DNA of 64,000 nucleotides, taken from NCBI GenBank assembly GCA_002118135.1, contig BDIU01000253.1, forward strand, positions 248,001-312,000, in the 5' to 3' direction. Positions 1 through 64,000 of the stretch are shown in pieces; within the stretch, counting starts at the first letter, position 1, and each line of letters starts with the position of its first letter. Made by a program: the position numbers and the translations under genes. The notes beneath the pieces were generated by a model. That model was not told where the DNA came from and ran no database searches. It worked only from the letters and a program-made list of their open reading frames with translations. Source of the stretch: Trebouxia sp. TZW2008. Taxonomy: Eukaryota; Chlorophyta; Trebouxiophyceae; Trebouxiales; Trebouxiaceae.

Positions 1-21
1 CTGGAGGGCAAGCGGCCGACG

Positions 22-1768
22 GCTGTATTACAAACAGCGCTGCACAGCTGCAGGTATGATAAGCCAGTTGCTGTCACGAGATGCACAGCTTGCATTTGTC
101 TTGAAATTCATAGAGGTGCACAATCAGATCAGCTATGGCCACTGAGCAAACATGTCGTATGATCAGTCAGAAGCACACGAAATGCCACTTTACCTATATA
201 GAACATAATAGCTTTACGGCCTGCTGGATAAGCTTTCTATGGCAGTCTGGCTGCTGATTGTGGACATGCCTGCCCTTGTGCAAGCGATCGTTTGTGTACT
301 AGCTGAGTATGGTTTTAGTTCACATGCAAGCTTCTCAGCCGCAGTTGCTATGCCTACCATCTAGGATGTCCACATCTCCCACGCTTTCCCCTGGTCTAAG
401 GGTGTTGGTGTGCATCAGCTTGTCCCCATCATGCATGTACACACCAACAGCCCCTTCTAGCACAATAAAAATCCCGCTGCTGCTGTCATCACCAGTCTCA
501 AACAGAGTCTCATTTGGCTCAACCACAACCTGCAACAGAGGTAGGCATTGAATTTTGGCAGAAAAGAACAGAGATCTGTACGCCGTGAGGTGTTGTCACA
601 GGAAGGTCTAAGAACAGCCCCTCTTGGCAGGCACAGATTGCTTAACATGCAGGCAGACTACACAGCCATGCACATCTGCCATTTGAGACGTTGCCAAGCA
701 GTAATCCATGAACCTGGAATGCATATAGCAGCCAAACGCAAACAACTGGCCTGGCAAGACCTGAATTGGGCCACACACAGGCAATGCCTGTGCTAGTATG
801 TGGAACATACTACTTCATTGACCCACAGCGTAGACAATGTATAACAAGTGCACCATGGCTTCTGCTTTGCAAGCTTACCATCTGAGACAGCTCCAGTAGT
901 TCCTGAGACTCAGCCAAGTCCAGACAAGAGAAGAATTTTGTGGTGGCAAAGAAGTTGGCATGGTTCTTTGGCCTGCGCATCAAGCACGCTGGTAGAGTCA
1001 GAACCAGCAGCCAACACATAGACTGGCTTGCATAATGTTGCCTTGGCATGCAGCTTGGCTTACTGCTTCCAGCCCTCGCTGACAGTGCGTGCTCTGTCAT
1101 CACTCAAGGTGTCTGCACCAGGTGATTGAGCTGCTGAAGTGTGCCTACTCAATGCTGGCAAGTTCCAGCTAGCAGTGGGTGAATCAGGCTCCTCGCCTGT
1201 AAGACACAAACGCATGTCCATCACAGTCACGACACTTGCTAGCGTGCGTTGCTAGGAGTAGGAGGCACAAGTCCTGTCTCGCCAGGCAGGTTTGTCTTGA
1301 GCGTCACAAATTAAACATGGCGTGAAGCAACAGCAGGCATTGCTACCATGACATCAGCTGCGGCTGCCACTGTGCAGCACAGCCTGTTTGGCCATTTTAG
1401 CATATGCTGGCAAGGCTCAATGCTGAAGGGGTGTTTGGTGAAACGCTACCTTCAATAGTGAACAATGGGATGCCTCCTTGTTCCTCAGCCCAATTTGCAA
1501 TGCTGGTTGCAGCAGCCCTGTATGCAGCATGCATCACATTGCCAGAGAGCAAGGACCATGCATACCTGATGCAGGCTGCATGACGGACACATGAAGATGC
1601 AGTTGGTGGGGCTCACCTTCTGAGAGCTCTCAGGAGTCTGGATATGCCTGAATTGTAGCCTTCAATTCCAGCTAGGAATATCAGAGCACCAAGGCCAATG
1701 GCAATGTTTCTGCGCGTTCGAGTATTGACGGCAAAGGAGGACAGGGACACCAGATCTGCTAGCTCCAT
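22..1768 (-). CDS. Membrane-anchored cyclic-nucleotide-binding-domain protein, N-terminal part (NTE/patatin-lipase-like?)
   Basis: Partial gene that runs off the left edge. Five exons join in phase: 1768-1617, 1517-1450, 1196-1064, 972-879 and 529-358. A sixth may start near 22 after a TTGTAATACAG acceptor, but that is uncertain. The start ATG at 1768 opens a short leader followed by one hydrophobic segment (NIAIGLGALIFLAGIEGY, about residues 20-37), then a Ser/Pro-rich linker, then a cyclic-nucleotide-binding fold. The fold shows FFSCLDLAESQELLEL, VVVEPNETLFETGD, GIFIVLEGAVGVYM and GESVGDVDILDG, the usual strand-turn pattern of these domains. An N-terminal membrane helix followed by such a domain is the layout of neuropathy-target-esterase-type lysophospholipases, whose patatin domain would lie outside the window. 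That family call is inference; the domain call is firm. A cyclic-nucleotide-gated channel is less likely because only one N-terminal helix precedes the domain. Confidence 0.72.
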
Positions 1769-2555
1769 CGCCGAGACTAACGCTCAAGTCAGTCTGGGAG
1801 TTGGCAAGCTTGTTGTGCGTTCTGCGCAGGGCTGGGCATGAGGCTGGCAAGCCTTAGATCTCGGTGGTGCGTGTGCAAGCTGCAATCGTCTGTGTGTATG
1901 TTGTTTTGAGTCGCGAACAACCTTCCGGCAGTTGATCGGTTTACTTCACGAGCCCAGGCGTGTATCGAAGTATCATGAATGCAGTCAATCCAGCGACCAC
2001 TTCGTATGCAGTTCTGAGGCTGATGGCACGAGTCCTGATCTGTCCTGCATTGCGGACGTACAAACAAGCACAGGTCGATAGGTCGAGACCGTGCGCAAAT
2101 TGAACATTTGTCGTGACCTGGTGAGCATTGGCTCCGAATCCACCAGCACGAAGAAGAACAATGACATCAATTTACGATACATGGCAGTCACACACAGCAA
2201 GGAGCAAGCAGACTCAAGTTGAGCACACCATGCTACTGTAGATTTGAAACTTCAGAATTGTTGTCAACCCGCCTTTGACTAATACTGTTACTTCAAGCTT
2301 TGCCAGCCTACATTAATGTAAATGTCAGCTTCGAGTTGCCTTACACCCAATTTTCCTGAAGCTGCCTGACGCTCAGCAAGGCTGCTCCGTAGTGTGAGCA
2401 AATGATGTCTTCAGTCCTTCTGCTCGCTTTACATGCATCGGTGCAGCTGTATGCCTGCTGGGCAGCCGGACTTCACCACCATTTTTTTAATTGCGCGGAG
2501 GCATGGTCACGGGTCAGCAATCAAAAAGGATTTTTAAATGACAGAATTTACTGAG
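1769..2555. other. Gap between two minus-strand genes
   Basis: Holds the putative 5' leader and promoter of the cyclic-nucleotide-binding-domain gene and the 3' end of the LRRC49-like gene. Minus-strand open stretches at 1789-2067 and 1985-2200 show no recognisable protein features and lack convincing splice context. I see no RNA gene or mobile element. Confidence 0.4.
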
Positions 2556-5500
2556 TCAGTATATGCCTGAGAGCCCCTTCAGAATCATTTTGTCCAAGAT
2601 ATTGGGCCAGATATCATCAAACTTTTTGGATCTGGCGTCCTGCTGAATGACCTTCAGCACCATGTTGGACCACACATCTTCTGCAATATCTTGAATTGAA
2701 TCAGGCTGTGACTGGACCGATTGCGGCCCATCTTGAACACTACTGCCCCTTTGGACAGGAGCAACCCCCACTTTGACAATGTGTGTGCTCTGATGGTGTG
2801 TGTGCAGAGCCCTCGCCTGCAGAGGGACAGAAAAGTCTCAACTGATACAGTACAAACCTTCTGTCAGAAGGGTTCAACATCAACAGAGCAGAAACATGGG
2901 TCCTTGGATTATGACACGTGCTGACAGAAAGCCTACTAGCATAAGCATATAGCATACTACCCTAGACAATATTGCTAGCAGACCAGCAGCAATGATGCCT
3001 AGGGCGTCACATTTGTCTTTGCTGATGACTGTAGAAACACAGAATGTATGCTGCATTTGATAAGGGCCCTGGCAATGCAGCAATACATGAGCCTGCAACG
3101 CTCACCAGCTGGTTCAGTGGCTGTTTGCTGGCAGCACAGCGTGCTTCATGTAGTGCACTGAACATGCTCTGCGCTTCACTGCACTCCACGGCAGTCACAG
3201 CTTTGGTATTGAACACCTGAGCAGGAATATATTGGTGAACAGTTTATGTACATGCAGTGTGCGTTGTTGCTCTGGCAGTCAAGCCGGAAAAAAAATGTCT
3301 CTATACAAGCCATGCAACTCAGCCAATGCCGGCATGTCCGTTTGCAAACGGTGCAATCAACATATCATCTGCATGATCTATACCTTGTACTGTACTCTTG
3401 CAAAAACTTCTCTGCTTTGTGTCACAGCAGACATGGTCTGTCTCACAACAAGCATCCAAAAGTGCACTGCGGCTCCAAGAATGCAACATGCTTTTGCTCA
3501 GAACACTGTTGCGCAGTGCTGTTTTGAGCAATGTACCTGTAAGTAAGGCAAGCAGAAGCACACATATGGCCGTAGCAACACCTGCCTCAGGATAGGATTA
3601 TGTCTGATGGTCAAGTGCTGCAATCTGCTCAGAGATCCCAAGGTATCAACCTGTGCATGCATGATACTTGCTTGTCATAACTTTTTTGCTGGTGTAAACA
3701 CCATGCTAGATATGGCAAGCCAATCCTGGCCCCAAGGCTATAGCAAGACAAGTGCAAGAAGCGGTCACAAGCTCATAGGATTGCATCAGAACCTTCAAGA
3801 CATGAGTGCTGACATGCCAACGGCAAGTGAAATTTGCTAGAAATTTGCTTGGCTAAACATGGCACATTCACAAACATGTGACAGCCTGAATGCCTGCTTC
3901 AGATCTCAAGCACTTGAGGCAATTTTTTTTTGCCATTATAAGCAAGGCGAGATGTTTTGCCTCAAAAAGCAACAGCAACAGATAGAGTCAGCACAGAACC
4001 AGTGTCTTTGGGCCATCAGGAATTGCAAGATGACTCTGCACCTGATGTAGGTGAGACAGATGGTTGTCTGTGAGCACAAGCGTCTGCAAGCGCTGCAGGA
4101 TAGTCATTAGGGGCATGCCCCAGATCACTCTGTCCCAATGGACCCCTTTGAGAATGACCTCCTGCACAAAAGAAGCTCTGCTGCTTGAGACATGTGCTTC
4201 AGATTGTATCTCAGTTGGGTGCGCAAGAATGACAGGCACTTTATCGACGTCATCGCCGGAAAGGCTGCTGTGTGACGAGTGATTGACTTGACACATGCGC
4301 ATTGAAAGACACATGCTGAACAGGCATTTTACTGATATGCAATATGCTACTCAGAATGCATGCACCTCAGCAGATACACGAATGGGAGACTGCAAGGCAT
4401 CAATGGCATCCCCAGTGATGTGCAGCTGATAGCTGTCCACAAATTTTGCAGACAGTTCAGCCTAACAGGCATTTAAGTGATAGGCAACCTTTTTCAGAAG
4501 GCGTGCATCTCAGCACATGCATAAGTGTGAGACTGCAAGGCATCAATTATATCCTCAGGGAAGTGCAGCTGATAGCTGTCCACCCAAACAGCGGACAGTC
4601 TAGCCTGACAGGCATTACATTGACAGGCAATGCCATTCAGAAGGCATGCACCTGACCAGATGCACAGATACAGGACTGCGGGGCATCTCAGAAAGCATGT
4701 ACCTGAGCAGATGCACAGATGGGAGACTGCAAGGCATCAATGGCATCCCCGGTGATGTGCAGCTGGTAGCCGTCCACTAGTTCAGCAGACGGGCCAGCCT
4801 GCTGCAGCTTTGCAGGGGCAGCTGTTTGCGACTCCTCCTCTGCAGGAGGGCACAATGAGGGCAACCCCTGCAAAGGCTGCTGGCCCTGCGCTGACTGTGG
4901 CAACTCACTGACAACATCTGCCTCTGCAGCGAAGACAATACAGAGTCGCTGCAGCATAGCTTCTGTTCATAGCTCATACAGTTTGATGCTGACTCATTTT
5001 GCAGCAGTCTGCTGGCATGCAAACGCAAGACAATATCAGTGGCCGCTGAGGTACGTGCAACAGGCTTGGTTTGTCTTGAAGAGGTTGGCAAAGGAGCAAC
5101 TAATGGTATGGCAAAGTCATTTTCATGTCCTACAACTTCAGTTCAGGTCACGCCTGGTTGTAGTCTTGCAAGACTTTACCAAGCTGTGTGCATTCAGCAC
5201 CTGCATGCAAACTTTGGATGCAGTACTGCTTGCAGACAGAATGTTTTCATTCAGTACTGTTCAGTGAGTGTGCCTGCTGGTGGACTATCAGGCACAAAAC
5301 GCCTGCAGTTGAGCCATCACTTGCAAGCAGCAGGGATGCAAGTACACAACAATTTGACTTGCATCATAGTTGACAGCAAGGGTAAAGTCTTTGCACCCTT
5401 TCAGGGAGAGCCTTTTTGGGGCCTGGGTGGTTGTGCCATAAATGCTGTCAAGGGGGAGTATTACCATTGTCAACAGGTGGCGCCAAGTCACCAGGCTGCA

Positions 5501-8500
5501 AGAAAGAGTATGTCTGCTCCATTGCCGCATTCAAGACACCGGTCGCCTGCCTGCTTGCAAGCAGCTGCTCCGTTGTTGTCTGCTGCCTTGAGTCTGCAAC
5601 TGAGCTGGCTGGTTGATCAAGAACTGAGTCAGACCTGAGCACAGCATCCTCGCTCTGATGAATATCAGGCCAGGGGCTGTCAGCCCTGCTGTGCGCTTCC
5701 GGTTTGACCACTGCCCAGGTGTCACCCAATGCCTGTTGGGCCCCTGAAGCTGTGCTCCTCTGGCACACAACTGACTGCCTTGTTCCAGACGGAGAACCGT
5801 TTTCACTGCAGTCTACACCTTGAGCATCGTCCAGTGTTGGGATGGAGCCATTGGCAGTGCGGGCCTCACTAGCAGATGCAGCAGTGCTGGGTCTGTGTTG
5901 ATGCATGCTCACAGTCTTGACTGACAGCAGGGATGACGCAGGCAGGTTGCCCAGGAGATCTCCCGGTGTTGAGGGGTGCTTGATGGGGGACTGGGCTTTT
6001 CCAAACAGCCCTGCAATAGGCCAGCTGGACAACCCATGCCCTTTTGCAGAGGGCAGCCGGGCAAGCTGTGTCACCTGTTGATGACCCGCAGTGCCTGGTC
6101 TCGGAGCTGCCACTCCAGGGTCATTGGCCACAGCAGTGGACTGCTGCTCACACTCGCTGCTGACAGCACATGATAGCTGATCTGATGCCGGATGAGCTGC
6201 GTCAAGCTGGGTTTCAACAGAGTATTGAGGTGCGTCTAGTCCCTGGGCGTCTTGGGCGTCTTGACTTTTGCTAGAGGTCTGCACAATGTGCAGTGGCATG
6301 CCTCTTTGGTCGTATGAAACAGGGCCAAGCTGCTGTGGTGTTGCCTGCGCTGCGTTGCTGTGGGCTGACTCTTTTGGTGGAGGCACAGAGACTGACTTGC
6401 CGGACAAGCCCATAGGGCGTGCCTGGGCAGCAGCTGCAGCAGCTGCCGCAGCAGCAGCTAGCAGCTTGCTGTCGGAGCGCTGAAGCAGTGACAGCTGGTT
6501 GGGGTCTAAGCTGGCCAGGAGGGGTGATGGTGCTCTGTCTGTGGATGGCAGGCAACCCCTGCTGGTCAGTTCATCCTGCCACCGCATGGCTGCAGCCAAA
6601 GAGCGCTCCTCTGATGACATCTGCAGGCAGAATGCTGCTGATCAGGTGACACATCTGCACAGACTCGTGTACTGTCAGAATGTGCCTGTGGCTGTGGTTT
6701 GCCCTCTGCTGGTAGTTGTCTGGCAAGGACGGAAGACACAATTTGACACAAAATTTGTTGTTGCTTAGTGACTGCTGCCCAATGTAGTCACATGATTGAC
6801 ACTGCATTGCAGCGCTGCATAGTATCAGAGGAGTTTGTGATGGAAGGCTGGACAAGTGACTTTGCTGACTACAAGACTTAAGTAGCATCACAACATTTGC
6901 AGCAAAACAGAGCTCAGAGCAGTGTGCGCAAGCACTGTGCAATGAGCTGCACATCATGATTGGTGGATGATGAACCTGCAATCCGTTTGCATTGCAGCTG
7001 GCATTTGGCATTGGATAAGGACAGTCTGTGCCAGCAGGCATCATAGCAGCGTCTTTGGACAGAAGCAGCCTACACCCAAGCATCAGACCTTGACAGAGTT
7101 GTTTTGTAAACCAGACTGTATCTGGCATCAAGCCTCAGGAGCGTCCATTCGCAGTTTAGTGTGTACTTGACAGTCAACCTTGAGGGCATCCATATACAAT
7201 TTAGGCTGTTTGTGGTATCAGACCCTGAGAGCATCCACATCCAGTTCAGGTTCTACAAAGCATCAAACCTTGAGATTATCCATTTGCTGCAGGCTGGTAA
7301 CATGGCGTGCCAGCACCTCAATGCGGAACCTGGAGGCTGGGTGCAGGCTGCAACAGGGGTTGCCCTCCAGCCCTAGCTGAGTCAGCTGAGTCAACTGCTG
7401 CAGGGGAGTTAGGTCTTGCATGCCAGCCAGCCTGGAACCCAAAAGGCTATTACTAAGCCGCCACTCAGCACAAGTGGGTGTGTTTCTGCATGCTGGTTTC
7501 AGTGCTGCTGGTGTTGCTTGATGTTCTTGAAAACATGATGCAGTGACAGTGCAGAAACCGTCACAGAGTCCGTAAGGGTGAAAGCATGTATATACAAATG
7601 ATCAAGCAGAGAGCGACGCTCAAGTAAAGGTGTGCTGCAGGTTGTGCTCACCGCAGCAAGCCAACCTGTGCACAGCATCAATAGCACCTTAGTCGCTTGC
7701 TGTGTGCTGAAGCTATTGTCTGAGCAGCAAGCCAAATTCTGCAAAAGCAGCAAACTTCCACAAGCACCAACAACAACGTGCAGTCACCTGTTGATACCCA
7801 AATTCAGCCTGCGTAAGCTTGCTGGCATCACAGGACCATTCTGCTGTGTCTCATTGGCGTCATCTATTTGCTGTGTCTCAATCGCAGCTGTGGCCAAACT
7901 GGTCACAAAGTTGCGGCTCAGGTTGAGCTCCTCTAGGCAAGTCAAGGCACTCAAGCTGCAAAGCTGTGAGATGCGGTTGCTGGCCAGGTTGAGGCGCCTT
8001 AGGCTGGTTAGTGGTGTGAGGGTGCTGAGGTTCTCCATCAGGTTTCCATGCAGATCTAGGACCTCCAGCGACTTGAGAACCTGCACTGCACAAGGTCATG
8101 TGTGAGGGTGGCATGCTCAATCTGCAAAGCTGTGAGATGCGACTGCTGGCCAGGTTGAGGCGCCTGAGGCTTGTCAGTGCTGTGAGGCTGCTGAGGCTCT
8201 CAAACAGGTTGCCATGCAGATCCAGCACCTCCAGTGACTTCAGAACCTGCACTGCACAATGCTAGGTTCGAGGGTAGTGTGCTCAAGCTGCAAAAGTGTG
8301 AGATGCGGTCGCTAGCCAGGTTGAGGCGCTTTAGGCTGGTCAGTGCTGTGAGGCTGCTGAGGCTCTCAATCAGGTTGTGCAGATCTTGGTTCTCAAGCGA
8401 CCTGAGATCCTGCACTGCACAAGGTCATTTGTGAGGGTAGCATGCTCAAACTGGAGAGCTGTGAGATGCTTATGCTGGACAGGTTGAGGCGGCTTGGGCT

Positions 8501-11331
8501 TGTAAGTGCTAAGAGGCTGCTGAGGCACTCATACAGCTTACCTTGCAGGTGTAGCACCTCGAGCGACCTGAGAACCTGCACTGCACAAGGTCATGTGTGA
8601 AAGTAGCGTGCTCAAACAGCAAAGCTGTGAGATGCAAGTGCTGGCCAGGTTGAGGCGCCTTAGGCTGGTCAATGCTGTGAGGCTGCTGAGGCTCTCAATC
8701 AGGTCGCCGTGCAGATCTAGGACCTCGAGCGACCTGAGAACCTGCACTGCACAAGGTCATGTGTGGGGGTAGCGTGTTCAAACTGCAAAGCTGTGAGATG
8801 CGACTGCTGGCCAGATCGAGGCGCCGCAGGCTTGTCAGCGCCCTGAGGCTGCTGAGGCTCTCAAACAGATTGCCATATATGTCTAGGACCTCCAGAAATT
8901 TCAGCACCTGCACTGCACAGATATATGTGTGCATATTTAATGGCTTTCAGCACTATAGGCAAGCAGTCTCAAGGTGTGCGCATTGTCAGGTTGGCATCAA
9001 GGAGGCATTTGAAAGCATTGCAGTCAGTTGGGCAGGGCATGTAGGCAATGTGGCAGCACCATGCAGATGACTCACAATGAACTTGTAATTGAAAGAACGG
9101 TCCGTAAAGATTGACTTCTGTGAAACGACAGGTACAGCCAGGGACTCACATCCTGGTTGTCTATCTGAGTGAGGTAGTTGCGGCCAAGCATGAGGCCTCT
9201 CAGAGCTGGCGCCTTGTGCAAGCTTTGCAGGCTCTGGATGTTGTTACTGAACATGTCCAGGATTGTAAGCTGAGGCAGATGCTCCAAGCGGCTGATGCAG
9301 CGTATGCTGTTGTGCTGGTAGCTCAGCATTGTTACTTGCTCCTCGCCTGCAGCTCACAGCTGTTGAGTGGTTCATTGTTTACGTGCTTGCTTTCAATCGG
9401 TCAATAGAGATTACAGTTCAGGGCAGAGAGCCAGATGAGACTCACCAGACTTCCTCGCCTGAAAGCACAGGTGAATGGGCGGCCAAAGGTAGCTGATCAG
9501 AGTGTGCCTCAAAGACAAGGCAAATGTCCTTGTGAGCCCATGTTCAAGCTGACATAAAGCAAGGCTGCCTTAAGTTCACGGCTGTGTGTCAACAACAGAT
9601 CAGGTCTGAAACAGCAAGGTGTTCACTCAGCCAATGAAAGGCACATGCGACTCCATTTGCAGGTCTGCAGGGCCAGTGAGTAATACTGTTGAATCTCAAT
9701 GGCGTTGCTAAGCGCATTAACAGAATGCCATTTGGCAAAGTCCTGCATGTTGAGTCTGGCTTGTCATGAGCCGCAGCAGGTGTGATGGCAGCAGAAATAT
9801 GTTGCTACCAGACAAGCCCTCTTGCATTTGCATGAGCTAGGTTTGGCTGCACAGCCATCTGAAAACAGCAGTCAAGCCTTTGACACATGAATCAGTATAT
9901 GGACTGCACACCTTCCACTTGACAGCATTCACTGAGCTTGAGATGGTCCAAGTGGAGGCTGTGAGGGTTGGCCATGCGCCCAGCTAGGGTTCGGCTGACA
10001 ATGAGCACGTCCCCTCGGCGTGATTGCTTGAAAATCAGGCCATTGAAACTGGACTTGGCAGGCGGTGGCTCAGCACGGGGTGCATCATTCCTGTGTGAAA
10101 AACACTTTGCCACATCAGGGCATCTTACGTGTTACAGACGTGTCAACATCAATGAAAAGTGTTTGAAAATCAGGCTCTTTAATAATGGATTTTGGCAGGC
10201 TGTGGCCATCATTCCTGCATGATCAAGGCAGCTTTGTGATGATCCCAAGCAGCTTATTTGCTATGGACATGGCAACATAACTGTGAATGCCCAAAATGCA
10301 AGGAATAAAAAGAAAAACGGCAGAAGTTTGGCCCTTGCAATTTATGACAAGAGCCGCTGTGGGTAGAAGCAGCAAGGAAAGCACATTGTCAGACCTCTTG
10401 CAGGCCCAGAGTTTTTGCACAGCAGCAGCAGTACAATGACAAATTAGAAGTTGGTTTATGGAAGCTGATGACACCAACATGTTGAAGTTTGTGAGCAAAA
10501 TGGATGCTTTGTGCAACATTTGGCAAAGCACTTGAGCATATGTTTCCTGCACAGTCTGCACCGGTGAAAGACCTACCTGCCTCTTGAAGCAGATCTGCTA
10601 GCAGACCTGACTGCATCTGTGACTGGTTGAGGCCCAATGAATGACTGCTGACGCGGCATACTGTTGCTGCGAGAGACTGCTCTGAGGGCTTCCCTATACC
10701 TATCACTGGAGTCTTGACTAGCAGCATGGGACAAACCAGGCCTGCCTGACTGCCCAAGCTTCATGCATAAGGACAGCATGCTCAGCATGACACCATGTGC
10801 AGCTTGCTTTATTGATTTGGTGCTCAGTCAGCACACCCTGCTTGTCTGACATGCAGGACGTCAATCTTCATGCCAGCTTGAGCAAATTGCAGCATGGTCT
10901 CTTCTTACTGTGGTAGCTTGTTGTACCTTGGCTTGTGCGCTTGCAGAGTGTTGCAGCTTACGGCCATGGAAGCCATTTTCAAATGCAGGCAGCCTGCCCT
11001 GCGTCTGCTTGACTGACTGGCCGTGAACAGCAAAAGCGCTAGGCAGACTACAGCACGGATGCACATGTAAGCATGAGTCATATATGTCAGGTAATTCGGC
11101 TGTATATCAGCTCCTTTACCTCGAAAAGCCTGCTTGCAAAGCTGTTGAAGGCCGCAGAGGTGCAGAAGACCTTGCAGACGACCTTCCTTGACCATTATTC
11201 AGAGAGACCTGCTGCTCAACCTGCATATACACACATACTTTCTGTGCTGGATTTGCTGGTTAGACCGTGACCAGATTCTGCTTGCGCACCTTGGTGCCGC
11301 GCCTTGCGGGCGACTGTCCCTTTTGCTGCAT
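2556..11331 (-). CDS. LRRC49: LRRC49-like subunit of the tubulin polyglutamylase complex
   Basis: Fourteen exons join with consistent phase: 11331-11290, 11208-11120, 10998-10927, 10741-10577, 10090-9912, 9346-9150, 8080-7788, 7431-7269, 6620-5465, 4923-4703, 4161-4042, 3650-3537, 3216-3106, 2816-2556 (about 1060 residues; human LRRC49 is near 690). Residues 1-130 are disordered. The LRR domain follows, with NPHSLHLDHLKLSEC, LSYQHNSIRCISRL, LKSLEVLDLHGN, LRRLNLASNRISQL and a capping LEGNPCC. About 385 residues of Ser/Gln/Ala-rich disorder with a 12-Ala run come next (exon 9). The tail aligns in order with the LRRC49 C-terminus: VDGYQLHITGDAIDAL, SLSRLQHLTIRHNPIL, VECSEAQSMFSALHEA and WPNILDKMILKGL. 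LRRC49 (CSTPP2) acts with TTLL1 and TPGS subunits to glutamylate ciliary and centriolar microtubules. The first three exons and the start are the least certain; the rest is strong. Confidence 0.88.
4350..4703 (-). repeat. Repeated 3' end and donor of LRRC49 exon 10
   Basis: Downstream of the working exon (donor at 4703) its last 40-90 bases recur: near 4640-4680 as a short remnant, near 4515-4600 (VDSYQLHFPEDIIDAL, donor GT changed to AT), and near 4365-4445 (FVDSYQLHITGDAIDAL, donor GT kept). None has an obvious matching acceptor, so all look like donor-side fossils sitting in the intron. Confidence 0.8.
7788..8934 (-). repeat. Six-copy tandem array of the LRRC49 exon 7 acceptor and LRR-coding start
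   Basis: Six copies of a unit starting CTGCACTGCAG then coding VLKSLEVLDLHGN...LTSLRRLNLAS start at 8080, 8246, 8409, 8575, 8741 and 8907, spaced 166, 163, 166, 166 and 166 bp. Only the most downstream copy (8080-7788) runs on into the full exon with a GT donor. In the others the next copy's TGCAG follows directly and I see no donor; since 166 is not a multiple of three, read-through shifts frame. They therefore look like repeated acceptor and exon-start copies, not five extra leucine-rich repeats in the protein. Confidence 0.9.
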
Positions 11332-11812
11332 TCAGGCAAGCTAGCCTATCAAAACAGCTGTGTTGAACGCTCAAGCATCGTACAGCATAGCATTGATCTA
11401 GCAGATCTTGAGATCAATCTCTGCATCACTTTGCTGCAGCGAGCCAGTGCCTGGCACGATCGTGCAAAATAGCGTTGTCTGCTTGCGCTTCAGCTGGCCT
11501 GTCAGCCGGTCGAAGCTTTGTCGCAACAGGTCAGGCGACAAAGGCTTCACCTGATAACAAAAGCTGACTAATGTTCCAGCCTGCAAGCTTAAGGTCAAGC
11601 TATCCGTCAAGACAGCGGTTTTAGCACGGCGCCTAGGCTGCAAACCGACGGGCTGAAGCCGCAGAGACAGCCAATACCAAGCGCCAGCTGATTGCGCACT
11701 GTCTCTTGCTGTGCTGACACGGATCAAAGTGATCCGATACTTGGTAGCCTCGCTTTGCGCTTATCGGTGCCTGTGCGCATTTTGCCTATAGCGTGTAGTT
11801 CTGAAGCAGAAG
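11332..11812. promoter_or_regulatory. Head-to-head gap of LRRC49-like and GxGYxYP genes
   Basis: A 481-bp interval separates two start codons pointing outward, so it should hold both promoters and both 5' leaders. A minus-strand open stretch at 11398-11727 may be leader or an unrecognised first exon of the LRRC49-like gene. I see no convincing TATA box. Confidence 0.45.
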
Positions 11813-14800
11813 ATGCGAGTGCACTACAAGGTCCTGGTTCTCGGACTGTTGTTCGGACTGAACGCAAGCCTTGCAACGAACAGCTCGTCGACATGTTTAA
11901 CACCTGCCGGCACCGCCTACGTAGTCAGCCTCGGAGGTAACGTTTGCATAACAGCGGCCAAAACGCGCTTCTTCAGTAGCTTGCACGCAACCGAAGTCCC
12001 ATGATTGGCCCTCGCTGCAGATGATGTCCCACCACCGCTAAGGCTGACAGCCTCCATTGCAGCTGGGCTTGTAAATAGGCACTTCCAGGCACCCACAGTC
12101 TTTGCTTTGACTTTGCCAAATGACCAACCTTGGCTTGAGTCTGTAAAGGCAGAAGAACCCACTGTGAGCAATTGCACCTGGAAAGCAATTTCTTTGGTGG
12201 AGTTGTCGCAGCTTGCATACAATAGTGGTGAGTCTGTGGTGAGTACCAAGACCTTGTACACACACACTCCAGCACCAGCAGCAAGGTAGTTTCCATGCTG
12301 TGTCCACATATGTTGCTTACACTACTTTCGGCTGCACAGTCATGTTGTGCACATACATATCAGCCAACTGTCGTCTCACTTCGCGCAGGTGCTGCTGTGA
12401 CCACAGTTGTGTATGACCCATCAGAGTACTGGTGCTTCGCAACTGTTGTCACATTCTGCGGAGTGCACCGAGCTCTGCCTGTTACCAAAGCTCAGTTGCA
12501 AGCGCTCACGGAGCAGCAGACATCCCCACTCAGCTGTGTTGAAACTATCAAAGCCAGGCTGCAGCATTCATTCTTCAGCCTGCTGACCGGCAATGATCCA
12601 ACAGCAGCAGCTGGTGTTGATGGTGCTGCATTGCTGCTTGACTTGAAAAAACCAGGCATTGCGCTTGATGCCAGAGGCATGTGGGCAAACGACTCTGAAG
12701 CCACTAGCTGGGCGTACAAGCACCTTTTCAACCAATGCAAACAGACGCATGAAATGGTGGCAGTTCAGGTGTGATGCAGCCTTCTCATGTGCAGTCAATG
12801 CGACCAGACGCATAAAATGGTGGCAGTTCCAGTGTAATGCAGGTTTCTCATATGCACATTGCTGCCTTGTTCTGATTGGTGCCATACTGAGGTCTACTGG
12901 GCTGTGCTGTGCATTCTGGTCTGCATGCCGCTAGATGCCTTCCCTGCAGGACTGGCAAATGTGCTTCACAACAGCATTGTCAGCCTTGTGGAAAGCTGGC
13001 ATGTCAGCAACAGCAGGGATGTACTTGCTCATAGTGACAGCACCTGTCTGGCAGATTCAAGTTTGTCATCAAAATTGCCATAAACAGCACAAATGTCTTG
13101 CCATCACCCAAGCCTTGCATCATGACGTTGCAGATGGTCATGCAAGGGTGCAAAGCAACACTCTGTGCAGGTGCCTGTTTTGATGCAGCAGGCCTTGTAG
13201 GCAGACTTCACTGTGTCATGATCACAACACAAAAGTGTAGAAGTTGACGCCACCAATTGCAGCATTCCTTCTTGCAGGAGCCTGCTTCAACGCGACGGGG
13301 CTTGCTGCCAGATTTTTCTGTAGTCATGATTACATCACAAAAGTGTAGAAGTTGATGCCACACATTACAGCATTTCTTTCTGCAGGAGCCTGGTTTGATG
13401 CAGCGGGGCTTGCTGGCAGATTTCATAGTGGCCCGTCAGCTGTTTGCCCTTTGGTTGCCAGGCCTTTGCAACCCAGAGGAACCAGCTCATAAGCTGTACC
13501 AGAGCATCACTGATCAATCATGGGATGCAGGCTCCCTGCTGACAGTTGTTGGCTACTTTGCAGCTCAAGAGGTGACTGTTTCTGGCGTTACATCATGCAG
13601 GATTTGACATCAACTCTGTATATTTTAGCTTGCTACCGTGTTTACCCTTCGGTTGCCAGGCCTTTGCAACCCAGAGGAACCAGCTCATAAGCAATATCAG
13701 AGCATCGCTGATCAGGCATGGGATGCATGCTCCCTGCTGATAGTTGTTGGCTGCTTTGCAGCAGAAGAGGTGACTGATCCTGTGCTGCTTTTGCTCACAA
13801 AGCTCCCAGTGTGGTGCCTGATGGCATACACTTGACGCTTGTGTTTCCTTTCATTCAAAAGGTCCTCATGCCATGTTCTGCAGCACACAGTACAGACCCT
13901 ATCTCTTCCTGGCTTGCTGCCAAAATGCATCAGGCAAGACCCTTATCTCTGTGTTGAACAGCGCGAGTTGAAATTCACTTGCCCTCAGTGCAGTATTGCG
14001 TCAGCCCTTGCTTTTGTTTGCTTCGCTGCAGTCTGCTTTCACACCTTGTTTGACAACACGTTTGGACCAGAAAGATGTTGCAAAGCTGGAAAGACATGTT
14101 GAATATTCAGCTGTGTGGGCCCCTATTCAGCTGTGCCACGTCTGCGCCTGACAATGCAGCAGCAAGCTAGCATGCCTGCCAATCATACTGGCAACAGCAA
14201 GCACTCAGAGCTTTGTATGCAGGCAATAGCAGCCTGCAGTTGGCAACACACAGAGCTTGCACTTGTCTCAGACTGGTCTCAAGCACGCTTGATGACCTGT
14301 GCAATTGTATAGCTTGATTGTGATGTGCTGTGACCTATGTGCAGGCAATAGTAGCCTGCAGTTGGCACCATATAGAGCTTGTACTTGTCTCAGACTGGTC
14401 TCAAGCATGCTGTGTGACTTTATACAACTGAATGGCTCAATTGCAAAGTGCCATTCCCTGTGTGCAGGCGATAGCAGCCTGCAGTTGGCATCATACAGAG
14501 CTTGCACTTGTCTCAGACTGGTCTCCGAACCTGTCCTTTTGGTCTCAAATGACAGCCGCTGGTCAGATGCAACAACCTCCAACACTTCCAGTGGGCCAGT
14601 TCTCCCAGAACAAGACCTACGTTGCCTTGATTGTGAGCGATGGGGATAATCTACAGGTGATGTACTTCAATGCCTTGCTATGCACTTGCTAGCTCTTGCT
14701 ACTGTACAGACTGCTCAGAAAACTGGCACCGATTTGTTGTACACCATGCCCTCCATGACCCAGCGTCAACAGGCTGTCGCTAATGATATTGTGCCAGTAT

Positions 14801-16690
14801 AATCTTTGGAGCAGTTGCTAGTCTGTTCCATTGCTCCTTTTACGTGTACAAGTTGTGGTCCCCATGACTGTTTATCAACAGCATCTGTCTAATGCTGGAG
14901 CGTCCTGCTGTTGTTGCTGGCTGTGCTCGTGTTGGGCAAGGTTGATTGTGGTGCCGCCTCACATTATGTACTACTACGAGCTCCTCTTGATGTATCAACT
15001 GTATTGCTTACCAAGAAACTTGTCACTACATCGAGTTGTCACCACTCAGAACTACCATTGCAGTCAGAATGTAGTGTTTGTTTCCCACATTCACTGATAC
15101 TACATGGAGGTCATGGTCACTATGTTGAGTGTCAAGTCGACAACAGTGTACAACATCAGTGCTGCAGATGAACTACAACAACTTTCAGAGCATGATGGAG
15201 GAGAGGGGTCAAGTGTGTGATGACAAGGCAAGCATTTGCCCACCTGTGAGCTGGACCATTTCCAGCCGGCTTTTCACAGTGGCTCCCTTTGTTCTCAAAT
15301 GGCACTACAGGTGCTACCCATAATCCCTTCTATTATGCATTTGGGACGCAGCACACCTTACCTCTTCTGCTCCCTTCTGCAATCTGATGCTGCACAGGTC
15401 ATGCAAGTCTGATACCAGTAGCCTTAACAGGCAGTTTATGCCAGACTGTCATGCTCGCACGCTGCATATGCATTGCAATGTCACAAACGCTTGCTGCTTA
15501 CTGCATGCAAAGCTTGTGCTGCAGTTCCCAAGCTTGCACACAGCGCTAGTGCTGGTGTATTGGCAGTTGCTGATAGAGCCGCATCCTGCAAATATGGAGC
15601 GTGCAGAAATGCATGCAATAGCAAGCCCACAACCTGCAAGCTCAAGCTAGTCTACATCACCCACCTGCAGTCACAAGCTGTACATGATGCTTTGTGATGC
15701 ATGTTGTCCACATGCTCTGCTTTTCGCTAGCTTCACTGAGAAAGCGATGAGAACTGACATCCTATGTTCAAAATTTGAACGTATCAGTGTATCATGTAAT
15801 GTCAATGAATAGTACACGCAGTACGTCAGACGCATTGATGACAATGTATTGCAGATTTGACAATCTACGCTGCATTTTAAGTGATATATGCTCTCACCTG
15901 CTTGCGTATCGACATTATGCACGTCAAGTGTGATGGGGAATGATCTCCCATCTCCAAGTTTTGGAACGCGTCACAATGCAGGCAAGCAGCTTCCAGGTCA
16001 GGCAAGGACAGCTTCCTGATGGGTCCAAGTGGCTACGGCTTCCTTCACCCATCAGCCATTGCTGCTGAAGATCCTCTTAGCCAATCTTTAGTCAACCTGA
16101 CTGCAGCTGCAGCAGTGCAGCTGGACATGACAGCCTATGTACACTGGGATGACTACGACAATGCAGCAGCTGCTGAGCACAATACACCCAGCGATGGCTA
16201 TACAGTCTCACAAAATGCCAGTCAGGCTTTGGTACACGAGACCAATGATGCTGCACAACACAGCAGAGATGCACAGTATCAGTTGGCACAACAGCAAGCA
16301 AGTCCAAAGCTGCGCAATGATACTGTCACAGCGCATGAGCTAGGCAGGATTGCAATGCAGCGCTACATTGCGCAATTTAAAGGCACAAGCATTCAGGCTG
16401 TATTCAGCCCAATCATGCCGTATGTCAGCAGGTGGATAGGCAACATTGTAACATTCCATGAACTGATTAGATGGACAAACACTCAAGCTACGCCCCCTGA
16501 CGTTGTGGCACAGCAACTGTTGAAATTGCCACCAGGAAGTTTCGGGTATGTGTATAAGCTTCCAGACATCACAATGCATGAACTTGAGGCACTGGCCAGG
16601 TGTCTTGCCAACACGCATGTGGAGCTTGTAGGCCACAGAGAACTTGTCAAACTGGCTCACCAGGCAAGAACAGCATATTATCACAGCTAG
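11813..16690 (+). CDS. Secreted GxGYxYP-family protein (putative glycoside hydrolase)
   Basis: Seven exons join in phase: 11813-11936, 12021-12238, 12364-12768, 13386-13571, 14468-14656, 15168-15310, 15997-16690 (about 652 residues). The ATG opens a signal peptide (VLVLGLLFGLNASLA) and the mature chain carries several N-glycosylation sequons. Family landmarks in order: LTASIAAGLVNR, VTTVVYDPSEYW, LADFIVARQLFALWL, SDWSPNLSFWSQ, KTYVALIVSDGDNLQ, PPVSWTISSRL and the name motif GPSGYGFLHP, then HVELVGHRELV at the end. The Pfam GxGYxYP family is only predicted to be a glycoside hydrolase from fold similarity; substrate and reaction are not known to me. In this organism it would enter the secretory path and work in the wall, vacuole or outside the cell. 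The exon 2 donor and exon 3 acceptor are the least certain. Confidence 0.82.
12748..12860 (+). repeat. About 60-bp tandem duplication across the exon 3 donor (GxGYxYP gene)
   Basis: The stretch holding CAGACGCATGAAATGGTGG and the donor recurs about 60 bp downstream with a few changes, where the donor GT is lost (CAGTTCCAGTGTAATG). A two-copy donor-side array. Confidence 0.8.
13160..13430 (+). repeat. Three copies of the exon 4 acceptor (GxGYxYP gene)
   Basis: TGCAG followed by a GAGCCTG-like exon start occurs at 13171, 13278 and 13386, spaced 107 and 108 bp. Only the last continues into the open exon; the middle copy soon meets TAG in the exon frame and the first also has an early stop. Confidence 0.85.
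13440..13775 (+). repeat. Duplicate of the body and donor of exon 4 (GxGYxYP gene)
   Basis: The segment coding LPGLCNPEEPAHK...QSI.DQ.WDA recurs 198 bp downstream (about 13632-13768), ending in the same GAG|GTGACT donor. A possible acceptor TATATTTTAG at about 13630 would make it phase 0-0, so this copy could be a real alternative or extra exon. That sets it apart from most arrays in the window. Confidence 0.8.
14215..14530 (+). repeat. Three copies of the exon 5 acceptor (GxGYxYP gene)
   Basis: TGCAGGCAATAGCAGCCTGC and the following 50 bases recur with unit starts at 14223, 14345 and 14468 (122 and 123 bp). Only the last runs into SDWSPNLSFWSQ; the first two diverge right after the LVSDWS codons. 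Confidence 0.88.
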
Positions 16691-17530
16691 ACTGCCTGAG
16701 TGTACTGGTAGCACTTGCTAACCGTGATCAGGCACTAGAAGTAGCTACTTGAGCTGGGGCGCCACGTGTTGCGTGCAATGATTGACTTGATTTTCAGCAT
16801 AATGCAGAGCCGTGTTGTGTTGTTTTAAACAAATTGGGACCGGCACAACCTTGACGGGCAGGTTGCAGCTGTACCTGCCGTTACACTGAATTGCGGCGAC
16901 CTTCAACATCCTGCGAGCGTTGGCCGTGGTCAACTGTTACAGTAACGGCGAGTCAGCATATGGTGCATTTGAGCTTTTTCAATTGTGCACGATCATGACA
17001 CTATGTTGTGATCATGACATGGCGTCTCTAGTGTCATCTCATTTGGACTGAAGATGCGGCTAAACAAGCAGGCTCGAGCTGAGCTCATGCATGCGAATGC
17101 TACACATCAACGAACAGCCGATGGGCTGCAGCATGATATGGTTGTGGCAGCATGCTGACACCAATTGCCACAGACACAGCCTGTTTGCGCTGTTCAATCA
17201 AGACAATGGCACACATCGGCAGCGCTGCTACGCTGCATGCTTATGATGTGATGTCCTGAGGCTTGGCAACACTGTTGCTTCTGTTCCAAACAAACAGCCA
17301 TGGCAACAAACACTCTACATGTGTTTGTGACAAATGCTGTCAATTTCTAAGCACAGCTGATATCAAGATGTGGCCGCAGCATCAGTATGCTGACAAGGAA
17401 GTGATTGCCAGAAACACAGCCTGTTTCAGCTATTCAACACAGGCAATGCGCTTCTGTACTTCAAGCATTTGGCACATACAGCATCTGTTGCAGCCCGACT
17501 GCGCTGTTTTACATGAGCAACTACACATAC
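16691..17530. other. Convergent gap with a copy of the PPI-like gene's 3' end
   Basis: Lies between two genes that point at each other. The segment around 17160-17310 (ATGTCCTGAGGCTTGGCAAC, then CACTGTTGCTTCTGTTCCAAAC) resembles 17400-17590, which covers the last codons of the proton-pump-interactor-like gene and its 3' side, offset by about 240-290 bp. This is a diverged tandem copy of the terminal exon end. I see no other gene here. Confidence 0.6.
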
Positions 17531-20500
17531 TTATGATGTTATGTCCTGAGGCCTGGCGACGCTGTTGCTTCTGTTCCAAACGAACAATGCCATAGCAATG
17601 AAGACAACAACAATTGCAATCAAGCCAAGCTCTGGCTTATGCCCTTCGCTCCACTGCTTCACAGATTTTGAGCACTGCCTAGCATATGATTGCCAACTTT
17701 TCTTACGCACACCACGAGCCTTGGGCGCCTCAAGTTTGCGTTTGAGACCTTCACTCTTCTTTGCAGTGTTGCTGAGTGCCTTGTTGCCTGCCTTGCTGAC
17801 TTGCGCTGCAGTTTCTTTGACAGCTGCTGGCACCTTCTCTGCAGCTGCTGACAGCGCTGAGCTGGCTGTAGCGGTTGCATCTGAAGCAGTGGCCAGTGCT
17901 TCACTCTCTTCTGCGTCTGTACCTTCAGTTTCACTCTGTAAGCTCTGTTGCTGCTGCGCAGTTGCCTGCAAACAGCGAGAGAGCTGTGTTCAGGACAATT
18001 GGCTCCTCGGCTATCAAAAACATGAATGGTCATGCTGCCAGCAAAATGCTAACAGACCTTTAGGAATGCTGAAGTCATATAACCATGTCCACAGTGACTT
18101 GCTCAACTCTACCTTGGTAGCAGCCTCTTGCTCTTTGCGCTCAGCTTCTTGCGCTCAGCCTCCTGAGCCTATTGATATTAAAATCAATGCATATGAACAT
18201 CACTACAGCAACAGATTACCTCTGCTTTGGCAGCAGCCTCTTGCGCTTTGCGCTCGGCTTCTTGTGCTTTGCGCTTCTCCCCAGCCTTCTGCTTGCGCTG
18301 CGCCGCCTTCTCCTTGCGCTGCTGAGCCTCCTGCTGTGCGCGTGCTTGACGTTCCCTCTCAGCTGCTGCAGCAGCTTCTTGATCTGGCTCAGACTCAGAC
18401 TTAGTCTCCTCCTGCAGGCATGGTCAATGAGCAGAATTTAGTTTACAACTGCATGCTGAGCCTCCTGCTGTGCACGCGCCTGACGCTCCCTGGCAGCTGC
18501 TGCAGCAGCTTCTTGATCTGGCTCAGGCTCAGGTTTAGTCTCCTCCTGCAATAATGGTCAATGATCAAGATTTAGTCAACAGTTGCATGCTGAGCTTCTT
18601 GCTGTGCACATGCCTGTTGCTCCCTGGCAGCTGCTGCAGCAGCTTCTGGGTCTGGCCCAGGCTTGGATTTTGGTTCTTCCTGCAGACATAGCCATTGATC
18701 AGGTCTTGTGAATGGTCAGGATTGCCCATGACACCTCCACCTGCTGAAACGTCGCTGCATTCACAAGCTAGACATCATGTGCAGTTCTGCTGTCAAAGCA
18801 AAGGCATTATGTCCTGTCTGGACAACAATGCTGTGAAGCGCGGTTGCCGTAGTTTTCAACCATGCATCTCAACATCGCTGCCCATACAGAATATAATCCC
18901 TTAGCATTGGCGGGAAGCACGCTGAGCAAAGCCACACAAATCAGGGTGAGCAAAGCGTGGTGCAAATGGCTTATGTGGCCTCAAGGCGGCACAGCGCAAT
19001 GCAGCACAGCACAGCACAGCACAGCACAGCACAGCACAGCACAGCATAGCACATTACCGCACAGCACAGCATTACCTTAGCAGCAGCCACAGGAGGAGGG
19101 ACAAAAGATTTCTCCTCAGGGGGTAGCTCAGTCGGCTTTGGGGTCGGTTTCGGGGCTGGCTTGGGGGCAGGCTTGCTTGGTTTCGGAGCCTTGGCCTCTG
19201 CCTTGGGGTCAGACCCCACCACAGATTGGGGTTGTGCTGGGGTTTGGGGCAGGGAAGGTTCACTGCCTGGAACCTCTGATGCTACTGACCCTGTATCAGT
19301 ATGAAGCAGGTTGTTACACCCTGAGCATTGGCTTGAGGTTTAGGATTCTATCTTGGAGGTCAGACCCCACCAAGGGCTTGGGGTGTGCTGGAATCGAAGC
19401 CAGGGTAGGCTTGCTCCCTGAAACCTCTGATGCTGCTGACTCTGTCGCAGTCAACAGTATGTTGAGACAGTTTTGCATAAGTCTGACGCTGATTGAATAG
19501 CTCACACAAAGCCACAACATGCAAACAGCTGATGCTTGGCGTTGACATCGGTGATATCCTATCATCAAACCTGTGTTGGACTTATGTGCCATGCCTTGCT
19601 TGACTTCAGCAAAGGCCGCCTCATGATGATTGCATCAGCAAGCTAGAACTTCTTCAATTCTGGTGCTGAGTGGCATGAACAAACCTGTATTGGACTTGCG
19701 CGCCATGTCTTGCTTGACCTCAGCAAAAGCAGCTTCAATGATGGCTTGTGCCTTCTCCTTGCTGGTGAGGGGGGTCGGGGCTGGGGGTCCCCGCTTGGCT
19801 TCAGCCTTGCCACCCTTGCCTTTGCCCTTGCCTGCACTGCCTTCTTGTCCATCTTGCCTTGGGACCTCTGCAAGCACAGCAAGGTTGCAATCAGTGGCCA
19901 ACCGTATTTGGCTTTGAAATCAGCACATGGTCAAAGAAGGATAATGCCATAGCACAGCAAATTTGCAGGTAGCCGTCATCAGCTAGGGTGTGATCCTGCA
20001 GAACAGCCACCACATCACGCTCAAGCTACAGTGCGATTGACAAAGGCAATACTGTACGCAGGTGGCGATGCCAGGCCAGCAATGCAGGAGCATTCCATTC
20101 TGCTCAAAAATGCATTTCCTGGAAAGCCTAAAGAAAGAGGCATTCAAAGAAACAGCATTCTCAAGCAGCAGAGAAGCTCATTTTGCTGCAGAGCTGGTGA
20201 CATATGGAAGCGAGTTCAGACTCAGCAGCTGACTCTCATCAGCTGCGGTATGGTCCTGAAGGACAGCCTTTACACCATGCATAAGCCACACTCCAATTGC
20301 CGACGTCTGTACTGTACGCAGGTGATATGGCCAGGCCAGCAGACTGGGAGCATTCTCTTCTGTTCAAAGATGCAGTCCCCTGAAAGCCTAAAGAAAGAGA
20401 ACCTTTCAAGGAAACAGCACCCCAAAGCAGAAGAAAAGCTCTTGTGCTGCAGAGCTGGCAGGACATGGAAGTAAGTTTATGGTCGGCAGCCGGCTCTCCA

Positions 20501-23500
20501 CCGGAGTGGAATGATCCTGCAGAGCGGTCACGATGACATGCCGTAGCAACAGTGCAGTCCTTGATGTCTATGTCTTACACAGGTGACGATGTCAGGCCAC
20601 CACTGCAGAAGCATTCTCGTCTGATCACGGATGCAATCTCCTGCATGCCTAAAAAGAGAGGCCAGTAGAGAAGCAGCATCGTGAAGCAGAAGAAAAGCTC
20701 TTTTGCTGCAGAGCTGGCGACATCTGGAAGCGAGTGAAATTCAGCAGCCGATTCTCAGCAGCTGTGGCATGATCCTAAAGGACAGCCACCATGCCAAAGC
20801 AACACTGCGACTGCCAACATCTGTACTGTATGCAGGTGATGTTGCCAGCCCAGCAGTGCAGAAGCATTTCCTTTGCTTGCAGTTGCAGTTTTCCTGAGAG
20901 CTAAAGCAAAAAGCTTTCAAGATAACAGCATCTGCAAGCAGAAGACAAGCTCTCCAGTCACAGACCTGGCAGGATCTGAGGCATGCAGTCAAGAGAATGA
21001 TTCAGCTTGCTTTACACCACCTGGCAAGTTTTGTTCTTGTGAGCTTGTCACAGGACAGGGGCATGCTCTGCTGCTCACAAACTGTGAGTCCCTGCAAATC
21101 TCTGTTAAGTCTTATAGAGCAGCACCTTTTGAGCAGAAAAAGGCTGTTGCATTGCAGAGCTGGCAGAATTTGCAAGAGGCATTTACTGAATTGCTCTGTT
21201 CTGCATTGCAAGACCTGCCAAGCTCACTGTCACTTGGCTTGACAATACAGACTCGACATGAGACTGGCTCCATGACTCTGAATGATTCTCTGATGTTGCT
21301 GGTGGTCATCACAGCACCATTCAATATTCTGACAAGTGTAATACGGGACGTCTCAAGCCACGACCCTGTTCTTTGTCCCATATCAAGTTGCAAGCCACAG
21401 CCAATTTTGCCAGAAAATGTTAGAATGCCTTGTTGATGCACAAAGTTTGCTGAGACAAAGTTGCTGCTCAGGAACAAAGAATTGGCGCTAACAGCAATTT
21501 GTTTCATGCCTCAAAACTAGGTTTCATGCCTCAAAGCAGGTGCCCAGCTTGCTACCAATGCCTCCTCAGTCAAAGTCATGAGCACAAACTTTGATTCAGC
21601 TGGAATTGGAGGCCATCGGCTGAATCACCTTCAATTTGATGGCGTGAGCAACAGTTAGCAGAGCCTCCAAGCTCAAAACAAGCTGGCCTGGCAAGACATG
21701 AACTTGCGCCATGCACTCCCAGCACTTGCGCCAGCACATACAACAATCAACGTTGTGACCATGAAGACCGCGTAGCGCACCGTCAAAGTCATAGTCATCA
21801 AAGGTGATGCGGTAGGGAGGCGGGCGCTGGTGCATCCAGAGGTCTAGATACTCCTGCCTCCAGTCTGGATCTGACTGCAGATGACCCAGCGCTGCATCAG
21901 TCTGCTCCTCACACATCCGCCTCGCCTCGTCTAGCTTGCCTTCCCTTATCAACTTGCGCACCTGTAAAAATCAAAGTCACAGTCACGAAAATGATGCAGT
22001 AGGGCAATGGGCGCTGGTGCATCTGCAGATCCAGGTGTGCCTGCCTCCAGTCTGGATCTGACTGCAAGTGACCCAACGCTGCATCAGTCTGCTCCTCACA
22101 CATCCGCCTCGCCTCGTCTAGCTTGCCTTCCCTTATCAACTTGCGCACCTGTAAAAATCAAAGTCACAGTCATGAAAGTGATGCAGTAGGGCAATGGGCG
22201 CTGGTGCACCTGTAGATCCAGGTGCGCCTGCCTCCAGTCTGGATCAGACTGCAAGTGCCCTGGAGCAGCATCTGTTTGCTCCTCCTACATATGCCGTGTC
22301 TTATCTAGGTTGCCCTCCCTTATCAACTTGCGTACCTGCAGCACATACGTGTAGGCTGTGAGCGAGCTGTGCATGAACAGAAGCAGCATCTGGTGGACTG
22401 CAAGTGACCCAGGGCAGCATCAATTTGCTCCTCACACATGCGACGCGCTTCATCCAGTTTGCCTTCCCGTATCAGCTTACGCACCTGCAATGCATATGAC
22501 CAGTCGCACATATATGATCAAACTATGGGCCAAGTGTAGCGATGGTTTTGGCTATGCAGTAGCATACCACTGTTGCTTCTGTACAGCCAGGCATAAGCAC
22601 AGCAGGCATTCTGGTCGACGTGCGCAGTCTTGACCTTGTCATTGACTGGTGCATTTTGTGACCTGCTGACAGACCATTGACAAGAATTTTGGCAGCCGCA
22701 ACAGCAAACAACTAACAAGAATTTTGGCAGCCGCAACAGCAAACAATTGACAAGAATTTTGGCAGCCGCAACAGCAACAGGAGGAGCAACAACAGCAGCA
22801 GCACTAGCGCCAACTTCAGCAATAGCTGCAACAGCAACACCAAGCATGTGCAAAGCTACTCAGCGCCTTGGGCACATCTGCTGAAACGCAGAGATTTGGC
22901 ACAAGCAAAGCAAGCATGCAAGTGCCTTACATCTTGGCTGAAGCGTCTGTTCTGGTAGTAGGCATCTTTCTTGCCTCTGCTCTGTTGCCGGATGGCCTGC
23001 AGCCGATGGTAGGCTCCATCTTGCTGCTCCTTCACACGTTTTCGCTCATCCTGCATCCATCACGACTGTCATCACTTTTCAGGAGGACCAGCAGCCTTTG
23101 CAGTAACAAGCAGCATCATGCCTTTCCCTGGAAAATGCTAAGGGTCTCTTTGGTGTTTTGGAATTGTAGTATATAGTGTTAAAGCATGACTGTAAACAGA
23201 TGCTATATGCACGGTACACACATAAATTGCAGCTGTTGAAGCCCCTAGCATATACAATCTGCTGCCTCGCAGTGGGCCTGACGCTTGCATTGGCATCTAG
23301 CCTGTAGAGTCTGCTGCCTCACAGTGGGTCTGATGCTTGCATTGACATGCAGCTGCTGTATGTGAGTCGCAATGAGTGAATATCTGTTGCCTCAATGAGA
23401 CTCAAAGCATGCAGTTCAAAGCAGCAGTCAAGGTGCTGCATGGGCACATATCTGGGCTTTGGACTGCACAGCAAATCCACAGCTACTGCACATACTGCAG

Positions 23501-26132
23501 AATAATGTTGAAGTAACAGTCCAACCTAGGGTAGGCAGCTTTGTTCTGTGACATACCCTGATTTCATTCATTTTCCCATCCAAGGATTGCAGCTCGTCCC
23601 TGTGCTTGTTAAAGATGGTTTGCCGCAGTTGCTTCTCCTCAAACAACACCTGTAGCCAAATCATCAAATCACAAATTGCTTGCAGTGGTTCAGAAAGATG
23701 ATGCAGCCTTCCCATTGCACAGCACAAGTCCATGTACAGCAAATCTGTAGCCAAATTTACTGGTCAAGAAGCCAAAAACAACTATGGAAAATAACTTTTG
23801 CTTCATCTGGTCAAGTCAGGACCTGGATCTTGCATGCATGGGTGTGAATAACAAGCGCCTTTGCTCTGGCAAGTCTGATTGCATGCTGAAAACCTACAAC
23901 GCCATGCTCTTTGAATCTAGATTGTGCATAATCAAAGCAACACAACAATAGAGTGGCTGAAGACTGGTTTGCATGCCAGTGACAAGGTGCTGTTGGGCAA
24001 TCCTGCCAAATTTGTAGCAACTGTAGCAGAGGAGGATGCATGCACTGGCTATATGTCCCTTGTACAGTGCAGCTAAGTCCTACTATCCATGCTTACAAGC
24101 ATGAACTGACATCATGCAGCAGTGTTGTTGCCCACATTGCTGGATGTACTGAATGCTTGTTGATACAACTTGCTTTAGCAGCAGCAATCTCACATGAAGC
24201 CAAAATGCGCAAATCCCTCATGAGATGTCTAGTCATGTGATGCAACCAGATGATCACCTGTCGCTCCTGTTGGAGCTCTTTGAGCTCAGTCTGACCACTG
24301 CGCACAGCAGCTCTTCCACTTTCTACCCCAGCGTACATCTCTTCGTACTGGCGCACCCGCTGCCTAGAGTCTCGTAGCTTCTTGATGTGCTTCACCATCT
24401 GCCTCTCCTGGGCTATGGGAATGCTCTCATGCGCCATGTGATGCTCCATCTCCTTGATCTGCACATCCACAATGAACATTGTTCACCAAATACATGTATG
24501 CATGCACATAGTTACATGCATGTAATATGTAATTCCATGCATATGATATGTATATGCATGCAATATGTATGTCGGTGCTACATGTGCAGCAGCTCCAACC
24601 TGATTACGGAAGGTTTGCATCCTCCTGATCTGCAAGCTAAGCATGATGAGTGACTCAACTTGCTGTGGCATTCATCATGCATAGCTCGGTAGCTTAGCTG
24701 AGCCAGCACCTTCAACCCACTTGACAGGGTGTGCTTGTCCACAATCTGCCAGCCAGGTATAACGAGCAACCCCAGAGTGCTGCGGCATACTTCGCCGGCT
24801 CAACTCTGCTGGCTGGACGGGTTATCAACCCAGCATGCTATGGAGTGCATCATGCCTAGCTAGGCAGCTTAGCTTACACAGCAACTTCAAGCTCTTTAAA
24901 GGAAGGGTGCATATGTTGATAATCGGCCGGGCATGATGAATGACCCAGCTTGCTAGGGCACTTAACACACCTACCTGGGCAGCTTAGCTTACGCAGCAGA
25001 TTTGACATGTTTAGAAGATCGCGCACGCCCCCAGTCTGCCAGCTAGGCATGATGAACAACTCAGCCTGCTATTTGTGTCAAAATGCCAAGCCGGGCAGCT
25101 TGGGTCATACAGCAGCTTCAAGATATATGGACTTTGTGTGCATGCTCTCAATCTGCCAGCTAGGCATGGTGAAACATTTAGCTTGCAGTGGTGTTTGTCG
25201 TGCTGGATAGGCAGCTTGGAGTATTCAGCAGCTTCAACCTATTCAGGAAGCTTGCATACGTTGCCAGAATGCCAGCTAGGCATGACAAATGATCAAGCAT
25301 GCGTTGAAAGGGCATCTGTGGAGTAAATACCTTGGCGTCAAGTTCTTGCTCTGATCTGACTTCAAGATCTCGAAATTCTGTCTGCACATTACGTTGCAGT
25401 TCGCTCTGGTTCCTTTTGCCTGTTTGCAGTGGCTCAACTTCTCGTTGCTTTGCTTGGAAAGCATTTGTTGCTGCATTCATGCTGTCTCTGGCTTCCGCAA
25501 CACTTTCTTTGGCACTGTCGCGCTGCATCTACAGAAGCAGAAAACGCCAAGTGTTGACCCAACAGCATGGCAAGTTGCAATGTGTTGATCCATACCCTTG
25601 CATTGCAGATTGTAATGTGAGCGTGCTGCAAGATGTGCAGGCGGTTTGGAGGTGAGGAAATCAAGGTTTCACTCACCCGTACGACATTCATACTCTCATT
25701 CAACAGCTGCACTTGGCTTCTGTAGACATCAATCTCCTCTTGCAGCACCTTGGTTGCATACTGATTGTCTTCGGGAAATTTGGGCATACGAACAAAGTAA
25801 AGACGTTTCCTCCAAGGCTCCTCCTCGGATTCTTGGGGCGCACCGGAATCAGCTGAGCCCTCGTCAAGATCAGCTGACGCAATAGTGCCATTTTGCTGCT
25901 GCGACTGGGATGCTGAGTGCCCATTTGGTGCCTGATCATTCTGCTCAGACTGCTCCGGGATTTGCACGGCTACGGCCGACTCTTGATGCTGAACAGCATC
26001 TGTGCTGGCGTCCTGTTTGCTGGATTGCAAAGGGCCGACATCGGTCGCGGCCTGCTCAGAACTTGAAAAGGATCCATTCAGTGGACCGTCATCTGCTTCG
26101 GTACGACCCGCATCGCTAGGAGTTTCCGACAT
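17531..26132 (-). CDS. Proton-pump-interactor (PPI)-like coiled-coil protein with C-terminal membrane anchor
   Basis: Exons in phase: 26132-25677, 25528-25331, 24629-24600 (30-nt microexon, tentative), 24458-24258, 23649-23557, 23050-22931, 21961-21781, 19867-19685, 19236-19076, 18411-18220, 17965-17531; about 749 residues. The acidic Ser/Gln-rich N-terminus leads into RLYFVRMPKFPED. Long coiled coils follow, with HESIPIAQERQMVKHIKKL, DAYYQNRRFSQD and KLIREGKLDEARRMCEEQ, the landmarks of plant proton pump interactors (compare HESIPL..EKQ and FYQNR). A Lys/Pro repeat linker, a Lys/Arg/Glu/Ala helix and a tail anchor (LGLIAIVVVFIAMALFVW, 14 residues from the end) complete it. Arabidopsis PPI1 binds the regulatory tail of plasma-membrane H+-ATPase and sits on ER and plasma membranes through a similar C-terminal segment. 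Family placement is good; partner and role in an alga are inference. Confidence 0.82.
18110..18700 (-). repeat. Tandem copies of PPI-like exon 10 start (134-bp unit)
   Basis: The acceptor plus EETKSESEPDQEAAAAA-coding start occurs at 18411, 18545 and 18679, exactly 134 bp apart. Only 18411 continues to a donor. A partial copy of the exon's far end (AERK..., 18113-18170) lies on the donor side with GTAGAG. The exon therefore has decayed copies on both flanks. Confidence 0.85.
18993..19076. repeat. Pentanucleotide microsatellite (AGCAC)n
   Basis: About ten AGCAC units with a few changes, placed in the intron immediately after the exon 9 donor of the PPI-like gene (donor at 19076). Confidence 0.92.
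19200..19460 (-). repeat. Duplicate of the PPI-like exon 9 acceptor region
   Basis: The block around 19205-19290 (GTCAGACCCCACC ... GGGGTTGTGCTGG ... GGAACCTCTGATGCTACTGA)  recurs at about 19350-19440 with scattered changes, spacing near 150 bp. It carries a second, more diverged copy of the exon start and its upstream intron. Confidence 0.75.
20030..21260 (-). repeat. Intronic tandem array of about 255-bp units
   Basis: A unit marked by TGCTGCAGAGCTGGCGACAT and GTACTGTAYGCAGGTGAYG recurs at about 20189, 20448, 20706, 20958 (diverged) and 21158 (diverged), spaced roughly 259, 258, 252 and 200 bp. It lies between PPI-like exons 7 and 8. I cannot link the unit to a working exon, so it may be a plain intronic minisatellite or a fully decayed exon-boundary array. 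Confidence 0.7.
21781..22490 (-). repeat. Four-copy array of PPI-like exon 7 (187-bp unit)
   Basis: Copies of the exon start (CAG|GTGCGCAAGTTGAT) lie at 21961, 22148, 22335 and 22484 (spacing 187, 187, 149). Each encodes KLIREGKLDEARRMCEEQ-like sequence. Only the 21961 copy ends in a usable donor (GACG|GTGCGC at 21781). In the 22148 copy, and apparently the others, the donor site is replaced by the next copy's pyrimidine tract and CAG. Confidence 0.9.
22681..22790. repeat. 35-bp minisatellite, three copies
   Basis: CAAGAATTTTGGCAGCCGCA and its neighbours repeat at 22681, 22716 and 22751, exactly 35 bp apart and almost identical, in an intron of the PPI-like gene. Confidence 0.92.
24600..25320 (-). 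repeat. Six-copy intronic array around the PPI-like microexon
   Basis: A unit with GCCAGCTAGGCATGATGAA and AGCTTAGCTTAC..CAGC motifs recurs with the GGCATGATGA mark near 24637, 24757, 24921, 25046, 25162 and 25276 (spacing about 114-164 bp). On the minus strand each copy offers a CAG acceptor followed by a short variable exon-like stretch. The copy nearest exon 4 is the 30-nt microexon at 24629-24600. Confidence 0.75.
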
Positions 26133-26609
26133 TCTAGCCGGGTGATACCTCTCTGAGCAGTTAGGTCAAACAGCGATCACTTGGAAATCAGCAGGATAGC
26201 AAGTTGGAGAGCACCGACACGCAGATCACAAACCGTCCCAAAACGCGCGAATCATGATGTCCTGCTTGTTGTTATTGCCGCTATTGCTGCACGCGATGGG
26301 CAAGCGACATTGCCGGGTCGCACCTGTCAGATTCCCTGAGTACGACGAGAGCTGTACGCCGTAAGGCGTCACGTCTGAACCGTAAACTCCTATTCGTGCT
26401 TGAACGCACTCAGCAAGTTCAGCTGCAACACACGAACAGTCAGCGCCATTGCAGATGCGAGGATGAGAAAGTGCAATGCACGCGGTAGTCACATCTCCAG
26501 TCCGGCTCCGCTCTTTACCTATCGTGAGGTCTAGCACGTTCTGACAGGCTGGGCTGCAGTGGTGATCACTGGTGCCTTTCTGTCGCGCGTCCTGAGCATC
26601 GCTCGGATC
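26133..26609. promoter_or_regulatory. Head-to-head gap of PPI-like gene and IFT80
   Basis: A 477-bp interval between outward-pointing start codons; it should hold both promoters. Composition is more GC-rich and CpG-containing than the introns around it. No named element can be supported. Confidence 0.45.
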
Positions 26610-29600
26610 ATGCGTCTCAAAGTGTCAAGGACCCAGGCCGGCGGACACACTGATCTGGTGAGTGCGGTCAGCTGGGAGAACGGTTGTCTCCTGAGCGGCA
26701 GCGACGATCAGTCTGTGCAGCGCTGGGAAGCTGACGGACAACAGAGCAGTCAAGTGAGTCAGATCTGAACCCCCAGCCGTAGCCTCCTCAAATTACACGC
26801 GAATCAGACACAAACGTGGTTTGTGCAGATATGCAGTTTGGGGGCTTACTGCACAGATCTGCAGTCTTCTGCAGCACGAGCACAGGGTGGGGGGACTGCA
26901 TCACTGGCAGTGGCCTGCACAGATGGTGTGACACGCAGCTCATTTGCATTTCACGACTGCCTGCAAGTGGCTTTGCAAGCTTAGGCCATGCGCTCTTCTG
27001 CAGGGACCTTCAGCTTGTTTGGCAGCACCGGCAGGCGCGACAAGCAAGTCAAGGCGCACAAAGGAGCTGTCACAGCCCTGAAGTGGAACCTTGATGGTGA
27101 GACCCGCATGCACTGCACCACAGATTGCAATGAGGATCAGCACATGCTTTTGAATCACCTGGGTTGCTTGCAAGTTGGACGGTGTGCCCCTGCAGGCACA
27201 GCTATCCTGACAGCTGGAGAAGACGGTCAAGTCAAAACTTGGTCAGGCTCAGGCGTGCTCAGGTCCACCCTTGCAACCTGCTCATGCCCTGTATATTCAG
27301 CTGCCTGGGGTCCAGACTCTTTTGCAGTCCTATACAGCACCGGCAAGGAGCTCAATATAGCGCCTGTGCAGTCAGGCTCTCAGAAGCTAGCATGGCAAGC
27401 TCATGACGCTGTCATACTCAAGGTTGACTGGAGCGCTGTCACTGACCAAATCATCTCCGGTGGGGAAGACTGCAGGTACAAGGTCAGTCTTGCCTGCATT
27501 GCTGCTTCTGTAAGGCACAGCTTTTGGCAAGCAGTCAATAAAGCGACAATTCACATGTTGAATAAAATGATGCTGTAGCCTTTATTGACTTATACAACAC
27601 TTCACTCAATATTTGGAACTTCTAGTTTTGCTCAACATTATTAGACTTTTACAGTCATAAAAGCAGAGCAGGCTGTTTCTGCTCGAGTGTTTGGGTTTTG
27701 GCAAGGCAGTACACTCTACAGACATACAGACATACAGCAAAGTGCTGCTGGCAGGTGTGGGACAACCTAGGCCGGCTCTTGTATCAGAGCGCCCCTCTGC
27801 TGTCTGTGGTGACAGCTGTGGCCTGGAGTCCGGCCTCTGAGGTGTTTGCAGTGGGTGCGTGTGACACCCTGCTGCTGTGCCATGCTTCTGGTTGGCTTTG
27901 TTCCAAGGTGAGACCTTGTTCCATGACTAACACGGCTTGCGGGCTGGCTCTAGTCTGATAGGTCTCATGCATCAAGTGATGCACTGAATCGAGTACTAAA
28001 GATTGCAGACCAACTTGGGCACTCAATGGTGCCATGGCATCTCAGCAGCAGCAGCACTCAAAGCTATGCACCTGAAGCAGCATGTCCACAAGAAGCACTT
28101 TCAAGCCAAAACAAGAGTTTTTGCACCCCAATGAGTAGACAACACCATGCGCACCATACAGCATATGCTTGTTGGCCTTACCATCTTTGGTGAAGCATCT
28201 CATGGCACATGTATGGCCTTATGCTGACCAATTTTACCATGCATAGCACTGAGCCTGGGCCCAGCCTTGCAATGGTGGTAAAATGCACTGGCAGGTTTCA
28301 ACAAACACAGGGTCGCTGCCCAATTTGGTTTGGAACTCAATTCACCAATGCTCCCAAGCAAAGTACTGCTGACTGTTTGCCCAGCCTTACAATCATGACA
28401 ACCTGCACTTGCAGGCTTCCACAGACACAGGTTCGCTGCTGAATTTGGCTTGGACCTCAGATGGGACTCAGGTGGCAGGTGCAGGCTCCAATGGGCTGAT
28501 CTGCATTGGGCAGCTGGTGGGTCTCACCGCAGAAGTAGGGTCCATGCGGGCAGAGCTGACAGACAGAAACACTATCAAGATGTATCACTTGTTAGAGGAG
28601 ACAAAAGACGAGCTAGACTTCCGAGATAGAGTTGTCAAGATGTGCCTAGGTAAGTTGTGCAAATTGGCATAACAGCGTACAGTACCAAGTCTTGCTATGT
28701 TTGATGTCGTTGTTTCCAAATCCTGATTGGACCAGGCGTGCGACCCTTTTTGCTGCAGGTCATGGGCACCTAGTGGTGACCACAGCTACTCAATGCTGTA
28801 TATACAGCTTGGTCAGCTTGAATACACCTCACATCCTGGACATGAAGGAGGTTCCTGTCCTCATTCTACATGCCGACAGGTCTGTTAGCCAGCAGTGCAT
28901 GCTACATGCATTATCCTTTCTTGCTTGCCATTGCTTCACAGCTCAGGCATGGGTACTTGCACAATTGTATATGCAACACAGTCAGGACAGTACAGTGCTG
29001 CTCAGCGCAGCTCACTTGGAATTATTACACCATGGCCAATCTGCTCTGGATGTTGCATTTCAATGCATTGAAAGTGGCATAGCCGCTGCTGGATCCAAGG
29101 TACAAAATGAAAGTCATAGGGTGACAGACGCATGCTCCAGAATGCTGACGTCACCTGCAGCGGCACACATTGCATTATCAAGTCATGAACGCAGCAGATG
29201 CTGTTTGCAGGTGCTTCCTGCTTGTGTCCCAGTCCAAGGGCATGCAAGTCATGACCTATGAGGGTCAGTCAACATGCTCCATCAAGTTTCAAGGTAATCA
29301 CACCAGATGAGCATTCGCTATCAGCTGTCCTTTCTCCTGACTGTGAGCAAATGTCCAATTGCCAACAGCAGGAAATGAAATGAACAGCCATCTTATGTTT
29401 GCAGGCATGCGCCCTGAGCTGCTGAATGAACATCTCATCAGCTTGTCCAATGACACACTAGCTGTGGTAGATGTGGCAGAGAAAGGAAAAGGTAACACTG
29501 ACTTGGCTTCGCCTACATCACTGACGTCACACAAGGTGGCGTATGGTGTTGACCAGGACACTGTTTGATGTGTTCCAGAGCTGGCAGCGCGTGCAACATC

Positions 29601-32600
29601 TGCCATCTTTGATCATGCCCTGCTTTATGCTTGTGCATTTGACCCATGCATGTTGACTATCAGCCAGCGTTCAGCAGCTGATGCTGCCAAAGAGAGTGTC
29701 AAAAGACTACTGCCCCCAAGCGATTTTGAGCCCAGATGAGAACAAGTGCAATTCAACTGAAAACCTCCTTGGCTGCTTGCAGTGATCCGCTTCTTTGACA
29801 CAGCTCAGGGGAAATCTCAAGGCCAAATTGTGTCGCACTTAGTTTCCATAGCATCTTTGGCCATCAGTCAGGATGGCATTGCACCTGATCGTCAGGTATC
29901 CTATCACTCTGGCAGGGCATTGCAAAACCTACTTGCTCAATGCAAATGTCCTGTGTGCTTCTGAGAGCGTTTGCCCCTTTGATTGTGCATGTTGTCAACC
30001 TTGATGCTGATGCTGCTGGTTGATGCCCTAGCAAAGGACAAGCTGGTCTTCAAGGGTTTTGCGCTTTTCAAAAGGCGCTCGCTGACATTTAGTGCAAACC
30101 CCTCTCGAAGGGGATTGCCCTTTTCAAGAAAGCACGCATAAGGTCAGGTCAATTCATATTTGCACATTGTACAGTCACAACCAGATTGGCAAGCCTACTA
30201 TGACCTCTGCTCAACAGTCTTGCACTAAATGCACGCTGCACCAAATCTTGATGAGGTGCTGACATGCTCTGTTTCTGACTCTGCTGCAGGTGGTGTTCAT
30301 TGATCAGAACCGTGATTTGTGGATTCGGTCCATAGCGGGACAGCGCCCAGCTGTCAAGCTGGCTGCCATGGTGGAATGCGTGCAGTGGCATGACTCAGCG
30401 GGCATGCTGGCTTACATAGCCGACCACAAGCTGGTGAGGCTTCTAGGATCACGTCACCTTTGGCAGTTTGCAATGTGAAGTTGTCTTGGCTTAGTCTATT
30501 GTGAAATAGCAAACAGCTGTCAAGCTGGCTGCTATGGTGGAATGTGCGCAGTGGCATGACTCAATCGGCATGCTGGCTTACATAGCTGACCACAAGCTGG
30601 TAAGGCTTGTAGGATCACGTCACCTTTGTAAACAGTGTGCAATGTGCATTTGTTTGGGGTCAGTCCATTGTGGGATAGTAAACAGCTATCGAGCTGGCTG
30701 CTATGGTGGAATACGTGCAGTGGCATGACTCAGTGGGCATGCTCGCTTACATAGCTGATCACAAGCTGGTAAGAATCTCATGGGTCGTAGCAAATCGTGC
30801 ATGCATTGTGCAATGTGGGTTGCTGGGGTTTGCTGTGTTGACAGCATGGTGCTGCAAGCATAGCTGCTCATTACCCAAGCGCATGATCACTGCTTGCTGA
30901 AAGACCTGATTGTCGGCAAGCATGCATGCATGCATGATCTTTGCACACTGACTGCACCCATCTTTGTAACTCCACCCAAGCAAGCTTCAGGTTGCCAGTC
31001 AACTTTGCAAAAATTCAAGCACATAGCTGCTTGCCTGCTTCTCTGCTTACATGAGACTTGTCCAACAGCTGTTGCACATGCACAGCTGCAACTAGAACCA
31101 GTGGTGCAAAAACATGACGCTGAAAGAAAGCCAAATTGTGTTGTGCTCTGGCCCAGGTGGTGCAGTACTACCCAAACATGGTGTACGCAGACCAGGACCT
31201 TGTAGCTACAACCAGCTGTACCAAGACTGATGGGTAAGACCCACTACCCACACCTCACAGGGATGTCATTGCATTGTGGCATTGTCACCACACATCAGCA
31301 ATGCTATGCATGCTTGCCATCTCAAGGGGAACAGCGCCGAGCTCAGCAAGCAGTGTACACATAAACAGATGCATGCTGCAGTGCTGTGTCAAATTCAGCC
31401 CACTGAGTTCTTGGCAAAGCATGCTTAGGAGTTCTTGGCAAAGCATGCTGAAAAGCTATCAGCTGACACCCACAGAACGCAGAGTGCGCGGCATGCTCCA
31501 TAGTATGCCTGTGACTCTTCAGCGCATGCAGACTTTGGTATCCAGGCTGACAACTGATCAAGCTTGAAGCTGAACACGCATCCCTAACACAACAAGCTGT
31601 ATTTGAATGCCCGATTGCAAACAATAGTCTGATAGTGTGAACGTCACCTCTACCTGCATCTGCAGGGATCTGAGCAAAGGCACATTGATTAGCAGCTTCT
31701 CTGGCAGCCAATGCATTCTTCGTCAAGGCAACGGAGCAGAAGCTGTGGTTAGGATCTCACCACACCAGCTTGTGCTGCATGAGTTGCTTGCACAGCGTCA
31801 CTCAGACAAGGCCATCAAGCTATGCCATTCAGTCAAGGTACCTCTGCTGTTTGGGGGTGTTGTGCTGCAGTGACTGCTTGCAAAGCGCTCAAAGTATGAT
31901 GACACAAGTGATGCTGTACAGCAAGCACAGCCATGAGTCGTGGGGCACACGCTCCGTGTCTTCTCGTCAAGTACAGATTGAGCGATGACAACATAGACAT
32001 CATAAAGATACAACAGCTCAGATCCACTGCTTGCAGCCTTAGGCATTAGGCCTTCTAGAACCTCCTGCTGCTACTGAGTGCCAGACATCAGCAATTTGCC
32101 GGCCAGATTATCGATGCTCAAGCTGCAACGCAGCAGAACTAGCAGCAATGCAGCATCCTCCACCACTACCTTCAATCTGCAACAAGCCCCTGTACCCACC
32201 GCATCTGGTCCTCCCTACAAAAGGATAACTTGAATGCTGAAGCTGTGCAGGAAAGCAGCTTGTGGGCATGCCTGGCAGGCTGGGCTGTTGCAGCTGGAGA
32301 CCTCAAAACAGCAGAGGTCGCTTTTGCCGGATGTGAGGAAGTAGACAAGCTGCAGTATATGCTTTACATCCAGCAGCTGCCTACCCGAGAAGCTCGCCTT
32401 GCCGAACTGGCTTTGTACAGGCACAACATAGCTGAAGCTGAAAGCATACTCTTGCAGGTCAGTTGCCACTCACAGGCGCCCACAATGTGCACATCATGCT
32501 GCATGGTTTTGCTAGGTCATAGAGCAGCATCACTATTCCTACTCTTGCAAGTGGAACGGCTGCATCTCGCAAAGGGATCTCAATTCTTGTGTCAGCACCT

Positions 32601-33106
32601 GACATGATTGCTGGGCTTTGCTGTCAATCTGCTGCTGTCATGCAAAACTGTCACTGCCAACTGTGCACTCAATCTGCCTGCAGATTTTCTGCTCCATCTT
32701 GCTCCGTTGAACTTGTTTCTGTGACACTGAAGGATTGCAAGAGTGAGCACGACTGGGCTTCTTCTCTGAATGCATGTTCAGGTACTGCAGCTGTGCCTTA
32801 CAAAACCTGGTTGACGTTGCTGGTGCTTCGGTGCAGGCTGGATGGGTATACAGAGCCATCATGGTGAATGTCCGGACCCTCAAGTGGGAAAGAGCGTTGC
32901 AGCTGGCTCAAAAGCATAACACACATGTGGCAACAGTGCTGCTTGAGCGCCGTAAGATGCTGGCCAAATCAGGCAAAGCCGAGACAATAAAAACGTTTCA
33001 GCAGAGCAACACTGAAGTCCAAATGGATGAAGCCCTAGTGCTGCAACAAGTGCAGCAAGAACATGCCAAAGAGGCTGCTAAAGCTAGTGCAACTGCCTAT
33101 GCATAA
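26610..33106 (+). CDS. IFT80: Intraflagellar transport protein 80 (IFT-B complex)
   Basis: Fifteen exons join in phase: 26610-26753, 26829-26925, 27004-27096, 27196-27482, 27755-27907, 28415-28649, 28759-28879, 29211-29293, 29405-29491, 29783-29895, 30290-30433, 31157-31233, 31666-31837, 32251-32457, 32837-33106. The product is about 760 residues, against about 777 in human. It matches IFT80 end to end: MRLKVS start, WENGCLLSGSDDQSV, TAGEDGQVKTWS, VYSAAWGPDS, HDAVILKVDWS, ISGGEDCRYKVWD, AVAWSPASEVFAVG, VVFIDQNRDLW, YYPNMVYADQDL, ESSLWACLAGWAVA and KWERALQLAQKHNTHVATVL. Two beta-propellers are followed by the helical C-terminal region. IFT80 is a peripheral IFT-B subunit needed for anterograde transport in cilia. 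Its intact frame argues that this alga can make a cilium at some stage, such as a zoospore or gamete. Confidence 0.95.
28270..28470 (+). repeat. Two copies of the IFT80 exon 6 acceptor
   Basis: The acceptor and first 45 bases of exon 6 (start 28415: TCCACAGACACAGGTTCGCTG) have a diverged copy starting at 28295, exactly 120 bp upstream. The copy loses the LAWTSDGTQ reading and has no donor. Confidence 0.8.
30345..30775 (+). repeat. Three-copy donor-side array of IFT80 exon 11
   Basis: The last 85-90 bases of exon 11 (VKLAAMVECVQWHDS...LAYIADHKL) plus the GT donor recur with exon ends at 30433, 30599 and 30768 (166 and 169 bp). All keep GTRAGR-type donors. The second copy has only a weak possible acceptor (GTGAAATAG) and the third would begin with a stop, so the first copy is taken as the working exon. 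Confidence 0.9.
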
Positions 33107-33427
33107 TGTCAACCAATATTTCCAGAACCCAAGCAGCAACAAGCCTTTCATATGCGACATGTCAGCTGACACCTGCAGGCTGAGTTGAGTTGTAGCGCGC
33201 AAGCTTAGAGCTCACAGGTACAATAAAGTGCAGAAGCTTTGCTCTGTGGTTGTATCTGAAAGTGTGTGTACGCTGTGAGTAAGAGAAAATCATGGCCAGG
33301 TACTGCAGCTCATCCCATAGGTTGAAGACGTGTCGTGTGTATCTTCAGAACTTGTACCAATAAAAAATATAAGCATCTAGAAAAACAATTTTCCTGACTA
33401 GACCTGACCTATGCAACTAACCTGGGC
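33107..33427. other. Convergent 3' gap, IFT80 / BPG2-like
   Basis: Non-coding interval holding both 3' ends. CAATAAA at about 33221 and CAATAAAAAA at about 33357 resemble animal-type poly(A) signals, but green algae often use TGTAA, so the cleavage sites are not assigned. Confidence 0.4.
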
Positions 33428-36400
33428 CTATTTCCTGACAGCTTTGGTTGTTTGTGGTTTGCTTGCTCCTTTGAGGTTGCTAGCTTTGAGCTGCTTGGCG
33501 TGGGTGAATCCTGGGGTTTCAAACACACGGGCATAGTCTGGCAGAAGTGCGGCATGAGTGGTGATGCTGACCCCTTCGTGCACCCACACCCTCAAATCTG
33601 CTGGGCCTGTAACACCAATGCCCACCCACCCAAGGCCTGAAATATTCACAGCTAATTCATCAGCTGTACGTGAAGTTCTGCCCCATGCATGGTGCAATCA
33701 CAAGCAATACATTACAAAGAATTAGGCATGGAAACTTTGCATGACACAACTGCCAGCAAGGCTTGATTCTTGGCTTTGTAGAGCACAACTGGTGAATACA
33801 GCGTGGACTCTGAGCAAGATAAATTGTCATTGATGTGAGAGTCACAGTAACTGAGGAGCACATGGCCCCAGGCTGAGCATCCTGCTGCTGATGCTTGACA
33901 CAAAATGTTAGGGCAAATGTTCCCCAGCAACACACTTTACACATGCACAGATGGCAGGCTTTCACATCACAATAACAAACTGTCGGCTGTAAGCTACATG
34001 TAATAGCTCAGGCATGCCATTTTCTGCCATAGTGAGCATTGTATGACTCACAGCTTCATCAATCAGGCCATTTAGGTGGCTCTGGCGTTGACAACAGCAT
34101 GCCTTTTGAGATCCTGCTTGCTTGTCAACAGATGACAAACCAATTTTTGACATATTCTTGTTGCAATGGTGAACCACTTTCAGGTGTCTGAGCAGAATTA
34201 CCTGCAATAGCGACATCAACAGAGCTCTCATGCCAGCTGTCACCCTCTAGTAACACATTGTTTGGCAGCAGGGGCCCAAGCTCATCTACCCTACTGGGAC
34301 CCCCTAGGGGGGGTACGAGCTGTGTGCCTCCACTAGCGTCCAGCCTGAACACACAAAGTCATGAATGAGACTTCTAATCTTGGTTAACAGCTTGACGTCA
34401 CACACCTCCACTCAAGGTCAGGCCAAGTCACACGCAATCCTTTTTTATGAGCTTGTGTGCATGCCTGACTTGTGCCTGGGAGCCAGGCTGCAATGCAATG
34501 CAGCATTTACCGCAAGACTTTGGCAAACGCAGAATACCAGGATGATACTGATCAAGCATGCAGTGCATGCGTGTCGAACACGCTTGATGCCCATATGCGT
34601 ATGCTGCCCTGGGTTCACCTATCCTCTGCTTTATCTGTGCGCCCGTAATGACATGCAACTTCATCTGAGGCCCAAACTGTCAGGTATACAGTCTGGCCAG
34701 GAATACGGACTATGTCAAAGCGTGCTAAGCCGCCCATGAAAACAGTTTGACCAGCCAACATCCTGTATGTGCGAGGCTTCAGTTGTCGGCGTGGCAGAAG
34801 CATCCGGACCTGCAATCAGGCCAGATTGTAAGATATCTGCTTGATCCAGTTTAGCCCATCACTAGCATAGCAACCCCTCAGAGCTTTTCTTAGGAACTTC
34901 ATTATAAGAATGCACATGCCAGACGCAAGCATGTTAAAAACATCCTAACCAGGTCACATCAGCACTAGAGGGGCTCAGATGGACTTGTGCTGCAGGCAGC
35001 CTTTGGCAGTGGTATAGGCAGCACTCAATACAGAGGAATGCACTTGCTTGCCGATTGACAGTAGGGCCTTGTCTGGAAGCTCTGTCTTCTGGCAACAGAA
35101 GGTAAGCACGCATATGTGTGGCGCATCAAACAAGTTGCATAAACCCTTGTTGTTGTGATCAAGGCAGGGCGCCTACCTCATCAGCATTGAGCTTAGAGGA
35201 GAGCTGGTAGTGGTGAGCCACTCCTGGAGTGTCCCACATCTTGCAGCCAGACTGTAACACACCCTCCACCTTCAGCATGCCTGCAACACCCAGCAACATG
35301 CTCATCATCATGTGCATGTCATTGAGTTAAGGCACATTGAGGGTTGTTTTGTGCCAGGGCTGCGCGATGACATGCTTGTGACGCATTGAACTGGACAAAG
35401 CTTTGTCCTCAGTGACCATCAACGCTTCAGCCCGAGTGCAAAACATGCAACATGCTACAGAATGCCGCTTGATCTTGCAGATTCATGATGCTGCATAAAA
35501 TTGCAGTGACAACAGCAATGCAGGCTTCCACACGGCTGCAGCATACCTAAACATGCAATTGTGGACGCTGCAGTCTGAAGTACAACGGGTTGCATGCGTG
35601 GCATCTTGCTTACCTAGTGTAGTTCCAGGATGTGCAGCAGTGGTGATCTGCTGAGTTGCTTTCGCACCAGCTAATTTTTGCATGGCATTGATCAGGGAGC
35701 TTTTGCCAGCATTCTGAGCCCCCACAACCCACACGTCTCCCCTGCTACCCACCATTTCTTGAACACTGCCCAGCAGCTCTTTGATGCCAGTGCCCTTGAT
35801 GTTGCTGACAAGGTGCACAGCAGCTGGTGGAGGGAGTCCTGCCTGCTTACACCGCCTTTGAACCCAAGCCTGCAACGAACTTCATGATGTCAGTGCGAGA
35901 TCAACACCATGGTATCAGCAACATCACTGCTGAGCAATGACGCCAGTGGCCTTGTTGTTGCTGACAAGGTGCACAGCAGCTGATCGCGGCAGCCCTGCCT
36001 GCTTACACCGCCTTTGAACCCAAGCCTGCAACAAAGTTCATAATGTCAGTACGAGATCGACATCACGACATTTGCAACATCACTGCTGAGCAGTGACGCC
36101 AGTGCCCTTGATGCTGCTGACAAGGGACACGGCAGCTGGTGGAGGGAGCCCTGCCTGTTTGCAGCGCCTTTGCACTCAAGCCTGAAGTCATCATTCATCA
36201 CATCAGCATTGACCATGACATCAACATCCTTGACATGAGCGTTCCTGACATCAGTACCATGACACCTGCATTTGTGCTCAGCGAACTGCTGATGCCTGTT
36301 CCCTTGCTGACAGGATGCACAGCAGCGGGCTGAGGAAGTCCTGCCTGTTTGCAGCGCCTGTGAACCCAAGCCTGCGTGACATTGGCATCGTGCTTGTCCG

Positions 36401-38049
36401 CTGAGGAGCAAATGCAGGCTGGCAATACGCTGCAATCTTTCAGGCATAAGGTAGCTGGTGACACTCCTGCCAGGGACAGCAGATTTGGCTGCTGAGCAGT
36501 GCTGTGATGCCCATGCTCTCCATGTCTTTGACCAAATACGACCAATTCACATAGCAGATGCATGGCAGCTGATCAAGTTGTCTGGCATGCCTTTACGATC
36601 ACGTGTACATGAGAACTGCAAGAGCCACGGCATGAATGCATGCTGATTGTCAAAGCCGTTGGACCCAAGTTGCCACATGCCTCACCACTGAGAAACATCA
36701 CAATGATTTTTCCAGAATCACAACGTAGAATGGTGAAATGCTGTACAGCAACGATGGCATATACTGCACCTGAAGTCTTGCTGCTGTTGCCTGATGTGGC
36801 AGCAGGTCCACTTTGCTGGCAGCAACGATCAGGCGATACCCTAGTCCGCCAGGCGAGCCTGATTGCCCTTCTGCCAACCCTGGCAGAAGCTCTTGTAGGG
36901 CTTGGCGAGGGAGGGAACCATCAAAGTCAGCTATGTCCACAACACACAGCACCACTGCTCGTCTGTATTTCTGCAACTTGATTTTTGTGCCAACTTTTCT
37001 GTTCAGGTCAAATGTGGGCAAGGCTGCCTCGCCAACCTCACTAAGCACTCGCCTGAGGTAAACAACAGCTTCGCTGAGATTGCTTGCAACTTTATCAGCT
37101 TATGCAGTTGGACTTGCTGAGCAGCTTCTGGTGTATGGTATTGCTCAATTTGAAGTCACCTTCAATAGCAAGATACGGCATGTGCACCTTGTCCAGCTGG
37201 AGAGTGCAGGTTACATAGCAGCAGTTGCAGTGCCCACTTGCTAGTACGGCAAATTGTGATCTTACCCATAGTTCACAAGGCTGTAGCACCGTGCGCAAAG
37301 AACGCTTGGCTGGGTTGCATCTGCAGCATCAGATGTGCTTGCTGGGACATCCTGTTGCCGCTGCAAACGCTCTGCATCCTGATCTGCATGTGCTGTTTCA
37401 GTCTGGGGAGCAGTAGGATCATCCGTATCAGCAGCAACAGCCGCAGGCGGTGCACCCTGCAGTTCAGTATGAATCTCAGCACATTTGTCAGTCAGCATGA
37501 AGATGCTCTGCTACATGTCTTTAGCAGGAAAGAGTGCCGCTGTTCACCTGCTTTTCAGCAGCAAGCTTCTGTGCAGCCTGCTGTAGTAGGCGCTGGGGGA
37601 CTTGGAAGTACCTGGCAATGTCAGAAGAGATGTCACAAGACGGCACGCCTGAAGGGGGGAAGACGTGAAATGTGCATTCATGGCCTTGCTTGGGGTCAAT
37701 CTCACCCTGGAGCGTCAGGACTGTCAGTTTGCAAAAGCACACCACATCCAGGGCACAGGTCTGGCAGCTGCACTCCAAGCTCTCGAGCTTGCTGTAGCTT
37801 GTCTGCGGCTGGCTGTATATGCCTAGCAAAAGCACGAACGGCGAAGTCTTTCCGCGGAAGCTTTACAGGCGCGGGTGTCGCCTTGCGCACTGGTACTCGA
37901 AAGTGGCGACACCAACCGGGAGCTTGCCACCTTAGCTCTCGGCGCGCGGCAAGACCACTGCCGACAAGTCCAGAAAGCGCTCTGGTCGCCTGTCGATACA
38001 TTTCACCGCTTGACAACGCCACAAAGTCAGCAACAACTGCAGAGCGCAT
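33428..38049 (-). CDS. BPG2: BPG2-like circularly permuted (YqeH-type) plastid GTPase
   Basis: Nine exons join in phase: 38049-37706, 37611-37548, 37456-37266, 37052-36770, 35869-35614, 35280-35177, 34809-34619, 34344-34202, 33636-33428; about 594 residues. The first ~75 residues are Arg/Ala/Ser-rich, like a transit peptide. Next come two CxxC zinc motifs (LCPGCG and LCARC followed by YSLVNYG), then GTPase motifs in permuted order: G4 ASKVDLL, G5 SNIKGTG, G1 GAQNAGKSS, G2 PGTTLG, G3 DTPG. The C-terminal domain shows GQTVFMGGLARFDIV, LEGDSWHESSVDV, GLGWVGIGV and a final FETPGF that recalls BPG2 (ERPGF) more than NOA1/RIF1. BPG2 in Arabidopsis works in chloroplast rRNA processing and 70S ribosome assembly. 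Plastid targeting is predicted, not shown. Exon 3 could start a few codons earlier. Confidence 0.9.
35800..36380 (-). repeat. Four-copy acceptor array of BPG2-like exon 5
   Basis: The acceptor and first 50-60 bases of exon 5 (AWVQRRCKQAGLPPPAAVH) recur with starts at 35869, 36025, 36181 and 36371 (spacing 156, 156, 190). Only 35869 continues into the P-loop coding sequence. The others carry the same protein start, then lose frame and have no donor. Confidence 0.9.
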
Positions 38050-38387
38050 GGCTTCGGAGCGAGTCAGACGCTGCACACGTGACGGCGGGAGGCTCTTGCC
38101 CAGCTTCCTAGGGTTGCAGCAAACCCTACAAGCCCGGTCGAAAAAGCAACATTATGCACGTGGTCTGACGTGTCGTCACATGGCTGTGATGACCTGGATC
38201 CCGCCGCCCAGCTGTCTTGATGTCAGTGCGTCTTGCTGAAACCGGTCCCGCCACGCTGGACACCGTAGTCGTGACTCAGCTGGTAATTGCAAACCTCTAC
38301 ACACCAGGTGGTGCTTTGCCGCAGACCTGCCAGGATTGCTCTTGTTCTGTATATAGCTACGATTGATCGCTCGCGACATTTGGGAGA
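38050..38387. promoter_or_regulatory. Head-to-head gap of BPG2-like gene and PEPCK
   Basis: A 338-bp interval between two outward start codons, the tightest divergent pair in the window. It must hold both 5' leaders and promoters. TATATAGC at about 38350 lies close upstream of the PEPCK start and could act for that side. Confidence 0.45.
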
Positions 38388-41300
38388 ATGTCGATGCCTG
38401 CTGTCGCACCCAGCGGCTCTACCAGGTGGGATCGAGCTCATGTGGGTGCTTGCTGGTCGGGACTTCACCGTGCATCAGGCTGAGTGAAGGTTTTATTGTG
38501 CAGACTGAATCCCATTAGTGAGGATGGTAGTCACGAAGAAGACGACAAGAACACAATGCGTCTTGTGGAGGGTATCAGTCACCCCAGCAGAGCCGAGGAC
38601 GTGCAAGATTTGCACCGCTTGCAAAAGTCGTCCACGAAACCCCGTCAGGGTCAGTAGGGATTGCACTGGATTGCAATGCCTACATTGCTTTGTGAGAGCG
38701 ACACATTCACAGCTCCTGTGGTGCTGCAGACGATGCTGGCCAAGTTGCCTCTCTTTCCGAAACACTCAGATCAAGCGCCAGGGCGTAAGTTGCAAGATGT
38801 GAAGTTTGCTCTCGTTCATCAAAAGAGCTGAATGCTGATATTGATGTGCTGTGTGCGCTTGCAGGACTGGACCAAAGGTTGTCAGGGGTGAGAAGGTATG
38901 GGTCTAAATTCTGCTTTGTCATGAAAACCTCTGTCTCGTGCACTCCCTCAGCACGCCATGACAATGATGTGTCATGGTCTAGGCTGCACCACCCACTGCC
39001 AAGAAGCTTGAAAGCCAGCGCCATGGTTTCATGGCTGCCATGAGTGATTCTGGTCTCAAGCCCACTGTTGTGTACCACAACTTGACTCCTGCTGAGTTGT
39101 ATGAGAAGGTATGCCTTGCTAGGATACTGACGAGCTGCTGTTGCACATGCATGTGCTTTCTACGCTTCAACCAGCTCATGTGCAAGTCCAAGCTCAATGC
39201 AAGAATCTTTTGCTGGTGTGACAGGCCTTGCAGCACGAGCCTGGAACCTCAATCACATCTGCTGGCGCTTTGGCCACCTTGTCAGGTACAGTCAAGTTGC
39301 CTTTGTCCTGACTGATTTTTTGCAAACCACACTGAAGCTGCAGTCTCAAGCCCACACCACGTGTTGCACCCAAATGACCTAATCACAATGCAGGTGCCAA
39401 GACTGGCCGCAGCCCTCGTGACAAGCGTGTGGTAAGAGAGTCTGACTCTGAGAATGACATCTGGTGGAATGAGGAGAAGAATGGCTCGCCTAACTTTGAA
39501 ATGGATGAGCGGTCAGTACACATTTGTTGTCTCAGTTCTGTTCCTTTTGCTTGAAAGAGCGTCGTGTTGCAAATATAGAACACATCACGCCCATGTTTCA
39601 AGCTGCTGACGATTTTTGTCCATGCAGGACGTTCCTGCTGAACCGTGAGCGCGCAGTGGATTACCTGAATATGCTTGACCGGCTGTATGTGTTTGACGGG
39701 TATGCAGGGTGGGATCCAGAGGTGAGTTTGCCTCTCTGCTGCCACTGGGCTGTGCATCTGTTAAACATACTCCTCATTGCTACAGAAGTGTTATCTTCTC
39801 AGCGCTTTAGATACTTGCCAAAGACCAATTTTGCACGTCGTAATCTTGTTCATGAAAGAATTGCTTGCTCAAGCATGACTGACTTGACTGCATAAGATGA
39901 GTCCTGAATGCTTCAACAGACATGCAGCTGCAATGCTCTGTAAGTTGGCATTGCAAGCTGCTATTGAGCCGTAGATGCGTTGCAGGCTAGGATCAAGATC
40001 CGCGTGGTGTGTGCAAGGGCATATCATGCCCTGTTCATGTACAACATGCTGATCAGGCCAACAGACCAGGAGCTGCTGAACTTTGGCAAGCCAGACTTCA
40101 CCATCCTGAATGCTGGTGCCTTCCCAGTCAACAGATACACCAGCTACATGTCCTCGTCCACTAGCGTGGATGTCAGCCTCAAGTAAGCATGATCATCAGC
40201 ATTGATGCTGCTGTAGCGTGAAGCCTCACGGCTGCTTGCACGCATGCATGTAGAATGTGGAGCAAATCTAAAGCTTTGCAAGATTACCCCAACATACTGA
40301 GGAATGTTGTCAAGCAGCATCTGCTCAGCGTGTTTTGACATCTAAGCATATGGCTGCAACAAGCTTTGCTTCAGAGGATGATTGCATGCACCCATCAATC
40401 TCAATGAACACTTTACCACTTGTAGGGCTAAGGAGATGGTGATTCTGGGGACACAGTATGCTGGGGAGATGAAGAAGGGTATTTTCACAATCATGCACTA
40501 CCTCATGCCCAAGCGAGGCATCCTGTCCTTGCACTCTGGCTGCAATGTGGGCAAAAATGATGATGTCACCCTCTTCTTTGGGCTGTCAGGTATATTGCCC
40601 TTGAGCTCAAGGTAGTCAGTTATCTGCTTTCACATTGCCTAATATTGGCATTGTGCTACAGTCAAGTCTAGCCAAACTGGCCATTAGATGGCTGCACAAC
40701 GGGTACCAAACTTCAATGTCTGTCAGCTGTATTCACAGAGGTTTGTGTACCATCACACTTTTTGTATCAGGCACTGCCCTGCGCTCTTGTGATCTGAAGC
40801 AGCGATACATATTTGGCCTTGTCAGCTATGACCACAGCATGATGGGTCCAATCTTTTGGCAGCAGCTGCTCCATGCAGTGTGTGCGGTGGGATGCAGCAA
40901 CATAGCTATTCTGAGCTGCAGTAGAACATCAGCTAAAGCCAGCAAATCACAAATGGTGTTGTCTTGGTGTTGTAGGTACTGGCAAGACCACGCTGTCCAC
41001 AGACCCTGCCAGGCCTCTCATTGGAGATGATGAGCACTGCTGGGGTGACAATGGCGTCTTCAACATCGAAGGCGGCTGCTATGCCAAGTGCATCAACTTG
41101 AAGAGGCAGAATGAGCCTGAGATCTGGAATGCCATCAAGTTTGGCACTGTGCTGGAGAATGTTGTCTTTGATGAGAACACCCGTGAGGTGGACTTTGACA
41201 ACAAGTAAGCAGCTTAATTGACTCTCCTGTGAGCTGCTGTCTTGCAGGTTTTGATGTGTCATTCCTCACTGCCATTAGCAGCATCATTGCTGTTGGCGTC

Positions 41301-43302
41301 ATCACCGTCAAAGCTGTACAAGCTGTACGATGTCAGAGTCCTGCTGACCAGTTGGGCTCCTGGTCATGACCATAGTTGTTGAGCTCTATCGTTGGTATAC
41401 TTCAGGGACATGTACAAACATACGCAGACTTGCAGATACACATGCCATGCAACGAACAAGCTGCTTGACTGATCACCAGGTGATCTTCAGCATTCAAACA
41501 TAGATTGCTTTGCTGTTGACAAACTTGAGCTCATAACGCCCTCCTGTGATTGACACGCTTTGCCTCTGACATGCACTGGCTGCTGCCGCAGTGCTGTGCC
41601 CGAGAGATAACGTGTCTCTGACACAGGCCACACTCCAACAGTGCTGCTTCCCTGAATGTCACTCAAAACAAACCATTCTAACATGCTTGGCCTGCTGCTG
41701 CAGTGCTGTGACTGAGAACACACGCGCCTCCTACCCTATCCACTACATAGCCAACGCCAGGATACCCTGTGTGGGGTCTCACCCCAAGAATCTCATCTTG
41801 TTGTGCTGTGACGCCTTTGGTGTGCTGCCACCTGTCAGCAAGCTGACCAAGGAGCAGGCCATGTATCACTTCATCAGTGGCTACACCGCTAAGGTATGAT
41901 TGCCTTTGCTATGTGACTTTGGTTTCACCAGTCCTGTCTGGCTGTGTCAAGTCATCATGCTGTGCTGTGCAATGAGCTGCTGTTTTGATTAAATACACGT
42001 GAAGCTGGAGCAAACAAAGACAGCTTTGTATACACAGCCGCAAATTGCTTTGTGCACAGTCCTGTGTTTGATCTGTCCTTCACATCTGCTAATAAGCAAT
42101 CGTTCAGCGTGCAGTTGCCCCAAAGTCATTGCGCCGACACAGCATGTTGTGCTGCTCCAACTTGTTTATGCTCAGCTTGTGGCATGTGTTTTACTGCTGT
42201 GAGTTTGTGCGTTTGGGACATGATAAGCCTCAAGTGCTTTCTGTGCCTAGCAGCTTGGTGGAAATGTCACTGCTTAGCAAGTTCAGTATATGGTGTTGCT
42301 TTTACTGACGTGTGTGGGCTGTACAGGTTGCTGGAACTGAGCAGGGCATCACAGAGCCTGAGGCCACCTTCAGTGCTTGCTTTGGAGGGGCTTTTCTGTT
42401 GTGGCATCCCATGAAGTATGCCTCCATGCTAGCAGAGAAGATGGACCAGCACGGCACCAACGCCTGGCTGGTCAACACTGGCTGGACTGGTGGCAGGTCA
42501 GCTGTTCAAAACTGACGCCATTTTCAAGAAACTCATCTTTGTCCAAGATCAATACATCACGTTATCAAGCACATGCAGATACTGAGTTACGGCTTGCGCA
42601 TGTGCTGATCACAATGATGCATGCTGTTCCATCTACTTTTGTCTGGTTCTGTGGAAAGTGACATTGCTCAACTTGCATGATTGCTCACTGGCAACTACAC
42701 TCTGCAAACTGTCAGGCAGCATCCTCCTGCAGCTTGCACACTTTGAGCTGGAAGGCTGTGGTGAGGCCCCTGATGCAACAGCGTCATTTGTGCCAACACG
42801 GTTTATATGCTCAGCAAAGTGCTACATGCAGGTATGGTGTGGGCTCCCGCTTCAAGCTGAAGCACACCCGCTCTATCATCAATGCCATCCACTCTGGAGA
42901 GCTCAACAGCTGCCAGTACAACTCAACTCCCATATTTGACCTCAGGGTAAGCAGCAACACCAGTTTTCCGCATTTGCAGTTGGGGCATTCATGACTCTGA
43001 GCTGCTGATGTGCTAATTGCCCTGGTCTATTCATCAGCAAGTTTGGCTCATGAAGGTTCGATGCTAGTCTTGTGAAGGGTCTTGAATGTTTACACTGTTT
43101 GCAGGTGCCTACATCCATCAGTGAAGTGCCAGAAAGCATGCTGAACCCTGAAGCACAGTGGAAAGACAAGTCAGAGTTCCAGAGCACTTTGCGGCATCTG
43201 GCTGAACTGTACACATCCAACTTCAGCAAATATGCTAGCGGCGGTGGCTTTGTTAGCAAAAACTTGGCTGAAGCAATTGTCAGCGCTGGGCCACACCAGT
43301 GA
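38388..43302 (+). CDS. PCK: Phosphoenolpyruvate carboxykinase (ATP), plant type
   Basis: Fifteen exons join in phase: 38388-38425, 38504-38649, 38730-38784, 38865-38895, 39019-39108, 39225-39285, 39394-39511, 39628-39721, 39986-40182, 40426-40589, 40976-41204, 41704-41893, 42327-42496, 42832-42946, 43105-43302; about 631 residues. The enzyme converts oxaloacetate and ATP to phosphoenolpyruvate, CO2 and ADP. Landmarks: plant-type extension ([23 protein letters not shown]), [14 protein letters not shown], the P-loop [11 protein letters not shown], metal-binding [24 protein letters not shown] and [14 protein letters not shown]. All catalytic motifs are intact. The N-terminal extension resembles the regulatory, phosphorylated region of land-plant PEPCK. 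Likely roles are gluconeogenesis from lipid or acetate and perhaps C4-like decarboxylation; expected in the cytosol, since no clear targeting peptide is seen. Confidence 0.96.
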
Positions 43303-44531
43303 TGGAGTAGCAGCAAGTAAAGCTGATTGAGTTTGCAATGCCACTACTGCTTTTGGACTTAGCTTAAGTGCTGCACGTTTTGTTCTAGTGTTATAGGTTG
43401 TCTTTGCAATGCTGCTCCTGTCATCCGCAACTCACTTGTGTGCACAAAGCTGAGTGTGTTAGTGAGTCATTTAGATATAGGGACCATTACGCTTCTATTG
43501 TTGCTTAGCTGCCTTCATGATCACTTTGACGTCAGCATCAGCATCAATATGCATTTCCTCTAGGCCTAGGAACCAAATCAGACAATACTGGTGTGCCAGC
43601 CTGTGTCTTGCTCAGGTACATCACTGCATGTTGCAAAGTCACCCGTGTCATGACTCTGTGTCTGACAGAAGCGCAACATTGACTTGCACTAAGTGTGGGC
43701 TTCATCATCAGCACCCTTTTAGACACACACTGTTTGAGACAGGTCAGAAAGGTGCTCTGCGACGTGACATTGTCAAAGTGCCATCATCAGCGCGTGCAGA
43801 GCGTTGCCTGAGATTAGCAGGCTCTTACCGAGCCCTGTGACTGCACGGATTTCATCGCAAGATAGTTTGTGCCCAACACACCCATGCAACTTTTGCAGTG
43901 TAAACGTGCGCAGGCTTGAGAATGGCCTTCGAATTCACTTGCTTGGGTTGTTGTATGCAAGATGGTGAAGAGCATCTCCAGCTGGGTGTCCTGAGTTGTT
44001 GGGCATGCAAGCTAAGCAGCAGGATGCCTGACCAAATTTTCAAGAAGCAGACTCTCAGTCAAGAACAAGACTTGCTTGTGCTGCTCTGCCTCAGCATGCG
44101 CAGTGTGTTGACTAACTTATGTCTGTAACCCGATAGAAGGTATGCTCCAACAGTATTCAATGCTTGGTCTGTGCTGCGGGCAGCTGCAGCTGCCTGATCT
44201 TGCAGCAAAGGTTGTATTAGCAGAAGAATCTGACATCGATGCATGTGACGGCGCAAACTGCATGCGCAATGGTGAGACTCAGTCAGCAGCCGCATGCAAC
44301 AAACATCCTGCATTGCTATTACAATAGATGGCAAACAATCGTTGTGTCATCAGTGAATGTTTTACAGTAGCTTTGAGATCCCACGGTCGATTGCTATTGC
44401 ACAAGCTTTCTCAGTGATGTCTGTTACAATGATCAGCAAGAAATGCAAACAACACAGCTACAGAGCAACATGACTAATTCGACTCTCTCTTCAAACGCTT
44501 TCTCGTTCATCTCAGGCCGTGACAGGACTGG
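43303..44531. other. Convergent gap after PEPCK
   Basis: Holds the PEPCK 3' end and the 3' end of the small minus-strand gene. Plus-strand open stretches at 43517-43840, 43916-44128 and 44142-44327 show no family resemblance and no splice context, so I do not call them genes. Confidence 0.45.
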
Positions 44532-44998
44532 CTACTTTGCTTTGGACTGAGTGCCTGAAGCAGCATTGTTGCCTGAAGATTGAGCTGCAGATCCTCCACC
44601 ATAGCTTGAACTGTTTGGGTTGTAGTAGTTTGCCCTGGAGTTGTCGTGCCCATCAGAGCCTCCACGGGAGGAGTAGTAGGCAGAGTTGTTCGGGTTGAGT
44701 TGGTTAGCATGGTTGTCTTTGTTGGCCTGCGAAACAAGATTGGGCGTCGGCAAAATGCCAAGCTTGAAGATCAGGTCATCCTTCTGTAACAGTGCAAAAG
44801 TGTGCCCTAGTGATCAGGGCCTGCGCGCAGTTGCGCGACCGCTGTCAGGCTGCCATTGTTACTGCAACACTTTGCATGGGTTTTCGCGGCAATGCTGCCG
44901 AGCAAGAGCAACAGTATGTGAAGCACTTCACTTCCACAAGACCATGCGATCAGTCGGACTGCTGCATGCAAGGGTTGTATACATACCTTTGAGTTCAT
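44532..44998 (-). CDS. Small hydrophilic protein with NQLNPNN motif
   Basis: Two exons, 44998-44987 (four codons) and 44783-44532, give about 87 residues starting MNSKKDDLIFKLGILP. The body has HANQLNPNNSAYYSSRGG, then a degenerate second copy (RANYYNPNSSSYGGG), and ends in a Ser/Gly/Gln/Ala-rich tail with SKAK. It is rich in Asn, Ser, Gly and Gln, with no cysteine and no membrane segment, so it is probably disordered. An in-frame stop just upstream of the ATG supports this start; a spliced 5' leader up to about 45150 is possible. A relative with the same motif lies at 47121-47602 on the other strand. I do not recognise the family and assign no function. Confidence 0.6.
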
Positions 44999-47120
44999 GG
45001 TCAATGTCGGATGTAGAGCTGTCGCTGCCTTGGTCTGTTATCTTTCGACGATTGTTGTGTGAAGCTTGATCTCCTCAGCCGTGTTAAGCACGGCAAAGAC
45101 TCGCCGTGCAGGACACGGCCAAATAATTGGCCCCCCTCGTTGGCCCGAACCTGCAAGGCGAACAGCAAACCGTTAGAATACCCGCATGCGTTTCTCGCCA
45201 ATCGCAGTACTGGTCGAGAAGCAGCTGAGCTCCTTGTTCAGGAGCACTTTGCTTTGCAGATATGGCATTTACATGCTTGGGAGGCTGTGACAACACTGCA
45301 GCATGGGCTGTGCTATGGTCAAGATAGCCCTGATTCCTTGCAAGCATGGAAGCCAGCTTCTCTGCAACTGCAGTGGCAACAGTGCGCAACAGGTCACCTA
45401 TATCTCATGATCACGAGTTATCACTGCGGCGACAATCTACTCCTGTCACATGTACATGTTGAGTTGAGCAGCAGGAGCTGCAGCAGCAGCATATACTTCA
45501 CAGTACTGGTACAAGTGCCGTGGTGCATGATGCTTTCGCTGAATGTGAATTTCAGCGTGGTGTTTGCTCTGTAGCAGAAGACGGCATCTGTAGCCAATGC
45601 ACTAAGCCGGCTGAATGCATGCACCTACTCTTGCAGGCTTGCATTTGCCAGCGCTGAGAGTTTGCATCAGCTGGAGTCACCAGCATACCCTGCAGCCTAC
45701 TACCAAGATTCTGGGTTTAACGTAACCTGACTTGTCTGTAATGTCTATGTAGTATAGTTGCAGTGGCATGGTCTATCTGCCGTCCTCCTAGTTGTGCAGC
45801 TCAGCTTTAGTGACGAGCTGATGAAAGAGCGCACAATAGCAGCAGTCAATTTGCAGAACCCAGCGCGGCTTGTCTACAAATGTAGCTCTCAAGATGGCGC
45901 TGAAGCTCTTCTGTGCAAGCGCTTGAGCATCTGTTCCCAGAAGTATAGTATAGAATGCCTCAGCTTTGTGTGTACAGTCGTGACAAGAGGCAGGTAGGAA
46001 GCACGTGACATTGCCGGCAAAGTTGACACAACCAGGCGTAGTCTTGGAAAAATTGGTCAGACCAGAGATGTGTGCTTGTGTTTGCAGGATCATGCAATTT
46101 GAGCAATTCAGACAATGAGCAGGGCAGAGCATCTTGGCCCTTTACCATGCGATTACCTGTTGCCAGCAGTTTGCAGACAGCAGCTGTGCAACAGCCTTGA
46201 CCAAGGCAGCCTGGCTTCAACACCTACTTGACATCTCACAGGCATGTTCAAGTGTGATAGACGGCTGATGGCAAGCAAACACAGCCAGCGGCTCACATGC
46301 TGCAACCCACATCAAGATACACTGTTTGCAGATTGTCAACGCTCCAAATGCTTTTGAGAGACTGAGCAATAGTGCATGCGAGTGTGTGTGTTGTGCATGC
46401 AGTTTGCACAATGACCATCTAGAGTACCATGCATGCAGCTCATGCCATGTACTCAATTGAGCTTTGCAACAAATCATCTGAGCCTGCTGTTTGTTGGAAT
46501 GCTGTACATGCACCTCAGTTTTGATTGAAATTTTGAACATGTTAAGAGTGCTGTGTGTGACAATTAGTGTAAGACTATCGACAGTAGCAACATCTGGGCC
46601 CAATGGCGTGTTGTGTGGACGCATGCAGACTGTCCATGCCTGAGAGCTTAAACTTGTAACGAGCTCACGCACTACGCAGTGATGCTCCTTGTGCAGCACA
46701 CAGTGAATGGTATTTTTGCTGCAAGGAGCAGTATGCATGAGCAGTTCATTGCCAGCACATGCATACTCAGTATTGACCTTGGTGGAGTAGTGCTGGCCTT
46801 CAAGTCCAGCAGTGTCAAGCAAGTGTCCAAGCTAAATCAGGACGTGAAATTGAAGCAAGAAATAATGAGAAGTTTCACACACAAAAGATTACGAGACATG
46901 CCCCTGCTGACACGACTTTGCTGGCCAGGCATGCCCTGGTTTCGGAGCAGAATGGCGGCCGTGTCCAGCCTGCAGTGGCAGTGTCGAGCACGGCTATCGA
47001 ATCTTTGACAGAATCTTTGCATGACTTTTACACATGCGGACAGTTGCTGCCATATATCGCGCGCTGGCACGTACACTCTGAGGACACTTTCTTTCAGCTT
47101 GAGCTCTGCCTGCTGCTATC
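44999..47120. other. Region between the two NQLNPNN-motif genes, no firm gene
   Basis: About 2.1 kb. An exon-like piece at 45637-45730 (+), after a CTCTTGCAG acceptor, codes LESPAYPAAYYQDSGF and a stop, and could be the last exon of an unrecognised gene. The minus-strand stretch 45084-45389 (VATAVAEKLASMLARNQGY) also looks mildly protein-like. The 201-codon minus open frame at 46217-46822 is Cys/His/Ser-rich with no features and is probably chance. Confidence 0.35.
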
Positions 47121-47602
47121 ATGATCACGACTGCCCTCGCTGCCAGCAACGGCACCCAGATCATGGCTAGGCCCAGCCGTCTTCGCAGTCTGCCGAGGCA
47201 CAGGGTCGGCACACGCCCTGTCAAAGTCTCGCAAGTGACATACGCCAGAGTGAGTAGCAACGCCAGGCCCTATGAACTCGCATGCTGCATGTCATGATCC
47301 TCGTCGAGCTTAATTGACAACTAGAGTGGTCAACTTAAGTCAAGCATGTTGGCAGCTTGGTAACCTGCTGGTCTTGTCTTGCAGACCCCAAACGACAACC
47401 GTTCCAACCAGATGAATCCAAACAACCCTGCCTACACTGGCTCCAGGGGTGATCCGGCGGACATGATGACAACCATGCCAATCAACTGAACCCCAACAAC
47501 CCCAACTACGCTGGAGGATCTGGACATCAATCTGGTGGCAATGATGACAACAGGGCCAACCAGCTGAACCCCAACAACCCAAACTATCAGGGCGAATTTT
47601 GA
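47121..47602 (+). CDS. NQLNPNNP-repeat protein with predicted transit peptide; frame break near 47455
   Basis: Exon 1 (47121-47249) codes 43 residues rich in Arg, Ser, Thr and Ala without acids, like an organelle transit peptide. Exon 2 starts at 47385. The downstream protein has three copies of one motif: DNRSNQMNPNNPAYTGSRG, DNHANQLNPNNPNYAGG and DNRANQLNPNNPNYQGEF. Copy 1 is in the exon frame, which stops at 47489. Copies 2 and 3 are in another frame that stops at 47602. Loss of one base in the CC run at 47454-47455 would explain the switch. So this is either a sequencing or assembly error, or a truncated allele. Without the break the protein would be about 115 residues. It is related to the minus-strand gene at 44532-44998; no function is assigned. 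Confidence 0.55.
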
Positions 47603-49219
47603 AGAGGCAGAATTTGATGATCGTGGCAAGTGTTCTTTAGTTAGACTTGGCACCACATCATTGCTTGTCTGAGAAGATATCAGAAGCACTTTGTAACAGC
47701 AGCTGTAATCAATGATACAAGTTGATGGATTCGAGCTATAGCCTGCCCTGTGTAGAATTGAGTTGATGAACCTGCCTCAATGGGTTGCTGTCACTATCTG
47801 CTGATATTTTGACACTCTTAGTCTGCTGAGTCATCTTGTAAGGAGACCACTGCATTGGTTAACGCTGTTCAAAACATGCTTTGCCTTGTTTTCAACAAGC
47901 TCGCAGAATGCTTCCTGAAAAGATATCGTTTGTACCATCATAGCTGTGGGAGCTATGCAATGCATTCCTTGGTTTGCCGACGCACTGCTGCATCTGGTAA
48001 TCATCACCCAGCTGTCATGACATGGGTGGCTTGTGATGCTGCAGTGTCTGCATCGCTGTAGCTTCTGTGCCCACATTCAGGCTGAACTGAACAGTGCCTT
48101 TGAAGCTTTAGTGGCTGGCGGATGACAACATTTGCAAATTGAGTAATTGATGCAGCAGTTACAGGCGCTTGCATGTAGCGTGAGAGCAGCAGCAAGGAGT
48201 GCTGCAGAGACACTTGAACAGGCTTGATTCGCTGAGCTGCCATGCTAAGTTTGACATAGCAGCTGCCCATCATCACTGTCTGCAGATGCTCAAGCTGTTG
48301 CAGAAGTTGACAATCAAAATCAGTTCCTTTGCAGTCACACCAGCCATTTGTGGAAGTGTCTGGCACAGAAAAATGGCAATGACTGTGGCTTTCAGTAGTA
48401 GCACACAGGATGTACCGCTGCTCTTGCTTTGCACTACACAAAGAGCATACCTCACTCTGCACCAGATGGGCTTCAAAGTATTTGAGAAGCAGGCCACCGA
48501 CAAGCTTGCCAAGGTGATAGGCACCGCTTCAAACGAGACAATTGCCAAGGAGACGTTTACAAAGTGTGTTAACAGTACTGGCGCCTACAAAACGACATAT
48601 GGAAGTCTTCAATGGAGGCCGTCCTGTCTGAAGCTGTCCTTGAAACTTTGGCAAGGCCTGCAAAGCTTGTGCATTACTTGTCGCAAGAACCTATGGGAGG
48701 TGTACCGTGGCTTTGACCTGGCAATCAAGCTTGGCAAACATGTTGTGCCGAGCGATATCTGTGCTGAGCAGCACAAGCATTATATGCAGCGCTGCCCAGC
48801 ATGATGTGAATTTTCCACCTCATGCATATTGCGACACGCTACATGTAACCAGCAGTTGTTCCCACCGTTGGGCTGCAACGCGCAGTGTCTTGATCACGTC
48901 ACCACCTTGTCTACCACGATCAAACGAGTGCGAAGAGCTGCAGCTGACGCGCTCAACCTTTGTTCGATGCGTACCTAGTCAGATAGGTTGACCCCCTCAT
49001 GCTGTCGGCGCTGTTTGCTCTTTGTCGCCGCATTTAGCTGCTGAGAGAGCTTCTTGAGGCTGTCAGAGGTACACGAACGAAAGATGGTCACCTGAATTGC
49101 AGTTGACGTCGCCCAGCGATCAAGATTGCGGTGCTGTAAAGCCTGTATCAAACTTTCAGTGAAGACATTAATAGAAGCTTTTTGCTAACTGATTGTTGCA
49201 CTTTGCGCAAGTCCGCAGC
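47603..49219. other. Region with one orphan open frame, gene status unclear
   Basis: Contains the 3' end of the NQLNPNNP gene and the leader of the next gene. A 201-codon plus frame (48199-48804) includes the soluble-looking part GFKVFEKQATDKLAKVIG and FDLAIKLGKHVVP, but has no family resemblance I can name. A frame of this length is near what chance allows in a window this size. Low confidence either way. Confidence 0.3.
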
Positions 49220-49701
49220 ATGAAGCAAGCTACTGCAGGATCAGGCTCAGCAGCAGACCCCAAGTACCCAGACACCGCTGCTGCCAATGCAGATTTGGAA
49301 GCTAGATTGACCGGAGGCGGACAGCATGGAGCAGGAGGTGGAGGAAGCTCGATGCCCAACGAGGCACAGGTCCGCTTGAGCTTGCATGCCTTCGTTGATG
49401 CGTGTGTACTGAGCTGCAGCTACGCTTTGTCTGAAGGGCACGTATGTCACGACGAAATGCCTGAGGCGCTGCAATTGTTACTCGGCTCGCTTCGGCATCA
49501 GTGTTCAAGCCTTTCAGGACCAACAAAGAAGTTCCAGTTTGCATGCTGCCTTTGCATGCCACAAGGTCACACAGGGGCTGCCATCAGCTGAAACTGTGGT
49601 GCCTGCAGAAAAACTATGCAGAGAACCAACGTCTTCAGGGCAGCAACAAGGATGGAGGACAGGTGGCGCCAGAGTCAAAGCCTGGTGCATACAACAAGTG
49701 A
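49220..49701 (+). CDS. Small hydrophilic Gly/Asn/Ala-rich protein
   Basis: Two exons, 49220-49369 and 49609-49701, join in phase 0 to give about 80 residues. The first half is Gly/Ala/Ser-rich (KYPDTAAANADLEARL, then a Gly-rich stretch, SSMPNEAQ). The second is charged and polar (KNYAENQRLQGSNKDGG ... PGAYNK). No cysteine or tryptophan, no membrane segment, high Gly content: the make-up of hydrophilin/LEA-type stress proteins, though no LEA motif is visible. It lacks the NQLNPNNP motif but sits in the same stretch as two other small disordered proteins. Coding is supported by matching splice phase and a sensible stop, not by a known family. Confidence 0.55.
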
Positions 49702-50362
49702 TGACTTGAGGAGAGGCTCATAAGCAACAAATGTGATGTGTGACATTAGGCTCTTGCAGCTTCAGCATGCGGGGTTCGGCAGCATCACCACTGCAATATG
49801 CTCTCCTGATACGCTTGCAACAGACACTGGTTAGCACATATTTTGCTTGCCATGTTGAGCAGGGTCTCATTGGTGTGAACCGACCCTTTGTCAACCTGGT
49901 ACAAGACCCACTTGTCCAATTGTGCAAGTGCCTTCTCTTCCTTGCGAGCATTGCGGAGCAGAAAATGCCTCTTGCTAACAAAGATGCAATTTCCTCATGC
50001 CTAGCAGAAAGCTATCATAGTGCTTGAGCTGAACAATGCATGCTACTTGCATGTGTAGCGTCAGCGTTCCATAGACCTGAAGTGTGCATCCGGCGAGAAA
50101 GCACAGAACAGACAAACCTGTCATGCTGTTTGTATACATCTTGCATACCTTGAAACAGAACCACAACCAACAGCGGCAGCATTAGCAATGTCAGACTGTT
50201 AGACTCTGCAAATATTCAGGAGTTCATTCGCTTTGCACTTCAAAATATACACATGATCTGCATCCAACTCTACAACACAACTTTTGTATTGCTGAACAAA
50301 CAACCAAATCACCAACTCTATCCTGAGCATCCTGACCTAAGTCGCACTACCTAATGTGAAAT
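49702..50362. other. Convergent 3' gap before SDA1
   Basis: Non-coding interval between the small plus-strand gene and the SDA1 stop codon. Open stretches on both strands overlap each other and show no features. Confidence 0.4.
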
Positions 50363-53300
50363 CTACTTCCTGGAGCGATCAAAGTTGCTGCCTTTGACAT
50401 GTCCTTTGAAGCCTTTGCCTTTTCTTTTACTGCTCTTGGCACGCCTATTGATCTGCCTGGCTCGAGCTGCTGCAGGCATGTTCTTGTTCTTGGCTTTCTC
50501 CCTGTTGCTGGTGCCGCCAGTCTTCTTCTTTTTCAGACCGCTGGCGGCTCCAAAACCTTCCCTGCCCTCACGACCTGCATGTGATCCATTATGTTATGCA
50601 TTGTTCAAGTATTCTCCAATAACAGCAGTAATGAATTACACATGCCACCCAAGGTGCTAAGTGTGTGTGGCACAAGTCCTATTCTGGCCAGACAGGCTTG
50701 TTTTCAGTGCCACAGTAAGGACGTCTGTTGTTCAAGTAATGCAGTCATCCCTTACTGCACTGATTGTGTGCCTATGTGTCCATATTTGCAGCTCCAGCTG
50801 TGATTGTGCTTGCTTGCACGTATTGGCAATCAAGGACAGAGATAGTCTGCTTTGCTATGAATTAGCGTTTGGCATAGCAAAATGTTGCAGTGTGCAGCAG
50901 CAACACAGGCTTGTGCCAGTCCCTTATGCAATAGACAGCAACTCTATGCTTGTTCCTACTCCTAGGTCAAGAATTTGCGAGCAAACCACCTCAAAACCTT
51001 GCAGAGCAACTGTGAAGCACGACCACTTACCTTCAAGGACAGACTGCATGCGCTCTTCCTTGGTCTTGCGCCTCTTATGGCGGCCTTGCAGATCCTCGCC
51101 TGCCACTCTTGCCTCACTCACCACATTCAGACCATCCTGAAACATAACAAAACTAGTGATCATCCAAGCCATCAGCAGCAGTCAAAGCTGTCACATTATC
51201 AAGGTCCAACAGGCAAAATGCAGACAGGAGGCTACTCATGCGTTACAATAACTTCTGCATGGCATGCGTAGGTACACCACTTGCAGCACTGGGCATACAC
51301 AATAGCAAGATGTTCCAGCATACACATCTCAGCTGCATGATTGCTGACAGGCTGATCTGCAAGGGACACATGATGCAGCAGGCTGATCACAGCTGACTGC
51401 ATGCAGATCACTCGACTGTACAAGTCACTGCAGAAAATGACAGCAAACGTCCACATCGCATGTGCACTGCGGCTCGGCTATGTCCAGAAGCAAATGCACA
51501 TTGCAGGTTCACTTTCTGTGATGGGACTCAAATGATGATGACAGCAAGCATGCAAGACATACCTTGAACTGCAAGGCAGCCTCTGCTTCTTCTTCTGCCT
51601 GTGCCTCTCGCCTGGCCCTCTTGCTCTTTGTGGTCTTCAGCCCGAACTTCTGCATCGTATTGTTCACAGCTTGCCTGCAATGAAAGCAAACCCTTGTACA
51701 AAATACAAGCTACTGCTTAATGTACGAGCAAGCAGACAGCCATAAGCCCGTGGTGATGCTTGCTAGCGGTGACTTTTAGCCTAATCTGCTGCATTCTATT
51801 GTTCTCTGCAAGAAAATGCATTGCTGTTGTCAGTGAACTCAGTAAGGGACTTGCAAAGCAAGTTCGAGCTGATATTGAAATTGCACTTTGCCAATGTCAT
51901 GTAGTGACTCATTTGGCAAGTGCTACTGGCAAAGCTGACCTGTGTCTGAGCTGCTTGATGCGCTCAAAGTCCTCTGCAGTCAGCACCCTGCCCCATTCAA
52001 TGGGCACCCCTGCCTGCCCATTCTGCCCATTAGCTTCAGCCTGAGCCCCTTTCGCTGCTGCCAGTTGCCTTTTGAGAGTCTGCAGGCTGTCAGCACCAGG
52101 CTCCAGCTTAGGCTTTTGCCTTGCGGCTTTCCTTGCTTCCTGTTCCTCTTCTGCATCACTGTGTTGAAGCTCCTGCTCTTGCTCTTCTTGGTCTAACTCT
52201 GCATGTTGCAAGAGTGTTTGCGCGGCCGAAGCTGACAAGGCGTTGAAGAGCAGCAAAACCACATTGGAATTGCGCAAAAGATAAACAATGGGTTTTGACC
52301 CAAAACCAACATAGATCACACATGAGATGGCTCACCCCTGTCAGAAGATGCTTGTGCCTCTTCATCTTCTTCTTCTCCATTGTCCGAGCTATTGTTAGAG
52401 ACGCCTGCTGTCTCAGCAGCTGCTTCAAGTGTTGAGTCACGCTCTTGATCTGAAATTTCTGATTGCCCAACCTCGTCTTCTAGCTCCTGCTGCAAGTCCT
52501 CCTCTTCCTCAGATGATGCATGCAGGTTCTGAGCACCCTCAGCATCATCTGATTCAGCAGCTTCTGCGTCAGCATCATCTGAGTCAAGCTGATCTGACTC
52601 AGCAGCATCTGACTCATCCTGACCTGACTCAGGAGCGTTTGACTCATCACGGTCTGATGCAGCAGCAGCAGCAAGTTCCAAATCAGCATGAAGCACTCCA
52701 TCTGCAGCTGCAACATCTGTGGGTTCTGAAACAGCATCTGAGTCTGCGTCTGAGTCATCAGCTGAATCTGCCTCTGACTCAGCAGCTGAGCTGGCCAGCT
52801 CAAGCTCTGAGTCAGCGTCTGAGTCATCAAGCTCTGCATCTGAGTCATTACCTCTGAGTTCTGCTGCCTCTAGCAAATCAGCGCCCACTACACGATCCTG
52901 CACTCTCAGACCAGACAGCAACTTTCACCATATATGCCACATGCGGAATGCATGATGGTGCAATGGGTACATGACCGAATGCAATGTTGTGCCACAGCAT
53001 GCTTTGTACGAACTCCGTAGACTGGGGACGGTAGGATGAACGTGGATGAGCACAATCACAGCATGGTAGCGATGCAACACGGCGTACCACCATGTGTCTA
53101 GCACCCAGATTGCATTGCAACATGGCAGTGCTGTGCAAATGTTTCAGGCCAACAGCACCTGCGTAATGCAGTAGTCGGGTATGTTGGGCAACATTCATAT
53201 CAGCCACATGCCTTGAGCCGACCCTGCTTGCCCACAGCAGTCAGCGGTTGGCCTTGCAGCAACATCAAGGCACTTCAGCAAATCCTCCTCCTTCTCTCTT

Positions 53301-56300
53301 GTTGTTTCCTGTTAGATGCAAGTGCTCATCAGGAGGCGCATAGGCTTATACTTACCCTGATCTGCCCAGCACCGTACTGTACAGGTCGTGCTTCCAGGTC
53401 TGCTCCCCTGCCCCTGTCCTTCTTCTCCAGCATGTACGGCGCAATCTCTCTGAACAAGCTGATCAAAGATCTAGCTGCCGAGGCCACTGCCTTCTCTTTG
53501 TACTTCTTGTATGCAGTCAAGTCCTGCACAATACATGACACAATGAGACAAAGCTTGTAATGTCAAGGTGCAGGCAAATTCTATGCATCGTTTGTCAGTG
53601 TCTGCATCAAAGTGTGTGGCTATCTCTGAACGACTGATCAGAGACCTAGCCGCAGAAGCCACTGCATTCTCCTTGTCTTTCTTGTATGCAGGAAAGCCCT
53701 GCATAATGACGTACTACCATGAACAACATTGCACCGGGGCGCTTTGTTATGGGACACCTAATCAAGCATGAAGCTGAAGAAAGCACCAAGCAAAAGCTGG
53801 TCAGATCTGACAGAAGCAATCGCAGGTTGCTGCCTTCCAAATAGGTGACGCAAAGACAAATTGGAGCAATGGAGGCTCAGGCTCCGACCATGATTAGGAA
53901 ATGCATGTGCATCCCACATCAATGCAGTTGACCATAAAGCTGCTCCAGAACTGGTGCAAACTACTGATATCATGCAGGTTCTACGGCGCTACCAGAACAG
54001 GTCAAGGAAGCAGTATCGACAGCACAAAACATCGACTTCAGATGCTCAGCAGGAGACCAGGGCTTTGATGGTAACAAACACTGGCACAAGCATTTCAACA
54101 GCCTCTTGGATACTGAAAAGCGTTGCAAGGAGAGCGCACCAAGAGAACTTCCTGGCTCATGATGAGGGGCATGCGCATGCAGATCTCCCGCACAGTCTTT
54201 AACCCCACCGTGATCTCCTCTGGCCGAGCTCTGTCATGCACAAACTGATTGCATAGGTGCCGCACTACGGGCTGCAGCCACTCAGGGGGCACCAAGTCAT
54301 GGCAAGCCTGCAACAACATCCAGCTCACAATCAGTTGACAGTGACCTGTCATGGACACTGTGACTGGCAGCTGATGTTGCCTGAAAAAGTCACGGTGAAC
54401 AGTGGACAACAGCACTCAGGGAGCACCAAGTCATGGCAAGCCTGTTCACACTACATAGCCTGCATTTGACTGACAGCAAACACTGAGGTGAATAGAGGTG
54501 GGCAGTAATTCAGATGGTGTAAAGTTCAGCAATAGGAGGATTGCAGTAAACAGATGCTTGGCAACCAGAAGGACGGAGCCTCGGCAACAATCATAGCTAG
54601 AACGCAAAACAAAATACTTCAATGCTGAAGAGCAGATACAGTTGAGTCATCACCTGAACGGTGTGTTGACTGCTCAGTTGGACACATCTATACCTAGTTT
54701 ATGCAGGCAGGCTTGACAGCTAATGTGCCAGCTCACTTGGTCTGATGCGAACAGAACATATATGGGGCATAACGCGTTACTGCCAAGTCATGACTGAGAT
54801 GTCACTTTTCAGATGCATGATCTATGCACAAGGCATACATGCATTGTTGGCGTACCCTGATGAGTGCTGCCAAACATGTGTGACATCTCTCTGCCTAGGC
54901 TGAACCAGGTTGAGATAGGAGGCATGGTACTTCTCATTCATGAGCAGCTTACGCACACCAATGACGCAGGCTGTGACATCCCTCTGCCTGGAGCACAAGA
55001 TTCAGCACAAGGGGCTTACCATTATCAGCGCTGCCAAGACAAGTATCACACCTCTCTGTCTTGGCTGAACCACTTGGAGGTAGGGTGCACATTTGGCTCC
55101 CAGATCATGTATGACATTTGGCTATCTTGAGTATTTAGCACCACTGGCTTACCATGATGAGTGCTGCCAAGACATGCGTGACGTCTCTCTGCCTGGGCTG
55201 CACCAGATTGAGGTAGGATGCATAGTACTTCTCGTCCATGAGCAGCTTATGCACACCAATCACCCGGGCTGTCACAGTGATCATGGCCAAGCGAGTCTCC
55301 CAGGTTTCCTTCTTGTAGCGCACATTCAGCTGCGTGAACAGCTTCTCTGCAAATGTCTGCAAAACAAGGCAGGGAGCTGTGTCAATTGGATGTGGTGAGC
55401 AGCTTGACAGTATCCATTATGAATGTCATCCAGCTACATCAAGAGCTTCTCTCAGAAACGTTCGCAAGAAGGACCAATCTGTCAGCTGTTCGTCAATTGG
55501 ATTGAGGGTGTCGGGCCCAGCTTGACAGTGCCTTTCTGACATGCTAGTCAGCTACATGAACTGAGTTTCTGCAAATGCCTGTACAAAGGGATAATCTGTC
55601 AGCCAACTGTCCACTGGCAAGGCAGGCACGTGGTGTGTGCTGCGTCATTTCAATCGAACAGCTGCCAACTCACTCGGACTCTCGCTGGTGACAAGCTGAG
55701 CAGGCCAAGCACATTCATTGAGACAGCTGCATCGTCTGGTGCTGTATGTCTCTGGCCTTGAGCCTTGTGATGGCTAGTCAACATACAAGCATGAGCATGT
55801 TGATCCTCAGATCATGTTGTTCCTGGCATGCACACACGCACATGGAAACTCCACACAAATCACAATGACAATTGTCATGCTAAGACTGCTCATTCCAACA
55901 CATGCTCTAGGTGTGTGTGGCCGAAGTCCTGTCTCGCCAGGCAGGCTTGTTCTGTGCGACTTTGGAGGGATGTCTGATAACTCCATACAAATCATAGCTC
56001 ACAAATTTTAGGTCATACATCATACCTGGGGGTCATTGAGCAGCTGCACCGCAGCAAAGCTATCATGTGGGTTTGAGTTCTCCTTGCGGGCTTGCCTCTT
56101 GACAGTGGCCATCACACGCTTCAGCTTGGCTTGCTTCTTCTTCTTGCTGGACTTGGTCCCCTGCAGTTCAGCAGGGAGATGAAATGGTGAAGGCACTGTT
56201 TTTCCAAAGACGCCAGGCATTTCCAGTCTCTGCAGGTTTTGTCAACTGGCCCTAGGGTTGCGCTGAGCGTAGGCCTGTCTGATGAATGGCGCTTGTAAGT

Positions 56301-59300
56301 GCAGGCTGCAGTGACAATCGAGTATTGACAGTGCAACACAACAACGACAAGATGCGGACAAGGGGCTCTGAACAAAGGGCTCTTGAGTATCGTTGAATTC
56401 TGCCCTAATGCTGACGTAAACTTGACAGCCACTGCATGCCTTTCATACTTGTTACCCGCAGTTCAGGATGAAGCTCTGTGTTTCAGGTCAGCTTTCTCTT
56501 CATGACGAATAGAGCGTCTGCAAAAACGCTGTGATTTAGTTCGGCATGAGCTTGATTTCTTCTGTGCAAATGCAGTGCTGAGGCTGACCTTGCTGTTGGC
56601 CTTGTACATTTCAGCCTTGGTAGGCTGCACCGCCTTGATGTCTTCTTCATCATTGTCATCGTCACTGTCATCGCCAGTCACCTCATCCTGACCCAGGAAG
56701 AACTTCAAAGCTGCCACCATGATGCGGGAGTTGGAGTTGAACACAGCGCTTGCTGCAGCACGCAAACAATCAATCAGTCAGTCAACCACCTGATGACCAC
56801 CAGCTGGAGGACGCAGTAGCGGACGATGTCAAGCTATGTAGCCATGGTGCAGAAAAGCCTGTAATGACTGCAAAACAGAAGTTGTACTCCGGGATGTCAC
56901 ACACTAGTGAAAGGCAAAAGTAAGCTTGAGCAACAGACACAAAAGACAGTTCTTTTGGTTGCACATGACTAGGTCTGAACACAGCACATACTGCAGCCAC
57001 ACAGACACCATACAGACCAAGGAGTTGCATACAACCAGCATTGAACATTGCATACGACCAGCATTAGACATTGCATACAACCAGCATTGAGCATTGCATA
57101 CAGCCAGCGTTGAACACAGCACTTGCTGCAGCAGCGAACACACTGTAAACATCAATCAGTGACACATCACAAGGTGTGATGACAGCACTTGCTGCAGCAA
57201 CAGAACAGACTATACAGATTGATTCGTGGCACAGGATCAGTCTGTAGACAGGATTTGCTGCAACCACAGAGAGACTATACAGACAAAGGAGTTGCATGTG
57301 ACTGTAGTTGAACACGGCATTTGCTGCAGTACCAGACACACTATACAGACCAAGCAGCGTACATGATGGAACTTGCAATGCTGAAGAACAGTCCAAAAAC
57401 AGTCACAGCAGTTGCAAACACGCACTAGCCAGAGCTGCAATATGCACGAGCAGCGTAACATGTTGAGTGTTTGGATCAACGTGACTTTGAGCCGGTCTTT
57501 CAGTGCAGGTAAAGAAATGCACACCAGCCACAGCCGACCCAGCACTGACAAGGACTTCCAGTGTCATGGTTTGCAGTAGAAGATCACAGGTCCATGCTGG
57601 GTTTCACAATATGCTAAATAATAAAGTTGACCAGCTTTAGCCGCCCTAACTATCGTCCACACATCCCAATGACACAAGAACAGCGTCTGGTGCAATATAA
57701 GCAGCAACATGCAGGTGAGCTGGGTTGCACAAAAACAACATCTGGCGCAATAGGAGCAGCAACATGCAGGAAAGAAATGCAGGTGAACAGACTGCAGCTC
57801 ACCTATGACATTGACCGTGCGTGCATCTCGCCAGACATGACGCCTCCAAAGCTCAGTAAGGACAGCCAGCGACTTCTTGGCAGCTACGTCATTATCTGTG
57901 GCTAAGAGGCTGTACAGGAAGTTCTGAATGCTCCTGTTGAGCTGCTCATTTCGGTGCTTCTGGTTTGCTGTCTTGATGTCTGCAGCAACAGCAGGCAAAC
58001 AGTTGATGACAAGCCCAATGCACAGCCCGCAAGGGTTATTGTGACATGGATTGATGCTCATCCTGGTGCTTCTGATCTGACGAGCCTTGGCTTACATGTC
58101 TGATGCACAGCTTGCACAGGTTGGCTGCTGTCATGTGGGTGGCTGATGCAGAATTGCAGCATTTGCACAGCTGCAGATAGGCAAGGGACGTTGGACGATC
58201 ACAAGCTGGGGCACTTTACTGACACAAGTACTGCTAGTTGTTCATGCCCAGTTAAACACCTGTCAGTACCTACTGAGCTGTAAGGATGAGCAGCGTCAAT
58301 TGAGCCTCATGCAGCTTGAGCTTTGTGCATTGAAGAGTTGGTGCATGCAACCCTGATGATGCAGCTGTGCAAAGAGGTATGCTGAGATTGGCAAGCTGAC
58401 CTGCAACAATGTGCTTGAACAGCAGATCCCTGAGAGCCTTGTCTTGGCATCTGAACAGCCTGAAGAAGAGGGGCAGAACATCTGCTGACTTCAGATGACC
58501 CCGATTTCTCAGCAGAATCAAGCTTTTGACCAGGGTCTGCCGCAACGCAGAGTTCAGAACTGCGTAGTGGCTGTCCAACAAATCCATGATCTCCTGAGTA
58601 AAGCCAGCTGTCTGATCAGGGTAGCATGTGCAGACCTGAAGCAACAAGTTGCTACCTTGTCAGAACACGTTTGACAGTGTGCATAGCAAGTTGTGGATGT
58701 TTGCAGTGTTCTGAGCATGTCGCAGGAGTCAGACTGAAAGGGTAGCATGTGCAGATCTGCAGTGACAGGATGAAGCTACCTTGTCAGAGTAACATATCAA
58801 TGACAGGGTGCTTGGAGCAAGTGTGCTCAGTGTTTGCAACTTTTGGGTCGTGCTGCAATGAACTAGACAGAAGGGCATGACATGGCTCATATGGTCAAAG
58901 GCCATTATACACTAATGTCTGTTACGAACAGATGCATGATTAGGAAATGATATTCTGTATACAGAGTGCTTGCATGTGTCTGCATGCATGCACTGCCATG
59001 CTACTGCAAGCCTGCATGCACATCAACATGCAGCAGTAGGAGCCCTGCGTGCTGAGTGCTGCTAGAGTAAAGAGAGAATTTGTGCCTGAGCAATGAAAGT
59101 GACAAGTTCTGCAAACTCCTTTGAGTCCTTGCTTGGCTTGAGACTGAAAATGGCAAGACATGCTTTGTAGTGGCGCCATTGTAGCGCGAAGTCGTCTGCG
59201 TGGCCTTCGGGATCGCGCTTGATGCAGCCCTGCCAGTAGACAGCAAGTAAGTCAGTGAAGGCCGCTGAGAAAGCTTGGAAGGGTTTGCAGGTGCGGCAGT

Positions 59301-59344
59301 TCGGGCACCTGGAGGGCCAATAGGCTCGCGCCAGACTTCGCCAT
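50363..59344 (-). CDS. SDA1: SDA1 homolog, 60S ribosome biogenesis factor
   Basis: Fourteen exons join in phase: 59344-59309, 59229-59086, 58635-58401, 57979-57803, 56752-56589, 56160-56026, 55356-55153, 54307-54140, 53523-53356, 52897-52336, 52231-51940, 51674-51563, 51136-51031, 50574-50363; about 904 residues. It aligns with SDA1 throughout: IKRDPEGHADDF, KPSKDSKEFAELVTFIAQ, CTCYPDQTAGF, LVKSLILLRNRG, WRDARTVNVI, MVAALKFFLGQDE, GTKSSKKKKQAKLK, TFAEKLFTQLNV, CHDLVPPEWLQPVV, a ~185-residue Asp/Glu/Ser tract (about 480-665), RVLTAEDFERIKQL and a Lys/Arg-rich tail. SDA1 is nucleolar and needed for pre-60S maturation and export. The protein is longer than its relatives because of the acidic tract. 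The donor of exon 2 is GC instead of GT (59086/59085). Confidence 0.93.
53340..53705 (-). repeat. Second copy of SDA1 exon 9 acceptor and start
   Basis: Exon 9 starts at 53523 (DLTAYKKYKEKAVASAARS). A copy starting at 53698 codes GFPAYKKDKENAVASAARSL for about 25 codons, then diverges at the point where the working exon has LFREIAPYM. Spacing is 175 bp; no donor follows the copy. Confidence 0.88.
54140..54450 (-). repeat. Short second copy of SDA1 exon 8 acceptor
   Basis: The first ~35 bases of exon 8 (start 54307, ACHDLVPPE) recur at 54441, spaced 134 bp, and then diverge. Confidence 0.8.
54850..55356 (-). repeat. Three-copy donor-side array of SDA1 exon 7
   Basis: The working exon ends at 55153 (AALIM|GTAAGC). 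Its last 60-120 bases recur downstream with ends at about 55020 (GTAAGC kept) and 54856 (GTACGC), spaced 133 and 164 bp. The 54856 copy retains the MNEKYH/YLNLVQPRQRDVTH-like stretch; the 55020 copy is a composite of two shorter pieces. Neither has an acceptor. Confidence 0.82.
56990..57345 (-). repeat. Decayed acceptor copies and short-unit repeat upstream of SDA1 exon 5
   Basis: Sequence like the exon 5 start (CTGCAG then GCTGTGTTCAAC) recurs near 57110, 57190, 57250 and 57310 with a shared CTATACAGAC..A mark. Between 57030 and 57115 a unit of about 24 bp (ATTGCATACAACCAGCATTG) repeats three to four times. All lie in the intron before the working exon (56752). Confidence 0.7.
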
Positions 59345-59872
59345 CTGCTGTCAGAAGCGGTGTCGCAAGAAGGCTCAAGTCGCGTCACGGGACGCACGAA
59401 CGGCCGCCTGCTAGCACAGGCTATTACAACGATTGTTGTTGAGCAGCGCGAGTGTCAGCGTTTGTCGTTGCAACAGCACGTTAGCTGCTCGAGCATTGGC
59501 GCCGGCAATTTTGCACGCTTTCCGCTACGCCTCGTCGCTTTCCGCAAGCAGTTCTGCAAGCCTAGCTGCCTGTCTTGCGCGCTGGATTCGGAGCCATCCG
59601 TTCAAGGTTCAAAAGCATTGCACTGAGCTGCGATCACTGTGGTTCTTGACAACAGCGAGTCAAACGTAACATGCGTGGAGTCCAGTTACCGCAAATGTCG
59701 GTGTGCTGCGCAGCGTGTTTGGTTGATATCCATTCAGGCTGCCTGCACAACCCGGTAGCACCTGTGAACTTCGCCATGTCGTCGCCTTAGTCGGGCAGTC
59801 TCGCGAGTAGTCGCAGATTTGGCACGCCATACGTTTTGAGGCGACCGCATCATTCACAGTGGTGGCCAGGCC
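59345..59872. promoter_or_regulatory. Head-to-head gap of SDA1 and cysteinyl-tRNA synthetase
   Basis: A 528-bp interval between outward start codons of two translation-related housekeeping genes. It is clearly richer in CpG (CGCGCTGG, GGCGCCGGC) than the flanking introns, fitting a shared bidirectional promoter. Confidence 0.5.
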
Positions 59873-62800
59873 ATGCGCACGGTGGCTATGCCCGGCATCA
59901 CCGCGTGTTTGCTTCACCTGCAACCTGCCAGACCAACATGGAAATTGCAGCACCTGCACAAGGCTGCATCACAGGTGTTCGCCAGGCGTCTCAAGTTCTC
60001 ATAACTCCCTACAAATCTAGAGAGCTATTGTACATATGTTGCTCTGACTGCGTGCAGGCCAGTAATGCCTATGCTTGCCTCAGAACCAATGCTCGCCTTC
60101 AGCACAAGCGCACTTTGCACTCAAGGTATACAAAACCATCTCAGCCAATGGTTCTTCACTGTGAAAAGCAACCTGAGTACTGACAGGAATTGTAAATTTT
60201 GGCCATGCCCTTGAGCAGGCAGCAGCAGACAAGATCAGTAGCTGCAGCAGCATCTGAAGTTGTAAACAGCCAGCAGAAGACACAGAATAAAACTGCATTG
60301 CAGCTTCAGCTGTTCAACACACTAGGCAGGCAGAAACAGGCCTTCCACCCACGGCAAGGGCAAGGGCAGAATGTCAGTATGTATGTGTGTGGTGTCACAG
60401 TGTATGATTGGTAAGAACTGCAGCACTTGCTTGACAAGCTTGATGAGCGACCGCATGCCATGAATTTGAGTGCATGTCATGTTATGACAAAGCATATGAC
60501 AGTAAATGACTGTATTAAGCAATGCATGACCAGTGTGCTTTTCAATCTTCTGCAACAAATGACTGCAACTATGACTGACTACAAACATTTTGTCAGTAAC
60601 TGTAAGTCACTATAGATGGCTGTGGATGATTGTTCTGTTGCTGCGTGCAGGGCTCACATTGGGCATGCCCGGGTGTATGTGTCCTTTGACGTTCTGCTCA
60701 GATACTTGAAGCGTCTGGGGTACAATGTGCAGTACGTGCGCAACTTCACAGGTATGCAGGCAATCTGCCATGTTCTAATACAACAGACAACTAGAACGCA
60801 GGCCCGCACCAGCTTGCTTCACATGATGTGCATGCTGACCATTTCAATGCACCACTTGTATGTCCTTGCAGGCAGCTGTCTGTCATGCTATCATCCAGTC
60901 ATGAGCTTTTGTTGTCTTCTGCAAATTACTAAGTGTTTAAAGCAATGGCTGAGAAGAGGTGGAAGATTTTTGATGCTGCTTGTTCAGTGTCACAGTAAAT
61001 GAGTATTCAGCAGACAGTCTGCCACATGCTCTATGGTAGCCTGTCTGCCATCTAAGCAACTCATTGACCGGCTTGTAGCACAAGTTGGAAGGGTTTTCTC
61101 ACGTGCTCATGAGGCGCGTGAGCTAGTGAGCCTGATTGCCTGTTGTGGCTGCAGACATTGACGACAAGATCATTGCTCGCGCTCAGCAGTCTAATGAGGA
61201 TCCACTCAGCTTGAGTCGCAGGTACGTTTTGTAAAGCAAACTTGACCGTGCGTGTTGCATGTCTGGAACATGAGCAAGCCCTGCATGCAAGGCACATGCT
61301 TGCTGCTTGTACATTCACAGATGCTCACCAGCCAACACAGCAACGCAGTGCATCGCTGGGTGCTTACACTATTTAGACACATGCTTGTCCATCTGTGAGC
61401 GCCCAAAGCTGAATGTAGTGAAGTATAAAGCGTTACATGCAGGTCCATCCTAGTTCAGAATGCGTGCAGCTGTTTGGGTTCTGACACATGTACCTTTTCA
61501 TTGTATAAGTACAGTATCACAGGGATGTCTGCCTCCTGATTTAATAGCAACAGTCCATTTCACTGTCTCACAACTGGTTGATTATTCTATCATTTGCCAT
61601 GCAGGTTCATCGTAGAGTATCACAAGGATATGGAAGCCCTAGGGTGTCTGCCTCCTGCCATAGAGCCAAAAGCTACAGACCACGTCTCAGACATGGTGAT
61701 GACCATTGAGCAGATCATCTCCAATGGACATGGCTATGCTGTGGATGGAGATGTCTTTTTCGATGTTGCAAGCTTGCCAGGCTATGGCAGACTGTCTGGC
61801 CGTGCTCAGGTATTGCTTGTGCCAATGTGTTGTAGCCAGACTAAATGTGTCAACACAAGTACTAGGGTTGCGTGGCCTTAGGCCTTGCCAGGCCAAGCTG
61901 ACTTGATTCGTCACCTTGTTGAGATGATGTCCGACCATGCACAGCTGCAGCCCCCTTGGGTGTGCTTGCTGCTTGATTGCGGCCTTGTGCATGTGCTTGC
62001 TGTCTGTGTCACTCTTGCAAGGTATACTTACTCTGATCTGTTGCTCGCCATCAAGTATCGTGAAGGACACATGCTGTTTCTGTTTTTGCTTCAGGATGAC
62101 AACAGGGCAGGTGAGGACTTGCACTTGACGCCGGCAAGCGCAAGCCCTCAATCTTTGCACTACAGAAGTCAGCCAAGGCAAGGGGCCCAACCTGACAGAG
62201 CCCCTGGGGGCCAATAGTCATCACCATATAGTGACTAGTCTGGAATCTGCCTTACCTGACTCAAAGTGTCATGTCACAGGAGGACAACAGGGCAGGTGAA
62301 AGAGTCGCGCTGGATGCCCGCAAACGCAATCCCTCAGACTTTGCACTGTGGAAGTCAGCCAAGGCAGGGGAACCCACCTGGAATAGCCCTTGGGGTCCAG
62401 GGCGGCCTGGCTGGCACATTGAGTGCAGTGCCATGATACGCAACCTTATGGGCCCTGTTATAGACATACATGGTGGTGGATTTGACCTGGTATGCCACTA
62501 CTGCCTTGTGACACAGCTTCTTGAAAATGGTCAGTGCAGAGCCACCATACGTAGCCTTGTGGGCTCTGTCGCTGACAACTTTCCCCTGAGAATTTGACCT
62601 GATACAATCCGAGATTGATGTCCTGTGACAGAGCTCCTTGGGCACATGTAGCATTGAATGCAGCGTCATGATACGCGACACAACGGGGCCAGTCATTGAT
62701 ATACATGGCGTCAGCTTTGACCTGGTGTGCCATTGGAATTGTTTTATACAGCTTGATTGACAGCATATGACATCAGCATCGGGTTCAACCGATACGTCAA

Positions 62801-64000
62801 GTGCAGTGCAATGATACGCAGCCTCGTGGGCCCTGCCGTTGGCCTCCATGGCAGAGGCTTTGAACTGATATGACAGTGAAGTCTTTTAATACAGCTTGTC
62901 TGGCAGCTTGTTTGACACTCACACTACGCTTTGCACGGCCAAAGACATAGAAAGCTTTTGCTTCCATGACTACATGGTCACCCTGTCAATTCAAGGTCTG
63001 CAAGTGACCTGAAGTGCCAGAGATTGTGCTCGACTGCAAGGTCGCCTTTGCAGAATTTTTCGCACCATGGGAATGAGATTGCACAGAGCCAGGCACATGT
63101 CTGTGATGAGATTGCCAGCGGATGACCATTAACCGCCCAAACTTTATTTGATGCTGGCTGTGATTGTCACGGACTCACTGGAGTACGCCTTTGTCAGGCA
63201 ATGCTCAAATGCAAGGTGCTGTCTTGCGCAGATCTTCCCACATCATGAGAATGAGATTGCGCAGAGCCAGGCATGTGCTTGCGATAATGACCGCCAGCAG
63301 ATGGCCAACAACGGTACAGACTTTGTGCGCTTCTGGATGCATAATGGCTTTGTCAATGGTAAGCACTAGCTTTGTCAAGATCATTGTATGGATCAACTCA
63401 ACCTGCAACAGCATATCGTCTTTGATCTTGTGAATTGTGAGCAGCACTTTTGTGAATAGAGGGTACCCTGGGTCATTGACTTGCATCTTTGAAGGTGCTG
63501 CTGTTCTTTGGCACATGGCCTGTTGACAGCTGTGACATGTCAAGTTGCACGCCTTTGTTTTGCAACTCAAACAGCACATGACCGAAGTCGCCTACCATCA
63601 CTCATACTTTGGAGCATGGGCCTATACTGCACCAAATAGCTTTGGACAGATCTGTTTGCATGTTGCGGGGACAGGCAGCAATCAAGCATTGTGAAGCTGC
63701 CATAAGCAAGTTGCTGTGCTGGCCTTGCATAATGAGGCAGTTGCTTTACGGCTTCTGTATGCACCTAGCAGGGTCATGGAAACTCATTAGCAAGCATGTG
63801 TATGATGATGACGCTGATGACATGTGCCGCTGCAGTGGACAGTGAAAAGATGTTAAAGAGCCTGGCCAACTTCTTGACCGCCAGAGACCACTGGTGCTGT
63901 GCCTGCTTGATGCCGTGCACACTCAATGATCACGCACATCCTGAAGTGCAAATGTTGCTGTTGCAGTGGATAGTGAGAAGATGTCTAAGAGCTTGGGCAA
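59873..64000 (+). CDS. CARS: Cysteinyl-tRNA synthetase, N-terminal two thirds (continues past window)
   Basis: Partial. Exons in phase: 59873-59974, 60058-60125, 60219-60410, 60651-60751, 61155-61221, 61605-61809, 62280-62489, 63232-63358, 63967-64000 and on. About 368 residues are visible. The first ~90 residues are Arg/Gln/Ala-rich with few acids, like an organelle transit peptide. The class I core follows: [23 protein letters not shown] (zinc Cys), AHIGHARVY (HIGH motif), [78 protein letters not shown] (zinc Cys), [18 protein letters not shown] (zinc His/Glu), WMHNGFVN and [11 protein letters not shown] (KMSKS). It charges tRNA-Cys with cysteine. A plastid and/or mitochondrial form is likely from the N-terminus and its bacterial-type core. 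Confidence 0.94.
62090..62400 (+). repeat. Second copy of CysRS exon 7 acceptor and start
   Basis: CAG|GATGACAACAGGGCAGGTG at 62095 copies the working start CAG|GAGGACAACAGGGCAGGTG at 62280, spacing 185 bp, and matches for about 115 bases. Small deletions break the copy's frame. Confidence 0.88.
62420..62875 (+). repeat. Four-copy donor-side array of CysRS exon 7
   Basis: The end of exon 7 ([26 protein letters not shown] at 62489) recurs with ends near 62601, 62724 and 62867 (spacing 112, 123, 143). The 62724 copy keeps a GT donor; the other two have AT. Zinc-ligand Cys codons persist in one copy only. Confidence 0.85.
63030..63290 (+). repeat. Second copy of CysRS exon 8 start
   Basis: The block coding [13 protein letters not shown] (from 63232) has a copy near 63055-63115 in which CAT CAT GAG becomes CAC CAT GGG, so the zinc-ligand region is altered; spacing is about 170 bp. 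Confidence 0.8.
63825..64000 (+). repeat. Two copies of the KMSKS-coding exon start (CysRS)
   Basis: TGCAG|TGGACAGTGAAAAG at 63836 codes [13 protein letters not shown], and 131 bp later TGCAG|TGGATAGTGAGAAG at 63967 codes [11 protein letters not shown]. Both can follow exon 8 in phase. The catalytic Ser of KMSKS is Leu in the first copy, so the second is taken as the working exon. Confidence 0.88.

Follow-up and report, generated by a model that had tools for sequence, protein, structure and literature searches.

Tandem arrays over single exon edges in the genome of a Trebouxia alga

The window, that is, the whole stretch of DNA analysed, is 64 kb of Trebouxia sp. TZW2008 (GCA_002118135.1, contig BDIU01000253.1, 248,001-312,000, forward strand), a Trebouxia-lineage green alga (lichen alga). 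Its gene models include LRRC49-like, GxGYxYP, PPI-like, IFT80, BPG2-like GTPase, SDA1, CysRS and PEPCK genes. The exons of SDA1, IFT80 and GxGYxYP are based on Trebouxia proteins; for CysRS there is a PDB match and for PEPCK a Pfam match; the edges of LRRC49, PPI and BPG2 are ab initio. Arrays were defined as local direct repeats grouped from a self-comparison of the window, with offsets of 25-1200 searched. This comparison gave 29 arrays at E<=0.01, and 28 pass the 45-bit cut on which the array counts are based. The copies stand head-to-tail at one locus with a constant offset, and copy pairs are 65-97% identical (Table 1). The comparison sample comprises 180 kb of other stretches of the same genome, with exons taken from gene-finder predictions. 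The shuffled control proposed in the initial annotation was run on the combined 244 kb: dinucleotide-preserving shuffles contained no array in each of three runs, versus 95 in the real DNA.

Table 1. Arrays and copied exon edges in the window (window coordinates)
Gene	Feature	Position	Strand	Remark
LRRC49-like	donor-type array at exon 4703-4923	4319..4800	-	exon part 84/98
LRRC49-like	acceptor-type array, ~6 units of 166 bp	7950..8919	-	exon 7788-8080
GxGYxYP	exon 3 donor, duplicated	12733..12856	+	edge 12768
GxGYxYP	exon 4 acceptor array	13166..13425	+	edge 13386
GxGYxYP	exon 4 donor, duplicated	13441..13782	+	edge 13571
GxGYxYP	exon 5 acceptor array, 3 copies	14214..14525	+	edge 14468
PPI-like	coding-sequence end (17531), copied 290 bp away	17236..17598	-	
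PPI-like	donor-type copy	18107..18268	-	edge 18220; copy without GT
PPI-like	acceptor array	18320..18702	-	edge 18411
PPI-like	acceptor-type copy	19202..19451	-	edge 19290
PPI-like	donor-type copy	19566..19743	-	edge 19685
PPI-like	intron-only array	19976..20974	.	period ~260
PPI-like	acceptor array	21783..22490	-	holds 179/181 bp of exon 21781-21961
PPI-like	old intron-only array	24629..25302	.	65-78% identity
IFT80	exon 6 acceptor, duplicated	28227..28459	+	edge 28415
IFT80	exon 11 donor array	30315..30773	+	edge 30433; period 166
BPG2-like GTPase	exon 5 acceptor array	35764..36375	-	edge 35869
SDA1	exon 9 acceptor copy	53447..53707	-	edge 53523
SDA1	exon 8 acceptor copy	54279..54444	-	edge 54307
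SDA1	exon 7 donor array	54848..55276	-	edge 55153
SDA1	intron array	56736..57357	-	includes 23-bp minisatellite
SDA1	exon 3 acceptor copy	58618..58788	-	edge 58635
CysRS	upstream acceptor copy, exon 62280-62489	62092..62399	+	
CysRS	downstream donor copies, exon 62280-62489	62417..62897	+	
CysRS	upstream acceptor copy, exon 63232-63358	63027..63324	+	
	all intron-only arrays	19976, 22670, 24629, 56929		
	arrays outside curated models	47394, 63825		

At least 15 and probably about 20 arrays that each multiply one splice boundary had been claimed, and the census bears this out: 20 of the 28 window arrays have their best copy pair over an internal splice edge of the gene models, versus 10.2 (sd 2.5) expected from circular shifts (p<=0.0005). 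Each of the 15 edges named earlier without coordinates (10 acceptor, 5 donor) has a matching array in that gene and of that type, when PPI exons 7 and 10 are taken as edges 21961 and 18411 and CysRS exon 7 as exon 62280-62489. Further arrays lie at the GxGYxYP exon 4 donor, at 18220 (donor), 19290 (acceptor) and 19685 (donor) in PPI, at the SDA1 exon 3 acceptor and at the CysRS 63232 acceptor. The eight remaining window arrays comprise the donor-type LRRC49 array at 4319-4800, not counted as an edge array because its exon is the last one modelled, one array at the end of the PPI coding sequence, four confined to introns and two outside the curated models. Repeated segments hold 21 of the 132 modelled splice edges, about one sixth (13/66 acceptors and 8/66 donors), with edge 21780 included only through a 4-bp tolerance. 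One weak pair (43.7 bits, under the count cut) extends the SDA1 minisatellite array to the exon 5 acceptor at 56752.

The one-sided layout described earlier is real: the geometrically predicted side holds 24/24 extra acceptor copies and 10/12 extra donor copies of the window, and 38/45 and 20/27 of the sample. It is a necessary result of geometry, since a tandem duplication over one exon edge puts the spare half-exon in the intron; the LRRC49-like acceptor-type array, for example, lies transcript-wise upstream of exon 7788-8080. Of the 51 edge arrays in the two data sets, 46 cover a single splice edge that only one copy of the pair holds. The smallest offset is 50-225 bp in 88 of all 95 arrays, and the median best-pair offset in the sample is 182 at edges (n=23), 141 in introns (n=9) and 176.5 outside genes (n=32). 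Introns with edge arrays have a median length of 664 bp (n=15), versus 335 bp for those without (n=51; p 6e-5). The arrays themselves contribute to the length of the introns that hold them.

The exon part of the copies diverges more slowly than the intron part, with medians of 0.156 versus 0.210 in the window (exon lower in 15/21, p 0.006) and 0.175 versus 0.236 in the sample (28/38, p 0.00015); in the IFT80 exon 11 array the decayed intron part is still detectable. Over 38 aligned copies, N:S is 365:287 and gives no sign of coding constraint in the spare copies. In-frame stops are present in 10 of the 38 and frameshifts in others, in alignments where ragged exon ends in a few rows (GxGYxYP exon 3, PPI exon 9 at offset 134) make the indel counts too high and the SDA1 exon 5 and PEPCK exon 8 rows are weak. 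Stops, frameshifts and many amino-acid changes fit free decay of the spare copies.

Even with exon parts of 80-95% identity, some arrays end 3-9 bp into the intron. True breakpoints at the splice site were considered for such ends and rejected, as only 14 of 92 copies (window and sample) have their intron-side end 12 bp or less from the edge and the others are spread. The near-edge ends may mostly reflect decay together with constraint on the working splice signal. The exception is GxGYxYP exon 5, whose most distant copy keeps 95% identity in its exon part but loses similarity 9 bp past the exon edge; decay by itself leaves this pattern unexplained.

In the three homology-checked genes (SDA1, IFT80 and GxGYxYP), the exons need no copy to be complete. 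One same-species spliced transcript uses the exon-proximal IFT80 exon 6 acceptor at 28415 and skips the extra one, which suggests, from this transcript at one array, that the cell disregards spare sites. The complete exons, the skipped acceptor and the stops and frameshifts in the copies fit the original proposal of recurrent local duplication with breakpoints inside exons, tolerated through the one exon left intact.

Frequent local tandem duplication of short segments, filtered by selection, is the best explanation, and we consider it probable. Short segments of the nuclear genome, mostly in units of 50-225 bp, would often be duplicated locally in genic and non-genic DNA alike. Duplications within an exon or over a whole exon would mostly be purged; duplication of a single edge would be tolerated, since the exon-proximal splice site would still give the correct mRNA. 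The spare half-exon and its splice site would stay in the intron and then decay, and old duplications would be visible longest over the exon part because selection holds the working exon. Repeated rounds, probably with unequal exchange between copies, would give up to six copies and longer introns. The duplication chemistry, the purging and the neglect of spare sites by the cell are inferences; the arrays and their density, the edge enrichment, the slower divergence of exon parts, the frame decay and the longer introns were observed.

The duplication habit extends genome-wide. The sample holds 67 arrays in 180 kb (372/Mb), and the window, which was chosen for this feature and is non-random, holds 28 in 64 kb. 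A rough extrapolation from these 244 kb, non-random window included, gives about 27,000 arrays in 68.5 Mb. Inside genes the window carries 5.27 arrays per 10 kb versus 2.17 outside; in the sample, the densities are 3.87 inside predicted genes and 3.48 outside. The sample arrays are about equally dense outside predicted genes, and the habit is therefore one of general local duplication. The "boundary-duplication habit" of the initial annotation was thus too narrow a description, although its tie to exon edges stands: 30 of 66 sample arrays are edge arrays versus 20.9 expected by shifts (one array with an offset above 700 bp left out), a weaker tie than in the window. Equal intergenic density with no edge tie had been named as the result that would speak against the habit; near-equal density was found in the sample, and so was an edge tie, which exceeds both the random shifts and a model of selection with detection loss.

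Alternatively, exon edges may be true duplication hot spots, with, for example, breaks or template switches at splice-site motifs or where nucleosomes bind exon ends. When selection and detection loss are simulated, under the model's own assumptions, edge arrays inside genes come to 46-49%, and to 54% at >=80% identity. The observed counts are higher, at 20/24 in the window and, in independent stretches, 23/32 of the sample arrays left once 32 of the 67 had been set aside as lying outside predicted exon chains and 3 as lying within exons. Against 49% and 54%, p is 0.0006-0.003 (window) and 0.008-0.03 (sample), and this excess beyond the simulation is unexplained; it counts against the best explanation, as do the AG retention in spare acceptors and the GxGYxYP exon 5 copy. 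The edge tie extends to young-looking arrays of >=85% identity (window 7/9, 3.1 expected; sample 7/13, 3.3 expected), and the array ends close to splice sites point the same way. However, the sample arrays are nearly as dense outside predicted genes, few copies end near the edge, the window was picked for the feature, and the gene finder behind the sample exons, run on the window it was trained on, called 160 edges and recovered 112 of the 148 curated ones. We regard hot spots as unlikely.

Spare splice sites may also be retained for use, as alternative acceptors, decoys or poison sites tuning expression. AG is present in 24/24 spare acceptors of the window and 31/36 aligned ones of the sample (55/60 together), where about 76% (p 0.001) and about 73% (p 0.048) are expected, with copies that are not independent; retention somewhat above expectation is suggestive only. 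For the BPG2 acceptor copy at offset 317, the 4 bp around the simple offset contain no AG; a gapped alignment places one. A score at least that of the working acceptor is reached by 11/24 spare acceptors. Yet the signal weakens in the independent sample, donors look neutral (8/10 in the window, 13/15 aligned in the sample), working acceptors score slightly above spare ones (p 0.04), N:S speaks against coding constraint, and the sole transcript observed takes the proximal acceptor. We consider retention for use quite improbable. The CAG found in all 24 window acceptor copies had been taken as a mark of selected functional sites; that reading was reduced to a suggestive one by the weaker retention in the sample, where position -3 is kept in 33/42, -2 in 41/43 and -1 in 39/44 copies. 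An in-frame, stop-free extended exon starting from a spare site was found at 0 of the 34 sites located near the expected place. By an arithmetic estimate, this is about what chance alone gives.

That the arrays are relics of intron birth through duplication of an exonic AGGT segment (the Rogers model) is very hard to credit: tandem duplication of coding DNA is indeed involved, but the model calls for the donor edge of one copy to line up with an acceptor edge of the other, edges in both copies occur in none of the window pairs examined (at most four per array), and many units carry intron sequence. An assembly artefact is equally implausible, for although the assembly is a draft of 527 contigs, the copies differ by 3-35%, with differing periods and edges, and two regions with four arrays in all match only themselves across the genome, a result on which second loci or alleles were also rejected.

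A bolder combination can be proposed, in which edges are preferred sites of nucleosome- or Okazaki-fragment-sized duplication, spare acceptors are partly selected and ladders of near-equal decoys stand in thousands of genes. We regard it as a tentative idea that is probably wrong; if hot spots and retained acceptors were true, the alga would offer a natural experiment in the choice of the exon-proximal site by the spliceosome.

These genes hold decoy splice sites, each spare half-exon with its own signal, which splicing would have to pass over. Considering the share of edges that lie in repeats and the spare acceptors that score as well as the working one, the genome offers a test bed for splice-site choice among several near-equal competitors. 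The arrays also suggest a path to intron lengthening. For gene annotators they are a caution, as the gene finder used here called half-exon copies as exons at 30510-30599, 13629-13769 and 54856-54983, contrary to the homology-based models.

The genome paper of Chlorella NC64A reportedly remarks on exon pieces repeated within introns ("repeated half-exons"), and if so it would be the closest precedent. Our literature search, whose coverage is incomplete, found no paper on half-exon arrays or on such a density. The words "tandem" and "exon" occur 0 times in one Trebouxia genome paper, where "intron" occurs once, in a reference (PMC12712428); "tandem", "intron" and "exon" each occur 0 times in another (PMC11523091), and "half-exon" 0 times in the Coccomyxa genome paper (PMC3446292). 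Within this search, the claim of the initial annotation that so high a density lacks an earlier description stands; single cases of edge duplication are already published.

In plants and green algae, especially Chlamydomonas and Volvox, intron tandem repeats are enriched near intron-exon junctions (PMC3887541); the motifs named in the part of that account available to us are microsatellites and minisatellites, without half-exon copies, and it does not cover Trebouxia. Intragenic short duplications with exon and intron sequence, as cited in PMC4974935 and PMC3488318, are of the same kind as ours, with emphasis in the cited passages on whole introns and intron creation, whereas single edges dominate here. 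In Drosophila, novel introns are described as arising, likewise by tandem duplication, from coding sequence with splice-like sites, one copy being spliced out (PMC2891723); they need an exonic proto-splice site, whereas the Trebouxia arrays copy splice sites that already exist. In a potato RdRp gene, as far as the cited passages go, one intron-exon boundary was tandemly duplicated, giving a second splice site as in Trebouxia, and the copy became a new intron by way of a cryptic donor (PMC4974935). That is one case, whereas dozens lie in the 244 kb studied here, and those of the three homology-checked genes sit within existing introns.

Local direct-repeat arrays at splice boundaries, as claimed across the window by the initial annotation, are borne out by direct search. 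Tandem Repeats Finder gave 25 rows on the window and self-BLAST 53 near pairs, and the pairs of a looser self-BLAST cluster into 29 arrays, 28 of which pass the cut-off of 45 bits used for counting; the same array search on shuffled DNA gave none. The best copy pair spans an internal splice edge in 20 of these 28 arrays, against 10.2 (sd 2.5) under random shifts, and in 20 of 24 when the curated window genes are taken alone (12.1, sd 2.3). Pooling the window with a sample of 18 stretches of 10 kb from the same genome (68.5 Mb, 527 contigs), we find that 46 of 51 edge arrays contain a single splice edge, carried by one of the copies.

Exons were modelled with a purpose-written small gene finder and a spliced protein aligner, using the Trebouxia proteins P0001, P0121 and P0241 as templates for SDA1, IFT80 and GxGYxYP, respectively, which placed 15 exon pieces each in SDA1 and IFT80. 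The SDA1 query matches five Trebouxia proteins at 62-65% identity over 92-99% of its length, two further ones at 72% and 80% over 74% and 65%, and proteins of Myrmecia, Chlorella ohadii, Coccomyxa and Elliptochloris at 51-57% over 63-71%, which places the alga in the Trebouxia lineage. The CysRS model matches PDB synthetases over residues 34-304 of 306, and Pfam recognizes GxGYxYP, LRR, GTPase and PEPCK domains; the Pfam search gave no match for the PPI-like protein. The names PPI-like, LRRC49 and BPG2 follow the initial annotation or are presumed. The splice consensus over 48 introns in five genes is AG/GTRAG at the donor and TGCAG/G at the acceptor.

Coordinates of individual features (window positions unless a sample stretch is named)
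Location	Feature	Observation
335-1768 (-)	Partial gene	Cyclic-nucleotide-binding domain, Pfam PF00027
22680-22777	Minisatellite within intron	35-bp units (Tandem Repeats Finder)
29783-29895	IFT80 exon	Last exon of transcript P0191 before it reads into the intron after 29895
29783-29961	End of P0191	Runs from this exon into the next intron
44160-49701	Gene model	Weak support; overlapped by array 47394-47586
52336-52897	SDA1 exon	Internal short repeats encoding a Ser/Asp/Glu/Ala-rich acidic stretch; within the exon, unlike half-exon arrays
57025-57116	Minisatellite within intron	23-bp units (Tandem Repeats Finder)
59086-59229	SDA1 exon	Following intron with apparent GC donor, the sole non-GT among 48
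L014 798-5268	Long arrays or array clusters	Not within predicted genes
L017 2-1775	Long arrays or array clusters	Not within predicted genes

When a duplicated segment lies over one exon edge, one copy stays with the intact exon and the other must come to lie in the intron, on the upstream side for an acceptor and downstream for a donor; the one-sided arrangement first noticed in the window therefore follows from geometry. The spare copy sits on the predicted side for 24/24 acceptors and 10/12 donors in the window, and for 38/45 and 20/27 in the sample, where several exceptions (L002, L007, L017, L018) are places at which the gene finder took both copies for exons, and those at L004, L009 and L012 are not.

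Identity summed across 38 extra copies is 82% in the exon part (3035/3701 aligned) and 77% in the intron part (2509/3241); paired tests in both data sets find the exon part less diverged. N:S between copies is 365:287, where unconstrained mutation would yield 2.87 to 1; by our own arithmetic, about 1.4-1.6 is expected when constraint acts on just one of the two copies, and the observed 1.27 is slightly lower. Many alignments end just beyond the splice signal, as expected if only the working signal is held. Spare sites score near working ones: acceptor medians are 6.43 against 6.66, and 11 of 24 spare acceptors score at least as high. AG is retained in 24/24 window and 31/36 aligned sample spare acceptors (expected, about 76% and 73%), and GT in 8/10 window and 13/15 aligned sample spare donors, matching expectation. 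None of the 34 spare sites located among 37 copies offers an in-frame, stop-free exon extension, which at lengths of about 200 nt is also expected by chance on our arithmetic. The "lgn" match P0191 (362 aa) covers 32% of the IFT80 query at 99% identity and, as it lacks six IFT80 introns, is taken to be spliced RNA from the same species or one very close to it. It is spliced at the proximal acceptor of IFT80 exon 6, and its end is an intron-retention or alternative-end form.

The window with its arrays is not special within the genome. The sample (16 stretches on other contigs, two flanking the window) holds 67 arrays, 0 to 8 per stretch. Proposed for the window, a tie to exon edges persists here above random shifts: of 66 arrays tested, 30 reach a predicted splice edge, where 20.9 (sd 3.4) are expected (p<=0.012), and with identity of at least 80% the figures are 19/38 against 10.7. 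Array densities are 3.87 per 10 kb inside predicted genes and 3.48 elsewhere. The window gives 5.27 and 2.17, the latter from four arrays, two belonging to gene ends. The arrays at L017 and L014 mean that the duplication habit is not restricted to exon edges. In 88 of 95 arrays the smallest offset falls within 50-225 bp, with similar sample medians for edge arrays and arrays outside genes. Because the search admitted offsets up to 1200, the upper bound is genuine; detection partly sets the lower. Such a unit size may recall nucleosomes or Okazaki fragments.

Selection plus detection loss could by itself enrich edges. Among random duplications of observed sizes that spare coding sequence, 43% are single-edge; adding mutation, working-exon constraint and the same BLAST detection (2400 simulated events, window gene models, assumed rates) gives 46-49% by age range, and 54% at >=80% identity. 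The observed shares are 20/24 in the window (p 0.0006-0.003 against 49% and 54%) and 23/32 in the sample (p 0.008-0.03), the latter on predicted exons, where 32 of the 67 arrays lay beyond the predicted chains and 3 within exons. The observed shares thus still exceed the simulated ones by a factor of about 1.3 to 1.8. We claim no hot spot at edges, because the models are window-based, rates are assumed, sample exons are predicted and the window was chosen for this very feature.

Related events have been described: a new potato intron from a single tandem duplication over an intron-exon boundary (PMC4974935), intron tandem repeats near junctions in plants and especially in two green algae (PMC3887541), and some Drosophila introns that seem to stem from proto-splice sites copied in tandem (PMC2891723). 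Two Trebouxia genome papers give repeat contents of 12.7% (PMC12712428) and 9-16% (PMC11523091), and a term search of both finds no mention of tandem repeats or of exons. We regard the phenomenon as real, dense, genome-wide and of known kind. Its boundary pattern is largely geometry and selection; the edge excess over these is unexplained and worth testing. The Chlorella NC64A genome paper is said to remark on repeated half-exons; if so, the habit may already be known in a relative.
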